Shown here one piece after another: positions 1 to 64,000 of a DNA stretch of 64,000 bases. Source of the stretch: Pseudosulfitobacter sp. DSM 107133 (GTDB lineage: Bacteria; Pseudomonadota; Alphaproteobacteria; Rhodobacterales; Rhodobacteraceae); NCBI RefSeq assembly GCF_022788695.1, contig NZ_CP085155.1, positions 186,001 to 250,000 of the forward strand, written 5' to 3'. The position numbers and the translations under genes are program-made. The notes beneath the pieces are model-generated. The model saw nothing but the letters and a program-made list of their open reading frames with translations. It ran no database searches and was not told where the DNA came from. Within the stretch, counting starts at the first letter, position 1, and each line of letters starts with the position of its first letter.

Positions 1-136
1 TACGCACCTTGATTCCGGGCTTTGGTGGGTGGGGTTGGTGTTTGGTGATGGTTGCTGGGGCCAAATGTGGGCCATTGAAAAAATTCGCATCTAGCGCTTA
101 ACTTTGCCGCAGTGCAAAATGTCGCGGAGTTCAGTG

Positions 137-763
137 ATGCATGAAAAACGATTTTACCATGAAGTATTAGGTCCGACAATAAATCTCCTAAACCGCACTG
201 AACAAAATGTATGTGTTGAGCCAAATTTCAATGACTTAATATCCCTCGCAAAACAGGTAGCTTCTGCTGCATATCATTTTCGGGAGCCAATACTTCGTCA
301 CAGGGGCGAAGATAGGGTTGACCTAATGGCAGATCAAACCGCAGAAGAACTTAGACAACGTCTCGGTGATGTTGTCGATAGCAGCAAGCACGGTGTGCTG
401 CGGAACCCAGATCGAACTGTAACCTTTCGAGCAAGCCTCGCCTTTGAATATGATCAGAGGTTTGGATACCGGTTTCTGAGAACTGAAGTATTGGCGACAA
501 ATGGCCGCTATGGATCGTATAATATTTGCGATACCATCCAAAATTTTCTTCCTTTTTTGGCAAAAGAGCTAAGCCTACCTGGGAGTGTGGAGGAGAGAAC
601 TCTGAAATCTCATCCGTTTTTGGAGTGGGCAGAAACATATTTGATGCCAGAAAGTGGCTTTGATCTCGAAGCGGTGGGTATTCGGACCTATCAAAAAGAC
701 GCCAATGGGATACTAACTCTTTCTAACCTGCCAGAGGTGAAGTTTCGCGTCATACAACACTAG
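137..763 (+). CDS. hypothetical protein, AT-rich orphan
   Basis: I do not recognise this 208-residue protein. It has no signal peptide or membrane segment and no repeat or catalytic motif that I can name. The ATG at 137 is preferred because GGAG lies 7 bases upstream (126-129). An ATG at 119 and a TTG at 104 are in the same frame. The coding sequence is clearly AT-richer than the neighbouring bhc genes and uses codons such as ATA, AAA and TTA that are rare next door, which suggests transfer. It runs convergently with bhcR, leaving only about 10 bases between the stops. The GT-rich stretch before it (1-100) shows no gene I can support. Confidence 0.55.
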   Translation: MHEKRFYHEVLGPTINLLNRTEQNVCVEPNFNDLISLAKQVASAAYHFREPILRHRGEDRVDLMADQTAEELRQRLGDVVDSSKHGVLRNPDRTVTFRASLAFEYDQRFGYRFLRTEVLATNGRYGSYNICDTIQNFLPFLAKELSLPGSVEERTLKSHPFLEWAETYLMPESGFDLEAVGIRTYQKDANGILTLSNLPEVKFRVIQH

Positions 764-773
764 CTCTCCAACC

Positions 774-1601
774 CTACCCCCCCAACGTCGCTGACAAATC
801 CCGCGCCGCCGCCCGCACCGCTTCGCTCAGCCGTTCGATATCCTCCAGACCCACGCGGCTCGTCGGGCCAGAGACCGAAATCCCCGCCACCGCCTCTTGG
901 TGAATGTCGAACACCGGTGCCGCGATGCAGCGCATGCCGATGTTGCGTTCTTCGGCGTCCACCGCATAGCCGCGCGCCCGGACCTGTTCCAGATCGGCGC
1001 GCAGGGTGTCCAGATCGGTGATGCTGTGCGGGGTAAAGGCGGTGAGCGTCTTGCCCGCCAATGCCCGCTGCAACCGCGCGTCGTCCATTTCCGCCAGCAG
1101 CGCCTTGCCGATGCCCGAAGCGTGCATGGGCGACAGGGTGCCGGGGGGGAAGAAGGCGCGGATGGTGGCCTCGGTCTCGACCTGGCTGACGAACAGAACC
1201 TGCCCGCCGCGTTCGATGCCAAGGTTGGCCGTCTCTCCCGTCTGCTCCATCAGCCGCCGCATCACCGGGCGGGCGCGCTCGACCAGACTGGTGCGGCGCA
1301 GGAAACGCGCACCGATGACAAAGGCGCGCGGGCCGATGTGCCAAAGCTGTTCGACGGCGTCAAATTCCACCAGCCCGCGCCCTTCGAGCGTGACAAGGAT
1401 GCGGTAGACCGTCGCCGGCGACTGGTCGGTTTCGGCCGCCAGCGTGGTCAGCGCCTTGCCCTGATGTTCGCTGAGAAACTCGAACACCTCCATGGCGCGG
1501 TCCAGCGATTTGATGGTGTTTTGCGCGGTCTTGTCCGACCAGTCGCGGGGGCGACCACGGGCGCGGCGGGGTTCGGAGGGGGGATTATCTTGGGAAACCA
1601 T
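774..1601 (-). CDS. bhcR: IclR-family regulator of the beta-hydroxyaspartate cycle
   Basis: The 275-residue protein has a winged helix-turn-helix at about residues 28-90, where the recognition region reads TDQSPATVYRILVTLEGRGL. An IclR effector domain follows (about 105-265) with the typical SPMHASGIGKALLA segment. It is divergent from bhcA, the conserved arrangement of bhc clusters, in which BhcR is the known glyoxylate-responsive regulator. Ligand and target are taken from that family knowledge and from position. The first 25 residues are a basic, disordered-looking extension (RRARGRPRDW). The two palindromes in the 167-bp gap to bhcA are probably its binding sites, and one lies only 20 bp before its own start, so autoregulation is likely. 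Confidence 0.9.
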   Translation of the reverse strand: MVSQDNPPSEPRRARGRPRDWSDKTAQNTIKSLDRAMEVFEFLSEHQGKALTTLAAETDQSPATVYRILVTLEGRGLVEFDAVEQLWHIGPRAFVIGARFLRRTSLVERARPVMRRLMEQTGETANLGIERGGQVLFVSQVETEATIRAFFPPGTLSPMHASGIGKALLAEMDDARLQRALAGKTLTAFTPHSITDLDTLRADLEQVRARGYAVDAEERNIGMRCIAAPVFDIHQEAVAGISVSGPTSRVGLEDIERLSEAVRAAARDLSATLGG

Positions 1602-1620
1602 ATAATGCCTTTGTATTATT

Positions 1621-1637
1621 GCGAAAGCCGCTTTCGC
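1621..1637. promoter_or_regulatory. candidate BhcR operator 1
   Basis: A perfect palindrome of 7-bp arms, GCGAAAG and CTTTCGC, separated by CCG. It starts 20 bp upstream of the bhcR start codon. It shares the layout GAAA-4 bases-TTTC with the second site centred 71 bp away. Assignment to BhcR is inference from position and symmetry. Confidence 0.6.
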
Positions 1638-1688
1638 GATGTGAAAAACTCAAACCACTGACAACGCTTGATTATTCTCTTTATAGCA

Positions 1689-1711
1689 TTTTTGAAAAAC
1701 GTTTTCAAAAA
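1689..1711. promoter_or_regulatory. candidate BhcR operator 2 at the bhcA promoter
   Basis: A perfect 23-bp palindrome of 10-bp arms TTTTTGAAAA and TTTTCAAAAA around ACG, ending 57 bp before the bhcA start. Its core TTGAAAA-ACG-TTTTCAA has the same 7-3-7 geometry as the site at 1621-1637. Being AT-rich, it may also overlap promoter elements of bhcA. Confidence 0.65.
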
Positions 1712-1768
1712 AATTGGGTTCGCGCACAGCCTGTCCTAGAGTGGGTGAGATACATCAAGGAGACGGAC

Positions 1769-2959
1769 ATGAGCTTTCAGAACCCAGTTTTCATTCCGGG
1801 GCCGACCAACATCCCCGAAGTTTTGCGCAAAGCCTGCGACATGCCGACAATCGACCACCGGTCGCCCCTGTTCGGCCAGATCCTGCACCCCGCCCGCGCC
1901 GGCGTGCGCAAGGTGCTGAAAAGCGAAAGTGCCGAGGTGTTCATCTTTCCCTCGACCGGCACCGGTGGCTGGGAAACGGCGCTGACCAATACGCTGAGCG
2001 CGGGTGACACTGTTCTTGCGGCGCGCAACGGCATGTTTTCGCATCGCTGGATCGACATGTGCCAGCGCCACGGGCTGAACGTTCAGGTGGTTGAAACCGC
2101 GTGGGGGCAGGGCGTGCCGACCGACCGCTACGCCGAAATTCTGGCCGCCGACACGGGCCACCAGATCAAGGCCGTTCTGGCCACGCACAACGAAACCGCA
2201 ACAGGCGTGCGGTCGGACATTGCTGCCGTGCGCAAGGCGCTGGATGCGTCGAACCATCCTGCGTTGTTGTTTGTTGACGGCGTGTCTTCCATCGGGTCGA
2301 TGGACTTCCGGTTTGACGACTGGGGCGTTGATGTGGCTGTGACCGGATCGCAAAAGGGCTTTATGCTGACGGCAGGTCTGGGCATCGTCGGCTTCAGCGC
2401 CAAGGCGATGGAGGCGACCAAATCCGCCAAGCTGCCGCGCACCTTTTTTGATGTGCACGACATGGCCAAGGGCTATGCCAACAACGCCTATCCCTATACG
2501 CCTGCTGTCGGTCTGCTGAACGGTTTGAACACCGCCTGCCAGATGTTGCTGGGCGAGGGGCTGGAAAATGTCTTTGCCCGTCACCACCGCATAGCCGAAG
2601 GGGTGCGCGCCGCTGTCGGGGCCTGGGGGCTTGAGCTGTGCGCGGCCACGCCTGATCTCTATTCCGACACGGTCAGCGCCATCCGCACGCCCGAGGGGTT
2701 CAATGCCACCAGCATCGTGACCCATGCGGCCGATGAATACGGCGTGGCCTTTGGTGTGGGTCTGGGCGAGGTCGCGGGCAAGGTGTTCCGCATCGGCCAT
2801 CTGGGCAGCCTGACCGACGTTATGATGCTGTCGGGGCTGGCCACCGCTGAAATGTGCATGGTCGATCTGGGGCTGGATATCAAATTGGGTTCGGGCGTCG
2901 CCGCAGCGCAGGACTATTACCGCACCAGCCGCACGGTGCAGCAGCAGGACGCCGCGTGA
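1769..2959 (+). CDS. bhcA: L-aspartate--glyoxylate aminotransferase
   Basis: A class V PLP aminotransferase of 396 residues. In the beta-hydroxyaspartate cycle it transfers the amino group of L-aspartate to glyoxylate, giving glycine and oxaloacetate, the net product of the cycle. The N-terminal FIPGPTNIP, the glycine-rich STGTGGWE (about 62-69) and the PLP-binding Lys196 in TGSQKGFM are typical of the serine-glyoxylate aminotransferase group. The ATG at 1769 follows AAGGAG at 1757-1762. It is the first gene of bhcABC, and its stop overlaps a possible upstream ATG for bhcB. Specificity within class V rests on the gene neighbourhood, which is decisive here. Confidence 0.95.
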   Translation: MSFQNPVFIPGPTNIPEVLRKACDMPTIDHRSPLFGQILHPARAGVRKVLKSESAEVFIFPSTGTGGWETALTNTLSAGDTVLAARNGMFSHRWIDMCQRHGLNVQVVETAWGQGVPTDRYAEILAADTGHQIKAVLATHNETATGVRSDIAAVRKALDASNHPALLFVDGVSSIGSMDFRFDDWGVDVAVTGSQKGFMLTAGLGIVGFSAKAMEATKSAKLPRTFFDVHDMAKGYANNAYPYTPAVGLLNGLNTACQMLLGEGLENVFARHHRIAEGVRAAVGAWGLELCAATPDLYSDTVSAIRTPEGFNATSIVTHAADEYGVAFGVGLGEVAGKVFRIGHLGSLTDVMMLSGLATAEMCMVDLGLDIKLGSGVAAAQDYYRTSRTVQQQDAA

Positions 2960-2973
2960 TGAAGGACAACGCA

Positions 2974-3924
2974 ATGTATATCCCGACCTTTGACGACATG
3001 CTGGCGGCGCACGACCGGATTGCGCCCTATATCCACCGCACGCCGGTTCTGACGTCGTCTTTCCTGAACGAACTGACCGGGGCGCAGCTGTTCTTTAAAT
3101 GCGAGAACTTCCAGAAGGCCGGCGCGTTCAAGGTGCGCGGCGCGTCGAATGCGGTGTTCGGTCTGTCCGACGCCGAGGCCAAGCTTGGTGTGTGCACCCA
3201 TTCGTCGGGCAACCACGCACTGTCGCTGAGCTACGCCGCCGGGCGGCGGGGTATCCCGTGCAATGTGGTGATGCCCCGCACCGCGCCACAGGCGAAAAAG
3301 GACGCGGTGCGCGGCTATGGCGGCATGATTACCGAATGCGAACCGTCGACCACATCGCGCGAGGCGGTCTTTGCCGAAGTTCAGGCGCGCACGGGGGGCG
3401 ACTTCGTGCACCCCTATAATGACCCACGGGTGATCGCGGGACAGGGCACCTGTTCGCGCGAGCTGATGGAACAGACCGGCGGGTTGGACATGGTCGTGGC
3501 CCCGATCGGTGGTGGCGGCATGATTTCGGGCACCTGCCTGACGCTGTCACATCTGGCCCCCGAGGTGCAGATCATTGCCGCCGAGCCGGATCAGGCCGAC
3601 GACGCCGCGCGCAGTTTCCGCGCCGGTCATATCATTGCCGACGACGCGCCCGACACGATCGCCGACGGGCTGAAGGTGCCGCTGAAAGACCTGACATGGC
3701 ATTTCGTGTCGAACCACGTCAGCGACATTCTGACCGCCTCGGAGGATCAGATTGTCGGCGCGATGAAACTGACGTGGAAGCGTATGAAAATCGTCATGGA
3801 AGCCAGCAGCGCGGTGCCGCTGGCCACCATTCTTGCCAACAAGGACCGCTTCGCTGGCAAGCGGGTCGGAATCATCATCACAGGTGGGAACGTCGATCTT
3901 GACGCCCTGCCGTGGTCCAATTGA
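2974..3924 (+). CDS. bhcB: beta-hydroxyaspartate dehydratase
   Basis: A 316-residue fold-type II PLP enzyme related to threonine/serine dehydratases. In the cycle it removes water from (2R,3S)-beta-hydroxyaspartate to give iminosuccinate. Lys53 in GAFKVRG is the PLP-binding lysine, SSGNHA is the substrate loop and PIGGGGMISG the phosphate-binding loop. I prefer the ATG at 2974 (MYIPTF) because GAAGGA lies at 2961-2966. A second in-frame ATG at 2959 overlaps the bhcA stop and would add five residues. It lies between bhcA and bhcC with no room for a separate promoter. Confidence 0.93.
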   Translation: MYIPTFDDMLAAHDRIAPYIHRTPVLTSSFLNELTGAQLFFKCENFQKAGAFKVRGASNAVFGLSDAEAKLGVCTHSSGNHALSLSYAAGRRGIPCNVVMPRTAPQAKKDAVRGYGGMITECEPSTTSREAVFAEVQARTGGDFVHPYNDPRVIAGQGTCSRELMEQTGGLDMVVAPIGGGGMISGTCLTLSHLAPEVQIIAAEPDQADDAARSFRAGHIIADDAPDTIADGLKVPLKDLTWHFVSNHVSDILTASEDQIVGAMKLTWKRMKIVMEASSAVPLATILANKDRFAGKRVGIIITGGNVDLDALPWSN

Positions 3925-3937
3925 AGGAGCCAACACC

Positions 3938-5101
3938 ATGAATGCACCTGTTAAATTCGACAGCCTCGAAGTGGGCTATGACGTGCCGGCGCTGCCGGGC
4001 ATGGACGCCGCAGACATCCAGACGCCCTGTCTGGTGCTGGATCTGGACGCGCTGGAACGCAACATCGTGAAGATGGGCGATTATGCCCGCGCGCACGGGA
4101 TGCGCCACCGCGTGCACGGCAAGATGCACAAATCGGTCGATGTGGCCAAGTTGCAGGAACGTCTGGGCGGGGCCGTGGGCGTGTGCTGCCAGAAAGTGTC
4201 CGAGGCCGAGGTCTTTGCCCGTGGCGGGATCAAGGATATTCTGGTGTCGAACCAGGTTCGCGACGCGGCCAAGATCGACCGGCTGGCACGTTTGCCCAAG
4301 TTCGGCGCGCGCACGATTGTCTGTGTGGATGACCTGGCCAACGTGGCCGAGTTGTCGGCAGCGGCGGTGCAGCACGGCACCGAGATCGAAGTGCTGATCG
4401 AGATCGACTGCGGTGCGGGCCGTTGCGGCGTGACCACCACCGATGCGGTGATCGAGATTGCCAAGGCGGTTGAGGCGGCGGACGGTCTGACGTTTACCGG
4501 CATTCAGGCCTATCAGGGCGCAATGCAGCACATGGACAGCTACGAGGACCGCAAGGCCAAGCTGGACATCGCAATTGCGCAGGTCAAGGACGCGGTCGAG
4601 GGGCTGAAAGCGCAGGGGATCACCTGCGCGCTGGTTTCGGGCGGCGGCACCGGCAGCTATTATTTTGAAAGCAATTCGGGCGTTTATAACGAACTGCAAT
4701 GCGGGTCTTATGCGTTCATGGATGCCGATTACGGGCGCATTCTGGATGCCAGCGGCCAGCGCATCGACCAGGGCGAATGGGAAAACGCGTTCTTTATCCT
4801 GACGCAGGTGATGAGCCACGCCAAGGCCGACAAGGCGATTGTCGACGCGGGTCTGAAGGCGCAGTCGGTGGACAGCGGGTTGCCGGTGGTCTTTGGCCGC
4901 ACGGACGTTGAATACGTCAAATGTTCGGATGAACATGGCGTGGTCGCTGACCCTGACGGCGTGCTGAAAGTGGGCGACAAGCTGCGGCTGGTGCCGGGGC
5001 ACTGTGACCCCACCGCCAATGTGCACGACTGGTACGTCGGCGTGCGCGGCGACAAGGTCGAGGTCGTGTGGCCGGTGTCGGCACGCGGCAAGGCCTACTA
5101 A
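3938..5101 (+). CDS. bhcC: beta-hydroxyaspartate aldolase
   Basis: A 387-residue protein of the D-threonine aldolase/DSD1 family (alanine-racemase-like fold III PLP barrel with a metal-binding C-terminal domain). It joins glycine and glyoxylate to form beta-hydroxyaspartate. The segment TPCLVLDLDALERNI (about 30-44) and the following RHRVHGKMHKS carry the expected PLP lysine. VPGHCDPTANVHDWYVG near the C-terminus holds the His-Cys-Asp metal site of this family. AAGGAG at 3924-3929 fixes the ATG at 3938. A strong hairpin follows the stop, so the first transcript segment may end or weaken here. Confidence 0.94.
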   Translation: MNAPVKFDSLEVGYDVPALPGMDAADIQTPCLVLDLDALERNIVKMGDYARAHGMRHRVHGKMHKSVDVAKLQERLGGAVGVCCQKVSEAEVFARGGIKDILVSNQVRDAAKIDRLARLPKFGARTIVCVDDLANVAELSAAAVQHGTEIEVLIEIDCGAGRCGVTTTDAVIEIAKAVEAADGLTFTGIQAYQGAMQHMDSYEDRKAKLDIAIAQVKDAVEGLKAQGITCALVSGGGTGSYYFESNSGVYNELQCGSYAFMDADYGRILDASGQRIDQGEWENAFFILTQVMSHAKADKAIVDAGLKAQSVDSGLPVVFGRTDVEYVKCSDEHGVVADPDGVLKVGDKLRLVPGHCDPTANVHDWYVGVRGDKVEVVWPVSARGKAY

Positions 5102-5119
5102 GCTTTTCGTGACAGAGGA

Positions 5120-5140
5120 CCCGGCCCGGGAGGGGCCGGG
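5120..5140 (+). terminator. hairpin after bhcC
   Basis: CCCGGCCC pairs with GGGCCGGG across a short loop, 19 bp after the bhcC stop. No U-tract follows, so it may act as a partial terminator or 3'-end stabiliser rather than a full stop before the permease gene. Confidence 0.5.
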
Positions 5141-5196
5141 AAGTCGCCTGTATTGTATGCCCGATCCTTAGGCAGTGGCAAACAGGTGCGCGAAAA

Positions 5197-5229
5197 GATA
5201 GTTAAAAAACAATAATTTAATACTATCTG
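5197..5229. promoter_or_regulatory. AT-rich inverted repeat upstream of the permease gene
   Basis: GATAGT and ACTATC form 6-bp inverted arms around an AT-rich centre, just upstream of the Shine-Dalgarno of the permease gene. It could be an operator or part of a secondary promoter for permease and bhcD. It is short enough that chance cannot be excluded. Confidence 0.3.
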
Positions 5230-5243
5230 AAAGGGAGGAATGC

Positions 5244-6695
5244 ATGACACATGTGATGCAGGAGGGCGCAGCCAGCGCCAAAACCGGCGCCGGTATGGAG
5301 GCCCATGCCGCGCTTGATCCGGTGACACCGGACGAAAAAACCTGGGGCTGGTTCGCAATTTTCAATATCTGGGCGAACGACGTTCAGTCGCTGTTCGGCT
5401 ACTCGTTGGTGGCGTCGCTGTTCATCTCTTACGGGGTGAGCGGCTGGACGGCCTTTGCAGGCCTGATCGTGGCGGGGCTGTTCACCATGTGGATGGTCAA
5501 CCTGTCGGGCGCGCCGGGCGAAAAATACGGCATTCCCTATCCGGTTCTGGCCCGCGCCAGTCTGGGCACCCAGGGGGCCAAACTGCCCGCCATTCTGCGC
5601 GCCACGGTGGCGGTGTTCTGGTACGGGGTGCAGGTCTATTTCGCCTCGACCGCGCTGGCCTTGCTGATCCGTTCGTTGACGGGGTCGGCCGGCGGTGCTG
5701 AATTCCTTGGGCTGACCGGCATCGACTGGGTGTCTTTTGTGCTGGTCTGGGCCTTTCACATCTTCATTTTCTGGCGTGGCATGGCCTGGGTTGAAACCTT
5801 CCTGAACATCGCGGGGCCGTTTGTGTATCTGGTGATGATCGGGCTGGTGGTTGTTCTGTGGCAAAAATCCGATGGCGAACTGCTGTCCGCGACGGCCACG
5901 ATCTTTGCCAACCCCGATGCAACCTTCCTGACCGAATTCAACGGGTTCGTCGCCATTGTCGGCACCATGCTGGCCTATTTTGCCGCCGTGATGATCAACT
6001 TTAGCGATTTCTCGCGCTACTCCAGCAGCAAGGCGTCGATGGTCAAGGGCAACCTTATGGGTCTGCCGCTGAACATGATCCTGTTTTCGGCACTGGCCCT
6101 GCTGACCACCGGCGGTGCTGCCGTGGTTTACGGCGAGGCGATTATCAACCCGACCGAGATTGTCGAGCGCACCGACAGCATTCTGCTGAGTGTCATTGCC
6201 GCGATCACCTTCTTTGCGGCGACCGTCGGGATCAATCTGGTGGCCAATTTCATCCCGGCGGTGAACGGCATTGCCAACCTTGCGCCCAGCAAGATCAGCT
6301 TTCGCATGGCCGGTCTGATTACATCAGGCTTTGCCTTTGTGATCGGCGGGCTTTGGACCAGCTTTATCAGCGAATTCGGCATCGGCGGTTTCGTCAACAC
6401 GCTGGGCGCGACGCTGGCACCGATCTTTGGCATCATGATTGTCGACTATTACCTGCACCGCAAGGAAGTGCTGGACCGCGATGCGCTGTATGATCTGGAC
6501 GGCGGCCAGTACCACTTTGGAAACGGCTGGAACAATCCGGCGGTCAAGGCCTTTGCCATCGCTGCGGTGTTTTCCGTGGCGACGGTCTGGGTGCCTGCTT
6601 TGGGCTTTCTCAACGGCTACGCCTGGGTGATTGGCGCGGTGCTGGGTGGTCTGATTTACAACCTGTTCGCCAAGGGCCGCGTGCCTGTGGCCTGA
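5244..6695 (+). CDS. NCS1-family permease inside the bhc cluster
   Basis: A 483-residue polytopic membrane protein with about 12 hydrophobic segments, of the NCS1 family that moves nucleobases, hydantoins or allantoin with H+ or Na+. Family marks are IFNIWANDVQSLFGYSL in the first helix region, GIPYPVLARASLGTQGA, and FWYGVQVYF. The ATG at 5244 follows AGGGAGG at 5232-5238. The gene is not part of the four-enzyme core of the cycle. It sits between bhcC and bhcD with hairpins on both sides and its own 142-bp leader. Substrate cannot be read from the sequence. A ureide such as allantoin, whose breakdown releases glyoxylate, would fit the neighbours; that is inference. Confidence 0.85.
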   Translation: MTHVMQEGAASAKTGAGMEAHAALDPVTPDEKTWGWFAIFNIWANDVQSLFGYSLVASLFISYGVSGWTAFAGLIVAGLFTMWMVNLSGAPGEKYGIPYPVLARASLGTQGAKLPAILRATVAVFWYGVQVYFASTALALLIRSLTGSAGGAEFLGLTGIDWVSFVLVWAFHIFIFWRGMAWVETFLNIAGPFVYLVMIGLVVVLWQKSDGELLSATATIFANPDATFLTEFNGFVAIVGTMLAYFAAVMINFSDFSRYSSSKASMVKGNLMGLPLNMILFSALALLTTGGAAVVYGEAIINPTEIVERTDSILLSVIAAITFFAATVGINLVANFIPAVNGIANLAPSKISFRMAGLITSGFAFVIGGLWTSFISEFGIGGFVNTLGATLAPIFGIMIVDYYLHRKEVLDRDALYDLDGGQYHFGNGWNNPAVKAFAIAAVFSVATVWVPALGFLNGYAWVIGAVLGGLIYNLFAKGRVPVA

Positions 6696-6707
6696 GATTT
6701 CACGCAA

Positions 6708-6736
6708 GGGTCGCCGCGCCGGTTGTGCGGCGGCCC
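6708..6736 (+). terminator. hairpin after the permease gene
   Basis: GGGTCGCCGC pairs with GCGGCGGCCC (one G-U pair) across a nine-base loop, between the permease stop and bhcD. There is no clear U-tract. Together with the hairpin at 5120-5140 it brackets the permease gene, so transcript levels of the three segments may differ. Confidence 0.45.
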
Positions 6737-6767
6737 ACCCACCAAAACTTACCCTAGAGGATACCGA

Positions 6768-7733
6768 ATGCTTATCGTTCCCGAACGCGAGATTGCCAAC
6801 CTGATGACCCGCGCAGCTGCCTTTGATGCTGTTGAAAAGGTTTTTGCCGCCATGGCTGCGGGCGATGCCTATAACTTTCCTGTCGTGCGCGAGGCCATCG
6901 GGCATGAAGATGCGCTCTATGGTTTCAAGGGCGGCTTTGACCGCGCGGGGCTGACGCTGGGGCTGAAGGCGGGCGGCTACTGGCCGAACAATCTGGAAAA
7001 GCGCGACCTGATCAATCACCAGTCGACGGTGTTTCTGTTTGATCCCGACACCGGTAAGGCGCGCGCGATGGTGGGGGGCAATCTGTTGACCGCCCTGCGC
7101 ACGGCTGCTGCATCATCGGTGTCAATCAAACATCTGGCGCGCAAGGATGCGCGGGTGATCGGCATGGTCGGCGCGGGCCATCAGGCGACATTCCAGCTGC
7201 GCGCGGCGCTGGAGCAGCGCGATTTCGACAAGGTGATCGGCTGGAACTATCACCCCGAAATGCTGCCAAACATCGAAAAGATCGCCAACGAGGCAGGCGT
7301 GCCGTTCCAGGCGGTCGATCTGCCCGGCATGGTCGAGGCGGATGTGATTATCTCGATCACTTCGGCGTTTGCGCCGTCGCTGATGGCGGACCATGTGGCA
7401 CCCGGCTGCCATCTGGCGTGCATGGGCACCGACACCAAGGGCAAGCAAGAGGTCGAGGCGGCGCTGCTGGCGCGGGCCACGGTGTTTACCGACGAGGTCG
7501 CGCAATCGGTGTCGATTGGCGAGGCACAGCACGCGGTGGCGCAGGGGCTGATTGCCGAAAGCGACGTGCACCAGTTGGGCGCGGTCATCAACGGCACCCA
7601 CGCGGGGCGGGTCAGCGACGACCAGATCACGCTGTTTGATGGCACAGGTGTGGGCTTGCAGGATCTGGCTGTGGCGGCGGCTGTTGTGGATCTGGCAGTT
7701 GCGCAGGGGATCGCGATTGAGGTGGATTTCTAA
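6768..7733 (+). CDS. bhcD: iminosuccinate reductase
   Basis: A 321-residue member of the ornithine cyclodeaminase/mu-crystallin family. In the cycle it reduces iminosuccinate with NADH to L-aspartate, regenerating the amino donor used by BhcA. The Rossmann signature VIGMVGAGHQA lies at about residues 127-137, and LGLKAGGYWP is the family substrate-binding segment. The ATG at 6768 (MLIVPE) is preceded by AGAGGA. An upstream in-frame start at 6723 lies inside the hairpin and is rejected. The gene closes the cluster and is followed by a strong convergent terminator. Confidence 0.93.
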   Translation: MLIVPEREIANLMTRAAAFDAVEKVFAAMAAGDAYNFPVVREAIGHEDALYGFKGGFDRAGLTLGLKAGGYWPNNLEKRDLINHQSTVFLFDPDTGKARAMVGGNLLTALRTAAASSVSIKHLARKDARVIGMVGAGHQATFQLRAALEQRDFDKVIGWNYHPEMLPNIEKIANEAGVPFQAVDLPGMVEADVIISITSAFAPSLMADHVAPGCHLACMGTDTKGKQEVEAALLARATVFTDEVAQSVSIGEAQHAVAQGLIAESDVHQLGAVINGTHAGRVSDDQITLFDGTGVGLQDLAVAAAVVDLAVAQGIAIEVDF

Positions 7734-7763
7734 GGCGCTGCTATAGCCACCGAAACGCAGTCT

Positions 7764-7788
7764 ATGGGCCACCCGACGGGCGGCCCAT
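7764..7788. terminator. bidirectional terminator between bhcD and acdS
   Basis: ATGGGCC and GGCCCAT form the outer stem and CCCG/CGGG the inner stem of a compact hairpin midway between the convergent bhcD and acdS stops. Confidence 0.7.
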
Positions 7789-7805
7789 ATCTGTATCAAT
7801 CAGGC

Positions 7806-8825
7806 TCAGCCGTCTTTGTAATACGACGCATAGCCGTTCAGTGCGGGCGCACCGCCGAGGTGGGCATAGAGCACTTTGGACCCTTCGGGGAAGAAGCCCT
7901 TGCGCGTCAGGTCGATCATGCCTTGCATGGATTTGCCTTCGTAGACGGGGTCGGTGATCATCGCCTCTGTGCGCGCCGACAGGCGGATCGCCTCGTTGGT
8001 TTCGTCCGAGGGCACGCCATATGCCGGGTAGGCGTAGTCTTCGTTGATCACGATCTCTTCGTCGCGCACGGCGCGGCCAAGACCCACCAGCTCGGCGGTG
8101 TCGTCAACGATGCTGCGCACCTGGGCGCGGGTCTGTTCGGGCGTGCCCGAGGCATCAATGCCAATCACGCTTTCGGCGCGGTCCTGTGCGGCAAAGCCCA
8201 CGATCATGCCCGCCTGTGTCGAACCGGTGACGACGCAAACGACGATATAGTCAAACTTGAAGCCCAGCTCTTTCTCCTGCTCGGCCACCTCTTCGGCAAA
8301 GCCGATATAGCCAAGCGCGCCGTATTTGTGCACCGAAGCACCGGCAGGGATGGGATAGGGCTTGCCGCCCTTGTCCTCGACGGATTTGATCGCGTCTTCC
8401 CAGCTTTTGCGAATGCCGATGTCAAAGCCGTCATCGACCAGACGCGAATCCGCGCCCATCAGGCGGGTCATCATGATGTTGCCGACGCGGTCATAGACGG
8501 CATCGTGGTGGGGCACCCATTTCTCCTGGATCACAACGCAATCCATGCCGATTTTCGCGGCGGTGGCGGCGACCATGCGGGTGTGGTTGGACTGCACGCC
8601 GCCGATGGACACCAGCGTGTCGGCGCCCGAGGCGATGGCGTCGGGCACGATATATTCCAGCTTGCGCAGCTTGTTGCCGCCCATGGCAAGGCCCGAGTTG
8701 CAGTCTTCGCGCTTGGCATAGATTTCAACCTTGCCACCCAGGGCTTCGGTCAGGCGGGGCAGGTGTTCGATGGCGGTGCGCCCGAATGTCAGCGGGTAGC
8801 GTTCGAATTTCTCAAGCAGGGACAT
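7806..8825 (-). CDS. acdS: 1-aminocyclopropane-1-carboxylate (ACC) deaminase
   Basis: A 339-residue PLP enzyme that opens ACC, the ethylene precursor of plants, to 2-oxobutanoate and ammonia. Lys52 in [10 protein letters not shown] is the PLP lysine and Ser79 in SIGGVQSN the catalytic serine. The residues that separate true ACC deaminases from D-cysteine desulfhydrases are both of the ACC type: Tyr295-Glu296 in DPVYEGKS and Leu323 in [10 protein letters not shown]. The ATG at 8825 gives the usual family length; an in-frame extension upstream is rejected. It is divergent from an Lrp-type regulator, the known acdR-acdS arrangement. Confidence 0.93.
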
Positions 8826-8886
8826 GGTTTTCCTTCCGGTTTGGCTGTGGGGCATGTTAGGGGAAGGTGAATGAAATGTGCTTTCT

Positions 8887-8919
8887 AATTCGGGCATAAA
8901 AGATTCATATTAGCGAATT
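8887..8919. promoter_or_regulatory. possible Lrp/AcdR operator between acdS and its regulator
   Basis: Inverted half-sites AATTCG (8887-8892) and CGAATT (8914-8919) lie 27 bp apart centre to centre in the 138-bp divergent gap. The spacing suits a dimeric Lrp-type protein, but the half-sites are short, so this is only a candidate. Confidence 0.35.
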
Positions 8920-8963
8920 CAGGCAATCAGGATGTTTAGTCTTGAGAGGTTTTGGGTAGGATT

Positions 8964-9440
8964 ATGGAAGAATCTTCCGCCGACGGAATTGATAGAATCG
9001 ACCGCAGGATTCTGCGCCTGTTGCAGCGTGAGGGGCGGCTGACCAATGCCGAGATTGCGCAGCGTGTGAACATCAGCCCGGCCACCTGTCACCGCCGCAC
9101 CCGCCGTCTGTTCGAACAGGGGCATGTGCTGGATGTGCGCGGGCGGATCAATCCGGTGTCGATCGGGCTGGGCGCGTTGGTGATGGTGGGGGCGGTGCTG
9201 GACCGGTCTACGCCGGAAAGTTTTGCCGCCTTTGAACAGGCGGTGACGGCGATGCCCGAAGTGTTGGACTGCAATCTGGTGGCAGGGGATTTTGATTATC
9301 TGCTGAAAATCCGCGTGCGCGATATGGCTGATTTCAACGCCCTGCACAGCAAGATGTTGATCGCCTTGCCGGGCGTGCGCCAGATCCGCAGTTTTTTCGT
9401 GATGAAAGAGGTCAAGGACAACGCGCCCCTGCCGTTTTAA
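8964..9440 (+). CDS. acdR: Lrp/AsnC-family regulator, probably of acdS
   Basis: A 158-residue Lrp-type protein. The N-terminal helix-turn-helix (about 8-60) starts with the typical IDRIDRRILRLLQREGRLTN and has NISPATCHRRTRRL as recognition segment. The rest is a RAM/AsnC ligand-binding domain with VLDCNLVAGDFDYLLKIRV. Its divergent position next to acdS matches AcdR, the Lrp-like activator of ACC deaminase genes in other proteobacteria. The ATG at 8964 follows GGTAGG. An in-frame TTG at 8952 would add four residues. The ligand is inferred from its neighbour. Confidence 0.85.
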   Translation: MEESSADGIDRIDRRILRLLQREGRLTNAEIAQRVNISPATCHRRTRRLFEQGHVLDVRGRINPVSIGLGALVMVGAVLDRSTPESFAAFEQAVTAMPEVLDCNLVAGDFDYLLKIRVRDMADFNALHSKMLIALPGVRQIRSFFVMKEVKDNAPLPF

Positions 9441-9538
9441 AGCGTCCGGCCTTCAACCTGAGGTATTGAATGTCGCTTTTCGCGTTGAGCCGCAGGCGAA
9501 GGCAGCGAACAAGTGATTCATGTTTAAGGCCGGGCGCT
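9441..9538. repeat. long-range inverted repeat in a convergent gap
   Basis: AGCGTCCGGCCTT (9441-9453) directly after the regulator stop is repeated inverted, with one mismatch, at 9526-9538 immediately before the stop of the next minus-strand gene. The 72-base loop is large. It may act as a bidirectional terminator or mRNA end structure. No gene is seen in between. Confidence 0.45.
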
Positions 9539-10759
9539 CTAGGGGGCAAGCGCCTGTGTCAGCGCGTCATTGCGGCCCGCGACAATCTCGGCCAGAAGCG
9601 CGCCGCTTGTTGGTCCAAGGGTCAGGCCCTGATGGCCGTGGCCAAAGTTGAACCACAGCTTGTCGTGGCGCGGGGCGCGGCCCACAACAGGCAACATGCG
9701 CGGCATGCAAGGGCGCACGCCCTGCCACTGGCTGTCAGGCACCGCGCCCTCCAGCGCAAGCAGATCGCCCGCTGCGGCGGCACCGTGGGTCAGCTGAGCC
9801 AGATTGCGCGGGGCATCGGGGCGGGCCAGATGCGCGCCGGTGGTGATGCGCAAACCCTGCGCCATCGACGACACAACAACGCCGTGATCCGCCAGCAGAT
9901 AGGGCCGCGTCAGCTGGCCCTGCATCGCGTAATGCCCGTGATAGCCGCGTTTCATCACCATGGGGATGCGATAGCCCAGCTGTTTCAGCAGCGCAGGCGA
10001 CCACGGTCCCAGTGCCACCACCAGATGTTCCGCGCTGAGATGTCCGCCGTCGCGCTCGACCCGCCAGCCGGTTGCGGTTGGGGTGATCGTTGTCACGGTG
10101 GTTTGCAGGATCGTGCCGCCGCGTGCCGTGAACAGGTTTGCATAGGCGCGTATCAATGCGCCGGGGTCCGATGTGCTCCAGGTTTCGTCCCAGATGATCG
10201 CACCGGCGGGGGCGCGGGTCAGGCTCGGATCTTCGGCGCGCAGCTCTGCACCGCCGAGCGTACGCAGTTTCAGCCCGTGGGCCGCGGCCTGATTTTCCGC
10301 CAGGCGCGCACGGGTGTCGAAGCCTTTGGCGGTGTCATAAATCTCGCCCAGTCCGGTGCGGCGGATCAACGCTTCGGCCCCTGAATCCGCAATCAGGCTG
10401 GCGTGGTCCTCTGTCGCGCGCGCCATGAGGGCAGCATAGTGCTGCGTAATGGCGGCATGGCGGGCCGGTGCCGAGTGATGGTAATAGGCCAGCAACGCCT
10501 GCGCCGATCCGGGCAGGGCCAGCGGGTCAAGGCGCATGTCGTTGCTGCGCCCCAGCCCGTAGCGGATCAGCGTCCCGAAATCGCGGGGCATGGCATAGGG
10601 GGCGCGGGCCTCGTTCTGGATGACGCCCGCGTTGCCGTGGCTGGTTTCCTCGCCGGGGCCGCGCGCATCCACCACGCGCACCGCATGGCCCTGTGCCTGC
10701 AATGCCAATGCTGCGCCAATGCCGATGCTGCCGGCGCCCAGAACGATGAAATCCCCCAT
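9539..10759 (-). CDS. FAD-dependent D-amino-acid oxidoreductase (DadA/DAO family)
   Basis: A 406-residue flavoprotein. The N-terminal FAD-binding motif is FIVLGAGSIGIGAALALQAQG, one residue off the usual DadA start, followed by SHGNAG, the typical DadA/DAO family segment. The C-terminal WFNFGHGHQGLTLGPTSG is the family's second FAD contact. Such enzymes oxidise D-amino acids, or related secondary amines, to imino acids and so to oxo acids. It is the last gene of the 9.5-22 kb operon, 5 bases after ridA-like gene. The RidA neighbour, which hydrolyses imines, fits an imine-producing oxidase. Exact substrate is unknown. Confidence 0.82.
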   Translation of the reverse strand: MGDFIVLGAGSIGIGAALALQAQGHAVRVVDARGPGEETSHGNAGVIQNEARAPYAMPRDFGTLIRYGLGRSNDMRLDPLALPGSAQALLAYYHHSAPARHAAITQHYAALMARATEDHASLIADSGAEALIRRTGLGEIYDTAKGFDTRARLAENQAAAHGLKLRTLGGAELRAEDPSLTRAPAGAIIWDETWSTSDPGALIRAYANLFTARGGTILQTTVTTITPTATGWRVERDGGHLSAEHLVVALGPWSPALLKQLGYRIPMVMKRGYHGHYAMQGQLTRPYLLADHGVVVSSMAQGLRITTGAHLARPDAPRNLAQLTHGAAAAGDLLALEGAVPDSQWQGVRPCMPRMLPVVGRAPRHDKLWFNFGHGHQGLTLGPTSGALLAEIVAGRNDALTQALAP

Positions 10760-10764
10760 CTGTG

Positions 10765-11097
10765 TCAGCCCTGCGCAATCACGGTGATTTCGACCTTGGC
10801 GTCGATCATCAGGGCGGCGGCCAGCGTGGTGCGCACCGGATAGGGCTGGGGAAAGGCCGCGGCATAGACCGCGTTGAAATCGGCGAAATCCGCCGGATCG
10901 GTCAGGTAGCAGGTAGCCGAGATCACATGCGACAGGTCCAGCCCTTCGGTGGCCAGCGTCGCCTTGATATTGGCAATGCAGTTTTCGGTCTGGGCGGTGA
11001 TGCCTTCAGGGATCTTGCCATTGGTGTCAAAGCCCAGCTCGCCCGACAGGTACAGGGTGTTGTCGATGCGGCGTGTTTTCGAGAGGGGGATATTCAT
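10765..11097 (-). CDS. RidA/YjgF-family enamine/imine deaminase
   Basis: A 110-residue Rid-family protein, slightly shorter than E. coli RidA. The conserved arginine that contacts the substrate carboxylate is present in YPVRTTLAA, and LYLSGELGFD and ATCYLTD match family segments. Rid proteins hydrolyse reactive enamines and imines released by PLP dehydratases and amino-acid oxidases. Both kinds of enzyme are in the same operon (the D-serine ammonia-lyase and the flavoprotein), which explains its presence. Confidence 0.85.
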   Translation of the reverse strand: MNIPLSKTRRIDNTLYLSGELGFDTNGKIPEGITAQTENCIANIKATLATEGLDLSHVISATCYLTDPADFADFNAVYAAAFPQPYPVRTTLAAALMIDAKVEITVIAQG

Positions 11098-11108
11098 GGT
11101 GGTCTCTT

Positions 11109-12599
11109 TCAGTTGAAGGTCAGGAATTCATCCGCCTGCGACAGCGGTGGCGCGGCGCGCAGGGTGGCAAAGTCGGGGGCAGGCACCGCCATATCGGTGC
11201 CTGCTATGATCGCTTCCAGTTCGGCGGCGACGGCCAGCACCCCCAGATCGTCGTGACGGCGGCCCACGATTTGCAAACCGAACGGCATGGCGTTCGCATC
11301 CATACCGCAGGGAATGGTAATAGACGGATGCCCCGCAATGGTCGAGGCATAGGCCATCGCCAGCCAGTGATAATAGCTTTTGGTCGGCGTGCCATCAATT
11401 TCGCTCGGGTACAGCTCGCGCCACGGGCGGGGGCTGAGGGTGACGGCGGGTGATATGATGAAGTCATGCGTTTCAAAGAACGCCTGCCAGTCGCGGTGAT
11501 AGCGGCTTTGGGCGAACAGGGCCTGTGCCACGTCTTCGGCGGAATAGCTGCGGCCTTCGCGGACGTTGTCAGCGACGTTGGGGCCGACCTGATCGGGGGT
11601 TTCGTCATAAAGTTTTGCGTGGACACCCAGGAACTGCACACCGCGCAGGACGGAAAAGATGCGGTCGGCGTCGGTGCAATCGGGGGTGGCTTCGGTCATG
11701 TCGCCCATGAACGGTGCCAGCTTGGGCAGGATCGCGCGGAAATGGTTGCGGATCAGGCGTTCGGTGGGGGCAAAGCCGTAATCTTCGGTGACCGCGATGC
11801 GCAGGGATGTCAGATCGCGGCGCGGCAGGTTGGCAAAGCCAGCCGCATCCCACGGTGTGCGTCCGTCGATCACGGTGGTGAACGGGTCGTTGCGGTCGGG
11901 CCGTGCCAGCACGGACAGCATCAGCCCCGCATCCGCCACGCTGCGCGCCATCGGGCCGGAGGTGGGCATGGGGATCAGCCCCGCCGCGCGGGTGTTGCCC
12001 GGCACCACGCCGGGGCTGGGCCGGTAGCCCACGATGCCGCAATAGGCCGCCGGGTTGCGCAAGCTGCCGCCGGTGTCCGATCCTGTGGCCAGAGGGGCGT
12101 ATTCGCAGGCCAGCGCCACTGCCGAGCCGCCCGATGATCCGGCACAAGTGCGTGTCAGGTCGTAGGGGTTTGCGGTCACGCCGTTGACGCGGTTGCGGGT
12201 GTTGCCGCCCGCACTCCATTCCGGAGTATTGGTCTTGCCCATCGGCAGACCGCCTGCGGCACGCATGGCGGCAACAATGGCGTCGTCGCCGGTGGCGATG
12301 TTGTCGGCAAAGGCTTCGGACCCGAAGGTGGTGGGCAGGCCCGTCACGTCGATCATGTCCTTCACGGTAAAGGGCAGGCCGTGCAACGCCCCCAAGGGCG
12401 CACCCGACATCACGGCGGTTTCGGCCTTTTTCGCCCCCTCCAGCATCCCGTCAAAGTCGCGCGCGATCAGGGCGTTCACCGCGTGGTCCAGCGTTTCAAC
12501 CTGCGCGATGCACGCCTCGGCCAGCTCGACCGGCGACAATTGTTTGCGCGCGATCAGGCGGCGGGCGTCGATGGCGCCAAGGCTGGCGGGGTTGGTCAT
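11109..12599 (-). CDS. amidase-signature hydrolase
   Basis: A 496-residue amidase-signature enzyme. The Ser-cisSer-Lys triad is visible: Lys80 in FTVKDMIDV, Ser155 in AGSSGGSA and the nucleophile Ser179 in GSDTGGSLRNPA. It hydrolyses a carboxamide to acid and ammonia or amine; the substrate cannot be told from sequence. There is no signal peptide, so it acts in the cytoplasm on imported substrate. Its start overlaps the stop of the upstream D-serine ammonia-lyase gene by 4 bases. In this operon, and with the malonate genes next door, release of a dicarboxylic acid such as malonate from an amide is a reasonable guess. Confidence 0.85.
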   Translation of the reverse strand: MTNPASLGAIDARRLIARKQLSPVELAEACIAQVETLDHAVNALIARDFDGMLEGAKKAETAVMSGAPLGALHGLPFTVKDMIDVTGLPTTFGSEAFADNIATGDDAIVAAMRAAGGLPMGKTNTPEWSAGGNTRNRVNGVTANPYDLTRTCAGSSGGSAVALACEYAPLATGSDTGGSLRNPAAYCGIVGYRPSPGVVPGNTRAAGLIPMPTSGPMARSVADAGLMLSVLARPDRNDPFTTVIDGRTPWDAAGFANLPRRDLTSLRIAVTEDYGFAPTERLIRNHFRAILPKLAPFMGDMTEATPDCTDADRIFSVLRGVQFLGVHAKLYDETPDQVGPNVADNVREGRSYSAEDVAQALFAQSRYHRDWQAFFETHDFIISPAVTLSPRPWRELYPSEIDGTPTKSYYHWLAMAYASTIAGHPSITIPCGMDANAMPFGLQIVGRRHDDLGVLAVAAELEAIIAGTDMAVPAPDFATLRAAPPLSQADEFLTFN

Positions 12600-13906
12600 G
12601 GGGTGATCTCCTGTGGCAGGTCAAGGGCGGCGGGCATGGCTGCGGCAGCCTCCAGAAAGTCACGGTGCGCGGTGTCAGGGACGAACAGGCCGCCGGTGGC
12701 CCAGACGACGTGGACGATGTTTTCGGGCGCGACATGGGGCATGTGAGCCGTGCGAAACGCCGCACCGGCCGCGCTGTTCATCAGATGGTGCGGTCCGGCA
12801 AAGCCGGCGGTGGCGGATGGTTCGAATCGCGGCCCGTGCGCATGGCCCGCCGCGACCCAACGCAGCATGTCCGCGTCGCCCACGGTGCAGACACCCGCCA
12901 GACGGTCGTGCATGCGCGCGCGCACCAGCGGCGACAGGGTGGCGACCGCCATGCCGTCAGCCTCGGTCCGGTTGCTGAGGCCCAGATCATGGACGGACGG
13001 CGCATCGAACGCCATATGGCACAGGGCCGAGGCAGATTGCTGCGGCTCGACGAAAAAGCTGTGCGCATGGGCGCCGAACACCGCCCGCGCGCCATAGGCG
13101 ATGCCACCCGGCGCGCCGCCGATGCCGCAGGGCAGGTACAGGCACAGCGGGCGGTCGGGGCCGATGGCAATGCCCATCGCGTCCAGTTGCGCGGCCAGTT
13201 CCGCCGCTGCCGCACTGTAGCCGCGAAACAGCAGTTCCGAGGATTCATCGTCAACGAAATAGCTGTCGGGATCATCCGCCGTGGCATCGCGCGCGGCGGC
13301 AACGGCGGTGGTGTAATCCGCGGTGTGCAGCACCACCTCGACCCCCAGCTTGCGCAGGCGCTCGACCTTCCACGGCTTGGCGTCGCTGGACATATGCACG
13401 ACACAGGCATACCCAAGCGCGCGCGCGGCGATGCCGACGCTCAGGCCCAGATTGCCGGTGGATCCCACAGCAATCGTGCGGGCCGCGAAGAAATCGCGCA
13501 TGTTGGCCAGATCGGTGAGGGGCGCGTCGGGGGCCAGCACCCCTGCCGCGCGGGCCTGGGTGACGGCGCACATGAACACCTCGAACAGGCCGCCGCGCGC
13601 CTTGATGGACCCGGCCACCGGCAGGGCGTGGTCGCCCTTGATCAGCAGGGTGCCTGCATAATCGCCAAAGGCTCCGGCAGGGGCCGCGATCAGGTCCGAG
13701 GCGATGCGCCCGCCCGAGGCTTCCAATTCAGGGAACAGCCGCGCCAACAGCGAGGCCAGCATGGCCCAGTCATCGCGGGCCTGGTCCAGATCGGCGCGCG
13801 CCACGGGATCGGGGGCGGGCACATAGGCGGGATTGACCCACAGGGCCGACTGCCCCGCACGCACGGTGTCGCGCAGGGCGATCATGTCCTGAGGGGCAAT
13901 GGGCAC
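12596..13906 (-). CDS. dsdA: D-serine ammonia-lyase
   Basis: A 436-residue fold-type II PLP enzyme of the DsdA family, converting D-serine to pyruvate and ammonia. The PLP lysine is Lys102 in AGSIKARGG, with GSTGNLG as the substrate loop and CGIGGAPGG as the phosphate loop; length matches DsdA. It has a start 4 bases downstream of the M20 gene stop region and overlaps the amidase start, so translation is coupled. The dehydration makes 2-aminoacrylate, which RidA two genes later can clear. Activity on other D-hydroxy or beta-substituted D-amino acids is possible. Confidence 0.83.
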   Translation of the reverse strand: MPIAPQDMIALRDTVRAGQSALWVNPAYVPAPDPVARADLDQARDDWAMLASLLARLFPELEASGGRIASDLIAAPAGAFGDYAGTLLIKGDHALPVAGSIKARGGLFEVFMCAVTQARAAGVLAPDAPLTDLANMRDFFAARTIAVGSTGNLGLSVGIAARALGYACVVHMSSDAKPWKVERLRKLGVEVVLHTADYTTAVAAARDATADDPDSYFVDDESSELLFRGYSAAAAELAAQLDAMGIAIGPDRPLCLYLPCGIGGAPGGIAYGARAVFGAHAHSFFVEPQQSASALCHMAFDAPSVHDLGLSNRTEADGMAVATLSPLVRARMHDRLAGVCTVGDADMLRWVAAGHAHGPRFEPSATAGFAGPHHLMNSAAGAAFRTAHMPHVAPENIVHVVWATGGLFVPDTAHRDFLEAAAAMPAALDLPQEITP

Positions 13907-13910
13907 CGGA

Positions 13911-15299
13911 TCAATCCTTTGGCAGGCCTTGTTCGGCCAGATCGGCGAACAGTCCGGTCATTGCCACCAACGCCTGACGCGACAGGGATTTCAGGATATG
14001 TTCGTTGGGCGCGTGCTGCGAGCAACCCGCATAGGAATGCGGCACCCAGATCGTCGGCAGGCCCAGCACCTCGGCAAAGCAATCGTTGGGCAGCGAGCCG
14101 CCAAGGTTCGGCAGGATGTCCGGCGCTGTGCCCACGCTTTTTTCAATCGACGCGGTGGCGAAACGGACCATCGGGTGGTCGGGGTCCAGCCGTGTCGCGG
14201 GGAAGCTGTTGCGGCTGTGCGCGACGATCTTGACCTTGTCGAAGCCTTCGCGGTCCAGATGGCGGCGCAGGGCGGGCAGGATGTCGTCGACCTCTGTGCC
14301 GACCACAAACCGCAACTGGCAGGTGGCGCGGGCAGATCCGGCGATGGCGTTGACGGGCGCGGCGGGCACGCCTGCGGTCATGGCCAGAATGGCAAAGCTG
14401 TTCCAGCCGAACACACGCTCGACCGGGGTCAGGTCCGCCTCGCCCCAATCGGCGTCCAGGTCGATGCCGGTGTCGTGGGCGGGCAGGGCGGCCAGCACCT
14501 CGCGGATGCGGGGGGTCAGGCTGGTCGGGCGCCACTCCGGCACGCGGATCTGGCCGCGCGCGTCGGTGATGCTGGCCAAGGCGTGCGACAGGATCATGGC
14601 GGGGTCCGCCAGCAGGCCGCCGAAGTTGCCCGAGTGGTTGGCGCCCTCGCGCAGGTTGACCTCGAGGTCAAAGCTGACGCCGCCGCGCGATCCGGTGAAG
14701 ATCGTGGGCGCGGCAGGGCGCAGGCGCGGGCCGTCGGACGCGATGAACACATCCGCGCTGAGCAGGCCGGCGTTGGCGGTGCAGAATTCCTTCAGGCCGG
14801 GGGATCCGGCCTCTTCGCCCATTTCGATGATGACCTTGGCGTTAAAGCCCAAGTGGCCCTGCGCCTTCAGCACCGCCTGCATTGCACGCAGGTTGATCAG
14901 GTGCTGCACCTTGTTGTCCGCCGCACCGCGCCCGTACAGGCGGTCGTCTTCCTCGATCAGCTCGAACGGGGTCAGCCCCTCGCGCCACTGGCCCTCTTGC
15001 GCGCGCACCACGTCGCCGTGGCCATAGGTCAGAACCGTGGGCAGGCTTGCATCCTCGATCCGCTCGGCGGTCAGGATGGGCGGGCCGTCGGGCACGGGAT
15101 TGTCGTGAAATTGGCAGGTGAACCCCATGGCTTCCAGCATCGGGGCCATGTCGTCGTGCAGATAGGCGTGCAGGTGCGGCTTGCCGCGTGGGTCCTGGCT
15201 TTCTGTTGGGCGCGACACCAGCGTTGCCAGCTCGCGTTGGAAATCACCATCGTCGAAATAGATTTCGATATTGGCGCGGGCAGAGTCTTGCAGGGTCAT
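13911..15299 (-). CDS. M20-family metallo-amidohydrolase/dipeptidase
   Basis: A 462-residue M20 enzyme (ArgE/DapE/carnosinase group). Metal-binding segments are YGHGDVV (about 90), GRGAADNK with its bridging aspartate, and EMGEEAGSPGL with the catalytic and metal glutamates. A lid/dimerisation domain is inserted mid-protein. Members cleave dipeptides or N-acyl amino acids. It lacks a signal peptide. Its start is directly followed upstream by the stop of ggt (no gap), and both belong to the importer operon, so it probably splits the Cys-Gly-type dipeptide or acyl amino acid left after the first cleavage. Confidence 0.85.
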   Translation of the reverse strand: MTLQDSARANIEIYFDDGDFQRELATLVSRPTESQDPRGKPHLHAYLHDDMAPMLEAMGFTCQFHDNPVPDGPPILTAERIEDASLPTVLTYGHGDVVRAQEGQWREGLTPFELIEEDDRLYGRGAADNKVQHLINLRAMQAVLKAQGHLGFNAKVIIEMGEEAGSPGLKEFCTANAGLLSADVFIASDGPRLRPAAPTIFTGSRGGVSFDLEVNLREGANHSGNFGGLLADPAMILSHALASITDARGQIRVPEWRPTSLTPRIREVLAALPAHDTGIDLDADWGEADLTPVERVFGWNSFAILAMTAGVPAAPVNAIAGSARATCQLRFVVGTEVDDILPALRRHLDREGFDKVKIVAHSRNSFPATRLDPDHPMVRFATASIEKSVGTAPDILPNLGGSLPNDCFAEVLGLPTIWVPHSYAGCSQHAPNEHILKSLSRQALVAMTGLFADLAEQGLPKD

Positions 15300-16889
15300 T
15301 CAAGGGGCCTTTTTGTGTTCGGGTTCAGCCACGCCATCGCCCCAGGGGGACATGGTTTCCGTGGTGCCGGAGTTGCTGGTGCCCTCGCGCATCACCCCTG
15401 CGGGGCAGGCAAAGGCAAAGGGGAAAGGCAGCCGTTGCGCCAGCGCGAGCGGGAAATTCTCCGACAGCGCGTCGGCCACGGGACCGGCAAGCCGTTCGTC
15501 TGCCACAACCTGCGCGCCGCCCGAGGCGTCAATGCGCGGCGCTTCGATGGCGTCCTGCATCGACATGCGCTGTTCCATCAGGTGGCCACTGATCTGCGCC
15601 ACCGCGGGCATGATCTTGCGACCGCCGGACGCCCCCAGCGCGAAGCGGCGGGTGGGGGTTTCGCCCACGACGGGGCAGACGTTCATCAGACAGGTTTTAT
15701 CAGCGGCCAGCGAGTTCGGCTTGCCCGGCTCGGGGTCGAACCACATGATGCCGTTGTTCAGGTTCAGGCCGGTCGAGGGCGACACCACCTTGGCGCCGAA
15801 CAGCGACAGCAGCGTTTGCGTCATCGACACCATGTTGCCGGCGCTGTCCACAATGGAAAAATGCGTGGTACAGCCGGGGGCCTTGGCGCTGTCGTGGTCA
15901 CCCATGTTGGTCAGCCGGTCCGCATAGGCCGCGCGCAGCCCGTTGGCGCGGGCGACATAGGCGGCGGGGCTGTCGGCATCGGCGGCGTCATAGCCATCCT
16001 GCCAGCGTGTCAGCGCATCGGCCAGCGTGGGGCCTGCGGTCAGGCCGGGCATGGCGTGGATGGTGCCATCGCGGAAGGGGATCGCCAGCGGATCGGACCA
16101 TGTGACGCTGTAATCGCGCATGTCGTCCATCGACAGGAAGCCGCCCTTGTCTGTGACATCGCGCACGAGGGCGGCGGCGATGTCGCCGCGATAGAATGCC
16201 TCTTCGCCTTCGCGGGCAAGCTGTTCCAGCGTTTCGGCCATCTTGCTTTGGTCGAGCCGCTGATCGGCCAGCGCGGTCCAGCCGGAGCCCTTGGGCCAGA
16301 CGCCGTCATCAAGATAAAGCGCGGCGGCATCGGGGTCCAACGCCAGATCGCGGGCGCTGGAGGCGATGATGAGGGCCGTGTACCAATCCACATGCAACCC
16401 GCGTTTGGCCAGATCGACGGCGGGGGCCAGCAGCGTGTCCCATGGCATTCGGCCAAAGCGGCCGTGTGCTGCGGAAATGCCTGCCATCGTGCCGGGGACG
16501 GCGACCGAGGTGGCACCGGTGACGTTGCGGTCCTCGACCACGGCCTCCCACGGGAACAGGTCCGATGCCTTGCCGGCACCCGACAGCGGATAATGCGACA
16601 CGTCCAGCGTGGCGGACGAGCGCATGCCATAGTTCAGCGCATGGGCGCGACCTTCGTCGGCGCGCCACAGCATCATGGCACCGCCGCCCATGGGGCCGGA
16701 CATCCACGGTTCGACCACGCCGATGGCAAAGCTGACGGCGACGGCGGCGTCGACCGCGTCACCGCCTGCGGCCAGGACTTCGGCCCCGACTTCGGCGGCG
16801 CGCACATGCTGGGCTGCGACGACACCGCCCGAGGTGGCCGTTACACCCGGCTTGCGGGTCTGCTGGCTGCGCGAAAACGACCCGCTCAT
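15300..16889 (-). CDS. ggt: gamma-glutamyltransferase family Ntn-hydrolase, cytoplasmic
   Basis: A 529-residue gamma-glutamyltranspeptidase-family protein that should self-cleave before the nucleophile Thr341 in GCTTHFSIVD. The N-terminal AAQHVRAAEVGAEVLAAGGDAVDAAVA and the GASGGRKI stretch near the C-terminus are family marks. Unlike E. coli Ggt it has no signal peptide, so the substrate must be imported first, in keeping with the ABC importer it follows. It starts at 16889, overlapping the ATPase stop by ATGA; a longer in-frame start at 16931 is inside the ATPase gene and rejected. It releases glutamate from gamma-glutamyl compounds such as glutathione; related members act on other amides. 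Confidence 0.83.
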   Translation of the reverse strand: MSGSFSRSQQTRKPGVTATSGGVVAAQHVRAAEVGAEVLAAGGDAVDAAVAVSFAIGVVEPWMSGPMGGGAMMLWRADEGRAHALNYGMRSSATLDVSHYPLSGAGKASDLFPWEAVVEDRNVTGATSVAVPGTMAGISAAHGRFGRMPWDTLLAPAVDLAKRGLHVDWYTALIIASSARDLALDPDAAALYLDDGVWPKGSGWTALADQRLDQSKMAETLEQLAREGEEAFYRGDIAAALVRDVTDKGGFLSMDDMRDYSVTWSDPLAIPFRDGTIHAMPGLTAGPTLADALTRWQDGYDAADADSPAAYVARANGLRAAYADRLTNMGDHDSAKAPGCTTHFSIVDSAGNMVSMTQTLLSLFGAKVVSPSTGLNLNNGIMWFDPEPGKPNSLAADKTCLMNVCPVVGETPTRRFALGASGGRKIMPAVAQISGHLMEQRMSMQDAIEAPRIDASGGAQVVADERLAGPVADALSENFPLALAQRLPFPFAFACPAGVMREGTSNSGTTETMSPWGDGVAEPEHKKAP

Positions 16890-18523
16890 GCGACGGCCGG
16901 GGGCAGGGTAGAGACATCGGGCACCACCCAATGCTTGCCCGGCTGCGCGTCCAACAGCATTTTGGTATAGGGGTGCGACGGCGCGCCAAAGACCTGTTCG
17001 ACGGTGCCGCGTTCCACCACATCGCCCTGTTGCATGACGATCAGCGTGTCACAAACCTGGGCGGCGACGCGCAGGTCGTGGGTGATGAACAGGACGGTCA
17101 GCCCCATCCGGTCGCGGATTTCATTCAGCAATTTCAGCACCTCCTTTTGCACGGAGACATCCAAGGCCGAAACCGCCTCGTCCGCAATCAGGATTTTCGG
17201 CTCGACCATCAGGGCGCGTGCGATGCAGATCCGCTGGCGTTGACCGCCCGAGAACTGGTTGGGATAGCGGTTCAGCACCTCGGGATCGAGCCGCACGATC
17301 TTCATCAGCTCGCGGGCACGTTGCATGGCCTTCGCGCGGTTTTCGCCAAAGTTCACCGGCCCTTCGACCAGCTGGTCGCCAATGGTGCGGCGCGGGTTGA
17401 GCGAACCGTAGGGGTCCTGAAACACGATCTGGATGTGCTTGCGATAGGGGTGCAGGTCGTGGCGCGACATCAGGGCAATGTCCTTGCCCTCGACCGAGAC
17501 CACACCGCTTTCGGGGTCTTCCAGACGGATCAGGCATTTGACCAGCGTCGACTTGCCCGAGCCGCTTTCGCCCACGATGCCCAGGGTTTCGCCCTGATGG
17601 ACGGTAAAGTTGACGTCCTTGCAGGCGTGGACCGTCCGCGAGGGACGGAACATGCCGCCAGCGACGTGGTAGGTCTTGTTCAGGTTCGACACCTTCAGCA
17701 CTTCGCGGCTGGTGATCGGTTCGGGCACGTCGCGGGTGCGGCGCGGCACGGCGTCGATCAGCAGGCGGGTGTAGGGGTGTTGCGGACGGTTCAGGACCTC
17801 TTCGGCGGTGCCCTGTTCGACGATTTTGCCGTGCTGCATCACCACGACGCGGTCGGCAATTTCGGCCACCACGTCAAAGTCGTGGGTGACGAACATGATG
17901 CCCGCGTCATGCTTTTCGCGCAGTTCCTTGAACAGGTGCAAAATCTGTTGCTGCGTGGACAGGTCCAGCGCGGTTGTCGGCTCGTCCGCGATCAGCAGGG
18001 CCGGGTCCAGCGCAAGGGCCATCGCAATCACGATACGCTGGCGTTGACCGCCGGAAAGCTGGTGCGGGTAGGAGTTGTAGACGCGCGGCGGGTCGGGCAG
18101 GTGGACCTCTTCCAGCAGTCTGATCGTGCGGGCCTTGCGTTCGGACGCGCCCAGATCGGTGTGTTGCTGGAACATCTCCTCGATCTGGTCACCCACGGTA
18201 TAGCAGGGGTTCAGCGCCGACATCGGTTCCTGAAAGATCATCGCCATGCGACGCCCGCGCAAGGCGCTGTGCGCGCGCTTGGACAGCTTCAGCAGGTCGT
18301 GCCCGTCAAAGCGGATCTCCCCCTGCGAGGGTTTCAGCGCCTGTGGCAGCAGGCCCATGGTGGTGAAGGCGGTGATCGACTTGCCCGAGCCGCTTTCACC
18401 CACGATACAGACGATTTCCTTTGGCATCACTTGCAGCGACAGGTTTTCGACAGCATGGGCGCGGTCGGCGGCCTTGGGCAGGTCAACGGTCAGGTTGTTG
18501 ATGGACAGGATGGGATCGGTCAT
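16886..18523 (-). CDS. ABC importer ATPase, fused DppD-DppF (GsiA type)
   Basis: A 545-residue protein with two complete ATPase domains. The first has Walker [13 protein letters not shown], signature LSGGQRQRI and Walker [13 protein letters not shown]. The second has [22 protein letters not shown] and [12 protein letters not shown]. Each is followed by the oligopeptide/dipeptide-type C-terminal segment ([15 protein letters not shown]). A single fused ATPase is the arrangement of the glutathione importer GsiA. The ATG at 18523 shares one base with the stop of the permease gene; a long in-frame extension upstream reads through the permease in the wrong frame and is rejected. Confidence 0.92.
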
Positions 18524-19434
18524 CAGTTGCGCCCCTCTGGTGCGGTGACATCGCGCAGGCCGTCGCCCAGCATGTTGATGGCGAGGACAAGAAAGAACAG
18601 CGCGACGCCGGGAATGGTGATCAGCCAGGGTTCGAACAGCAGCATGTCCTTGCCTTCGGAAATCATCAGGCCCCAGGACGGGGTAGGCGGTTGTACGCCA
18701 AGGCCCAGGAAGGACAGCGCCGCCTCGAGGATGATGGCGTGGGCCATTTCCAGCGTGAAAATCACGATCAGGTGGTTCATCACGTTGGGCAGGATGTCCT
18801 TGACCAGAATGCGCGGCAGCGAGGCGCCCAGCACTTCGGCGGCGGCGACATATTCCTGTTTGCGCACCTGCATTGTGGCCGAGCGCAGCACCACGGCAAA
18901 GCGGTCCCACAGCAGCAGACCCAGAACCGAAACGACAACGACCAGCGAGCCGCCGAACAGCGCCACAACGGCCAGCGCCACCAGTACGACGGGCATGGCC
19001 AGACGCACGTTGATCAGGAAGGTCACGATCATGTCGACGCGGCCACCGAAATAGCCCGCCAGAATGCCCAGCGTCGACCCGATGATGCACGAGATCACAG
19101 CGGCCATGATGCCGATCATCAGCGAGATGCGCGCGCCATATGCCAGCCGCGCCCAGAAGTCGCGGCCCAGCCCGTCGGTGCCCAGCCAGTGTTCGGATGT
19201 GCCGCCCAGAAACACCGGGGGTTTCATGCGCGCCATAAGGCTTTGCTGGTAGGGGTCGAACTGGGTCAGCAGCGGGGCAAAGATTGCGATGCCCACGACG
19301 ATCAGCATGACGACGGCACCGAACATCAGACCCTTGTGGCGCAGCGCGCGTTTGCGCATGGCCTGAGCGGGTGTCAGCGGTTTGTCGCGGGGGGCCTGCA
19401 CGGGCAGGTCGGCGGATGTGGTTGTATCGGTCAT
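18523..19434 (-). CDS. ABC importer permease, DppC/GsiD type
   Basis: A 303-residue inner-membrane permease with about six hydrophobic segments. It has an N-terminal OppC-type segment (MRKRALRHKGLMFGAVVMLI) and the EAA loop EVLGASLPRILVKDILPN that contacts the ATPase. It partners the DppB-type gene 8 bases upstream to form the channel for a peptide-like substrate. Confidence 0.92.
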   Translation of the reverse strand: MTDTTTSADLPVQAPRDKPLTPAQAMRKRALRHKGLMFGAVVMLIVVGIAIFAPLLTQFDPYQQSLMARMKPPVFLGGTSEHWLGTDGLGRDFWARLAYGARISLMIGIMAAVISCIIGSTLGILAGYFGGRVDMIVTFLINVRLAMPVVLVALAVVALFGGSLVVVVSVLGLLLWDRFAVVLRSATMQVRKQEYVAAAEVLGASLPRILVKDILPNVMNHLIVIFTLEMAHAIILEAALSFLGLGVQPPTPSWGLMISEGKDMLLFEPWLITIPGVALFFLVLAINMLGDGLRDVTAPEGRN

Positions 19435-19442
19435 GTCTATCC

Positions 19443-20360
19443 TCAGCCCACGCGCAGCCGTGGGTCCAGCCAGGCGTTCAGAACGTCAGCCAGGAAGGTG
19501 AACAGAATATAGAAGGTGGAAAAGATCAGGATCAGCGCCTGCATCGTCGGCAGGTCGTTCCGCGCGATGGATTCCCATGCCAGATAGCCGGCCCCATGCA
19601 GCGCAAAGACGGTTTCGACGACGATCGAGCCGCCCAGCATAAAGCCCATCTGCACCGCGGCCAGGCTGACCACGGGAATGATCGCGTTGCGCAGGGCGTG
19701 TTTGAACATCACCTTGCGGGTGCGCAGCCCCTTGGCGCGCGCGGTGCGGATATAGTCGGACGACAGCACTTCCATCATCCCTGCCCGCGTCAGACGCATG
19801 ATGGCAGGGGTGGCGTAATAGCCCAGCACGACCGTGGGCAGCACGAAATGCGCCCATGTTTCATTGCCCGACGCGGGCAGCAGCCGCAGCTTGATCGAAA
19901 AGATCACGATCAGGATCAGACCGAACCAGAACGACGGGATGGCCTGGCCGACCACCGACAGAAACAGCGCAAAGCGGTCGATCAGCGAATTGGGATTGGC
20001 CGCCGCGGCAACCCCCAGCGGAATCGCCACCGCCAGCGCCAGTGTGATGGCGAACAGGCCCAGCTTCATGGTGACGGTCAGCCGGTCGGCAATCAGCTCG
20101 GTCACGGGAATGTCGAAATACCATGAATCGCCCAGATCACCGGTGACCGCCGAGCCCAGCCAGTCGCCGTATTGTACGATCATCGGCCGGTCAAAGCCGT
20201 AGCGTTCGTTGACCAGCGCGATATCTTCCGAGCTGGCGTTTTCGCCGGCAATGGCCACAGCCGGATCGCCCGCCATGAACAACAGGCTGAAACTGATGAA
20301 TGAAACGGTCAGGGCCACCAGCAAGGCAAGGCCAAGACGTTTAAGTATGAAGACGGCCAT
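19443..20360 (-). CDS. ABC importer permease, DppB/GsiC type
   Basis: A 305-residue inner-membrane protein with about six hydrophobic segments and the classic DppB start MAVFILKRLGLALLVALTVS. The EAA loop RTARAKGLRTRKVMFKHALRN lies at about residues 207-227. It is the first permease of the operon, 69 bases after the binding-protein gene and downstream of a stem-loop. Confidence 0.92.
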   Translation of the reverse strand: MAVFILKRLGLALLVALTVSFISFSLLFMAGDPAVAIAGENASSEDIALVNERYGFDRPMIVQYGDWLGSAVTGDLGDSWYFDIPVTELIADRLTVTMKLGLFAITLALAVAIPLGVAAAANPNSLIDRFALFLSVVGQAIPSFWFGLILIVIFSIKLRLLPASGNETWAHFVLPTVVLGYYATPAIMRLTRAGMMEVLSSDYIRTARAKGLRTRKVMFKHALRNAIIPVVSLAAVQMGFMLGGSIVVETVFALHGAGYLAWESIARNDLPTMQALILIFSTFYILFTFLADVLNAWLDPRLRVG

Positions 20361-20391
20361 TGTGCGTCACCTTCCGGGCAAAGAAACAGGC

Positions 20392-20423
20392 ACGGGCCGC
20401 GCAACATAGGCTGCGCGGCCCGT
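20392..20423 (-). terminator. intra-operon stem-loop after the binding-protein gene
   Basis: A perfect 12-bp stem (ACGGGCCGCGCA with TGCGCGGCCCGT) and 8-base loop lie directly after the binding-protein stop. Structures here commonly keep the binding-protein mRNA more abundant than the permease part by partial termination or 3'-end protection. Confidence 0.65.
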
Positions 20424-20429
20424 CAAAGG

Positions 20430-21944
20430 TTACTTCCAGGCGAAGTCTGCCAGACGGATGACTTCATCATCCGTGGGCGTAAAGTCGACTTCTTTGCTGA
20501 GCACATAGTTCACGTTGTATGTCCACAGCGGCACCCAGTACGCTTGATCCGCGATTTTGGCATGTGCCATGGAATACAGTGCCTGGCGTTCGGCGCGGTC
20601 GGTGATCGAACCGGCCTTTTTCACCCAGTCCATGATTTCGGGGTCATGTGCATCGTCCAGCGGGCCGCCGGTAAAGAATTCACCCGTGATGGCCGACACG
20701 TCGGGCAGCGAATAGGACCCCCAGGTCTGGAACGAAATTGCGACTTCTTTCTTCTCGCGCTTTTCGCGCAGGGCGGCGTATTTGAGATAGTTGAAGTTGG
20801 TCGTGATGCCGACCTCGTTCAGGAACCCCATCAGCGCTTCGGCATAGGGCCGGTCACGATAGGCGTAGAAGTCGATTTCGAAACCGTCGGGATAGCCGGC
20901 CTCGGCCAGCAACGCCCTGGCTTTTTCGGGGTCGTAGTCATAGGTTGTCACGCTGAGGTCACAGCCGAACTGGATCGGGGCGCAGCCTGCGTTCACCACC
21001 TGCGAAGATCCTTTGACCAGCGCGTCGACAATCGCCTGACGGTCGATGGCGTGATAGATCGCCTGACGCACCTTTTGCTTGGTCATCGGCCCGTCGGGAT
21101 CAGCCGCACCTGCCGCATCCATGGTGATATAGCCCACGCGGATCGCCTGGGCATTGACCACGTCGAAACGGTTATCCATTTGCGCCAGTTTCTCGGCCTG
21201 ATCGGCGGGCACGTTCCACAGGAAATCCAGACCGCCGTTGAACAGTTCGGCCACCTGAGTGTTCATATCGGGGATGGTTTTGATCTCGATCTTGCCAACC
21301 TTCGCCTTGCCTTTTGGGCTGTCGTAATAATCGGGATTGGCGCTAAGTTCGTAGCGTTTGCCCGGCTCGACCTTGTCGACCTTGAAGGGGCCGGTGCCAA
21401 TTGGCTTGGTAGCCATGCCGCTGGGGCCGACCTCGGCGTAATATTCGTTGGGATACATGACGACGACGCTGGCCAGATAATCCTCGGCCGGCGGGAAAGG
21501 CGCGTTCAGGTTGACGCGCACGGTATAGTCGTCGACCTTTTCGGCGCCTTTCATCCAGCTGACGTTGGTCATGACCTTGACGCCGTTGTCGGGGTTCACA
21601 ACGTAGTTGATGGTATAGACGACATCGTCGGCGTTGAACGCCTCGCCGTTGTGAAATTTCACACCTTCGCGCAGTTTGAATTCAACCGTGACATCGTCGA
21701 TCCATGTCCATTCGGTCGCCAGATTGCCTTTCATCTCGCCTGAAACGGGATCGCGATACAGCAAGCCGTCCCAGACGCCACGCGTGAACAGGATGCCTTC
21801 GCGGGCAGAGTTGTAATAGTTGTCGACCGATTCCAGTTCTTTGGTCACGGCCATATGCAGGATGTCGTCTGCCTTGTTGGCAAAGGCAGGTGCGGCAACG
21901 GCCAAAGTCAGGGCGGTGCCGGTCATCAATGTTCTAAATGTCAT
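20430..21944 (-). CDS. periplasmic solute-binding protein, family 5 (dipeptide/glutathione type)
   Basis: A 504-residue SBP_bac_5 protein with a clear signal peptide MTFRTLMTGTALTLAVAAPAFA cleaved after AFA. The family segments LREGVKFHNGEAFNADDVVYT (about 93-113) and DPEKARALLAEAGYPDGFEI are present. It delivers a peptide-like ligand to the DppBC channel. It is the first gene of the ten-gene operon, with the palindrome TTGTATACAA 48 bp before its start, so it is likely controlled by the GntR regulator encoded just upstream. Confidence 0.92.
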   Translation of the reverse strand: MTFRTLMTGTALTLAVAAPAFANKADDILHMAVTKELESVDNYYNSAREGILFTRGVWDGLLYRDPVSGEMKGNLATEWTWIDDVTVEFKLREGVKFHNGEAFNADDVVYTINYVVNPDNGVKVMTNVSWMKGAEKVDDYTVRVNLNAPFPPAEDYLASVVVMYPNEYYAEVGPSGMATKPIGTGPFKVDKVEPGKRYELSANPDYYDSPKGKAKVGKIEIKTIPDMNTQVAELFNGGLDFLWNVPADQAEKLAQMDNRFDVVNAQAIRVGYITMDAAGAADPDGPMTKQKVRQAIYHAIDRQAIVDALVKGSSQVVNAGCAPIQFGCDLSVTTYDYDPEKARALLAEAGYPDGFEIDFYAYRDRPYAEALMGFLNEVGITTNFNYLKYAALREKREKKEVAISFQTWGSYSLPDVSAITGEFFTGGPLDDAHDPEIMDWVKKAGSITDRAERQALYSMAHAKIADQAYWVPLWTYNVNYVLSKEVDFTPTDDEVIRLADFAWK

Positions 21945-21992
21945 CTTGTCCTCGCGGTTGGAGTGAGTGTTTTGTGTTTTTTATTCTTCTTT

Positions 21993-22002
21993 TTGTATAC
22001 AA
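21993..22002. promoter_or_regulatory. GntR operator at the importer promoter
   Basis: Perfect palindrome TTGTATACAA, identical to that at 22909-22918 before matA. TTGTA-TACAA is the kind of site bound by FCD-type GntR proteins and resembles, from memory, the MatR operator described in Rhizobium. It lies 48 bp before the binding-protein start. Confidence 0.7.
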
Positions 22003-22203
22003 CATCGGCAACTTGTAATTGGTCAAGTGAATATTGAATCTTTTTTCTCTCGGGGCGCGCTTGACCAGCCGCGCTGTGTTTTTGTGCATTGGGGCGGATT
22101 TCAGGTGCCGCGTTGCGGCAAAGACCTGTGCGAGAAACCTGTTCTTACCCGCTGCCAGCGGGGGCGTTCACGCGCAGATTGTCGGGATTCTTGTGACAGG
22201 CGA

Positions 22204-22860
22204 TCAGGATGCGGCGGTTTTGAGACTTGCCATCAGGCTGTGGAACCGCTCGCCCTGAACGGCAACATGGCTGCGCAACGCATCGGCCGCCGCATCGGAA
22301 TCGCCCGACATCAGCGCCGAAACGATTGCCTCGTGTTCGGTCAGCGACTGTGCCATGCGCCCGCGATAGCGCAGCTGCTGTCGCCGGAAGGGACGCAGGC
22401 GTTTTTGCAGCTTCAGGCTTTCCTGCTCCAGAAAACTGTTGCCCGATTCGCGGTAGATCGTGGCGTGGAACCGCTCGTTTTCGGTGTAATACAGGTCTGC
22501 GTCCTGCGCGTCCGCGGCGACCCGGCAGCGTGCATTGGCCAGGCGCAGTTCGTCAAAGGCTGCATCCGAGATACGCCGTGCGGCCAGTCGGGCACAGACG
22601 GCTTCCAGCTCGGCCATGACCTCGAACATCTCAAGCAGCTCCAGCGGTCCGGGCTGGCGCACAAAGGCACCGCGTCGCGGGATCAACGTGACCAGGCCCG
22701 AGCTTTCCAGACGTTGCAGCGCTTCGCGCAGCGGGGTGCGCGAGACGCCGAACTGATCGGCCAGCCGCACCTCGTCCAGCCTGTCACCGTCGGCAAAGTT
22801 GCCGTTGAAAATCATATGCTCCAGTGAGCTTGCGATGTTTACCGCACTGCGTTGTTCCAT
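22204..22860 (-). CDS. matR: GntR-family regulator, FCD type (MatR-like)
   Basis: A 218-residue regulator. The winged helix (about 5-70) contains LADQFGVSRTPLREALQRLE, the standard GntR recognition helix, then SSGLVTLIPRRGAFV. The C-terminal helical FCD domain carries the metal/ligand histidines (NERFHATIY, TEHEAIV, RSHVAVQGE). It is divergent from matAB, as MatR is in malonate operons, and upstream of the importer operon on the same strand. Identical palindromes at both promoters argue that it controls both; the effector is probably malonate or a derived compound. Confidence 0.8.
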   Translation of the reverse strand: MEQRSAVNIASSLEHMIFNGNFADGDRLDEVRLADQFGVSRTPLREALQRLESSGLVTLIPRRGAFVRQPGPLELLEMFEVMAELEAVCARLAARRISDAAFDELRLANARCRVAADAQDADLYYTENERFHATIYRESGNSFLEQESLKLQKRLRPFRRQQLRYRGRMAQSLTEHEAIVSALMSGDSDAAADALRSHVAVQGERFHSLMASLKTAAS

Positions 22861-22908
22861 GGTTCAAAACGCTAGACCGTCGATTTGAGGGAAGCAATAA
22901 TTATTATC

Positions 22909-22918
22909 TTGTATACAA
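22909..22918. promoter_or_regulatory. GntR operator in the matR-matA gap
   Basis: Perfect palindrome TTGTATACAA within TATCTTGTATACAAAA, 48 bp before the matR start and 111 bp before matA, so it can serve both divergent promoters. Confidence 0.72.
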
Positions 22919-23029
22919 AAATATTGACCTAAAAAACAGGATGGGCCTATGATTGAGGCAGCACCGGCGTCTGCGCGCCGCAATGCGACCCTGTTTGGGG
23001 CGTGTTTTTACGCGACGAGGATTTGAACA

Positions 23030-24283
23030 ATGACCATTCTTGCCGATTTGCTTTCCACCATGTTCGAGCGGCGCTACCGGAACATCGGTCAGGGGCGGAC
23101 ATCGTCGCGCCCGATCGAAAGTCTGATGGACGATTTGCTGGGCAGTGCGGGGGAAACCTCGGAACAGGCATTGGCACAGGACATTCTGGGACAGTACGCC
23201 AGTCTGGATGACAGCGGAAAGCTGGGATTCCTGCGTCACCTTGCGCGGGACATGAACATTGACCCCGAAGCCGTGCGTTCGGCGTTGGACGCTTATGAAC
23301 AGGCGCCGTCCAAGCTGACTTATCGCGCCTTTATGGGCGCGGCGGAACCACGGCGGCAGGAACTGGTGCGCCGGTTGAACCGGGTGCCGGGGGCGACCGG
23401 TGCGCTGGTGCGGATGCGTGCCGACCTGTTGCGCCTGGCGGGGGATGACCCGGAACTGGCCGCGCTTGATCTGGATTTCAGGCATTTGTTCATGTCGTGG
23501 TTCAACCGCGGATTTCTGGTGCTGCGCCCGATCAACTGGGAAAGCCCCGCACATATTCTGGAAAAGATCATTGCCTATGAAGCGGTGCACGCCATTCACA
23601 GCTGGGACGACCTGCGCCGCCGCCTGCAACCGCAAGACCGTCGCTGCTTTGCCTTTTTCCATCCGGCCATGCCTGACGAGCCGTTGATTTTTGTCGAAGT
23701 GGCGCTGACCAAGGGCATTCCCGGTTCGGTTCAGGCACTGCTGGCCGAAGACCGCGCCGCATTGGACCCCGAAGCCTGCGACACCGCCGTATTCTATTCT
23801 ATTTCGAACTGTCAGGCAGGGCTGGCCAGCATTTCGTTCGGCAATTCACTGATCAAACAAGTGGCGGCGGATCTGTCGTCAGAGTTGCAGCGGGTGAAAA
23901 CCTTTGTCACCCTGTCCCCGATCCCCTTGCTGACAAAATGGGCCGATCAAGAAGGCATTGAGATGCCTGACGATCCCGAAGCCCGCCGCGCCCTTGCCGC
24001 GTATTACCTGCTAAAGGCAAAGGGGCACGGCGATGCGCCTTTTGATCCGGTGGCCCGCTTCCATCTGGGCAATGGCGCGCTGGTACATGCGGTGCATGCC
24101 GATGCCGATGCCTCGGACAACGGTGCGGCACAATCGGGCGGTGTGATGGTAAATTATCTTTATGATCTTGCCCAAGTTGCGGTAAACCACGAAAACTTTG
24201 CGGCCAAACGCAAGATCGTCGCCAGTTCCGAGGTGACCTCGCTGGCCAAAACATTCGCCAACGCGACCAGCGCGGAAAGGTAA
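23030..24283 (+). CDS. matA: malonyl-CoA decarboxylase
   Basis: A 417-residue MLYCD-family enzyme that decarboxylates malonyl-CoA to acetyl-CoA. The N-terminal helical domain (to about 170) and the acetyltransferase-like C-terminal domain are both recognisable, with RFHLGNGALVHAVHADAD carrying the catalytic histidine region and NYLYDLAQVAVNHE near the end. There is no targeting peptide, as expected in bacteria. The ATG at 23030 follows GAGGA. It is 4 bases upstream of matB, and together they turn free malonate into acetyl-CoA. Confidence 0.9.
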   Translation: MTILADLLSTMFERRYRNIGQGRTSSRPIESLMDDLLGSAGETSEQALAQDILGQYASLDDSGKLGFLRHLARDMNIDPEAVRSALDAYEQAPSKLTYRAFMGAAEPRRQELVRRLNRVPGATGALVRMRADLLRLAGDDPELAALDLDFRHLFMSWFNRGFLVLRPINWESPAHILEKIIAYEAVHAIHSWDDLRRRLQPQDRRCFAFFHPAMPDEPLIFVEVALTKGIPGSVQALLAEDRAALDPEACDTAVFYSISNCQAGLASISFGNSLIKQVAADLSSELQRVKTFVTLSPIPLLTKWADQEGIEMPDDPEARRALAAYYLLKAKGHGDAPFDPVARFHLGNGALVHAVHADADASDNGAAQSGGVMVNYLYDLAQVAVNHENFAAKRKIVASSEVTSLAKTFANATSAER

Positions 24284-24287
24284 CCCT

Positions 24288-25805
24288 ATGGCCAACCCCC
24301 TTTATGATAACCTGTTTGGCAAACACGCCGGGCGCGATGCGCCGTTTCTGCATCTGGTCGATGGCACGGTTATTTCCTATCGCGATTTTCTGGCGCAAAC
24401 CGCGCAGCTGGCGCATGTGCTGACGGGGCTGGGCCTGTCGCCGGGGGAGCGGGTTGCGGTGCAGGTGCACAAATCTCCGCAGGCGCTGGCGCTGTGTGCT
24501 GCCTGTGCGCAGGCCGGTCTGGTGTTCTTGCCGCTGAACACGGCCTATACCACCGACGAGCTGACCTATTTCATTGAAAACAGCGGCGCGGCACTGGTGG
24601 TTTGCGACGCGGGCAAAACCGCATCGCTGACGCCTGTGGCCGCAGGGCTGGGTGCCAAGGTTGAAACGCTGAACGCTGATGGCGGCGGATCGCTGACGGA
24701 CAAGGCGGCGGCTGCGCCCGACAGCTTTGACACCGTGGCGCGCAATGCCGACGATCTGGCGGCGTTTCTGTATACCTCGGGAACCACGGGCCGTTCGAAA
24801 GGGGCGATGCTGACCCAGAGCAACCTGTTGTCAAATGCGCAGACGCTGGCGCAGGAATGGCAGTTCAGCGCGGATGACGTTCTGTTACATGCGTTGCCGA
24901 TTTTCCACACGCACGGGCTGTTTGTGGCCACCAATGTGACGCTGGTCGCGGGTGGCAGCATGATCTTCATGCCCGGTTTCGATCTGGACGAGATCCTGGC
25001 CCAGATGCCCCGCGCCACGTCGATGATGGGCGTTCCTACCTTTTACACCCGCCTGCTGGATGATGCGCGCTTTACCAAAGAGGCGGCCGCGCACATGCGT
25101 TTGTTCATTTCGGGGTCGGCGCCGCTGCTGGCGGAGACCCATGTGCAGTTTGAAACCCGCACCGGTCAGCGCATTCTGGAACGCTATGGCATGACAGAGA
25201 CCAATATGAACACCTCGAACCCATACGCGGGCGAACGCCGCGCGGGCACCGTGGGCTTTCCCTTGCCGGGGGTCGAACTGAAGATCACCAACCCCGAAAC
25301 CGGCGAGACCTTGCCACAGGGCGAGGTCGGCGTGATTGAAGTGCGCGGGCCGAATGTGTTCAAGGGCTATTGGCAGATGCCCGAAAAAACTGCGGATGAA
25401 TTGCGTGCCGACGGTTTTTTCATCACCGGCGATCTGGGAGTGATCGACGAGGCGGGCTATGTCAGCATTGTTGGCCGGGGCAAGGACCTGATTATTTCGG
25501 GCGGTTACAATATCTATCCCAAAGAGGTCGAACTGGTGCTGGACGAACAAGGCGGCGTGCTGGAAAGCGCTGTGATCGGCGTGCCGCATCCTGATTTTGG
25601 TGAAACGGTTGTGGGCGTTCTGGTGGCGCAGCCGGGCCAGTCGCCGGACACAGATGCGATTATGGAGGCCGTCAAGGGACCGCTGGCACGGTTCAAACAC
25701 CCACGCCGGCTGGTCGTGGTGGACAGCCTGCCGCGCAACACCATGGGCAAGGTGCAAAAGAACCTGCTGCGCGACGCCTATAAGGACATGTTCATGCTTG
25801 CGTAG
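24288..25805 (+). CDS. matB: malonyl-CoA synthetase
   Basis: A 505-residue acyl-activating enzyme. The AMP-binding P-loop is LYTSGTTGRSKGA (about 160-172), GYNIYPKEVE is the hinge region and NTMGKVQK near the C-terminus carries the adenylation lysine. MatB joins malonate to CoA with ATP. The close pairing with matA and divergent GntR gene is the standard malonate-use unit. The end lies 27 bases from the convergent stop of the first polysaccharide gene. Confidence 0.92.
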   Translation: MANPLYDNLFGKHAGRDAPFLHLVDGTVISYRDFLAQTAQLAHVLTGLGLSPGERVAVQVHKSPQALALCAACAQAGLVFLPLNTAYTTDELTYFIENSGAALVVCDAGKTASLTPVAAGLGAKVETLNADGGGSLTDKAAAAPDSFDTVARNADDLAAFLYTSGTTGRSKGAMLTQSNLLSNAQTLAQEWQFSADDVLLHALPIFHTHGLFVATNVTLVAGGSMIFMPGFDLDEILAQMPRATSMMGVPTFYTRLLDDARFTKEAAAHMRLFISGSAPLLAETHVQFETRTGQRILERYGMTETNMNTSNPYAGERRAGTVGFPLPGVELKITNPETGETLPQGEVGVIEVRGPNVFKGYWQMPEKTADELRADGFFITGDLGVIDEAGYVSIVGRGKDLIISGGYNIYPKEVELVLDEQGGVLESAVIGVPHPDFGETVVGVLVAQPGQSPDTDAIMEAVKGPLARFKHPRRLVVVDSLPRNTMGKVQKNLLRDAYKDMFMLA

Positions 25806-25832
25806 GGGCGTGGACCGAAATCGCCTGCCAGC

Positions 25833-26762
25833 TCAGCCTGACTGCCCCGCATTCTCGGCCTGTTGTCGGGCGGCCTCAAGCAAAGATGCAAAGCGGTCGA
25901 TCTGGGCGTTGCGGATTTCGCTGATGTCTACCAGAGGAGCAGACCAGTCGATCTGATCAAAATCTGGCGCCACATAGACGGGCATCAGGTCTTTGAGCCA
26001 ACTAAACCGATCATCTGCTTCTGCACGGCACAGGACCACAGGAATTCCCGATGCCAGGCAGGGTGTCGTGGCATGGTGCAGCGGGGTAATAATCCGTTCA
26101 GCAGTGTCCATGTAATGTTGCAGCAGCGCTGTCGTTAGGGCCTCAAGGTCGGCACAATCCTCGGGCGTCAGCGGAAAATGTGTCATGTCCCGACGCTGAC
26201 TGACGAATTCGATACGTTCCAGCATGTCCTTTGGAATCGCAGGCAGCAGCGTCCCTGGCAGCCGACCTGCGTTGGTTCCATGAATACAAAGGATTCTTGC
26301 GGTAGCTGCATCAGGGGCGGCTGCGCGTGGGGGCAGGGAAAGCGTCAGGCAACCACTTATGAAATTGTCGATCCCAAGTGCTGTGAAATGCGCCGCGGTG
26401 GCGCTATCGCGGCATCCGATGGCGCCCTGGGTCCGGAAAAAATCGCTGTGTTTGACGATCAATTCTTTGCGGGCCTGAAATCCGATCCAGATTGGCGTGA
26501 TCGCGGGCGGGAGCGGGAAGCACCAATGATAAAAACAGGCGTTCATGGGCAAGAAAACCGGCGGACCATCATAGGTGGAAAGCGTTTCGCGGTCGATTGG
26601 GACGATCTGTGCATCGTCGATGCCGAGGCGAGAATACAGTCGGCGCACCGCGAGAGTCTGCATATAATCACCCAAATTGACCGAAAACTTCCCCGTTGCA
26701 GCGTACTCGCGCTCAAAATGGCCGAATCGAGAATAGCTGAAATGCAGCACGCCAAATTTCAT
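25833..26762 (-). CDS. polysaccharide pyruvyltransferase-like protein
   Basis: A 309-residue protein resembling the PS_pyruv_trans family, which adds pyruvate ketals to sugars of surface polysaccharides. Seen marks are NLGDYMQTLAVRRL near residue 30, GCRDSATAAHFTALGI (about 115-130), and the late TPLHHATTPCLASGIPVVL, the binding-site segment of the family. It overlaps the GT29-like gene by ATGA and ends that small operon. The donor would be phosphoenolpyruvate; the acceptor is unknown. Some family members are only distantly related to proven pyruvyltransferases, so activity is not certain. Confidence 0.7.
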   Translation of the reverse strand: MKFGVLHFSYSRFGHFEREYAATGKFSVNLGDYMQTLAVRRLYSRLGIDDAQIVPIDRETLSTYDGPPVFLPMNACFYHWCFPLPPAITPIWIGFQARKELIVKHSDFFRTQGAIGCRDSATAAHFTALGIDNFISGCLTLSLPPRAAAPDAATARILCIHGTNAGRLPGTLLPAIPKDMLERIEFVSQRRDMTHFPLTPEDCADLEALTTALLQHYMDTAERIITPLHHATTPCLASGIPVVLCRAEADDRFSWLKDLMPVYVAPDFDQIDWSAPLVDISEIRNAQIDRFASLLEAARQQAENAGQSG

Positions 26763-27760
26763 TTTGATTGGCCTTTTACCGTTGGTGTCTCAACAGCTTC
26801 GGCCTGCCATTGTTTCAGCAGGGCACTTTCGATGTCCCAGTCGTGGGGCGTCGGAGTCAAGCGTGGGGGGTCCGAGAAATAGGCTGTGTTACCGCCCGTG
26901 GGCTGATCATCCAGTTGGAAGCCTTCGATCGAAATGTCAAGCAGACTGCCCCGCAGCGCGCGTATCCAACCCAAAAGTGAAATCCCGCTGGAGGGTTTGC
27001 TGCCCACTTTAGTGGCTATCTCGAAATAGGTAAGCGGGTCGATTGCATCATGAGGAATGCCCGAATGGGTGGCCTCGCGGGCGAACGACAGTCCCGCAGG
27101 GCTGCGCCACCAGACTGGGTCGCCAGGCGCGACCACCAGATCAAAGTGCTGCCCTTCGCGGCGCCAGTTGCCCAGAAGCGTCGGTGTACGGGCCCAGATG
27201 TTTGTTTTCTGGCCGACATCGGCAGTGCGCGTGCCACCCGCCCGGAAGTTGTTGAATCGAATAACCAGATCATGGTCGTCGATCTGCTCTCCTCGTCCGC
27301 TGCCGTCAAGCGTGGGGGCATTGCCCACAACGCATATGCGTGCGCCAGAGCGGATCGCGTCCGCAAATCCCCCCATATTACGGCGAAACCTGAGAAGTTC
27401 TTCCAGCGTCGGAGCATAGCGTTCCCGCAACGAGGGTTTGAACGGTGCAACATTTGCCAGCAGACCCGCATAACCCCAGAACGCAAAGGCGTCTGCGTGG
27501 GTGTCGAGCGCCTTGTTGGTCAAGCGCAATGCATTCTCCATCTGGTCTGCTTCGGCGCATAGCGCCGCGTGCTGCATGAGTGTCGAAAGGTTTAATGGGG
27601 CAATCTGCTTGAGGGTGAATTGGGTCAGACTGCGGGCGGCCGCTCCGCGAAACCACAATGCCCGGCGCAGCTGAGCGCGAACTGCCGTATCTTCCTGCGC
27701 ATTCAGGATGCGGGCCGGGTCCAGAATGTCCTGAACGGTGATACCGAAACGGTCTGTCAT
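26759..27760 (-). CDS. GT29 sialyltransferase-fold glycosyltransferase
   Basis: A 333-residue protein whose residues 140-330 show the GT29 sialylmotifs: motif L as ICVVGNAPTLDGSGRG...IDDHDLVIRFNNFR, motif S as PSSGISLLGWIRAL and motif VS as HDWDIESAL. The first 130 residues are a helical, TPR-like extension. GT29 enzymes use CMP-linked acid sugars. No CMP-sialate synthase is in the window, but CMP-Kdo synthase (kdsB) is, so Kdo is the likelier sugar here (inference; plants have GT29-like proteins linked to Kdo-type sugars). GT29 is mainly a eukaryotic family. Translationally coupled to the pyruvyltransferase-like gene. Confidence 0.75.
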   Translation of the reverse strand: MTDRFGITVQDILDPARILNAQEDTAVRAQLRRALWFRGAAARSLTQFTLKQIAPLNLSTLMQHAALCAEADQMENALRLTNKALDTHADAFAFWGYAGLLANVAPFKPSLRERYAPTLEELLRFRRNMGGFADAIRSGARICVVGNAPTLDGSGRGEQIDDHDLVIRFNNFRAGGTRTADVGQKTNIWARTPTLLGNWRREGQHFDLVVAPGDPVWWRSPAGLSFAREATHSGIPHDAIDPLTYFEIATKVGSKPSSGISLLGWIRALRGSLLDISIEGFQLDDQPTGGNTAYFSDPPRLTPTPHDWDIESALLKQWQAEAVETPTVKGQSK

Positions 27761-27762
27761 GT

Positions 27763-29160
27763 TTAACCCAGCCTTGCCTTGAGTTTGGCCAGATGCACGT
27801 TAACCAGCGTCAACGCCGCGTCGGCGCTGCCCGCTTCTGCGTAGCATCGGCATTCCGGTGCGTTGCCCGAGGGGCGCAGGTGCACAACGGCACCGTCCTT
27901 GAAGGTAACGCGCAGCCCGTCGGTCAGGTCGATGGCCTGCTCGGCATCGACGCCTTCAAAGAAATCGGCACGGGCGTTGGCGCTGTCCGACAGCGTCGCG
28001 ATCAGCGCGCTTGATTGTTCGGAAGGCACCTCTTGCACGCGGTCCGCTGCGGTAAAGCGCGGGGGCAGGGCGGCGACCAGCTCTGACAGGCTTTGGCCGG
28101 CGGCGCGTGCTGCGGCCAGCGGCGCGACCAATGGCAGGATGCTGTCGCGTGTCATCAGCGGTGGCAGCGGACCGGCGGGGCCGTTGGCGTCGAAGCCCAG
28201 CAGAAAGCCGCCGTTGGCCTCATAGCCTGCGACCTGCGTTGCCGGATCGGTTTGCAGCATCTGTTCCATTGCGGCGATGACAAAGGGGCTGCCGATGCGG
28301 GTGCGGGTGATGGCGGCGAACTGTGGCATCGCGTCGATGGCGGTGTTGGACGAAACCGGCGTGACCAGAGTGTCAGCCCCCAGCATGGCGGCGGTGATCG
28401 GCCCCAGCAGATCACCCGGCACGATGACCCCCTTTGCATCCGCCAGCATCGGGCGGTCGGAGTCGCCGTCGGTGGATACGATTGCATCTAACCCGTGGTC
28501 GCGCGCCCATCCCGCCAGCAGGTCGCGGGTGGCGGGATCAACCGCTTCGGTGTCGACGGGGATAAAGACATCAGAGCGGGCCAGCGACACGGTTTCTGCC
28601 CCCAGACTGCGGAAGATTTCGCCCATCACATCGCGCGCAACCGAGCTGTGTTCGTAAACGCCCACCCGCAGACCGCTCAGCGCATCGGCGCCAAATGCGT
28701 TGCTGTAACGGGCGACATAGGCGGGTAGGGCCTTTTCGTGGGTTTCATGGCCGCCCTGAGTTGCGGAAGGGGTGAACGCAGTTTCAAGCACCGCTAGAAT
28801 GGCCGTTTCGTCAGCCTTGGACACCTCGCCGGAGGGCACATAGAATTTCAACCCGTTGCGGTCGGCGGGAATGTGGCTGCCGGTGACCATGACCGCCGCA
28901 TCGCCTGCCTGCATCGACGCCAGCGCCAGTGCCGGTGTGGGAACGGCCCCGTGGTCGATGGCGGTCAGACCCGCAGCACGCACCGCAGCAATCACGCTGG
29001 CCGCGATGGCCGGCGACGAGGGGCGCAGATCCTGCCCCACATGCACCGCACTGCCCTGCGGACAGGCGCGCAAAAAGGCGTGAACATAGGCGCTTACCAG
29101 CTCCGGGGTCAGTTCCGTGACAAGGCCGCGCAGGCCGCTGGTGCCAAATTTGGGGGGCAT
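27763..29160 (-). CDS. phosphomannomutase/phosphoglucomutase
   Basis: A 465-residue alpha-D-phosphohexomutase. The start MPPKFGTSGLRG is the sugar-phosphate entry loop, the phosphoserine loop is VTGSHIPADRNGLKFY (the serine in TGSHIP), STDGDSDRP binds the metal, and RPSGNAPE near the C-terminus binds phosphate. It probably supplies mannose-1-phosphate for ManC at 31.5-32.9 kb and so for GDP-mannose and GDP-fucose. The ATG at 29160 gives the correct N-terminus; an in-frame upstream start adds 16 unlikely residues. Confidence 0.85.
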   Translation of the reverse strand: MPPKFGTSGLRGLVTELTPELVSAYVHAFLRACPQGSAVHVGQDLRPSSPAIAASVIAAVRAAGLTAIDHGAVPTPALALASMQAGDAAVMVTGSHIPADRNGLKFYVPSGEVSKADETAILAVLETAFTPSATQGGHETHEKALPAYVARYSNAFGADALSGLRVGVYEHSSVARDVMGEIFRSLGAETVSLARSDVFIPVDTEAVDPATRDLLAGWARDHGLDAIVSTDGDSDRPMLADAKGVIVPGDLLGPITAAMLGADTLVTPVSSNTAIDAMPQFAAITRTRIGSPFVIAAMEQMLQTDPATQVAGYEANGGFLLGFDANGPAGPLPPLMTRDSILPLVAPLAAARAAGQSLSELVAALPPRFTAADRVQEVPSEQSSALIATLSDSANARADFFEGVDAEQAIDLTDGLRVTFKDGAVVHLRPSGNAPECRCYAEAGSADAALTLVNVHLAKLKARLG

Positions 29161-29328
29161 AGTGGGTCCATCCGTTGTTCTGCCCCTTCTATGCCCTGCA
29201 CCCGCCACAGCATCAAGGGCCGCCGCAGGTGTTGCGCGGTGCGATCGGGGAACGTGCGCTGTGGCAGGGCGATGTTAAGCCTGCACCGGAATAGTGCCCG
29301 CCAGCAATCATCCGCTCAGGAGCACCCA

Positions 29329-30369
29329 ATGTCCGACACATCTCCCGTTTTGTCGCTACCCTTTATTCAAGCGGCGCAGTCGCAAAAACACGTTACCCAC
29401 AACGAAGCCCTGCGGGTGCTGGATGCGGTTGTGCAGCTGGTTGTGGTCACGGCCGATCAGGACACGCCCCCTGGCGCCCCCGAGATCGGGGCGCGCTATA
29501 TCGTGGCAGAACCCGGCAGCGGCGCATGGGCCGGTCAGGCGGGCAATATCGCGGTTTGGCAAGAGGGGGGGTGGTTCTTTGTTCCCCCGCAAACCGGCTG
29601 GCGTGCCGAGGTGCTGAGCCCTGCGGGTGCCGTTGTATTCGATGCAGCAACCGGATGGTCGGCCCCGGCGCAAACCACGCAGCAACTGGGCATCAATGCC
29701 ACCGCCGATACCACCAACCGGCTGAGCATTTCCGCCCCCGCGACCCTGCTGAACCACGAAGGTGCGGGCCATCAGCTGAAGGTGAACAAGGCCGCAGCGG
29801 GCGACACTGCGAGCCTGCTGTATCAGACCGGATTTTCGGGACGCGCGGAAATGGGGCTGGCGGGGGATGATGATTTTGCCATCAAGGTCAGTGCTGACGG
29901 GTCCGGCTGGCAAACCGCGTTGCGTGCGGACGCGGCCAGCGGGATCGTCGACTTTGCCCAAGGGGCCACAGTGGCGGGACAGGAGGTGCTGAGCCGCGGC
30001 GACCTGCAAGGCACGGTGTCACAGGTGGGTGGGGCCGCAACCGGTGCCGTGATCGAACGCGGCAGCAATGCCAGCGGCGACTACGTCCGCTTTGCCGACG
30101 GCACCCAGATTTGCACCCGCGAAGTTTCAGGCGTTGATACCGATATCAGTGCAGGCGCGATTTTTCGCGGCTCACCAACATCTCTGGATTACCCCGCCGC
30201 ATTTGCGTCGGGAACGATTGTGGCAGGGGCAGGCAGTTCTGTGAATACCGGACATATCTGGGTCAACGGGCGCGCCACCTCTACAACCAGTTGGGCCTAC
30301 ACCACATTCTCTTATGTCGCCCGCACCGGCGATACGATTGCGCTCATGGCGGTGGGGCGGTGGTTTTAG
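29329..30369 (+). CDS. DUF2793 protein (phage-tail-like)
   Basis: A 346-residue protein. The N-terminal 100 residues match DUF2793: LSLPFIQAAQSQKHVTHNEALRVLDAVVQL, then an SH3-like stretch ending IAVWQEGGWFFVPPQTGW. The remainder is glycine/alanine-rich, with a beta-rich C-terminus. DUF2793 proteins occur in phage and gene-transfer-agent tail regions and as lone genes in Rhodobacterales. No other phage gene is near. The ATG at 29329 follows CAGGAG. Its stop overlaps the end of the convergent truncated sulfotransferase by 4 bases. Confidence 0.7.
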   Translation: MSDTSPVLSLPFIQAAQSQKHVTHNEALRVLDAVVQLVVVTADQDTPPGAPEIGARYIVAEPGSGAWAGQAGNIAVWQEGGWFFVPPQTGWRAEVLSPAGAVVFDAATGWSAPAQTTQQLGINATADTTNRLSISAPATLLNHEGAGHQLKVNKAAAGDTASLLYQTGFSGRAEMGLAGDDDFAIKVSADGSGWQTALRADAASGIVDFAQGATVAGQEVLSRGDLQGTVSQVGGAATGAVIERGSNASGDYVRFADGTQICTREVSGVDTDISAGAIFRGSPTSLDYPAAFASGTIVAGAGSSVNTGHIWVNGRATSTTSWAYTTFSYVARTGDTIALMAVGRWF

Positions 30370-30965
30370 GGCCTGTCACCCTCGTCTATATCCTTGAGCA
30401 TCAGGTTTTTCCCATCCCGGCAGTAGCCGTAAGCTTCGAGAACCTCGTGGGTCAGGCTATAGGTGATCGACTTGGCGCCATCGGACAATTTCTTATATTT
30501 GGTTTCCGATTTGGTATGGATGGGTTGCCACAACTTGATGCCGCCGTGACCGATTTTGCCGACCTTATACATCTCATGCGACCGCAAAACGCCGTCGTGC
30601 CAGGCCAGCCCTAAATGACCGACAATCCGGCGCAGAGAAGTTTCGGGGGCGAGAATAAAATCTTCATATCTCACGACAGGGAAATTCGATTTCTTGTCGT
30701 GCATCATTTTGCGGGCATAGAGCGATAGGAAACCAAAAATGGTAGGCCCTTTGAGCATTGACGGCGTCATCAGCGGGTCGATCGTGCGTGACCAACGTAC
30801 TTGCTGGTTCCTTTGCCGCTCGGCCTGATCTTTTGCGGGCGTATCGCGAAAGGCACTTGCAACTATCGAAAATGGGTTGCGGATCAGAACAAAACCGTTG
30901 CGTGGGTCTGGACCCATTAATATTACGTCGTCAGTTTGACAGATTTTTCCGCTGAGAAGGAGCAT
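30366..30965 (-). pseudogene. 5'-truncated sulfotransferase
   Basis: The reading frame of 199 codons keeps the 3'-phosphate-binding part of a sulfotransferase, NGFVLIRNPFSIVASAF (about 27-43), and the middle and C-terminal region with VVRYEDFILAPE. The N-terminal P-loop that binds the 5'-phosphosulfate of PAPS is missing. In-frame sequence upstream of the ATG at 30965 reaches a stop within nine codons, and the missing part is replaced by the hairpin-rich repeat field at 30.97-31.3 kb. It is therefore probably inactive, unless a short protein has another role. Confidence 0.65.
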
Positions 30966-31317
30966 CTGTGCAGGAATAGTGGTTCTATTTCAAACAGATG
31001 CGCCGCCTCCTCTCGGGACATTGCTGTGCAATGCCCTGCCGGGCAATGGGCTGCGGGAAAATCCGTCAAACCCGTCACGCCGAAGGCGTGCCAATATTAT
31101 TAAGCGCACCTACGGATATTATTAAGCGCTCCTACGGAGCGACGGGCGGCAATTTCACTTCATTTCAGTGGCTTGGGCCGCTTGCAAATAGAACCTACCA
31201 CTGCCCGGCAGTGCATTTGCATGGCAAATGTCACGAGAGGGGATTGGCAGCACGACCCAAACCACTGAAATTTCGCGAAATTGCCGCTGACAACGTTAAA
31301 TTAATGGGTCCAGACCC
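30904..31317. repeat. nested inverted repeats with many short hairpins
   Basis: Outer arms 30904-30934 and 31287-31317 are inverted copies (28 of 31 match; the core GGGTCTGGACCCATTAAT is identical). Inner arms 31009-31050 and 31199-31240 are also inverted copies, as are 31146-31181 and 31252-31287. Inside are two tandem 22-bp units (31094-31115, 31116-31137) and six small palindromes: CATTGC-TGT-GCAATG, CACGCC-GAA-GGCGTG, CGCTCC-TAC-GGAGCG, CACTGCC-C-GGCAGTG, CATTTGC-ATG-GCAAATG and AATTTCGCGAAATT. No supportable gene lies between 30966 and 31507. It looks like REP/MITE-type mobile debris. Confidence 0.75.
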
Positions 31318-31507
31318 TAATCTGGTGGACAACTTCGATGTTCGGGTGACCATTCAAGCATCGTTGCACTCGCGTTTCACCAGACCGTGAGAAACTCGCC
31401 ATGTGATAAATTTAATGTTCTGCCAGGTGGGCTTCCCCCAAGAATACGTAATTTAGATAGTGCGCGCTGTGACGCGAGGAATTGCTTGTTCAAACGCGCC
31501 GACCGGT

Positions 31508-32920
31508 TCAGGTCCGCGCGTAGACATCCTCGTAGCGAATGATGTCATCCTCACCCAGATAGCTGCCGGTTTGCACTTCGATCAACACCATTGGCACCTT
31601 GCCGGGGTTTTCCATGCGGTGCACGGCGCCCAGCGGGATATAGACCGACTGGTTCTCGGTCAGCAGCTTGACCTCATCATCGACCGTGACCTTGGCCGTA
31701 CCGGCCACTACGATCCAGTGTTCCGAGCGGTGGTGATGGCTTTGCAGGGAGAGCGCTGCACCGGGGTTGACGTGAATGCGTTTGACCTGGAACCGTTCAG
31801 ACAGGATCAGGGTTTCGAACCAGCCCCACGGGCGGTGGTCGACGGGGAATTGCACGGCCTGTTTGGCCTTGCGTTCTTTCAGCACCGACACCGCTTTCTT
31901 GACGTTCTGGCTGTCGGACATATCCGCCACCATCACCGCGTCACGCATCGCCACAGCGACCACGTTTTTCAGCCCGATGCCAACCAGCTCGATTTCGTCA
32001 CTTTCCGAGCGCAGAAGGGTGTTTTCGCAATTGAACGCAGTCGTGTGCGCGGTCAGCGCGTTGCCCGCGTTGTCCTGCTCGCTTTCCTGCCATACAGCTT
32101 CCCAGCTGCCCAGATCGGACCATTTTCCGTCAAAGCGCACGACGCTGACGTTGGCGGCCTTTTCCATCACGGCATAGTCGATCGAGATGTCGGGCACCGT
32201 GGCCCAGATTTCGGGGTCGATGCGGGTAAAGGACAGATCCTGGGTGGCCGCGGTCATGGCGGCCTCGACGGCAGACAAAACATCGGGTGCATGGGCGCGA
32301 AAGGCGTCGACCATCACATCGGCGCGTACCAGAAACACACCTGCGTTCCACAGATAGCGTTTGTCGGCCAATAACGTTTCGGCTGTGGCCTGGTCCGGCT
32401 TTTCAATGAAGCGTTCCAGTTTCATCACCTGCGGGTGCGTCTCGGCACCGCTTTCCAACCAGCCAAAGCCAGTTTCGGGGCGGTCGGCGGCGATGCCAAA
32501 GGTGACAATCTGACCCTCGCGGGCGGCCGCGGCACCGGCGGTGACAGCGGCGCGAAAGGCATTTGCGTCAGCAACAGCGTGATCCGACGGCACCAGCAGC
32601 ATCAACGCCTGCGGATCACTTTGTGCCAACAACACGGCAGCAGCGGCTGCGGCAGGGGCGGTATTGCGCCCTTCGGGTTCGATCAGCGTGCCCTGGGCGG
32701 TAATCCCGCATTCGTCCAGCTGTTCCCCCACAATAAAACGGAAGCTGTCGCCCGTTACCAGAATAGGATCGGCAAAGCCCTCGCCAGAGAAGCGTTTGGC
32801 CGAGGCCTGGAACAGGCTTTCATCGCCCATGATGTCTGCGAACTGTTTTGGAAAGCTTTTGCGCGACAGTGGCCAAAGGCGCGTGCCGGAGCCACCACAA
32901 AGAAGGATGGGAGTGATCAT
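31508..32920 (-). CDS. manC: mannose-1-phosphate guanylyltransferase/mannose-6-phosphate isomerase
   Basis: A 470-residue bifunctional type II enzyme. The nucleotidyltransferase part starts ILLCGGSGTRLWPLSRKSFPKQF; the C-terminal cupin (about 350-470) has SLQSHHHRSEHWIVVAGTA with the metal-binding residues. It makes GDP-mannose, substrate of Gmd at 37.5 kb. I choose the ATG at 32920 because GAGGAC lies 9 bases upstream; an in-frame TTG at 32938 is weaker. It is the last gene of the long minus-strand operon coming from kdsD, and ends before the repeat field. Confidence 0.93.
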   Translation of the reverse strand: MITPILLCGGSGTRLWPLSRKSFPKQFADIMGDESLFQASAKRFSGEGFADPILVTGDSFRFIVGEQLDECGITAQGTLIEPEGRNTAPAAAAAAVLLAQSDPQALMLLVPSDHAVADANAFRAAVTAGAAAAREGQIVTFGIAADRPETGFGWLESGAETHPQVMKLERFIEKPDQATAETLLADKRYLWNAGVFLVRADVMVDAFRAHAPDVLSAVEAAMTAATQDLSFTRIDPEIWATVPDISIDYAVMEKAANVSVVRFDGKWSDLGSWEAVWQESEQDNAGNALTAHTTAFNCENTLLRSESDEIELVGIGLKNVVAVAMRDAVMVADMSDSQNVKKAVSVLKERKAKQAVQFPVDHRPWGWFETLILSERFQVKRIHVNPGAALSLQSHHHRSEHWIVVAGTAKVTVDDEVKLLTENQSVYIPLGAVHRMENPGKVPMVLIEVQTGSYLGEDDIIRYEDVYART

Positions 32921-32930
32921 TAAATAGTCC

Positions 32931-33890
32931 TCATTCAACAGCGTTAATCAGTTCGTAATCTGTGGAGTAATAGGCCAACAGCTTCGCACGGATTTCCGGG
33001 GTCAGAAATGACCCTTCAGCCAGCGAAGGCAGGCTTTCGAGGGCGGCAGGCAACATATCCTGTGCACCTTCGTGGTTCGTACCGACGCCGCTACCAGAAC
33101 GGTTCACAGGCGGGGCGTCAAGCGCAACGTCGGAGCGTTCTTCCAGATCCGTGACAGCGCGGGCCAGATTGTCGAAAGTGTAAAGATGGGGCCAGTCGTG
33201 ATCACCAAGATACAGATGCTGGGGGCGCCAGTGCGGATCAAGCCGCTCTTGTGGCATGGCGACAACGTGATCTACAAAAGCCTGGAACGAAATGCCGCGC
33301 GCATAATCGGGTTCTGTCATTCCCTCGGCGGACTGTATCGCGCGCACCACCGGACCGGTGTGGAAGGTGACATTTGCGTGCTCTGTGCGGTTTTTCACGA
33401 ATTTCTCGATATAGGCACTGAGCAGGCGCCGTGCCGGATCGCGCAGAATGGCGAACCGGAACATGTCGGGATCGGCGAGAAAGCCTTGGGCATCTTCAAG
33501 CGCGTAATCCGACAGTTGCATACCGGTTTTGACGTGGTCGGTCAGAAAATGCACACTGCGCAGAACGGTTTTCTGATGCGGATAGCCTGAAAGCTTGACC
33601 ATCGCCTGTTTGAAGAAAGAACAGGCGTTCTTGCCGATGGGGCAATAGATCACCTTCTGCTTGGGTGCCACGAAATACTGCGCCTCGGGCCACCTAAGAG
33701 CGTTCTTGCGCGAGCGTGGCGACGCCCGGAACTCCTGGCTACGGTACAGGTTCGAGATCAAGGCATCGAAACTGTCAAAATTCAAAGTCGATATTTCTGC
33801 GGGAGAGCGCCCCAGAAACATTTGGTAGGCATCTATGATTGCCTCTTGGCTGACTGCTGGCATGTCGGGTGCGGTGTCCTGCGGGCTCAT
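32931..33890 (-). CDS. sulfotransferase, Sulfotransfer_2-like
   Basis: A 319-residue PAPS-dependent sulfotransferase. VIYCPIGKNACSFFKQAM (about 85-102) is the 5'-phosphosulfate loop of the carbohydrate sulfotransferase type and FAILRDPARRLLSAYIEKF (about 156-174) the 3'-phosphate loop. The first 75 residues are an extension with a DUF4214-like look (AYQMFLGRSPAEI). It overlaps the FkbM gene stop by ATGA, which selects the ATG at 33890. It would add sulfate to a sugar of the capsule made by this locus. Confidence 0.82.
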   Translation of the reverse strand: MSPQDTAPDMPAVSQEAIIDAYQMFLGRSPAEISTLNFDSFDALISNLYRSQEFRASPRSRKNALRWPEAQYFVAPKQKVIYCPIGKNACSFFKQAMVKLSGYPHQKTVLRSVHFLTDHVKTGMQLSDYALEDAQGFLADPDMFRFAILRDPARRLLSAYIEKFVKNRTEHANVTFHTGPVVRAIQSAEGMTEPDYARGISFQAFVDHVVAMPQERLDPHWRPQHLYLGDHDWPHLYTFDNLARAVTDLEERSDVALDAPPVNRSGSGVGTNHEGAQDMLPAALESLPSLAEGSFLTPEIRAKLLAYYSTDYELINAVE

Positions 33891-34798
33891 GTTAGGTCTG
33901 GCGTAAGTTGGGGATTGGCCCACATCTGGACCCCGTCGATTGCTAATTTCGGACGCCCCTTTTGGATGCGTACAAGGGCGGGACGTTCCATCTCCAGTCG
34001 CCATCCGGCGGCGAGAAAATGCGCGGTCAGGTGACCTTCGATCTGGCGCGAGTGTGTGCCAATGAGAATCCGTGCAACATGGCGACGGATGTCAGGGAAA
34101 TTGCCCAGTACATAGTCGCGCTCGGCGCCCTGAATGTCGATATGCAACAGATCGACGCGCTGGTTCTGCGACAACTCGCTCAGCGGATAGCAGTCAAGCA
34201 CCTGCACCGCCGGGTCGGCCTTGGCGCGTTCAAGTGTCGCGGCGTCGGGGTAAAATACCGCTTCGCCATTCCAGATACGTTCGTCTGCATTGGGCGCGGG
34301 GAAAAGCGCCTGACCCGTTTTCGGAGCGGCGATGCCGTGGAACAGCGTGTAATCCTGCGCATCAAAGCCGTTCAGCGCCAATGTTTCGCGCGCATTGTCC
34401 AGATGTTGCGCGTTGCCCTCGACCCCGATCAGATCAACCTTGAGACCGGCATTGCGCGCAGCAACGCCGGTGTTGGTCAGCCAGCAGGCCCAGCCACAGC
34501 CCAGTTCGATAATGCGGAACGTATCCTTTGACTGGTTCACGCAGCGCAAGGCTGCGGCCCATTCCGCAATGTCTGCGTGCCAGTTGCCCGGATCGGGTGG
34601 CCCTTCCACGGTGCCCGCCAGTTCCATCAGCCGGGACGGATGAACCTGCGGCGGTATTTGCGCGCCGATAAAATTTGTCACGACACCCGGGGTGGGCGTC
34701 AGGCCATGCCGTGCGGCCAGGTCGATTACTGCAACAGCGTCGAACGAGCTGTTATACTGATAAAGGCTCTCGATCGCCGGGCGTCTTCCTATCCCCAT
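33887..34798 (-). CDS. FkbM-family methyltransferase
   Basis: A 303-residue SAM-dependent methyltransferase. IIELGCGWACWLTN is the SAM-binding loop, LIGVEGNAQHLDNA the ribose-binding acidic motif and VDLLHIDIQGAERDYV the FkbM signature. FkbM enzymes O-methylate sugars or related hydroxyls, so it may methylate a sugar of the polysaccharide. Only one base separates it from the upstream glycosyltransferase stop, and it overlaps the sulfotransferase start. Confidence 0.85.
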   Translation of the reverse strand: MGIGRRPAIESLYQYNSSFDAVAVIDLAARHGLTPTPGVVTNFIGAQIPPQVHPSRLMELAGTVEGPPDPGNWHADIAEWAAALRCVNQSKDTFRIIELGCGWACWLTNTGVAARNAGLKVDLIGVEGNAQHLDNARETLALNGFDAQDYTLFHGIAAPKTGQALFPAPNADERIWNGEAVFYPDAATLERAKADPAVQVLDCYPLSELSQNQRVDLLHIDIQGAERDYVLGNFPDIRRHVARILIGTHSRQIEGHLTAHFLAAGWRLEMERPALVRIQKGRPKLAIDGVQMWANPQLTPDLT

Positions 34799-34799
34799 C

Positions 34800-37406
34800 T
34801 CAGCGACCCTTCAGGATCTCGCGCAGCCGTGCGCCATAGCGTTCGGCGATCGCGGTCGTCGAGAAGTTGGCCTTGATATAGTCCTGTGCCGCCTGTGCCT
34901 TGGCCGCCCGCTGTTCGGGGTTGTCATAGGCAGCGCGCAGCTGTTGGGCTGCGTGATCCACCGAAGGTTCGGCCCAGACCGATCCGCGCCGCACAAAGAT
35001 GTATTCTTCCTGGCGCAGCGGCACCTCTTCATAATCGACCATCCACGCCGTTTCGTCCGAGCAGAAATCCATGTTGCCCGAATAGGCGGTGCACACCACC
35101 GGCACGCCAAGGTTCATCGCCTCGATCATGCCAAAGCCCCAGCCTTCGGATTTGTGCAGGGAGACATAGACATCCGATCCGGCCTTGAGCCGCAGAAGAT
35201 CGCGGTAGGACAGGGTTTCGTTCATCACGATGATGCGCGGGTCGGTGCTGATCATGGCGTCCACCTGATCCCACAGGTTCACCTGCACCGTATCGAACAC
35301 GCTGTCGCGGTTCTGGGTCTTGACCACCAGACGGGCGTTCGGCACGCCCTTGAACGCCTTTTGAAAGGCCTTGAGCACGTTGACCGGGTTCTTGCGCTGC
35401 ACAAACGAAAAGCTGTCAAAGGCGACGAGGCAGACAAAATGCGAACTGTTGAACTGGAAACGCCGTTCGACAAAATCGCGGCTGTCGGCGCGTTCGATGT
35501 CGGTGTTTTCCTCGTAGCACATGCCGACATTGACCACCGGTTTGCCGTTCGCGTCTTTTTCATAGATCGTGACGCCGTATTCGGTCGACACCCAGATTTC
35601 GTCGAGCATCTCCATGCCAAGGTAATGGCAATAGGCAGGCTTATCGAGCTCCCAGAAGAAATAGCCGATGTTGTAGGCTTCGGAAAAGACATCCGGCTGA
35701 TAGGCAAAGGCCAGCGGGATCGACTCGGCGTTCAGGTGGATCATGTTGATCTTGGCCGGGCCATAGTCCTCGATCATCGTGTCCGACGAAAACCCTTCGG
35801 GCGCGGGGTTGTCCAGGTCGAAATCGACACCGCGCACGTCCAGACCGGTGGCGCGCAGGATGTCGGCGGACAGGCGCGTGGCCTGACCCAGCCCCGAGGC
35901 TTTGGCCAGCGGGCCGATCAACTGCACATCGACAGTGCGCGCGTCGGGGTCCACGGGCGGCATTGCGGCCGCTTCGAACCGGTTGCCCGACTGGTCGCGG
36001 GTCATGAAGCTGTGGCTGGCCAGATCGAAATGCTTGGCACGCAGCGCCGCGGTATAGCTGTCGCGGGTGATCGTGATCGGCCCCTGCATTTCCAGCGAGT
36101 CGTCATTGTCGCGCGTTTCGTCCTGCTCGGCCTCGGGCAAGGGCAGCTTGGCGCGCAGCGCGTTGACGAAGTTTTCGAAATCAGACGGGCCACCATCCGC
36201 ACCCGCCGCCAGCAGGCGGTTGATGATGTCGCGCGGGATATAGCGCAACAGGTCGGGACGTTTGGCGCCCATCACCAGCATCGACAACGCCAGCGTCTTG
36301 CGCCCTTCGGCGGTGCCGGGCTTGAGGAAATGCAGGCGCGGCGTGTCCTTGAAGAAACGTTCGGTGAAATAGCTGAGCGGATAGGCATCCGAGCGGCGCG
36401 ACGGGTGTACGCCGCGCAGGAAGTCGGCGTAGCGGTCGGGCACAAGGCAATCTTCGAAATACATATGCGGCGCATCCTGATGCGCCCACCAGAACAGCGT
36501 ATCCAGATAGCTGTCGCGGTCATTCAGGTTGATGTTCGCCATCATGTCGGGACGGCCCGACATGCGCCACCACATGATCCGGCTCAGCGCATAGTTCTGC
36601 CCACCCATCACCAGCGGCGCGTTCAGATAGTCCAGCACCTCGGCGCTTAGCGGAACGCGGCGCTTTTCCTGACTGCGATAGGATACCAGATACCAGTACA
36701 GAAACCGGTCTGCCGCTTCGAGACCGGGGGCCACGCGAAAGCTTTCGTCCATACGGTAGCGATAGCGCACATAGTCAAGATAGGCAGGATGGCCGGTTTC
36801 GCCCACTTCGGGGATGATCCCGTCCTTGGAAGACATCAGCTCATGTTGCTTGAAGGGCGGCTTCGTAATGGCCGGCAGCGGGGCCGTGCCCGCGCGCAGG
36901 TCTTCGGGCACATCTTCCAGAAGCAGCGCCAGTTCGGCCAGCTCGTTCGACAGGACATGGGCGCAGGCGTTCAGATCGCCCTTGTGGGGATCGGGGTCCG
37001 AGGTGTCGATGACGATCTCGACCTGCCCCAGAGTCTGTTCGTTCGACCCCATGGTGCGCACGCTGATGTGGCCGCCCGCCTTTTGGATCGTGCGGAACAT
37101 CTGGTCGGTGACGGTGAATGAAAACCCGCACTCGCGTTCGCAACCGTGGGCGTCCTGCACATCGGCGCGGCTGATATCGGCATAGCCCGCAGCCAGCATT
37201 GTGTCGCCGCTGAAGACGCCCACCGCCACACGGCCCTTTTTGGTCACACGCTCGTAAGCCCATCCACGCAGGGTGCCATCGCTTTGCATACCTTCGACGT
37301 GACCGTGAAACGCGCCCTCGGCCGGGGTGGGCATCAGTCTGCGCTTGACGCGGCTGGCCTGCTTGCGTGCCATGGTCAAAAGAGGAGAACCGTTAGAGCC
37401 TGTCAC
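34800..37406 (-). CDS. large GT4 glycosyltransferase with N-terminal beta domain
   Basis: An 868-residue protein. About 30-130 is a small beta-rich domain with GHVEGMQSDGTLRGWAYER and CGFSFTVTD; the middle (150-450) is of unknown fold; the C-terminal half from about 490 is a GT-B glycosyltransferase with GPLAKASGLGQATRL, NPVNVLKAFQKAF and the GT4 donor motif SLHKSEGWGFGMIEAMNLGVPVV. A GTG at 37406 is chosen because AGAAGG lies 9 bases before it; an ATG at 37433 would add nine residues and has no such signal. It lies between gmd and the FkbM gene. The sugar added is unknown, though GDP-fucose or GDP-mannose is plausible from the neighbours. Confidence 0.82.
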   Translation of the reverse strand: MTGSNGSPLLTMARKQASRVKRRLMPTPAEGAFHGHVEGMQSDGTLRGWAYERVTKKGRVAVGVFSGDTMLAAGYADISRADVQDAHGCERECGFSFTVTDQMFRTIQKAGGHISVRTMGSNEQTLGQVEIVIDTSDPDPHKGDLNACAHVLSNELAELALLLEDVPEDLRAGTAPLPAITKPPFKQHELMSSKDGIIPEVGETGHPAYLDYVRYRYRMDESFRVAPGLEAADRFLYWYLVSYRSQEKRRVPLSAEVLDYLNAPLVMGGQNYALSRIMWWRMSGRPDMMANINLNDRDSYLDTLFWWAHQDAPHMYFEDCLVPDRYADFLRGVHPSRRSDAYPLSYFTERFFKDTPRLHFLKPGTAEGRKTLALSMLVMGAKRPDLLRYIPRDIINRLLAAGADGGPSDFENFVNALRAKLPLPEAEQDETRDNDDSLEMQGPITITRDSYTAALRAKHFDLASHSFMTRDQSGNRFEAAAMPPVDPDARTVDVQLIGPLAKASGLGQATRLSADILRATGLDVRGVDFDLDNPAPEGFSSDTMIEDYGPAKINMIHLNAESIPLAFAYQPDVFSEAYNIGYFFWELDKPAYCHYLGMEMLDEIWVSTEYGVTIYEKDANGKPVVNVGMCYEENTDIERADSRDFVERRFQFNSSHFVCLVAFDSFSFVQRKNPVNVLKAFQKAFKGVPNARLVVKTQNRDSVFDTVQVNLWDQVDAMISTDPRIIVMNETLSYRDLLRLKAGSDVYVSLHKSEGWGFGMIEAMNLGVPVVCTAYSGNMDFCSDETAWMVDYEEVPLRQEEYIFVRRGSVWAEPSVDHAAQQLRAAYDNPEQRAAKAQAAQDYIKANFSTTAIAERYGARLREILKGR

Positions 37407-37507
37407 GGGAAATTTCCTTCTTGAAAAAAACATCGCGGGCTTGGCCCGATCCTAAAATGCACGTCGGGCACCGCCTGAAGCGATACCCGACATCTTTGAC
37501 TTTGCGA

Positions 37508-38521
37508 TCAGCGGTGTGCGTCAAAGTCCGACTTGGCCATCATTTGTGCCAGATTTTGAATGTCGACCGAAGCTTTCCATCCCAGTTTTTCCTGGGCTTT
37601 GCTCGGATCGCCGATCAACAGGTCAACCTCTGCGGGGCGATAGAACTTTTTGTTCACTTTCATAACCAGCTTGCCGGTCTTGCGATCGGTGGCGGTTTCG
37701 TTCTCGTTCTCGCCGGACCATTCCAGATCCATTCCCAGCGCTTCGGCTGCGTAGGTGAAAAAGTCGCGGATCGTGGTGGTAACGCCTGTTGCCAACACAT
37801 AATCGTCGGCTTCGTCCTGTTGCAGCATCCGCCACATGCCTTCGACATAGTCCTGGGCAAAACCCCAATCGCGTTTGGCATCCATATTGCCCAGCTCGAC
37901 AGGTTGATCGCCGCCATGCGCCAGCGCCGCGAGGCCCAGCGTGATCTTGCGGGTCACGAATTCCTTGCCGCGCAGCGGGCTTTCGTGGTTGAACAAGATC
38001 CCCGACGAGGCATGCATGCCAAAGCTTTCGCGGTAGTTCATGGTGATGTAGTGGCCGTAAACCTTGGCGACACCATAAGGCGAGCGCGGGTAAAGACGTG
38101 TTGTTTCGGACTGTGGCACTTCTTGTACCAGACCAAACATTTCCGAGGTCGAAGCCTGATAGAACCGCGTTTCGGGGCGGATCGTGCGCAAGGTATCAAG
38201 GATGCGCACAACAGCCATGCCATCAACATCTGCGGTATAGACCGGCAGTTCCCAGCTGGATCCGACAAAGGACTGTGCGGCAAGGTTATAGAATTCGTCC
38301 ATCTCGATGTCGCGAATAACGCGGAAGATGTTGTTATGTTCGGTCAGATCGAATTCATGCAAGTGTACATCATTAGAGACTCCCAGAATATCGAGCCGGG
38401 TGTTCTCAGGCTGCGAAATGCGGCGCACACCACCGTGAACTTCGTAACCTTTGTCCAGCAGAAGCTTGGCCAGATAGGCGCCATCCTGACCTGTAATGCC
38501 GGTGATAAATGCTTTTTTCAT
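37508..38521 (-). CDS. gmd: GDP-mannose 4,6-dehydratase
   Basis: A 337-residue short-chain dehydrogenase/reductase that makes GDP-4-keto-6-deoxymannose. The NADP-binding start is ITGITGQDGAYLAKLLLDKGY, followed by VHGGVRR. The catalytic residues are in QASTSEMFG and YPRSPYGVAK (YxxxK), and LFNHESPLRG and RDWGFAQDYVE are diagnostic of Gmd. With Fcl at the right edge it gives GDP-L-fucose. The start overlaps the stop of a small upstream ORF by ATGA. Confidence 0.95.
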   Translation of the reverse strand: MKKAFITGITGQDGAYLAKLLLDKGYEVHGGVRRISQPENTRLDILGVSNDVHLHEFDLTEHNNIFRVIRDIEMDEFYNLAAQSFVGSSWELPVYTADVDGMAVVRILDTLRTIRPETRFYQASTSEMFGLVQEVPQSETTRLYPRSPYGVAKVYGHYITMNYRESFGMHASSGILFNHESPLRGKEFVTRKITLGLAALAHGGDQPVELGNMDAKRDWGFAQDYVEGMWRMLQQDEADDYVLATGVTTTIRDFFTYAAEALGMDLEWSGENENETATDRKTGKLVMKVNKKFYRPAEVDLLIGDPSKAQEKLGWKASVDIQNLAQMMAKSDFDAHR

Positions 38522-38796
38522 GAGTTGTCACTTTCCGCGTATGAAACGCCACTGTCACTACGAGGCTGACCGCTCGAACGCAACATGGAATAAGGTTGAT
38601 TGGGTCCTGGGCATGAGCCGAGACCCGAGATGATTTGATTGCTTCTATCCGCTACGCCGACGCCTGCAATGATTGAATGTACACTGATCGCATCGCGCGC
38701 TTTCTTGCCGGATAAACTGTGAAAAGAGCCATGTTTTTGCCCATATTCGTCTTTTACGTCTCTGTTGGGATCGAACATATCCTGCAAATTACTCAC
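38518..38796 (-). CDS. small hypothetical ORF upstream of gmd
   Basis: A 92-codon frame starting at GTG 38796, with no recognised domain. It is hydrophilic and has no membrane segment. In its favour are the ATGA overlap with gmd and its position filling the gap between the KpsS-like gene and gmd. Against it are the weak ribosome-binding site and biased composition (many Ser, Gly, Asp). It may be a coupling leader peptide or not a gene. Confidence 0.3.
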   Translation of the reverse strand: MSNLQDMFDPNRDVKDEYGQKHGSFHSLSGKKARDAISVHSIIAGVGVADRSNQIISGLGSCPGPNQPYSMLRSSGQPRSDSGVSYAESDNS

Positions 38797-38807
38797 TTTT
38801 CGCGATC

Positions 38808-39989
38808 TTACTTTGTCGGTTGCGGGGCCCAGCCGACAGCAATGTCGGTGTCAATCTGGTTATAGCTCCAGGCACTGCGCAGTTGCTGGCGAAAGCGGTT
38901 GGGCTTGGGCGGCAAGCGCAGCCCGTCCTTGGGTGTAACGGGGCAGGGCGAGGGGGCCAGCACATCACGCCAGAAGTCGGGACAGATCACCGCATCGTCG
39001 ATCGTGACCCCGCGCTGGCCAACCGTGAAGCGCTGGGGCGTATATTCGGGCAACAGATAGTGTCCCTTTTTGCCAAAATAGCGCGCTTCCAGCACACAGC
39101 TTGACGACAGCGCCGCGACGCCGGTCAGATTGTCATGAGAAATCAACCGATAAAAGTTGTCTTCGGTGACTTGCGTTCCGGGCATGATTTTCAGCAACTG
39201 CGCGCGCGTTTCGGGCTGGGGTTCCAGCGGGTGTTCCTTGATCAGCAGGTGATCATAGTCTTTGGCCACAGTCTTGAGAACGTCCAGATGGTCGAGCACG
39301 GTTGCGAATTTTCCGTTCTCGATCACAACTTTGTCGAATTGGGTCTGCAAGATCACCAGCAGGCTGTTGGGGCGCGGCGGTTTTGGATTTACCTTGGCCA
39401 CATTGGACGACAGCACGCCAGCATACAGGCGGATGAAATCCTCATTGACCGCATGGGGCTGCAAGGCTTCGGTGATCGGGGTGCTGTTCGAGCTTAATTC
39501 GAACAGCAGATCATCCATGAACCGCACAGGCGCGAGGGAGCAATCGACAAAGCCGATATCGTGGCGGTCCAGAAAGGCCACCAAAAACGGCGGTAGTTCA
39601 AAGCCGACGACAAAGCTGCCCTCGAAATACCGCAGCATCAGATCCTCGACCGGTTGCGGCAATTCTTTTGCGTCAAAGATGCGCGGCCAGTCTTTGATGC
39701 CAGGTGTCAGGCCCATCATGCGATAGATTGCTTCGACCGTGCCCGCATCCAGAACAGATCCGTTGACCCAGTTGTTGTCCCAATGCACGATGCCAGATGG
39801 CAGGCCCGTGGCCATCTCCAGCGGGGTTTTGAGCAACTTGTAAAGCCACATGATGTTTTCATGCTGCGTCGGTCGCAAACCAGCCACCGAAGGGCGCATG
39901 AAGTCACCCGAAAACACGATCCGCCGCGCCGTGACTTCGGGCATGGGGGTTGGAGTGCTGCTGGCTGCTTTCTTGCCTAAACGGATCAT
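38808..39989 (-). CDS. capsule polysaccharide biosynthesis protein, KpsS/KpsC-like
   Basis: A 393-residue soluble protein distantly resembling the capsule Kdo-transferase family. Seen marks are DHLLIKEHPLEPQPE (about 270-284, the HP-E type motif) and the later VAALSSSCVLEARYFGKKGHYLLPEY, equivalent to the T/S-S-x-x-x-EA segment. KpsS and KpsC build the poly-Kdo linker on lipid in group-2 capsules. The match is weaker than for the gene at 45.0 kb. The ATG at 39989 overlaps the upstream stop by ATGA; an upstream in-frame start is rejected. Confidence 0.6.
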   Translation of the reverse strand: MIRLGKKAASSTPTPMPEVTARRIVFSGDFMRPSVAGLRPTQHENIMWLYKLLKTPLEMATGLPSGIVHWDNNWVNGSVLDAGTVEAIYRMMGLTPGIKDWPRIFDAKELPQPVEDLMLRYFEGSFVVGFELPPFLVAFLDRHDIGFVDCSLAPVRFMDDLLFELSSNSTPITEALQPHAVNEDFIRLYAGVLSSNVAKVNPKPPRPNSLLVILQTQFDKVVIENGKFATVLDHLDVLKTVAKDYDHLLIKEHPLEPQPETRAQLLKIMPGTQVTEDNFYRLISHDNLTGVAALSSSCVLEARYFGKKGHYLLPEYTPQRFTVGQRGVTIDDAVICPDFWRDVLAPSPCPVTPKDGLRLPPKPNRFRQQLRSAWSYNQIDTDIAVGWAPQPTK

Positions 39990-41116
39990 GAGGCGCGAAG
40001 CTCCTGACGGTGGGATATTTGGGCACGCATCAACCGCTCGAATGTCGGCAGCCAACTGTCGCTGTCCTCAGCGGTTATCCGCGCCAGCATGTCCTGCGAC
40101 AGCGCCTGACGGCGGGCAGGATCATCAAGCAGCGTACCGATACGTTGGGCAAAGGTGTATTTGTCATTGATAATCAGTTCGGCGGGCAGCAGGTGCGACA
40201 ATCCGCGCGCGCCTTCGTCCGATGTGAGCACCGGCACACCATAGGCCATCGCCTCGAGTGTCTTGGTCTTGATCCCACCACCCGCATAGGTCGGGTTCAG
40301 CGCCAGATCCACCGCGCGGTAGATCCACCCCAGATCCTCGACGTTTTGGTGGTGTACCAGCTTCACGTTCGGCGGGCAGCTGTCGGGAATAGTGACATTG
40401 CCCACCACATGCAGCGTAAGCTGGCGACCCACCAGCGGCAGCACCTGTTCCAGCAAATAGGCCAATGTCAGGTCGTTGATATCGCTTTTCGCGGCGATAA
40501 ACATAACTTCGCTGGCCTGTTCGCGGATCGAATAAAGTGGTTTCGCAGGCAGCCGGAACGGCGCGGTCACAACGGGCGTGGTCGTGATCGCGGCGAATTC
40601 GATCTGGTCCTCGTCCGACAAGGCCAGCGCGATGTCGTATTCATCAAGCTTTGCCCCTTCTTCCTCTGGTGTCATGGGAAAGGTAGGGGTCAGCCCATGG
40701 CGCGCAAAAGAGCGGGTGCGTTGGGACTGGCAGTCGTGGGTGTCAACGATGCGCAGCACGTCGCCTGCAATGTTTTGCACCATCCAGTCGCGGTTGAAAT
40801 AGGGGGTCAGTACCGCGTCATAGCCGCCGGTTTCCACCAATCGCTTGATGCCTTTGACCGTGACCTGTCGATCCGGGCGCACCCCTGCAATTTGCCAGTC
40901 AGGCGTTTCTTCATGTACCTGCTTAAGCGCGCTGCGGTCGATCAGACGATAGGGCGCCTGCGCCATCTGGGCGTTGTAGCGTTCCGGCATGGTCACAGAT
41001 GCAATGACACTGAGATCGCAGACCTTCGCCAATGACCGGCACAGGCTTTCCATGCGCACGGCCGTGCCGACACGTCCCTCCCAAAAGGGAAAATCACACA
41101 ACGCCGCAACTTTCAT
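39986..41116 (-). CDS. GT4-like glycosyltransferase
   Basis: A 376-residue GT-B protein. The N-terminal half has MKVAALCDFPFWEGRVGTAVRM and IVDTHDCQSQR; the C-terminal half has VDLALNPTYAGGGIKTKTLEAMAYGVPVLTSDEGARGL, the GT4 donor-site pattern with its GG-KTLEAMA-G-P core. Both ends overlap neighbours by ATGA, so translation is coupled across three genes. Sugar specificity cannot be read. Confidence 0.82.
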   Translation of the reverse strand: MKVAALCDFPFWEGRVGTAVRMESLCRSLAKVCDLSVIASVTMPERYNAQMAQAPYRLIDRSALKQVHEETPDWQIAGVRPDRQVTVKGIKRLVETGGYDAVLTPYFNRDWMVQNIAGDVLRIVDTHDCQSQRTRSFARHGLTPTFPMTPEEEGAKLDEYDIALALSDEDQIEFAAITTTPVVTAPFRLPAKPLYSIREQASEVMFIAAKSDINDLTLAYLLEQVLPLVGRQLTLHVVGNVTIPDSCPPNVKLVHHQNVEDLGWIYRAVDLALNPTYAGGGIKTKTLEAMAYGVPVLTSDEGARGLSHLLPAELIINDKYTFAQRIGTLLDDPARRQALSQDMLARITAEDSDSWLPTFERLMRAQISHRQELRAS

Positions 41117-41877
41117 GCGGCGGCGTCCACTATGCTGGTAAGGGTAAAGCCTTGGATGTTTGCCCCAAGCAGACGGCTGTCTACCTCGTTGGGCGTCCTG
41201 AAGGATTCCAAATGGAATTCCACCGGCAGATAATTGGCTGACTTCACATCTTGAGCTGACAGGTCAAGTACCGCTTCAAACCGAGCGATTGTTCCTCTTT
41301 CCGTCACTTCGATTTCGGCCATTTTCCCCGCCGAGGAAATGGTGAGACCATCAAGCTGTTCTTCGTGCATCACATAGCCATTGATGGTCAGCTTTTGCGC
41401 GCCCTGACCCAGATGCGGCACACAGGCCAGAGATGTCGCACCCGGACGCATCCAGCGGTGACAGATATTGTCTGACATTTCCATCGAGTACCAGCCATCG
41501 GCTAGAATTTCGGGACCGAAGCTGAATGTCTTGCTGCGCGAACCAAGCCCGCTGACACGCTCTCCGTAGGCCGAAATGACCATCGGATCTTCATAGATGC
41601 TGGCCGGATCGCGGGGATTGCGATTTTCCAGCTCCAGACGCATCAGATAGACCTGCGCCTGAAGCTGAGAAATCCGCGTGTTGACCAACGCATAGGCCTG
41701 TGTCGGAGTCAGCTCTCCACTGATGGTATTTGCCTCTTCAAAAACCGAGGCGATATGGGCAGGCAGATTGCTCAGCGCTTCCATGTCGACCTTGCTGCTG
41801 ATCTGGCCGTGGTTGCGGTCGATCTGCATCAGCAAACTGACCTGCTCGGCGATCTCGGCGGTGGTTTTTTCCGTCAT
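41113..41877 (-). CDS. conserved-looking hypothetical protein with coiled coil and beta domain
   Basis: I do not recognise this 254-residue protein by name. The first 105 residues are helical and coiled-coil-like (ISQLQAQVYLMRLELENR). The rest looks like a beta-sandwich: SFGPEILADGWYSMEMSDNICHRWMRPGATSLACVP, with alternating hydrophobic strands. GWYxxE...RWM patterns occur in accessory domains next to glycosyltransferases, so it may bind sugar or assist one. It is between kdsA and a GT4 gene in the same operon, with an ATGA overlap to the latter. Confidence 0.6.
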   Translation of the reverse strand: MTEKTTAEIAEQVSLLMQIDRNHGQISSKVDMEALSNLPAHIASVFEEANTISGELTPTQAYALVNTRISQLQAQVYLMRLELENRNPRDPASIYEDPMVISAYGERVSGLGSRSKTFSFGPEILADGWYSMEMSDNICHRWMRPGATSLACVPHLGQGAQKLTINGYVMHEEQLDGLTISSAGKMAEIEVTERGTIARFEAVLDLSAQDVKSANYLPVEFHLESFRTPNEVDSRLLGANIQGFTLTSIVDAAA

Positions 41878-41937
41878 ATGAAAAGGCTCCTTTGCCTGTG
41901 GGTTAGTAAGAGCAAGAGGGGAGAGTCAAGCCTCGGA

Positions 41938-42789
41938 CTACCCGTTCAGGTTTATGGATTCCTGGCCTTTGGTCAGGTCGTCGATCTCGCGCAACTGGCC
42001 GATCAGCTGGGCCATTTTTGTCACCGGGATCATGTTGGGGCCGTCGCTGGGTGCATTGTCGGGGTCTTCGTGTGTCTCGATGAAAAGCGCCGAAACACCA
42101 ACCGCAACAGCCGCACGCGCCAGCACAGGCGCGAATTCGCGTTGGCCGCCGGATGTGGTGCCCTGACCGCCTGGTTGCTGTACCGAATGGGTGGCATCAA
42201 AGACCACCGGATAGCCCGTAGCAGCCATGGTCGGCAGGCCACGGAAATCACTGACCAGCGTGTTATATCCAAACGAGGTACCACGGTCGCACAGCATGAT
42301 TTTTTCATTGCCGGTCGAGGCGATTTTCTCGGCCACGTTGCCCATGTCCCAGGGTGCCAGAAACTGGCCCTTTTTGACGTTGATCGCGCAGCCGGTCTGG
42401 CCGGCGGCCAGCAACAGATCGGTCTGGCGGCACAAAAAGGCGGGGATCTGGATCACGTCCACCACTTCGCCCGCAGGGGCGCATTGGGCGGCGTCGTGCA
42501 CATCTGTCAGGATCGGACAGCCGAATTCGTCACGGATTTTCGACAGGATGGTCAGACCCTCGTCCATGCCCAGACCGCGCTGGGTGCTGATCGAAGACCG
42601 GTTTGCCTTGTCGTAGCTGGCCTTGAAGATAAAGCGCGTGCCGGTGGCGGCGCAGGCTTCGGCGATCTTTTCGGCCATCATGCGCGCGTGATCCAGCGAT
42701 TCCAACTGGCAGGGGCCGGTGATCAGCGCAAAGGGGTTCTTGGCGCCGATAGCGATGTCGCCGACATTTACGATACGGGGTTCGGTCAT
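41938..42789 (-). CDS. kdsA: 3-deoxy-8-phosphooctulonate synthase
   Basis: A 283-residue Kdo-8-phosphate synthase, condensing phosphoenolpyruvate and arabinose-5-phosphate. Family marks are [30 protein letters not shown] and [15 protein letters not shown]. Cys27 in ITGPCQLES is where the metal-dependent class has its cysteine and E. coli KdsA has asparagine, so this is a metallo-type enzyme. Start overlaps kdsB stop by ATGA. Its presence in a capsule operon suggests a dedicated Kdo supply for the capsule linker. Confidence 0.95.
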
Positions 42790-43577
42790 TGCATTGCCTC
42801 CAGGGCTTTTTCAATACGGGGGACGTCGGTAGGATTGTTCAGCTCCCAGAACACGCGGCCGCGCGCGTCGACTTCGACGCAGCGCACAGGGATGCCCGCG
42901 TGCAGGAACCGAAGCTGTTCGAGCCCTTCGAGGGTCTCGAGCTGGCAGACGGGGGTGGCCACATAGGCAGCCAACGCTTCGGGGCGATAGGCATAGACGC
43001 CGACGTGGTGAAACACGGGGATCGGATCGGGCAGCTTGCCGGGATCTATGTAGGGCAGGACTTCCTTGGAAAAATACAGCGCGTTCATCGCCCCATCAAA
43101 GACGGCGGTGGTGCCGCCGACCCGGCCGTGCGCGCGGTCTTCCTTGAAGGCGTCATAGGTGTCGCGGTCGCAGCGCAGAACCGGGGTTGCCATGCCAACA
43201 CCGGCATCCTCTTTCATTGCACCAATCAGCGCCTCGACAAACCACGGCGGGGTCAACGGCGCATCGCCTTGAAAGTTGACGATCAAATCGGCGTCGATGC
43301 CGGAATTCTTCATCGCATCCGCACAGCGCGCGGTGCCGTTTTCGCAGGCTTCACTGGTCATTACGACCTCGGCCCCAAACCCGCGCGCGGCCTCGGCAAT
43401 ACGGTCGTCATCGGTGGCGACATAAACGGCGTCAACGCCTTTGATCGCACAGGCGGCTTCCCAGCTCATCTGGATCAGCGTCTTTTGCGTGCCGTCCTTC
43501 TGACGCAGCGTGGCCAGTGGTTTGGCCGGATAGCGTGTCGAGGCATAGCGTGCGGGAATGAAAATGACGGTCTTCAT
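42786..43577 (-). CDS. kdsB: CMP-Kdo synthetase
   Basis: A 263-residue cytidylyltransferase that activates Kdo with CTP. The N-terminal [19 protein letters not shown] is the CTP-binding signature; [24 protein letters not shown] and NFQGDAPL continue the family pattern (QGD). In this locus it is the only source of a CMP-sugar and could serve both KpsS-like enzymes and the GT29-like enzyme. Confidence 0.94.
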
Positions 43578-43794
43578 AGAATCTCCAGTGTCGGACTGAG
43601 CGTGTCCGGGGCAGCGGTAATGGGGGTTCGGTTTAAATTCTAGTCAAAAGAGCAATTGGTGAACAGCCTGTGGCGGACCCAAGCGGCCCGTGGTTTTGGG
43701 CCTTAGCACGGGACCGTTCCAAATGCCACAACACAGGCCCGAGGCGGATCCGCCCCGTACCCGAATGCCTTTTGACGTGGCCGACCTCATGGGA

Positions 43795-44772
43795 TCAGGC
43801 AACACCCGCACGCAGCAGATCGTGGATATGCAGGACACCCAACGGACGACGCTGTGCATCAGCAACCAGAAGCACGTTGATCTTGCGTTCGTTCAGAATG
43901 GCCAGCGCTTCGGGTGCAAGGCACTCGGGCGCTACGGTCAAGGGATCGGGGTTGGCAATCTCGGCGGCCGTGCGGTCCATCAGCCCCACCATATTGCGCC
44001 GCAAGTCGCCATCTGTGATGACCCCGGTCAGAGCGCCGTCTTTCACCAGAACGCCGATGCCGAACCCTTTTGAGGTCATGGCCATCAGAACATCCTGCAT
44101 CGGTGCATCTTCCTGCAAAACGGGGATTTCATCACCGCCATGCATCAGTTCGGCCACCGTGCGCATCTGTGCACCGAGTTTCCCGCCGGGATGGTAGATT
44201 CCGAAATCTTCAGGTGCGAAATTGCGCTGCTCCATCAACGCCACGGCCAGCGCATCGCCAATCGCCAGTGTCAGCGTGGTCGAGGTGGTGGGGGCCATGC
44301 CGATCGAACAAGCCTCGGGCAGCTTGGGCAATGTCAAACGATAATCCGCTGCCTGCATCAAAGTGCTGTCGGGGTTCGATGAAATCCCGATCATCGGGAT
44401 CGAAAACCGCTGCGTGTGGTAAACCATGTCGCGCAGCTCGGCGGTTTCGCCGGAATTCGAGATCAGAACACAGGCATCGTCGCGCCCAACCATGCCCAGA
44501 TCGCCGTGGCTGGCTTCGGCACAGTGGACGAAATACGATGGTGTACCTGTTGAGGCGAGGGTGGCCGCAATCTTGCGCCCGATGTGTCCCGATTTGCCGA
44601 TGCCAGAAATGATCACGCGCCCTTTGCATTGCAAAATGGCGCGTACGGCGGGGACAAAATCGTCGGGCAGGTTCTGTGCCAAATAGGACAGGGCGTCGGC
44701 TTCGGTCTTCAATACGCGCGAGGCGGTGCGCTGGATGGTCGAATCAGAGCTTTGATCGAATGTAACAGTCAT
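43795..44772 (-). CDS. kdsD: D-arabinose-5-phosphate isomerase
   Basis: A 325-residue KpsF/KdsD-type protein: a SIS domain (about 30-200) with ISGIGKSGHIGRKIAATLASTGTPS and CAEASHGDLGM, then two CBS domains (about 205-325). It converts ribulose-5-phosphate to arabinose-5-phosphate, first step to Kdo. It begins the long minus-strand operon. The 217-bp gap to kdsB contains GGCCC/GGGCC and GGCGGATCCGCC palindromes but no gene I can support. Confidence 0.93.
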   Translation of the reverse strand: MTVTFDQSSDSTIQRTASRVLKTEADALSYLAQNLPDDFVPAVRAILQCKGRVIISGIGKSGHIGRKIAATLASTGTPSYFVHCAEASHGDLGMVGRDDACVLISNSGETAELRDMVYHTQRFSIPMIGISSNPDSTLMQAADYRLTLPKLPEACSIGMAPTTSTTLTLAIGDALAVALMEQRNFAPEDFGIYHPGGKLGAQMRTVAELMHGGDEIPVLQEDAPMQDVLMAMTSKGFGIGVLVKDGALTGVITDGDLRRNMVGLMDRTAAEIANPDPLTVAPECLAPEALAILNERKINVLLVADAQRRPLGVLHIHDLLRAGVA

Positions 44773-45028
44773 GATATTTCCGGCTTACTAATGAATTCAG
44801 CGAGGACATTAGCATAGTCGTTCGCCAACTGCCATTGCCGCTTGAACCATTCGGCGGTGACTCTCCGAGGCGCGTTTTGAGCAGTTTTTCAGCAGAACCA
44901 CCATAGGGGGAGCTGGCAGCGTCTAGCGACTTGCTTTCGAGGTGAGGCGCGTCTAGGAAAGCGTGCGAACGTACACGAATAAGCCTATTTATCCATATCT
45001 AGCAGAAGATTTCAAAGGACCAGACAGC

Positions 45029-46888
45029 ATGCTTAACATTGCTCTCGCCGATTCATTTCACCTGCACGAGAGAAATTTTCCATCCCTTTTCAAAGTGCTG
45101 GCGTCGAACCATTATGAAGCGAACACATTGCTCGACAAAAAACAGGACGGTTACGGCCTGATCACCAGTTTGGGCAAATACACCGACCTGGCCGACCGGG
45201 TAAGCCCGCTGATGGCGCGCTCTATCCAGACGCAGGCAAGCGTTTTTGCGGCCTACGACGCTGACAGCCTGTATAACGCCAAGGTTGCGCACCTTAACCT
45301 TTGGCCTTTGTGCCGGTCTGAAATGCTGGCCTACCTGTTGTCGATGGACAACTGGCAAACCGATGTGATGCCCAAAGACGACCGCATGATCTTCGACAAG
45401 GCTTTTGCCGAAGACCACGAGACATTGGCGTTGAACATGGCGGTTGCCAGCCACTGGCTGAACCACTGGTATGACATGCGCGGCCAGATATTCAAAAACC
45501 ACTTCTGCTGTGTGTTCTCTGGTTCGATGACATACGCTCGGACCTTGCTGGAATTGCTACGCCGTAGTCAGACCCGAGCGATCGTGATGGAAAGCACATT
45601 CACTGGCAACGATTTCCTGTTCGAAGAGATGTATCATCCGATCGCCAACAACTGTGGCGCCCAACACGCAACATTGCGCAAGTCGCGGCGCAACCCTGAT
45701 CTGGAAGTGCCCAGCCAATATGACCGCGAGGTTATCAAGGCGCGCAACAAGGTGATGCAGGCCAACAACAAGAATGTCGTCCAGCCACCGGTACGCGATT
45801 TGCCACGTTTCCCCGAGGACCGGCCACAAGCGTTGATCGTGGGACAGGTGGTCAACGACTTTTCCCTGATCGAAAACGGCTTTCCCTTTGTTTCGTCGGT
45901 GCCCGTCTATCGCGAAATGATCGACCGGCTGCTGGAAGACACCGAATGCAATATCATCTTCAAGGCCCATCCCTGGGAGATGAAAAAAGTACACCTGCAA
46001 ACCCCGCGCACCTTCGACGCGCTGGCCGAGCATGTTTCAAACCTGCCGGACGAAAAACGCGCCCGCGTGATGCTGGTGGAAGATGTCAACATGCAGGCGT
46101 TGTTGGAAGACAGCCAGTTTTGCCTGACCTTCACCTCGCAGACCGGGATCGAAGCAGCGATGCTGGGACTCAAGCCTATCGTCTTGGGGCACGCATTCTA
46201 CTCTGAAGCGGGCTTTACCCACGATTGCCAAAGTATCGACGAGATGGTGGCGGCAGTCAGCAGCGGTGAGGGACTTCTTGATCTGGAAGGCTATCGGGCC
46301 TTTGACCGGTTCCTTGTCGATCTGTTTCAATACGGCACTGTATCCATCCACAGATCGGGCGAGTTGAAGATCTCGAAAATGCTCATACGCGAAACACCGC
46401 TGGAACAAAAAACACCGGTGCGCACCGAGCTGGAGCTGAGCGAGATCGAAATAGGCGCGCGGACACCGGCGCACGTCTGGTCAGGTGTGTTGCGCAAAAA
46501 GCTGCCCTTGCCGCCCGACAATAAGGTGGCTGAACTGGCAAGTGGGTTGAAGATTTCTTTTCGGGATTTCCCGACGCATTTCGAAATGTGCGGTTCAATC
46601 CATATGGTGGAAATGTCCGTCGTCAACGACACAGAGCACTTCTTTCCGATGGTTAGCCGAGGAAAAAGCTTCAACCTTTCGTATCATATTTTCAAAGCAG
46701 ATGGGGAGCGGGTCGTGTTGAACGGCCTCAAAACAGCGCTGACCAAAGACCTTTATTTCAATCATCAAGGCCCGATTCAGTTCCAAACCCCTGAAGAGCC
46801 CGGCGCCTACAAAGCGGTTCCTGCCGTTCTTTACTCTGGCGTGTGCTGGCTGGACAGCGATTCATCTTGGGAGTTTACCGTTGCATAA
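45029..46888 (+). CDS. capsule polysaccharide (Kdo) transferase, KpsC/KpsS type
   Basis: A 619-residue protein with a GT-B Capsule_synth-type core. IIFKAHPWEMKK (about 305) and FCLTFTSQTGIEAAMLGLKPIVLGHAFYSEAGF (about 365-400) match the H-P and T-S-x-x-G-EA-L-G-P patterns of KpsC/KpsS. The last 150 residues form an extra beta domain ending WLDSDSSWEF, like the C-terminal sugar-binding domains of some Wzt proteins. The ATG at 45029 follows AAAGGAC; a GTG at 44963 in the same frame has no signal. It is divergent from kdsD across a 256-bp gap that must hold both promoters. Confidence 0.75.
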   Translation: MLNIALADSFHLHERNFPSLFKVLASNHYEANTLLDKKQDGYGLITSLGKYTDLADRVSPLMARSIQTQASVFAAYDADSLYNAKVAHLNLWPLCRSEMLAYLLSMDNWQTDVMPKDDRMIFDKAFAEDHETLALNMAVASHWLNHWYDMRGQIFKNHFCCVFSGSMTYARTLLELLRRSQTRAIVMESTFTGNDFLFEEMYHPIANNCGAQHATLRKSRRNPDLEVPSQYDREVIKARNKVMQANNKNVVQPPVRDLPRFPEDRPQALIVGQVVNDFSLIENGFPFVSSVPVYREMIDRLLEDTECNIIFKAHPWEMKKVHLQTPRTFDALAEHVSNLPDEKRARVMLVEDVNMQALLEDSQFCLTFTSQTGIEAAMLGLKPIVLGHAFYSEAGFTHDCQSIDEMVAAVSSGEGLLDLEGYRAFDRFLVDLFQYGTVSIHRSGELKISKMLIRETPLEQKTPVRTELELSEIEIGARTPAHVWSGVLRKKLPLPPDNKVAELASGLKISFRDFPTHFEMCGSIHMVEMSVVNDTEHFFPMVSRGKSFNLSYHIFKADGERVVLNGLKTALTKDLYFNHQGPIQFQTPEEPGAYKAVPAVLYSGVCWLDSDSSWEFTVA

Positions 46889-47882
46889 GATTGCCACACA
46901 GGATTTCAAATCCACCTTGCCCGCCAATGTGAACTATCCGCTCACAATCAATTTTGTTATCACTCGTGATCTTAAGTCAAAGATTTTCCACGATATTTTC
47001 AAAAGATACGTGCAGTTTGATCCCAGCCTGATCCAGATTAAGATCAGCGAGGAACCCGTGGAAGGGGCGGATGTGTATCACTACCACCGCCCCCACCTTG
47101 AGACCGAGTTGAAAGAACCTGCTGTCGTCACGGTGCACCACGATCCGCGCGACGTGGACCCCTGGCTGGACCCCAAGAAATTCTGGCAGGTCTACTGTCA
47201 GACAGCGCGGATTGTGTGTCTGAACTCGCTTCAGGTCGAAGACCTTGCTGCGGTGGATATGCACAATACCGTCGTGATCCCGCACGGGTTTGATACGAAC
47301 ATATTCGCGCGTCAGAAAAAAACCTTTGACCCCACGCGCAAACTGAACATTGGCATCGTGTCAAAACGCTATGACCGCCGGTTCAAGGGCGACGCCTATA
47401 TTTTCGAGAGCCTTGAATTGTTCGATCCCGATCGGGTGCGCTTTACCTTGGTGGGTGCGGGCCGTGCGCTGGATGCTGCACGCATGCGCGAGCTGGGGTT
47501 CGAAGTGGATGTCTTTGAATATCTACCTTACCGCCTGTTCGGCTCCTTGTATGCGCAGATGGATTTCCTGATGATGGTGTCCACCTATGAGGGTGGTCCG
47601 GCGAACCTGCCCGAAGCATTGTCAAGTTCCACACCGGTGCTGGCCACCATGTGCGGTATGGTGCCCGACCTGATCCGTGATGGCGAAAATGGCGTGATCC
47701 TGTCCGGTGACATCCGGCTCGATGCGCCTGTTCTCAAGGCGATCGTGAACAACACAGATGGCATCACCGACCGCCTTTTTGAAGGGGCGCACACCCTTGA
47801 TACGGTGATCTCATGGGAGGACGTGATTGCCTTGCATATTCGTATGTACAGCGAGATTGTTCAGGAACTTCAGGACGCTTGA
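46881..47882 (+). CDS. GT4-family glycosyltransferase
   Basis: A 333-residue GT-B protein. ADVYHYHRPH and VVTVHHDPRDVDPW lie in the N-terminal half; VVIPHGFDTNIF is the linker typical of GT4, and MMVSTYEGGPANLPEALSSSTPVLAT the donor-site motif. The start is probably the TTG at 46881, overlapping the preceding stop by 8 bases; no ATG gives a full N-terminus. It follows the KpsC/KpsS-type gene and precedes a 17-bp inverted repeat. Confidence 0.82.
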   Translation: MHKIATQDFKSTLPANVNYPLTINFVITRDLKSKIFHDIFKRYVQFDPSLIQIKISEEPVEGADVYHYHRPHLETELKEPAVVTVHHDPRDVDPWLDPKKFWQVYCQTARIVCLNSLQVEDLAAVDMHNTVVIPHGFDTNIFARQKKTFDPTRKLNIGIVSKRYDRRFKGDAYIFESLELFDPDRVRFTLVGAGRALDAARMRELGFEVDVFEYLPYRLFGSLYAQMDFLMMVSTYEGGPANLPEALSSSTPVLATMCGMVPDLIRDGENGVILSGDIRLDAPVLKAIVNNTDGITDRLFEGAHTLDTVISWEDVIALHIRMYSEIVQELQDA

Positions 47883-47897
47883 CGCGGCACTTGAAAA

Positions 47898-47976
47898 GAC
47901 CCGCAACATGTAGGCATGTTTTCAACCTATTGTAACTAGGGGCTGTATCTGTAAATTGCCCTACATGTTGCGGGTC
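47898..47976. repeat. perfect 17-bp inverted repeat with 45-bp spacer
   Basis: GACCCGCAACATGTAGG (47898-47914) is repeated exactly, inverted, at 47960-47976. It lies between the glycosyltransferase stop and the sulfotransferase start. The spacer is AT-richer. There is no U-tract after the right arm. It could be a small MITE, an attenuator or a regulator site. Confidence 0.7.
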
Positions 47977-48025
47977 CTCGGCAGTGATCGCTCGGGATCA
48001 GCAGCCTTTAGAGAAGAGAGAGCGT

Positions 48026-48676
48026 ATGATTCTGTGTAGTGGCTGTTCCAAATCGGGGACGCATTTTCTAACTAGCCTCATGCTTTCAATGGGCAAGACG
48101 CAACAGGGTGGTACGTTGATCAAGCGACCTTCGGCTGAACTTTTTTCGACCAGCGTAACCCCGCTGGCAAAGATTTTTGCCTTGGATGACACGCATTTCA
48201 TACACTGTCACCTTATCCACCGTCCCCAGCTGGCAGAGCGCCTGAAAGCGCATCGGCATCTGTTCATTCTGCGTCATCCGCGCAACATTGCTGTGAGCTG
48301 GATGCGCCATCGTATCAAGCAGAACCCGGAACTCGAAGCCAGCAGTGAATATCTCGAGAACGTTATCCGTGGTGGTATGTTTGCCCATTCTGTACCGGAT
48401 TTCATTGCCATGCACCTGCCCTGGCAACGTGACGAAAGCACATTGACCGTGCGCTTTGAAGACCTCGTCGCGCGGGACATGCCCACACTTGAAGCGATTG
48501 CTGCCTATGTCGGGGGCGAACCTGATCCCCTGCATTACGACAATGCCTTCGGGTCAGGGTCGACCTTTATGGGGACCTTCAGCACCTGGGCTGAAAATCC
48601 CTTGTGGAATGATGCGGTTGAAAAAGCCTGGGTCGAAACCGGCGGTCCCAAAGTGGAAGCCGACGCAGGCTACTAA
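48026..48676 (+). CDS. small sulfotransferase
   Basis: A 216-residue PAPS-dependent sulfotransferase. MILCSGCSKSGTHFLTSLM holds the P-loop for the 5'-phosphosulfate (SKSGTHFL) right at the N-terminus; HLFILRHPRNIAVSWMRHR is the 3'-phosphate loop. The ATG at 48026 follows AGAGAGAG; a GTG at 47984 in frame would add 14 residues not seen in such proteins. It is a compact family member, followed by a strong terminator. Confidence 0.85.
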   Translation: MILCSGCSKSGTHFLTSLMLSMGKTQQGGTLIKRPSAELFSTSVTPLAKIFALDDTHFIHCHLIHRPQLAERLKAHRHLFILRHPRNIAVSWMRHRIKQNPELEASSEYLENVIRGGMFAHSVPDFIAMHLPWQRDESTLTVRFEDLVARDMPTLEAIAAYVGGEPDPLHYDNAFGSGSTFMGTFSTWAENPLWNDAVEKAWVETGGPKVEADAGY

Positions 48677-48712
48677 CTGCAGCGAAAACCAACAGACATC
48701 TGTTGCAGCAAA

Positions 48713-48747
48713 AAAACGGGCCCCGACACAGCGTCAGGGCCCGTTTT
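48713..48747. terminator. bidirectional rho-independent terminator
   Basis: AAAACGGGCCC and GGGCCCGTTTT form an 11-bp perfect stem with A- and T-tracts on both sides, between the convergent sulfotransferase and RTX genes. Confidence 0.9.
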
Positions 48748-48756
48748 CTATTTGCG

Positions 48757-48779
48757 GGTCAGGGGACATGCCCCTGACC
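48757..48779 (-). terminator. second hairpin after the RTX gene
   Basis: GGTCAGGGG and CCCCTGACC pair perfectly around a five-base loop, 7 bp after the RTX stop on the minus strand. It adds to the terminator at 48713-48747. Confidence 0.6.
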
Positions 48780-48786
48780 TGTTGAT

Positions 48787-51700
48787 TCATGCAAATGTGA
48801 AGTCCGAGAAGTCGGTCAGCGTAACCCCGACAATGGTGATCGAGTCCGAAGTTGCATTCACATCGACGATGGTGTTGCCACCTGCGTTGCTCAACGTCAG
48901 ATCTCCTGCGGTAAAGCCCTGCATGATGATATCGTCAAAGCCCATCGTGAAGCCTTCGATCGAGTCATTGCCAAAGCCAGCCGCAAAGATAAAGTCATCT
49001 GCGCCGATCCCGCCCAGGATGCGGTCGTTGCCCGCACCGCCAGTGATCGTATCGTTGCCTTCGTTGCCAAAGATTTCGTCCGATCCGTTGCCGCCAAAGA
49101 TCAAGTCGGATCCGTCACCGCCAGAGATCGTGTCGTTGTTATCCCCGCCAGAGATCGTGTCGTTGTTGTCTCCGCCAAGGATGCTGTCGGCACCGCCGCC
49201 GCCAATGATGCTGTCTGCGCCAATGCCGCCGTCAATCGTGTCGGCGCCGTTTTGACCGTTCAACGTATCGCCACCAGTGCCGCCAATCAGTATGTCGTTA
49301 TCGGCCCCGCCAAGCAGGAAGTCGTTGCCGCTGCCGCCATCAAGCGAGTCAAAGCCATTGCCGCCGCGCAGGGTGTCGTCGCCAAGTCCTCCGATCAGCG
49401 TGTCTGACCAATCCCCGCCGTCCAGGCTGTCGGCACCGCCGCCTCCGTCCAGCGTGTCATTGCCGATACCGCCCGAAAGCGTGTCATTCCCGGCATCGCC
49501 CGAAAGATTGTCCGAGCCATCTTCGCCAAAGATCAGGTCGTTGAAGGAACCGCCCGAGATGGTGTCGTTGTTGCCACCGCCGCGAATGGTGTCGTTACCG
49601 GCACCGCCGGTGATGCTGTCGGCACCGCTTTCGCCAAGAATGCTGTCAGAACCGTTTTCACCGATAAGGGTGTCAGCACCGTTGCCACCTTCCAGCGTAT
49701 CGCCGTTGCCACCGCCGAACATCAGGTCATTGTCATCGCCGCCGTAAAGCACGTCGATGCCGGTGCCGCCGCGCAGCACGTCATCGCCCGCCTGGCCGTT
49801 CAGAATGTCACCACCGTTGTTGCCGATCAGCGTGTCGTTCCCGATCGAGCCCTGCAGCACGTCGTTGTCGTTGCCCCCGTCGAGCCTGTCGTCGCCGGCC
49901 CCGCCGTTGAGCGTATCGACTCCGTCACCACCCAGGAGCGTGTCATTGCCGCCGTTACCTTCGATACTATCATCGCCGGCAATGCCATTCAGCATGTTGT
50001 CGAGAGTGTCGCCGATGATTGTATCGTCAGCCTGGCTGCCGATGGCATTCTCGAAGTTCATCAGAGAAACAGTCCGGGACCCGACGGTTCCCCAGTCCAG
50101 GGTTTGCGCCAGAAGGTTGATGGTATAGGACACACTATTTTCGTTGCTGGCATCAAAGACGTCTGTGCCGGTGCCGCCGTCGAACAGGTCGCCGTCAGCG
50201 GTATCAGTGTCACCGGTCACGTTGCCATTCAGCACGACGAAGGTGTCGTTACCGGCGTTGCCCTCGATCAGGCCGCCACCGACAGCCTCGATCGTGTCGT
50301 TGCCGTTGCCGCCGCGCATCGTGTCGTCGAAGGTGCTGCCGCCAAAGATGATATCGTTGCCGTCGCCACCTTCGATGTAATCAGTGCCGTTGCCGCCGGA
50401 CAACGTGTCGTTGCCAGCGTCGCCCATAATAGTATCGCTGCCGCTGTTGCCGTCGATCAAGTCGTTGCCACCGCCGCCCTCGATCTCATCACCAATTGAA
50501 GAACCGCTGATCGTGTCGTCGCCGCCGTTGCCGTGGGCATAGGTCAACCCGCCGCCCATGATGATGGTATTGCTGCCATCACCGTCAAGATAGCGTTCAA
50601 TATTGGCGATCGTGGGCGTACCCGTGTCGAAGTCCGAGGTGATCGTACCCGCAAGGAAATCGAAGATGGCACCATTGACCTGCCCGGCGGAAACCGCGCT
50701 GTGATCCAGCTCGTCGACACCAGTGCCGCCGTCAACGTTGTCGAGGAAATCGCCCGCGCCAACAATAATGGTATCGTTGCCGTCACCGCCATCAATGCTG
50801 TCGGTATTCAGCCCGCCGTCTATCACATCGTCGCCGGCGCCCCCACTGATCGTATCGGTGAGGGATCCGCCAGAGAGGGTATCGTTGCCGTTGCCGCCGT
50901 TGATACTGTCGCTGCCGCTGCCCCCATCGACGACATCGTTGCCGTTGCCACCGTCGATACTGTCGCTGCCGAGGCCACCATCGATGACATCGTTGCCGTC
51001 GCCGCCAAAGATTGTATCGACGCTGGTTGATCCGGTGATGGTGTCATTGCCGCCGCTGCCCTGGGCAAAGGTCAGACCGTTGCCCATAATGATGGTATTG
51101 CTGCCATCACCGTCAAGATAGCGTTCAATATTGGCGATCGTGGGCGTACCCGTGTCGAAGCTTGACGTGATCGTGCCCGTAATAAAGTCGAAGATGGCTC
51201 CGTCCACGTCCGTGGCCAGGACAGCCGTGTGGTTCAGTTCGTCAGTGCCTGCGCCACCGTCGACATTGTCGAGGAAATCACCTGCGCTGACAAAGATACT
51301 GTCGTCGCCGTCGCCGCCCTCGATGCTGTCGGTGCTCAGACCGCCGTTGATGGCGTCGTTGCCTGCCCCCCCTATGATCGTGTCGATGCCTAACCCGCCC
51401 AGCAGGTTGTCGTTGCCATCGCCGCCGTCAATGCTGTCGTTCCCGCTATTGCCGGAGATGTCGTCGTTGCCACCCACACCAAAAATTACGTCACTAGAGC
51501 TCGATCCGGCAATTGTGTCGTTTTGCTGTGTGCCAGTGGTCACGCCATCGCTCGCGTCCACGGTGATGAAATTCTCGCGCGGGTCGTAGATGGCCGTCAG
51601 CACCTCAACGTTGTCGGACCAGGTGATCAAAATGCGCCCGTCCGAAGTCAGGCCCAGTTCGGGTGTCGTTTCGACACCCGCAGTGGAAATAGTCACAGTA

Positions 51701-52692
51701 CTCCCTACCGCCACGCCCGAGGCATTGAACCGCCGTCCTTCCAACGTGTTGAGCGTGTCATTGTCCCAAACCACAAAGAACCCGCCATCCTCAAGCCCGA
51801 TGACATCAGGTTCATTCTGGCTGTCGGTACCAGACGCAATGGTGGCAAGCGCCACCGCCGTTGACCCGTTGGCATTGCGAACCGAGGCAACGATATCAAG
51901 GCCGACCTGCCAGACCACAACGAACCCGCCACCCGATAGGGCCGCGATATGAGGGTCGCTGTCTTCAGTGGCATCACTGTTGATGTTGATGCTGAAACCG
52001 AGCGTATCGTCGGCGTTAACCGCCCTAACCTCAATGTCGTAGTCCGTGTCATCCTTTTCGCGGAAGACAGTAACGACCACATCATTGGTCAGCGTTGCAC
52101 TGTCAGGGTCGATCGGGTTGGAAGTGCTTCCACTAGTATCGTCATCGGAACGGATCTGGATCAGCGATCCCACGGTGCCATTCGCCTCGACCACGCGGCC
52201 GACGATATCCTCGTCGTTCCCGTTGTCGGATTCATAGGTCACAAGGAAAGAGTTGTCCGACCGCATCGCCACCGATGGGTCGCGAAATACCGTAGCCGAA
52301 CTTGCATCGATTTCGACAAACCCCGACTGCGTGCGCGTACCGGCGGCATCATAGCGTCCAAAGATAATGTCGTTGTCGGCGCCATCGGAGAATTCATAAA
52401 CCAAAACGAAGCCGCCGTCGTTGGTGGCGGCGATCACGGGATCTGATTCACTGCGGGCAAAGCCGAAGCCGCTGTTCAGAAACAACGTACCGCTTACCGG
52501 ATTTCCAAGCGCGTCATAGATCACGCCAACGATGTCCGTTCCCGCACCTGAGGCGGCAGTATCATTTGAATCGGTCCAGGTGACCAGAAAGTTGCCATTG
52601 GACAAACCGGTGATCACAGGATCGTTCTGGGTGTCCGTGGTTATCAGGTTGGCGGTGAACTCATCGAGCCAGACAAGGGGTGTAGTTGTCAT
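48787..52692 (-). CDS. large RTX (hemolysin-type calcium-binding repeat) protein
   Basis: A 1301-residue acidic protein without N-terminal signal peptide. Residues 1-385 are beta-propeller-like repeats of about 50 residues (patterns GGFVVVWQ, DPVIAATNDGGFVLVYEF). From about 393 to 1240 run dozens of GGxGxDxL/I nonapeptides that bind Ca2+ after export. The end, ADDFIFAAGFGNDSIEGF followed by a hydrophobic tail, is typical of type I secretion targets. No HlyB/HlyD/TolC genes are in the window. Two 176-residue-spaced near-identical modules are present. AAAGGAT precedes the ATG at 52692. Role is probably adhesion or surface layer next to the capsule; no enzyme domain is seen. Confidence 0.88.
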   Translation of the reverse strand: MTTTPLVWLDEFTANLITTDTQNDPVITGLSNGNFLVTWTDSNDTAASGAGTDIVGVIYDALGNPVSGTLFLNSGFGFARSESDPVIAATNDGGFVLVYEFSDGADNDIIFGRYDAAGTRTQSGFVEIDASSATVFRDPSVAMRSDNSFLVTYESDNGNDEDIVGRVVEANGTVGSLIQIRSDDDTSGSTSNPIDPDSATLTNDVVVTVFREKDDTDYDIEVRAVNADDTLGFSININSDATEDSDPHIAALSGGGFVVVWQVGLDIVASVRNANGSTAVALATIASGTDSQNEPDVIGLEDGGFFVVWDNDTLNTLEGRRFNASGVAVGSTVTISTAGVETTPELGLTSDGRILITWSDNVEVLTAIYDPRENFITVDASDGVTTGTQQNDTIAGSSSSDVIFGVGGNDDISGNSGNDSIDGGDGNDNLLGGLGIDTIIGGAGNDAINGGLSTDSIEGGDGDDSIFVSAGDFLDNVDGGAGTDELNHTAVLATDVDGAIFDFITGTITSSFDTGTPTIANIERYLDGDGSNTIIMGNGLTFAQGSGGNDTITGSTSVDTIFGGDGNDVIDGGLGSDSIDGGNGNDVVDGGSGSDSINGGNGNDTLSGGSLTDTISGGAGDDVIDGGLNTDSIDGGDGNDTIIVGAGDFLDNVDGGTGVDELDHSAVSAGQVNGAIFDFLAGTITSDFDTGTPTIANIERYLDGDGSNTIIMGGGLTYAHGNGGDDTISGSSIGDEIEGGGGNDLIDGNSGSDTIMGDAGNDTLSGGNGTDYIEGGDGNDIIFGGSTFDDTMRGGNGNDTIEAVGGGLIEGNAGNDTFVVLNGNVTGDTDTADGDLFDGGTGTDVFDASNENSVSYTINLLAQTLDWGTVGSRTVSLMNFENAIGSQADDTIIGDTLDNMLNGIAGDDSIEGNGGNDTLLGGDGVDTLNGGAGDDRLDGGNDNDVLQGSIGNDTLIGNNGGDILNGQAGDDVLRGGTGIDVLYGGDDNDLMFGGGNGDTLEGGNGADTLIGENGSDSILGESGADSITGGAGNDTIRGGGNNDTISGGSFNDLIFGEDGSDNLSGDAGNDTLSGGIGNDTLDGGGGADSLDGGDWSDTLIGGLGDDTLRGGNGFDSLDGGSGNDFLLGGADNDILIGGTGGDTLNGQNGADTIDGGIGADSIIGGGGADSILGGDNNDTISGGDNNDTISGGDGSDLIFGGNGSDEIFGNEGNDTITGGAGNDRILGGIGADDFIFAAGFGNDSIEGFTMGFDDIIMQGFTAGDLTLSNAGGNTIVDVNATSDSITIVGVTLTDFSDFTFA
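50563..51290 (-). repeat. duplicated module inside the RTX gene
   Basis: The stretch from 50563 is repeated from 51091 with an offset of 528 bp (176 codons). About 70 bases are almost identical at DNA level, covering the peptide GTPTIANIERYLDGDG, with flanking similarity over about 200 bases. Such identity points to recent duplication or gene conversion. Confidence 0.75.
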
Positions 52693-53185
52693 GGGAATAT
52701 CCTTTGCATCCGAGCGGCGCCCGGTTTTTTGTGTCCAAATGAAGTGCTAAACCGCAAAATTGTCGGCTTTGTTAATATACGATTAAGGTGCAGGGATCGT
52801 ACTGGTCTGGCAAGTAAGGAATTCCAGTCCAATTTTTTCGGCAAATATTTGCAAAGGTTGGTGGGGCGCGTCAGTTTGCGTTGACGTAGGGTTAAGACCT
52901 TGAATCTGTTGATAAGGTCATTTCCGCGCGCCAGATTCTGCCGAGGGAATTCTGTCAAGAAATTCCCCCCTAATTATCGCCATAGCGTGTGTTTTCTGGT
53001 CAGGTTCGCTTCGATTTTTCCTGATTCTCAGGCCGTTTGATCTGCTGAAACATGCTTTTTCATTTGGATCTAAGCGCCTTGCATCCGCTGTTTCGGGCGC
53101 ATCTTAGTGGTCCGCTAAACCTGCCTGGAGCCGCCACATTGGATGGACACTGCGAGACCGCAAAGATAGGTTGCGTCGATCGTTC
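52693..53185. other. divergent intergenic region between the RTX and GT2-GT4 genes
   Basis: About 490 bp without a gene that I can support. It is AT-richer than its surroundings and must carry the RTX promoter and that of the glycosyltransferase. An inverted repeat, GGGAATT (52945-52951) and AATTCCC (52961-52967), may be an operator. A small open frame at 52689-52958 on the minus strand has no coding character. Confidence 0.5.
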
Positions 53186-55684
53186 ATGATAAAGGGTGTG
53201 CCACTGGTGTTGCGCAGATTGTACCTGATTTTCCTGCGCTACGCGGAACATAACCTGTCCCTTGACCGCCCCGGCGGGCCGATAGTCGACGAAACGGGCG
53301 CAGATTTCGGGCGGATCGAACGGATCGCGCTGCGTGGAAACCGTTTGATCGTCGAAGGCTGGTCCGAGGCCGCGCGCATCGGGCTTGTGCTGAACCGCAC
53401 GCGGCTGTGGACGGTGCCGGAACTGACCCAGCCCGGATCGGATGCGCGTGGCTTTACGCTGGATATCCCGTTCGAGGTTGGAGACCCGATCGTACAGGCC
53501 GACGATGGCGGTGGCGCGGTCAGCTGTGTGTTTGCGGGGTTTTCCGGCGGACAGATCGCGCGTGCACGGGCCAGATTGATCTTTCCGTACATTCTTGCTC
53601 TGGTCCGGTTGTTGCCGACGATCTGGCAATGGAAACGCAACGGTGATCTGGGCGCGCGCGAAGTGGTCAAGGAACGGCTTGGCCTTGTGCCCGCGTCGAC
53701 ATCGGCCGAGATGATGGGCGGCGCGCTGGTGCCCGCGCAGCCGGTTGCGACGCCGCATCAGGCCGTTACCATTTTGCTCCCTGTCTATAACGCCTTTGAC
53801 GTTCTTGGCGAATGTCTGGAACGTCTTGCGGCGCACACCGATCTGGACTGGCATCTTGTCGCGGTCGAGGATTGTTCGTCCGACGAACGTGTCTGGCCGA
53901 TGCTGCAAGGCTGGGCTGCCGATCAGGGCGACCGCGTGACCTTGTTGCGCAATGACCGGAACCTGGGGTTTATTGGCAGCGTCAACCGTGCGCTGAGCGT
54001 GGCTGCAGACCGTGATGCGCCGGTGGTGCTGTTGAATTCCGACGTATTGCTGCCGCAGGGATGGGCAACGCGGTTGCTGGCGCCCCTTGCCGACGACACC
54101 GTGGCCACCGTGACGCCAATGTCGAATGACGCCGAGATTTTCACGGTGCCGGTGATCTGCCAGCGCCACCCGTTGCAGCCGGGCGAAGCCGATGCGCTGG
54201 ATCTTGCCGCGCAAGACCTGAACGGGGTGCTTGGGCTGGTGGATGCCCCCACCGGTGTCGGGTTTTGCATGGCGCTGTCGCGCAGGTTTCTGGATCAGTT
54301 GCCGCAACTGGACACGATTTTCGGGCGCGGCTACGGCGAAGAAACCGACTGGTGCCAAAAGGCGCGCGCATTGGGCGGGCGCAATGTCTGTGTGCCGAAC
54401 CTGTTTGTCGAACATCGCGGCGGGGAATCTTTTGGATCAGCGGCCAAACAGGCGCTGTTGGAGCGCAACGGCGCCGAAATCAGCCGACGTTACCCCAGTT
54501 ATGACGCCGAGGTGCAAGAGTTCATCCGCGCCGACCCGCTGAACACCGCGCGGCTGGCGCTGGGGCTAAGCTGGGCCGCAGCGCGGCAGGACGAAGTGCC
54601 GGTCTATCTGGCCCATGCCATGGGCGGCGGTGCTGACAAATACCTGCAAGATTGCATCGGCCGGCATCTGGGCGCGGGGCAGGCCGTGGTCGTGTTGCGT
54701 GTTGGCGGCGGGCACACCTGGCGGCTTGAGCTTTACACCGGGATGGGCACGACGCAGGGGCGCACCAACGACAGCGCGCTGGTCGAGCAATTGTTGACCC
54801 GCCTGCCGCGCTTGCGGCTGATCTATTCCTGTGGTGTCGGCGCGCGCGATGCTGTGGTTCTGCCACAGGTGCTGTTGCGCATCGCCCGTGCCGAGGGGCG
54901 CACCCATCCTGTCGAAGTGTTGTTTCACGATTTCTTTCCGATCAGCCCGTCCTATACGCTGCTGGGCAAGGGTGGGGCCTATCGCGGGGTGCCGGTGGCA
55001 GGCGGCCCCCTGGCGGACGATCCCGCGCACAGCTACACCCGCCCCGGACGGCCCGACGCCACATTGGCAGACTGGCAGGCGGCGTGGGGGGCGTTGGTGG
55101 ATGCGGCGGACCGCTGTGTGGTGTTTTCCGCCAACAGCGCCGAACTGGTCGCCCGCGCCTATCCAAACGCTGCCAGGTCGCTGGTGGTCGTGCCGCACCA
55201 GCTGGTCGACAGGGTTCCACAGATTGACGCGGTCGATGACGGTATTCCCGTGATCGGGGTGCTGGGCAACATCGGCTATCAAAAGGGCGCGGCGGTTCTG
55301 CAAAAGCTCAGCCGCGATCTGGCGCGGTCGGGCGCTGCGCGGCTGGTGGTGATCGGGCATCTTGATCCGGCATGGCCGCTGGCGGCCCCTGCGCAGGTGC
55401 ACGGCAGCTACGAGCTGCGCGACCTTGAAGGGCTGGTGGCGCGTTACCGTATTTCAGGTTGGCTGATGCCTGCGATCTGGCCCGAGACCTTTTCCTTTGC
55501 CACCCACGAAGTGCTGGCCACGGGCATGCCGGTTGTCTCTTTCGATCTGGGTGCGCAGGGCGATGCAGTCAAAGCGGCCCTGGCAGCGGGAGCGCCCGGT
55601 GCCGTGCTGCCGTTGCCCGAGGCGCGCGACATCGACATTGCCGCGCTTTTGACAGCGCTGCGCCCCACGACCCGAGACGCATGA
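53186..55684 (+). CDS. two-domain glycosyltransferase, GT2 plus GT4-like
   Basis: An 832-residue protein. Residues 45-90 resemble the small beta domain of the 34.8 kb glycosyltransferase (GNRLIVEGWSEAARIGLVL). A GT2 domain spans about 195-430 with AVTILLPVYNAFDVLGECLERL, VVLLNSDVLLPQGW (DxD-type) and GYGEETDWCQKARALG. A GT-B region covers about 480-832, with VVFSANSAELV, IGVLGNIGYQKGAAVL and FSFATHEVLATGMPVVSFDLG. So it may add two sugars. Start is uncertain: ATG 53186 or TTG 53171 just after AAAGATAGG. It overlaps the next gene by ATGA. Confidence 0.83.
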   Translation: MIKGVPLVLRRLYLIFLRYAEHNLSLDRPGGPIVDETGADFGRIERIALRGNRLIVEGWSEAARIGLVLNRTRLWTVPELTQPGSDARGFTLDIPFEVGDPIVQADDGGGAVSCVFAGFSGGQIARARARLIFPYILALVRLLPTIWQWKRNGDLGAREVVKERLGLVPASTSAEMMGGALVPAQPVATPHQAVTILLPVYNAFDVLGECLERLAAHTDLDWHLVAVEDCSSDERVWPMLQGWAADQGDRVTLLRNDRNLGFIGSVNRALSVAADRDAPVVLLNSDVLLPQGWATRLLAPLADDTVATVTPMSNDAEIFTVPVICQRHPLQPGEADALDLAAQDLNGVLGLVDAPTGVGFCMALSRRFLDQLPQLDTIFGRGYGEETDWCQKARALGGRNVCVPNLFVEHRGGESFGSAAKQALLERNGAEISRRYPSYDAEVQEFIRADPLNTARLALGLSWAAARQDEVPVYLAHAMGGGADKYLQDCIGRHLGAGQAVVVLRVGGGHTWRLELYTGMGTTQGRTNDSALVEQLLTRLPRLRLIYSCGVGARDAVVLPQVLLRIARAEGRTHPVEVLFHDFFPISPSYTLLGKGGAYRGVPVAGGPLADDPAHSYTRPGRPDATLADWQAAWGALVDAADRCVVFSANSAELVARAYPNAARSLVVVPHQLVDRVPQIDAVDDGIPVIGVLGNIGYQKGAAVLQKLSRDLARSGAARLVVIGHLDPAWPLAAPAQVHGSYELRDLEGLVARYRISGWLMPAIWPETFSFATHEVLATGMPVVSFDLGAQGDAVKAALAAGAPGAVLPLPEARDIDIAALLTALRPTTRDA

Positions 55685-56883
55685 TGACGACTGACCACAA
55701 GCCCCGGATGATCCTGCACGTCGGCGCCCCGAAATGTGGCAGCTCCGCCTTGCAAACCGCCCTCAGCGCGACCCCTGACCTGTACGGGCTGGATGGTACG
55801 CACTATCGCTACACCTGCGCTTCGGGCTCGCTGACCGGCAAGTGGACCGTGCAATCGGGCAACGCACTCACGAGCGTGGCGCGGTTGTCGGCCTATGGAT
55901 ACGCCTCGTGGCCCAATCTGGGCCCTCAGGAGAACCACGCAAGCCTGTTTGATGCCATGCGCCAGACATTGCAGCGGGGCCGGCGCCGCAACTATGTGCC
56001 GATCCTGTCAAGCGAGGGCTGGATCAGCCATCACGCAGCCTTTGCCGAGGCGCTTGCAGCCTGGGGGAATCCGCCGGTGGATGTCGTGGTGTTCCTGCGC
56101 CCGGTCATCGACTGGACAAATGCAGCCTTTTATCAATGGGGGATCTGGCACCGGCCCGATCTGGACAGCTGGCTGGAACGCTCGAACATGCCCTACAGCT
56201 TTGCCGACGATATCGCCGCATGGGCAAAAATCCCCAATGTGCGGATCCGGGTGCGTGGACAGCGCCCGGATGTGGTTGCCAAATTTGCAGACTTCTACGG
56301 GCTGCCGCTGAAGGACGACGTACAGCGCAACACGGCCTCTTCCGCGATTCTGACCGGCTTTTTGCTGCGCAACCGTGCGTTCCGGCCCACCGGCCACGCG
56401 GGAGCCATCGAATTTGTGGTGCAACGCTGGTGCCCGCCAGTTCCGGGGCGCAAGCTTTGGGCGGTCCTGTCGCGCCATGTACAGGCCCTGCGTCCTGTGC
56501 GTCTGGCGGCAGTGGAAACCCTGAGCGCGGTTCTGGAGGCACAGGATCTGGCGGACATCATGTCAGATTCGCGCTGGATAAGGGAATTACCTTATCACGA
56601 AGACATTCGTGAAGGGGTGACGCGCCTGAACGATCCCGCGCAGTTCGGACCGCTGTTCGATGCCCTCAAATCGGGCGTTTTGTCGGCTGCTTCAGCCGCG
56701 GGCACGACCCCGCCCGATCTGCCCGATCGCCCCCCCGAAGGCTCTGACATCGAGACGTGGGATGCCGCTCTTTTTGTTTTGCTCGAAGCGTTGCAGGCAT
56801 TGGATGCTGAAGTGCGTCATCAAAGTATCCCGCGCTGGAAGCGGATCTTGATGGCCTATGCGCCAAAGCTGCGGCGCAGTTGA
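55681..56883 (+). CDS. sulfotransferase-like protein
   Basis: A 400-residue protein starting MMTTDHKPRMILHVGAPKCGSSALQTAL, where GAPKCGSSALQ is a PAPS P-loop as in sulfotransferases. VDVVVFLRPVIDWTNAAFYQW (about 138-158) is the 3'-phosphate loop, with the usual serine replaced by asparagine/threonine. The C-terminal 120 residues are unassigned. It is translationally coupled to the GT2-GT4 gene by ATGA overlap, suggesting that the sugar added there is the one sulfated. Confidence 0.72.
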   Translation: MMTTDHKPRMILHVGAPKCGSSALQTALSATPDLYGLDGTHYRYTCASGSLTGKWTVQSGNALTSVARLSAYGYASWPNLGPQENHASLFDAMRQTLQRGRRRNYVPILSSEGWISHHAAFAEALAAWGNPPVDVVVFLRPVIDWTNAAFYQWGIWHRPDLDSWLERSNMPYSFADDIAAWAKIPNVRIRVRGQRPDVVAKFADFYGLPLKDDVQRNTASSAILTGFLLRNRAFRPTGHAGAIEFVVQRWCPPVPGRKLWAVLSRHVQALRPVRLAAVETLSAVLEAQDLADIMSDSRWIRELPYHEDIREGVTRLNDPAQFGPLFDALKSGVLSAASAAGTTPPDLPDRPPEGSDIETWDAALFVLLEALQALDAEVRHQSIPRWKRILMAYAPKLRRS

Positions 56884-56891
56884 CCTGCACG

Positions 56892-57701
56892 TTACAGCAT
56901 CAACAGGTCCTGATGGTAGCGGCGCAGCAACAATAAACCCATGGCAAAGCAAGCCAGTGAAATGCCAACAACATAGGGAATCGAGATATAGCTTGCGTCA
57001 TAGGTTCCGTAAAAACCCGCGCGCATCAGGCCGACTACATGAACAAGCGGATTGTACCACAGGTAATCGCGATAGGGTTGCGGGATTGCGTTGAGTGGAA
57101 GAAGCACGCCCGAGATAAGAAACATGGGTCGCATAAGGATCGACCAGAACCGCTGAACGACATTGAAGCGGGTGAAGGTGTAGGCGTTTAGCGTGCCAAC
57201 TCCCAATGCCAGAAATGCTGCAAGCGCATAGGATTGAATGATGACGGGCAAATCAAGGGTGGTACGGGTTTCGAACAACAAAAGACAGCCAGAGAAAATG
57301 ATGTAACCGACCAGAAGAAGCGTGACCATGTTCAGGATGAAACGTGCCATAATCGCATCGACAAAGGTCACTGTCGGGTAGGCAAGCAGCTGTTTGGAAA
57401 ACATCAGACAGGTTGCGATCTTGCCGTGAATGTCGTTGAACATCATGAATGGCAGCATACCCGTCGCATAATACATCGGAAAGCTGATCCCGACGGGCGG
57501 ATTGCGAAATCCTGCCGAAAAGACCAGCGATAACAGTGCAATACCTGCGGCAGGTTCGATGACAGCCCATGCGTATCCACCCGGCGAACGGCCATAGCTT
57601 GTTGACATCTCGCGCATGATCAGTGCCACAACAGACCGTGCGGTGGCAAATCGCCGCATTGGCCGAGCGTTGCTTTGGGGAATGGAACTCATGTCTGTCA
57701 T
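56892..57701 (-). CDS. kpsM: capsule ABC exporter permease
   Basis: A 269-residue ABC-2 type membrane protein with six hydrophobic segments. IMREMSTSYGRSPGGYAWAVIEP near the N-terminus and NPLVHVVGLMRAGFYGTYD near the C-terminus are typical of KpsM/RkpT-type exporters. With KpsT and KpsE it moves the Kdo-linked polysaccharide across the inner membrane. Unusually, it is divergent from kpsE-kpsT (79 bp apart) rather than next to kpsT. An ATG nine bases later (57692) is an alternative start. Confidence 0.9.
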   Translation of the reverse strand: MTDMSSIPQSNARPMRRFATARSVVALIMREMSTSYGRSPGGYAWAVIEPAAGIALLSLVFSAGFRNPPVGISFPMYYATGMLPFMMFNDIHGKIATCLMFSKQLLAYPTVTFVDAIMARFILNMVTLLLVGYIIFSGCLLLFETRTTLDLPVIIQSYALAAFLALGVGTLNAYTFTRFNVVQRFWSILMRPMFLISGVLLPLNAIPQPYRDYLWYNPLVHVVGLMRAGFYGTYDASYISIPYVVGISLACFAMGLLLLRRYHQDLLML

Positions 57702-57780
57702 TCTTCATCCATATTGGCTATCTGGTATCGAAAGACCAGACGATGTACGCAATGACCAGTAACTACACGAGAGGTCCTTA

Positions 57781-59103
57781 GTGGCACAAGAACCAACCGC
57801 GACGGGCCAACCGGGTCAGGTCGCAAACGCTGAACAGGCGCAGACCTCTCAGGCAGCAAATGTGCAGGCGCCACAGGCCAAGCCGCAGCAGGCCGCCAAT
57901 CCGGCACCGCAACCCGCAGCGAAACCGGCACCGCAACCGGCGCCACCCCCTCCTGCCAAGCCGGCCGGGAAACCTGTCGCGACGCCTGCACGGCAGGCGT
58001 TTGCGCGCAAACGGCACTTTGGGGTCTTGTTGAGCTTCTTGATCTGCGTGCTGGTGCCCAGTGTTGTGACAGGTGTCTATCTCTACAGCGTGGCGGTCGA
58101 TCAATATGCGTCCAAGGTTGGCTTCTCGGTGCGCCGCGAAGACGCAAGCTCGACCTTCGAGTTGTTGGGCGGACTAACGAATTTTTCGAATTCCAGCTCG
58201 TCCGATACGGATATTCTGTATGAATTCATCCAAAGTCAGGAACTTGTCGCGGATATCGACGCCGAACTTGATCTGCGTGGAAAGTGGTCAAAGCCGAAGG
58301 ACGACTTTGTGTTTGCCGTCGACCCTGACGCCCCGATTGAAGATTTGCTGGATTACTGGAACCGTATGGTGCGCATTTCCTACGGGGCAGGGGCGGGGCT
58401 GATCGAAGTCGAGGTTCTGGCGTTCAGCGCCGAGGACGCAACTGCCATCAGCCGTACCCTGTTCGAAAAAAGCTCGGACATGATCAACGAGTTGAGTGAC
58501 ATTGCCCGCCAGGACGGAATTCGCTATGCGCGCGAAGAACTTGACGAGGCGCTTGTCCGGCTAAAGGATGCGCGCGCCGTTGTGACCAGGTTTCGCAATG
58601 AAAACCAAATTGTTAATCCCGAGATCGACATCAAGACACAGTCGGGCCTGATCGGAAACCTGCAAGCGCAACAGGCCCAGACCCTGATCGAGATTGATTT
58701 GTTGCGCGGCAGTGTGAACGAGTCAGACCCCCGTCTGTTACAGGCCACCCGTCGGCTTGAGGTGATCGAGAACCGTATCGCGCAGGAGCGCAAGAAACTG
58801 GGGGTTGGCGGCGCCGGTGATGACGGCACCGCATTTGCGGACCTTCTGGGCAATTATGAACGTCTGGTGGTTGACCGCGAATTTGCTGAAAAATCCTACG
58901 TCTCGGCGCTGGCCAGCTATGATGGGGCCGTGGCGGAATCGCGTCGTAAAACGCGTTATCTGGCCGCCTATCTGGAACCCACCAAAGCCGAAACGGCGGT
59001 TTACCCCAAACGGTTCACGATCCTTGCGCTGGTCACTTTGTTCCTGACGCTGATCTGGTCGGTTTTGACGCTGGTGACCGTTTCCGTGCGGGACCGCCGC
59101 TGA
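57781..59103 (+). CDS. kpsE: capsule export inner-membrane protein
   Basis: A 440-residue polysaccharide co-polymerase-type protein with a GTG start after GAGAGG. The first 75 residues are an unusual cytoplasmic tail very rich in Pro, Ala and Gln. One membrane segment (about 80-102) and another near the C-terminus (about 412-434) flank a periplasmic region. That region has coiled-coil segments (about 240-300, DARAVVTRFRNENQIVNPE) and the KpsE end YLAAYLEPTKAETAVYPKR. It links the inner-membrane exporter to an outer-membrane channel, which is not in this window. Confidence 0.9.
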   Translation: MAQEPTATGQPGQVANAEQAQTSQAANVQAPQAKPQQAANPAPQPAAKPAPQPAPPPPAKPAGKPVATPARQAFARKRHFGVLLSFLICVLVPSVVTGVYLYSVAVDQYASKVGFSVRREDASSTFELLGGLTNFSNSSSSDTDILYEFIQSQELVADIDAELDLRGKWSKPKDDFVFAVDPDAPIEDLLDYWNRMVRISYGAGAGLIEVEVLAFSAEDATAISRTLFEKSSDMINELSDIARQDGIRYAREELDEALVRLKDARAVVTRFRNENQIVNPEIDIKTQSGLIGNLQAQQAQTLIEIDLLRGSVNESDPRLLQATRRLEVIENRIAQERKKLGVGGAGDDGTAFADLLGNYERLVVDREFAEKSYVSALASYDGAVAESRRKTRYLAAYLEPTKAETAVYPKRFTILALVTLFLTLIWSVLTLVTVSVRDRR

Positions 59104-59112
59104 GGTTTTGCA

Positions 59113-59781
59113 ATGATCCGTTTAGAGAATGTGACCAAGATTTTCTCGCTTGAGGGCAAGCATAAATACGTTGCCGACAACATCAATGCGGTTTTCCCGA
59201 CGGGGAGATCGGTGGCGCTGTTGGGGCGCAACGGGGCAGGTAAATCCACCCTGTTGCAGATGATCGCGGGCACGTTGACGCCGACATCGGGGCGGATCAT
59301 TTCGACCGGAACAATCTCGTGGCCCGTGGGTTTTGCCGGATCGTTCCACCCGGAACTGACGGGGGCGCAAAACACCCGTTTCGTGGCCCGCATCTATGGT
59401 GTGGATACCGATGATCTGACAGCGTTCGTCGAGGATTTTGCCGGTTTGGGGCAACATTTCCGGCTGCCGTTCCGCAGCTATTCCTCGGGCATGAAATCGC
59501 GTCTGGCCTTTGGTGTCTCGATGGGCATCGGTTTTGACACCTACCTGGTAGACGAAGTGACCGCGGTGGGCGATTCAGCCTTTCGGGCGCGGTCAAGCCA
59601 GGTGTTTCTCGAACGGTTGAAAACTTCGGGTGCGGTTGTCGTGACCCATGCGATGGCTCAGGTGCGCGAGCTGTGCGACGCTGCTGCGGTGCTGAACGAT
59701 GGCAAGCTGGAGTATTTCGACGACATCGAAGCGGGCATCGCGCAACACGAACGCAATATGGCGGCGCTAAACGCGGCCTAG
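59113..59781 (+). CDS. kpsT: capsule ABC exporter ATPase
   Basis: A 222-residue ATPase. Walker A is LLGRNGAGKSTLL (about 36-48), signature SSGMKSRLAFGVS and Walker B FDTYLVDEVTAVGD, all of the KpsT type; the switch histidine is in VVVTHAMAQ. It lacks the extra C-terminal sugar-binding domain of Wzt, as expected for group-2 capsules. It is 9 bases downstream of kpsE. Its last 15 bases overlap the end of a convergent glycosyltransferase gene. Confidence 0.93.
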   Translation: MIRLENVTKIFSLEGKHKYVADNINAVFPTGRSVALLGRNGAGKSTLLQMIAGTLTPTSGRIISTGTISWPVGFAGSFHPELTGAQNTRFVARIYGVDTDDLTAFVEDFAGLGQHFRLPFRSYSSGMKSRLAFGVSMGIGFDTYLVDEVTAVGDSAFRARSSQVFLERLKTSGAVVVTHAMAQVRELCDAAAVLNDGKLEYFDDIEAGIAQHERNMAALNAA

Positions 59782-60687
59782 CAGAACGGCAAGATACAGC
59801 GCAGCAGTGCCCAGCCGTCCCTGACGGGTGATCCCGTGCCGACGAAAAACCCGCAGGCGGGCAGGGCCGCGTTTGTGGCTCTGCAAATCCGACAGAACGG
59901 TGCGGGCGCTTGGGTTCAGCACGGTCTCGCACCGGCGCAAGGCCGTCGTATTGGCCGCGACCCATCCGCCAAAGGTAGTGCCAAGAAGCTGTCCCAGACG
60001 GGTCAGCAGCGCACGCGTGCCCTGATGTGATCCCATCGTATTTGTGCCGTGTTGACGGTACAGCAAAACCTTGTCAGGACGCACGATAACATGCCCGCCG
60101 GCACCGGATATCAACTGGTACAGCCACCAGTCATGATAGGGGATGCCGCCGGGCACCCCCGCGGCGCGCACCAGCGCCAGTGCCGCGGCGTTCATCATTG
60201 CGGAATGGCCCGACACGATGTTTTGCACCAGCGCATTGCCAAAGCCCGCCGTGCCACCGCCCAGGCTGTGCCCGATGGGCGTCAGGTCTTCGTCCACATG
60301 CACGCTTTGCGCGCCGTACAGGCACGGCGCAGCGCCGCCAAGATCACGCAGACCCAAGGCCAGCTTTTCGGGAAGCCACACGTCGTCCTGATCAGACAGC
60401 GCAACCGGCTGCGCGGGCAGGTCGGGGTGACAGAGCAAGGACAGAAAATTCGCGGCCACCCCCTGTTGTGGTCCGTCAATGATGCGGATCGTCCGGCCAG
60501 CGCCGTGGTTGCGCGCAAAGGTCTCAAGGATGTCGCGGGTGGCGTCATCAGACCCGTCGTCGCTGACCCAGAGATCCCAATCGCCGTGGGTCTGCGCCAC
60601 ATAGCTGTCCAGTTGCGCGCCAAGATGGGCGGCACCGTTGCGGGTACACAGTGCAATTGTGACGCGGGGTGGGGGGCTGACTGACAT
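59767..60687 (-). CDS. GT2-family glycosyltransferase
   Basis: A 306-residue GT-A protein. VTIALCTRNGAAHLGAQLDSYVAQTH starts the domain, LWVSDDGSDDATRDI gives the UDP/dTDP-binding aspartates and VALSDQDDVWLPEKL the DxD region, close to rhamnosyltransferases of the RfbF/WbbL kind. The ATG at 60687 (MSVSPPP) is chosen because it starts just before the domain; an upstream in-frame start at 60786 adds 33 residues with cysteines unlike the family. Confidence 0.85.
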   Translation of the reverse strand: MSVSPPPRVTIALCTRNGAAHLGAQLDSYVAQTHGDWDLWVSDDGSDDATRDILETFARNHGAGRTIRIIDGPQQGVAANFLSLLCHPDLPAQPVALSDQDDVWLPEKLALGLRDLGGAAPCLYGAQSVHVDEDLTPIGHSLGGGTAGFGNALVQNIVSGHSAMMNAAALALVRAAGVPGGIPYHDWWLYQLISGAGGHVIVRPDKVLLYRQHGTNTMGSHQGTRALLTRLGQLLGTTFGGWVAANTTALRRCETVLNPSARTVLSDLQSHKRGPARLRVFRRHGITRQGRLGTAALYLAVLLGRV

Positions 60688-60891
60688 GACAAAGTGGTGG
60701 CGCAAAACCTGTGGGACTGCAAGCGGTACGCGTTCGCATCGGCAAACAGGGCAGCGCAGATCAGGATCGTGGCGGAAAACCGTCAAACCAGCCCGAACTG
60801 GGCATAATCCGGCCCAGATTATCGCCGATAACTGGACCGTGGTGTTTTCTTAAGACATCTACCTTAGGAAACCAGCGTCGAAGGGAAACGA

Positions 60892-63084
60892 ATGACATTG
60901 TCCGCCGCCGAACAGCTTTTGATCGAGATGATCAACCGGGCCCGTCTTGACCCCGAGGCCGAGGCCGCGCGCTTTGGCATTGATCTGAACGACGGGCTGG
61001 ACCCCGGCACGCTGGACGGCACGCCGCGTCAGGTTCTTGCGCCCAATGACCTGCTGAATGCCGCCGCCGAAGCGCACAGCGACTGGATGCTGGCCACCGA
61101 CACGTTCAGCCACACCGGCGTCGACGGATCGTCGCCGGGTGAACGGATAGCGGCGGCGGGCTATACCTTTGCCGGCCGCTATGCCAGTGGCGAAAACATC
61201 ACCTGGCGCGGATCGACCGGACCTATCGACACCGATACGCTGATGGAACAGCATCACCACCGCGACCTGTTCCTGAGCAAGGGGCATCGGGTCAATATGC
61301 TGCACGACTTCTATCGCGAGATCGGGGTGTCGCAGCAGGAAGGGGCCTTTACCTCGAACGGCAAGAATTACAACGCCGGCATGGTGACCGAGAATTTCGC
61401 GCTCAGCGGCGCGTCGGTGTTCCTGACCGGCGTTGTCTATGATGACACCGACGGCGACGATTTCTATTCGATTGGCGAGGGGCGCGGCAATGTCGCGGTT
61501 TCAGCGGCAGGCAGCAGCACGCGCAGCGCCGCCGAAGGTGGCTATGCGATCAAACTGTCAGCCGCTGCGGATGTCGGCGTGACGCTGGGCGGCATTGCCC
61601 TGCGCGTTGATCTGTCGGGGGGCAATGGCAAGCTTGATCTTGTGGGCGCGGATGTGGTGCTGACCTCGGTTGACACAACGCTGGACAGCGCGGCAGGCAG
61701 CCTGCGCGCGTTGGGGGCGGGTGACATCGCGCTGACCGGTCACAACGGCGCGGACCTGTTGATTGGCAACGCGGGCGACAATGCCATCGACGGCCGTGGC
61801 GGGCTGGATGCGGTGCAATATGACATGGCCCGCGCCGATGCCACGCTGACGCGTGGCGACGATGGAACCATCGAAGTCCGCTCGGGCGCGGGGGTCGACA
61901 GGCTTGCCAACATCGAGCAGGTGATTTTCAACGATGAAACGGTCTCGCTAGAGGTGCTTTTCCCGTCCGTTCCGCAGATTGCCCATTCGGGTGAATTGCT
62001 GATTGGCGGGCCGGGGAATGACGCGCTTTATGCGGGCGGTTTTGCGGCAGGTTATGCGCCGGAAATCTCGGCGCAGGTGTTCCGTCTGTATCAGGCGGCG
62101 CTGGCGCGCACGCCGGATTCCGCAGGCCATGCCGGTTGGACACAGATGCTGTTCGACGGCGCGCGGTCGCTGGAAAATGTGGCGTCGGACTTTGTCGCCT
62201 CGGCCGAGTTTCAGACGACCTATGGCAACCTCGATACCGGTGCCTTTGTCGATCTGCTGTATCAGAACGTGCTGGGCCGCGCAGCGGATGCGGGCGGGCG
62301 CGCCGGTTGGGTGTCGCGCATTGACGACGATGGCATGACGCGCGCGCAGGCGGTCGTCGGCTTTTCGCAAAGCCGCGAATTCACCAATGCCACCGACGCA
62401 GCCGCAACCGGTTTTACCACCATGCGCACCCCGGCGACATGGAGCGACGACATTTTCCGTCTGTATCAGGCGACGCTTGACCGCGCGCCGGATCGTGCAG
62501 GCTTTGATGGCTGGAGCGACCAACTGAGCAACGGCACGGCCTTTTCTGCGGCTGTTGCAGGTTTTGTGAACTCGACGGAATTTCGCACAGTCTACGGCGA
62601 CCTTGATGACGGGGCCTTTGTCGAGCTGCTTTATCAAAACGTGCTGGGCCGGGACTCGGACGCAGCTGGCCGACAGGGCTGGCTGGAAACGCTGGCGCAG
62701 GGCGGGACGCGTGTCGACGTGGTGACCGCATTCGTGCAAAGCGCGGAATTCAAGCGTGACACAGAGCAGTCTGTGCACGACTGGATCGCCGGGCAGGGCG
62801 TGCATGACGTGATCGTCGGCGGCGCAGGCGACGATGTTCTGGCGGGCGGCGCGCTGACAGATGCCTTTGTCTTTGACGCAGCACAGGACGGCCACAACAC
62901 GGTGCTGGATCTGGAGGCCTGGGACCAGTTGCATTTCAACGACTTCGGCTATGCAAATGCCGCAGATGTGCGCGCCCATCTGGTTCAGTCGGGCGCGGAT
63001 GTGATGTTTGACGATCAGGGGGTCGAGGTCACTTTTGTGCGGACGTCTCTGGACATGATCAGCGATGACATGATCCTGACCTAG
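60892..63084 (+). CDS. CAP-domain, RTX and DUF4214 protein
   Basis: A 730-residue secreted-type protein. Residues 5-165 are a CAP/SCP domain (LIEMINRARLDPEAEAARFG, then AHSDWMLATDTFSHTG with the conserved His, and GHRVNMLHDFYREIGV). A cadherin-like or carboxypeptidase-regulatory-like segment follows (VFLTGVVYDDTDGDDFYSIG). Around 283-300 is an RTX motif (LLIGNAGDNAIDG). Two DUF4214 units start at about 391 and 519 (VFRLYQAALARTPDSAG, IFRLYQATLDRAPDRAG). A final RTX-like part runs to the end. There is no signal peptide, so type I secretion is likely. GAAGGGA precedes the ATG. Confidence 0.87.
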   Translation: MTLSAAEQLLIEMINRARLDPEAEAARFGIDLNDGLDPGTLDGTPRQVLAPNDLLNAAAEAHSDWMLATDTFSHTGVDGSSPGERIAAAGYTFAGRYASGENITWRGSTGPIDTDTLMEQHHHRDLFLSKGHRVNMLHDFYREIGVSQQEGAFTSNGKNYNAGMVTENFALSGASVFLTGVVYDDTDGDDFYSIGEGRGNVAVSAAGSSTRSAAEGGYAIKLSAAADVGVTLGGIALRVDLSGGNGKLDLVGADVVLTSVDTTLDSAAGSLRALGAGDIALTGHNGADLLIGNAGDNAIDGRGGLDAVQYDMARADATLTRGDDGTIEVRSGAGVDRLANIEQVIFNDETVSLEVLFPSVPQIAHSGELLIGGPGNDALYAGGFAAGYAPEISAQVFRLYQAALARTPDSAGHAGWTQMLFDGARSLENVASDFVASAEFQTTYGNLDTGAFVDLLYQNVLGRAADAGGRAGWVSRIDDDGMTRAQAVVGFSQSREFTNATDAAATGFTTMRTPATWSDDIFRLYQATLDRAPDRAGFDGWSDQLSNGTAFSAAVAGFVNSTEFRTVYGDLDDGAFVELLYQNVLGRDSDAAGRQGWLETLAQGGTRVDVVTAFVQSAEFKRDTEQSVHDWIAGQGVHDVIVGGAGDDVLAGGALTDAFVFDAAQDGHNTVLDLEAWDQLHFNDFGYANAADVRAHLVQSGADVMFDDQGVEVTFVRTSLDMISDDMILT

Positions 63085-63097
63085 CCCTGTCTTTTTG

Positions 63098-64000
63098 TCA
63101 GTCCTCGACGTTCTCAAGGAACCACTGATAGGTCTGGGCCAGCCCCTCTTTGAACCCGATGGTGGGGGTCCATCCCAACGCCTGCAATTTCGCCGCACTC
63201 ATCAGCTTGCGCGGGGTGCCGTCAGGTTTGGTCAGATCGTGGCGCAGCTCCCCTTGCAGGCCCACAACATCCATCACCAAACGGGCCACGTCGGCAATCG
63301 ACTGGTCGGTGCCCGAGCCGATGTTGATGTGTTCGAAATCCTCGTATTCCGCCAGCACGAACACGGTGGCGTCGGCCAGATCGTCCACATGCAGGAATTC
63401 GCGCAGCGGCGTGCCGGTGCCCCAGATTTCCATGCCGCTTTCCCCCGCCTTTTTGGCACGGTGCGCCTTGCGCATCAGTGCCGGAATGACGTGGCTGGAT
63501 TGCAGATCAAAGTTGTCATTGGGGCCGTACAGGTTGGTCGGCATCGCCGACACAAAGCGTGATCCGTACTGGCGCATATAGGCCTGACACAGCTTGATCC
63601 CCGCGATCTTGGCAACCGCATACCATTCGTTCGTGGGCTCAAGCGGGCCGGTCAGCAGGCTGTCTTCGGTGATCGGTTGCGGGGCCAGTTTGGGGTAGAT
63701 GCAGGAGGACCCCAGAAACAACAGCTTTTCCACCCCGACCTTATGGGCGGTGGTGATGATGTTGTTCTGAATGTCCATGTTGTTGTACAGGAAATCGACC
63801 GGATAACTGTCGTTGGCCAGAATGCCGCCCACTTTGGCGGCCGCATCGACCACCATGTCGGGCTTGTTGGCGCCCATCCAGTCTTCGACTTCGGCACGGT
63901 TCATCAGATCGCAGCCGTCGCGGCCCACGGTCAGAACTTCGCAGTCTTCGCGTTCCAGACGGCGCAGCACGGCACTGCCGACCATACCGTTATGGCCTGC
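63098..64000 (-). CDS. fcl: GDP-L-fucose synthase, N-terminus beyond the window
   Basis: A short-chain dehydrogenase/reductase of which about 300 residues are visible, starting within the NADP-binding loop AGHNGMVGSAVLRRLER at the right edge; only a few residues should be missing. FLGSSCIYPKLAPQPI carries the catalytic serine and cysteine, NEWYAVAKIAG the YxxxK pair, and PTNLYGPNDNF is diagnostic. It epimerises and reduces the product of Gmd to GDP-L-fucose. It lies 25 kb from gmd, at the other end of the locus. Confidence 0.93.
   Translation of the reverse strand, partial: AGHNGMVGSAVLRRLEREDCEVLTVGRDGCDLMNRAEVEDWMGANKPDMVVDAAAKVGGILANDSYPVDFLYNNMDIQNNIITTAHKVGVEKLLFLGSSCIYPKLAPQPITEDSLLTGPLEPTNEWYAVAKIAGIKLCQAYMRQYGSRFVSAMPTNLYGPNDNFDLQSSHVIPALMRKAHRAKKAGESGMEIWGTGTPLREFLHVDDLADATVFVLAEYEDFEHINIGSGTDQSIADVARLVMDVVGLQGELRHDLTKPDGTPRKLMSAAKLQALGWTPTIGFKEGLAQTYQWFLENVED

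Follow-up and report, generated by a model that had tools for sequence, protein, structure and literature searches.

The window (the whole stretch of 64,000 nucleotides that was analysed) contained a single tight operon encoding an SBP-OppBC-OppDF importer, a GGT-family protein, an M20 metallohydrolase, a D-serine ammonia-lyase, an amidase, a RidA protein and a DAO-type oxidoreductase. An ACC deaminase and its divergent regulator stood at one end of this operon, while gntR and matAB stood at the other (Table 1). All components named in the initial annotation were located by profile matches; this applied to the peptide-type importer, where SBP_bac_5, OppB, OppC and a fused OppDF were recovered, and equally to the M20 enzyme, amidase, D-serine ammonia-lyase, DAO, RidA, ACC deaminase, MatA and MatB. 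Equivalog level was reached by the ACC deaminase and, via NF002823, by the D-serine ammonia-lyase, the product of which scored 349.2 against TIGR02035, just under the cut-off of 368. The GGT-family protein scored 244.7 against TIGR00066 (under the cut-off of 357.9), and no NCBIfam model matched the DAO oxidoreductase above its own cut-off. The ORF of the ACC deaminase opens at 8897, with the likely start methionine at 8825; the starts of the GGT-family gene and of the fused OppD-OppF gene were set by analogy with the annotation of locus L239. The bhc genes adjoin the region and were regarded as neighbours only.

Table 1. Features of the region, with positions in the window, strand and basis of assignment
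Feature	Position	Strand	Basis
ACC deaminase	7806..8825	-	TIGR01274 549.8 bits (cut-off 392); motifs VYEGKS and AHLGG
Lrp/AsnC-family regulator, AcdR-like, divergent from ACC deaminase	8964..9440	+	PF01037, PF13404
FAD-dependent D-amino-acid-type oxidoreductase (DAO, DadA-like)	9539..10759	-	PF01266 174 bits
RidA/Rid-family enamine/imine deaminase	10765..11097	-	PF01042 91.4 bits; TIGR00004 78.5, under cut-off 106
Amidase-signature hydrolase	11109..12599	-	PF01425 282.5 bits
D-serine ammonia-lyase family PLP enzyme	12596..13906	-	NF002823 431.7 (cut-off 246)
M20 metallohydrolase, PRK07079 group	13911..15299	-	NF005478 685.2 (cut-off 330)
GGT-family Ntn hydrolase without gamma-glutamyl pocket	15300..16889	-	PF01019 304 bits
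Fused OppD-OppF importer ATPase	16886..18523	-	two ABC_tran stretches and oligo_HPY
OppC-type permease	18523..19434	-	PF00528, PF12911
OppB-type permease	19443..20360	-	PF00528, PF19300
Solute-binding protein (SBP), SBP_bac_5	20430..21944	-	PF00496 271.6 bits
Operator TTGTATACAA before SBP operon	21993..22002	.	48 nt from SBP start codon
GntR/FCD regulator, MatR-type	22204..22860	-	PF00392, PF07729; trees
Operator TTGTATACAA between gntR and matA	22909..22918	.	exact palindrome
Malonyl-CoA decarboxylase (MatA)	23030..24283	+	PF05292, PF17408
Malonyl-CoA synthase (MatB)	24288..25805	+	NF005702 831.4 (cut-off 558)

Operator sites and regulators

The importer operon and matAB had been proposed to lie under a common operator, and this was borne out. 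The palindrome TTGTATACAA, which we take to be the operator of R. trifolii MatR, occurred as an exact match at two sites in the window, 21993 and 22909, a pairing equalled in 0 of 100 dinucleotide shuffles. With at most one mismatch it was found no more than 300 bp upstream of the SBP gene in all 16 GntR-flanked cases (14 genomes), but in only 1 of 10 IclR-flanked cases and in none of 39 others (300 bp scanned). It was also present, exactly or with one mismatch, beside gntR at each of nine fetched loci that adjoin mat or TRAP-type genes (L163, L164, L166, L168, L169, L170, L220, L221 and L233), the TRAP genes being scanned in L164 only and judged by size elsewhere. A full-text literature search for TTGTATACAA gave one unrelated match only, and a consensus scan of minus-strand sequence ahead of the SBP operon found no sigma-70-like promoter.

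By sequence comparison, the window regulator groups with MatR-type regulators. It formed a clade with a GntR regulator from its own genome, encoded next to a DctPQM TRAP transporter, and with a Roseibium copy (support of 92/89 and 90/87 in two trees); the rhizobial matAB regulators formed a more distant clade. The same operator accompanies this second own-genome regulator, and we infer that its TRAP set (G000:C1) carries malonate.

The ACC deaminase had been placed in the operator-controlled regulon, but was shown to be a neighbour only, having a divergent Lrp/AsnC regulator and no TTGTATACAA site nearby in the window scan. Among 20 Alphaproteobacteria regions with ACC deaminase, sampled from 22 non-own regions, a divergent Lrp-type gene stood beside the deaminase in 17 and a related SBP/M20 cluster in one (L205). 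The SBP/M20 cluster was absent from four of seven plasmid ACC deaminase regions that were opened, out of 60 matches listed and 211 records in all. In another genome of the window's family (G020), the deaminase adjoins a different Opp importer and two M20 genes, one of them 63% identical (L027). The VYEGKS and AHLGG motifs, which contain the substrate-discriminating Glu and Leu, also occurred in the ACC deaminases of L239-L241.

Hydrolases and binding protein

The GGT-family protein was compared across 49 aligned sequences (the window protein, together with ORFs above the length limit and with more than 45% identity from loci L021-L113 and L219-L238), and the catalytic Thr and oxyanion Gly-Gly were kept in all 49. 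The gamma-glutamyl pocket was not. R114, N411, Q430, D433, S462 and S463 bind gamma-glutamate in E. coli GGT, according to PMC6769717, and the alignment showed all six to be replaced in the window protein. The changes N411 to L, Q430 to G, D433 to W and S463 to N were seen in 49 of 49 sequences and S462 to M in 47, while R114, which is Gly in the window, was Gly in 46 and Ala in three. Therefore, 'gamma-glutamyltransferase' is valid as a family label only (PF01019, catalytic residues), because the pocket is not conserved, and the role proposed for gamma-glutamyl-ACC is not supported. Proteins with the changed pocket are labelled gamma-glutamyltransferase in public records, probably in error.

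The same replacements bear on the possibility that the window serves the use of gamma-glutamyl-ACC or glutathione, with GGT removing gamma-glutamate and the M20 enzyme splitting Cys-Gly-type dipeptides. A GGT and an M20 enzyme make up the classical pair for glutathione, and the two occur together here; furthermore, the importer matched Gsi and Dpp models, though with scores under their cut-offs, and GsiB (YliB) and HbpA were among the nearest solved relatives of the SBP. Set against these resemblances, the loss of all six binding positions, and the lack of a GGT gene in the stretches read of the ACC-deaminase-linked Rhizobium form, make this explanation highly improbable. In DppA and OppA one loop carries an Asp that binds the alpha-ammonium group; the SBP loop at this site read TWGS[YNF]S, with no such Asp, in those rows of the 47 cluster SBPs that showed the motif. 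Some rows miss it, the 47 were read without alignment to DppA, and the reading carries no weight in the interpretation.

An M20 gene was found in every tabulated cluster form linked to ACC deaminase or mat genes, and its product is the best candidate for the amide hydrolase. Metal-ligand and carboxylate-binding Arg positions were kept in 108 of 108 aligned sequences (the window protein, together with ORFs above the length limit from loci L021-L113 and L219-L238). The nearest solved relatives were the dipeptidases carnosinase, CNDP2 and DUG1, and also Sso-CP2. The acidic residue that precedes Gly-Ser in carnosinase was replaced (by Asn in 106 of 108), while two Asp positions were kept that a review assigns to the substrate amine in M20 dipeptidases (PMC11173852). 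For the amidase, the nearest solved relatives were urethanases, one of which scored 195 bits; kinship with malonamidase E2 was considered and rejected, the best match being 73 bits across residues 66-201 only.

Recurrence of the cluster in other genomes

Co-localisation was evaluated among the 247 genomes of the Rhizobium sp. BK602 family, where SBP regions were fetched for 20 of 38 matches. With the query genome set aside, ACC deaminase was present in all eight genomes whose SBP shared 58% identity or more with the query, against 45 of 246, and in five of the eight it lay no more than 11 kb from the importer/M20 cluster. MatB (at least 66% identity) lay no more than 14 kb from the SBP match in four of nine genomes holding both, although two of the four SBPs were only 47-48% identical to the query. 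The co-occurrence and proximity counts for ACC deaminase and MatB gave rough P values of 7e-7, 7e-11 and 8e-8, or 7e-6 for MatB proximity if weaker matches were counted (4 of 24 genomes); throughout, distance limits were chosen after the data were seen and genomes were treated as independent. MatB matches under 66% were taken as another family by identity alone; 40 were entered for distances and the rest left out, and none of the 40 came within 200 kb of an SBP. In BK602 itself (L163), 20 kb contained AMID-M20-Opp-SBP, gntR, an E1-like gene, ACC deaminase, MatC, matBA and a second gntR. A stretch of 20 kb in G524 (L221) contained M20-GGT-Opp-SBP, ACC deaminase and matBA. Together with the operator in common with matAB and the MatR-type regulator, the recurrence of ACC deaminase and matB beside the importer/M20 cluster lends the malonyl part of the initial annotation contextual support.

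The D-amino-acid part drew weaker support from two sources. The D-serine ammonia-lyase recurred with the cluster in Salipiger, Paroceanicella, Cohaesibacter and one further genome, the Salipiger abyssi and Paroceanicella plasmids having the cluster, the lyase, ACC deaminase and an E1-like gene. In addition, PMC6921899 and PMC7432710 attribute the malonylation of ACC and of D-amino acids to a single plant N-malonyltransferase activity.

The cluster might otherwise import and hydrolyse dipeptides, or N-acyl amino acids of other kinds, in a general way, with ACC deaminase, matAB and the D-amino-acid genes adjacent only as genes useful near plants or algae on common accessory replicons. The M20 relatives of solved structure are indeed dipeptidases, and importer/hydrolase clusters were found on plasmids. 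Furthermore, in the roseobacter-type genomes checked the IclR-flanked form lacked adjacent ACC deaminase or matA. Of 23 hand-chosen genomes with a GGT/M20 cluster, 19 had the IclR-flanked form, 2 were Cohaesibacter and in 2 no regulator of either kind was called; ACC deaminase (present in 8) and matA (present in 20) adjoined the cluster in none of the 23. Also against a malonyl-ACC role, Sulfitobacter DFL-14 and EhC04, the closest relatives with a name, had matAB and no ACC deaminase in the fetched stretch, and that of EhC04 also contained no DSD, RidA or DAO. However, the MatR-type operator joins importer and matAB by regulation, beyond mere position, and the genes come together repeatedly, in differing arrangements and in two orders; general dipeptide use was consequently thought unlikely, while retaining some weight.

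A further alternative supposes two separate diets, free malonate and D-amino-acid peptides, where malonate merely signals that plant or algal material is present and the regulator then switches on the peptide importer. D-serine ammonia-lyase and DAO would suit D-peptides, some clusters under a related regulator lacked matAB over the length that was read (L084, L088, L104, L240 and L241), and no MatA match was found in three genomes with a Rhizobium-type cluster (G065, G067 and G069). A mere cue does not explain L221, where the cluster has its own IclR regulator and matB is still alongside, and separate diets were considered distinctly unlikely. The window comes from a marine bacterium whose genus is probably diatom-associated; a literature search for malonyl-ACC or ACC deaminase in such a setting gave nothing relevant.

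A putative malonyl-conjugate pathway and known systems

The preferred reading of the window, given slightly more credence than doubt, is that it serves to take up and hydrolyse N-malonyl-ACC and, probably, N-malonyl-D-amino acids. Counting against it are the dipeptidase relatives of the M20 enzyme, the lack of a TTGTATACAA site at the ACC deaminase, the low number of sampled ACC deaminase regions with an SBP/M20 cluster, and the failure of the scan to find a promoter ahead of the SBP operon. The conjugate would be bound by the SBP and imported through OppBC-OppDF, and its amide would be cleaved in the cytoplasm, most likely by the M20 enzyme; the changed-pocket GGT-family enzyme and the amidase possibly act on other acyl amides or amino-acid parts. 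Freed malonate would be converted to malonyl-CoA by MatB and then to acetyl-CoA by MatA, and freed ACC to 2-oxobutyrate and ammonia by ACC deaminase, while freed D-amino acids would pass to the D-serine ammonia-lyase or the DAO enzyme and RidA would clear imines. The MatR-type regulator would act at both TTGTATACAA sites, one ahead of the importer operon and one in the interval from gntR to matAB, so that malonate or some malonyl compound would induce the two units together; the ACC deaminase would stay under its separate Lrp-type regulator. Gene content, operator, co-localisation, the changed GGT pocket and the kinship of the regulator are direct observations, from which substrate, inducer and the division of labour among the hydrolases are deduced. 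The original hypothesis was partly supported: by context in its malonyl arm, more weakly in its D-amino-acid arm, and not in its gamma-glutamyl arm.

A stronger proposal, put forward tentatively and with doubt slightly prevailing, is that these genes may constitute a dedicated bacterial pathway for malonyl-capped ACC and D-amino acids. This would comprise one importer, a new M20 N-malonyl-amino-acid hydrolase, a GGT-fold second acylase and a recruited MatR linking it to malonate catabolism, with access to the malonyl-ACC pool through which plants dispose of ACC. No bacterial pathway for the breakdown of malonyl-ACC or malonyl-D-amino acids was found in the literature searched, most subscription papers being outside its scope. 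PMC4227472 describes malonyl-ACC as the major plant ACC conjugate, with its hydrolase unknown. If bacteria do hydrolyse malonyl-ACC, they can draw on an ethylene precursor pool hitherto regarded as a store or a dead end. The promotion of plant growth through ACC deaminase would then have a further source of substrate, and an enzyme that hydrolyses malonyl-ACC would be to hand.

Among known systems, the acdR-acdS arrangement is matched by the divergent Lrp-type regulator and ACC deaminase, although this pair stands at the end of an importer/hydrolase operon in the window. The MatR-matABC regulon of rhizobia resembles the window in its GntR/FCD regulator, matAB and operator; the window differs in having a second operator that adds the peptide-type importer and the amide and D-amino-acid enzymes, and in that neither MatC nor TRAP genes were seen beside its matAB. 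The plant ACC N-malonyltransferase activity, which reportedly malonylates ACC and D-amino acids alike, would be the reverse of what is proposed here, but is a biosynthetic plant activity; the transferase is described as uncloned in PMC4227472 and PMC7432710. The Gsi glutathione importer with GGT likewise combines an SBP_bac_5/Opp importer with a GGT-family protein, whereas the window scores under the Gsi model cut-offs and has no gamma-glutamyl pocket. Finally, class IV cephalosporin acylases and GGT Asp433 mutants have the GGT fold with the alpha-amino-binding Asp433 changed, a change which in E. coli GGT confers glutaryl-acylase activity, according to PMC8062742; the window protein differs from these mutants in having Trp for Asp and altered carboxylate-binding residues as well.

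Operator sites and regulator of the importer operon

Two copies of the palindromic operator TTGTATACAA, which we take to be the MatR operator of R. trifolii, were found in the window, against none in 100 shuffles. One precedes the gene for the solute-binding protein (SBP) and the other lies between the GntR/FCD regulator gene (gntR) and matA, which would place malonate activation under the importer's operator, as the initial annotation had proposed. No TTGTATACAA-like site was found near the ACC deaminase gene of the window, which retains its own divergent Lrp-type regulator. In a consensus scan, promoter-like sites came up on the plus strand alone, around the second operator, and the SBP operon gave none. 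From OppB through the D-amino-acid-type oxidoreductase (DAO), gaps between genes were 11 bases or fewer, with several overlaps; SBP and OppB were spaced by 69 bases. Start points for GGT and OppDF were placed to match the annotation of plasmid L239.

Positions of the operator sites and of genes in the window and in compared loci (L numbers)
Feature	Location	Strand
TTGTATACAA site 1	48 nt upstream of SBP start	
TTGTATACAA site 2	between gntR and matA	
SBP, OppB, OppC, fused OppDF ATPase, GGT-family, M20, D-serine ammonia-lyase (DSD), amidase, RidA, DAO	within 7806-25805	minus
Lrp-type regulator	adjoins importer operon, one side	plus
ACC deaminase	same side as Lrp-type regulator	minus
GntR/FCD regulator	opposite side of operon from ACC deaminase	minus
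matA-matB	same side as GntR/FCD regulator	plus
bhcR, bhcABC, bhcD	774-7733	
Second MatR-like gntR and DctP-DctQ-DctM genes	L164 5005-8730	
E1/transketolase-like gene	L090 1505-3889	
E1/transketolase-like gene	L241 17257-19635	
E1/transketolase-like gene	L240 17154-19544	
TauE/SafE-type exporter gene	L035 11366-12181	
TauE/SafE-type exporter gene	L090 11351-12172	

Among the loci annotated, and with at most one mismatch allowed, an TTGTATACAA-like site lay within 300 bp upstream of SBP in 16 of 16 GntR-flanked cases, 1 of 10 IclR-flanked cases and 0 of 39 others; the 16 GntR-flanked SBPs represent 14 distinct genomes, L086/L163 and L090/L167 being identical places. The Salipiger and Paroceanicella plasmid clusters had sites with one mismatch. 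An Amylibacter MAG (L044) carried an exact TTGTATACAA at 9718, 274 bp upstream of an M20 homologue, and the importer cluster was absent from the stretch read.

In trees of 29 GntR proteins (31 in an enlarged version), the window regulator clustered with four close relatives, each also flanking matAB and the importer. Adjacent to it in the trees were a Roseibium copy and a second copy, 69% identical, that belongs to the window's own genome (G000:C1). The clusters of Rhizobium, Pannonibacter, Cohaesibacter, Salipiger and Paroceanicella had regulators that fell into a separate clade (100/99), and rhizobial matAB regulators made up a third, the root being weakly supported (79/69 in the 31-protein tree). 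From these groupings, the cluster and matAB appear to have come jointly under a MatR-type regulator in the window's lineage. The second gntR of G000:C1 (L164) is divergent from DctP-DctQ-DctM TRAP genes and has its own exact TTGTATACAA; no matAB was seen there, and a transposase fragment lies beside it.

Association of the cluster with ACC deaminase and mat genes

The ACC deaminase of the window scored above the equivalog cut-off and was 97% identical to one on a P. pseudonitzschiae plasmid, which makes Pseudosulfitobacter the probable genus of the window; the single MatA match in the window's genome was the copy in the window. Directly adjoining the ACC deaminase was a complete beta-hydroxyaspartate cycle set, every member exceeding its NCBIfam cut-off, with an NCS1 permease between the bhc genes; on P. 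pseudonitzschiae plasmid p5, bhcABCD homologues adjoin ACC deaminase too.

An M20-alignment scan of named genomes produced at least 80 loci. The entire gene set, ACC deaminase included, was present on plasmid p5. Sulfitobacter DFL-14 and EhC04, relatives of the window, retained matAB-gntR-importer-GGT-M20-amidase; no ACC deaminase was seen in the fetched stretch of either, and that of EhC04 was also without DSD, RidA and DAO. Five loci from Rhizobium, Rhizobiaceae and Shinella (L084, L086, L088, L090, L102) had ACC deaminase and an Lrp regulator near gntR-SBP-OppBC-OppDF-M20, with the amidase in four (the L084 stretch stops short of that position) and a GGT gene in none. Pannonibacter L104 held the cluster without ACC deaminase. 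In Rhizobium sp. BK602 (L163), directly after the cluster and ACC deaminase, came the gene for a MatC transporter, matBA and another gntR.

Within the taxonomic family to which BK602 belongs, 34 of the 247 genomes searched gave 38 SBP matches. With the query genome excluded, ACC deaminase occurred in all eight genomes with an SBP at least 58% identical, against 45 of 246 overall, and lay within 11 kb of SBP in five of the eight; MatB (at least 66%) lay within 14 kb of an SBP match in four of nine genomes holding both, two of these four SBPs being 47-48% identical. Of 19 genomes holding ACC deaminase and matB, three had the two no more than 5 kb apart, and the cluster was present in all three (Fisher P 0.058). 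Twenty SBP regions of this family were opened, showing ACC deaminase in six and matA or matB in three. At L221 cluster, ACC deaminase and mat genes occurred together, the cluster being IclR-flanked. In the window's own family, the ACC deaminase of G020 (L027) adjoined another Opp importer that was accompanied by two M20 genes.

Negative contexts were also found. Among 23 genomes hand-chosen from the M20-scan loci (19 IclR-flanked, of one IclR family; two Cohaesibacter, GntR-flanked; L040 and L103, where no regulator of either kind was called), eight had ACC deaminase and 20 had matA; neither was near the cluster's GGT gene in any of the 23, the nearest same-contig distance being about 130 kb. 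A related SBP/M20 cluster accompanied ACC deaminase in 1 of 20 alphaproteobacterial regions sampled (L205, with DSD), and three of that sample (L201, L217, L218) had different Opp importers. Seven plasmid ACC deaminase regions were opened; the cluster was present in three (L239, L240, L241; in L240 without GGT, RidA and DAO) and absent from four. When five genomes of the same genus were searched, two (G001, G005) gave no close M20 homologue. A wider use of the core importer/M20 cluster is therefore possible, the ACC and malonate modules having perhaps been added in particular lineages.

Some compared records were unusual. L055, L056 and L095, titled Bacillus subtilis, Nocardioides marinus and Anaerolineae, had M20 genes 59-65% identical to that of the window, with whole importer/GGT/M20 clusters in the first two; these are possibly mislabelled or contaminated assemblies. 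In Shinella sp. UYSO24 (L102, 4095-12947), SBP, OppB, OppDF and amidase each came out as two ORFs, through broken genes or sequence errors. A TauE/SafE-type exporter gene was inserted after M20 in several clusters.

Enzymes and probable substrates

The nucleophile Thr and oxyanion Gly-Gly of the GGT-family protein were retained in all 49 sequences. Residues R114, N411, Q430, D433, S462 and S463 (E. coli numbering), whose roles in gamma-glutamyl binding are described in PMC6769717, were replaced in the window protein by G, L, G, W, M and N; exceptions across the 49 sequences were A at the R114 position (three) and S at the S462 position (two). With all six positions replaced, the protein would by this comparison not be a gamma-glutamyl enzyme, contrary to the gamma-glutamyltransferase first assigned. 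Change of D433 alone is described as conferring glutaryl-acylase activity on E. coli GGT (PMC8062742). By sequence, the M20 protein grouped with carnosinase-type enzymes; its metal-ligand and carboxylate-binding Arg positions were retained in 108 of 108 sequences, which would fit any acyl-NH-CHR-COOH substrate, dipeptides among them.

An E1/transketolase-like gene came after ACC deaminase in several clusters, and in R. johnstonii (L245) adjoined it without the importer cluster. Palleronia had a distant homologue (27%) in the equivalent place, annotated mdeB, a name used for a 2-oxobutyrate dehydrogenase E1. The gene is possibly such an E1, a role that would suit ACC deaminase because of that enzyme's product.

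N-malonyl-ACC is described as the major ACC conjugate of plants (PMC4227472), and a single plant N-malonyltransferase activity is said to take both ACC and D-amino acids (PMC6921899, PMC7432710; also PMC10452086). Hydrolysis of such conjugates would require a dedicated importer, amide hydrolases, ACC deaminase, D-amino-acid enzymes and malonate activation under the importer's operator. The cluster joins all of these functions, and from this gene context a malonyl-conjugate substrate is inferred as probable. The regulon originally proposed, for N-malonyl or gamma-glutamyl conjugates of ACC and D-amino acids, is partly supported: the malonyl arm stands as probable and the D-amino-acid arm as plausible, and the gamma-glutamyl arm is unlikely. 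In the accessible literature searched, PMC4227472, PMC5258695, PMC10452086, PMC6921899 and PMC7432710 included, no description of such a pathway turned up; all the protein families involved are already known.
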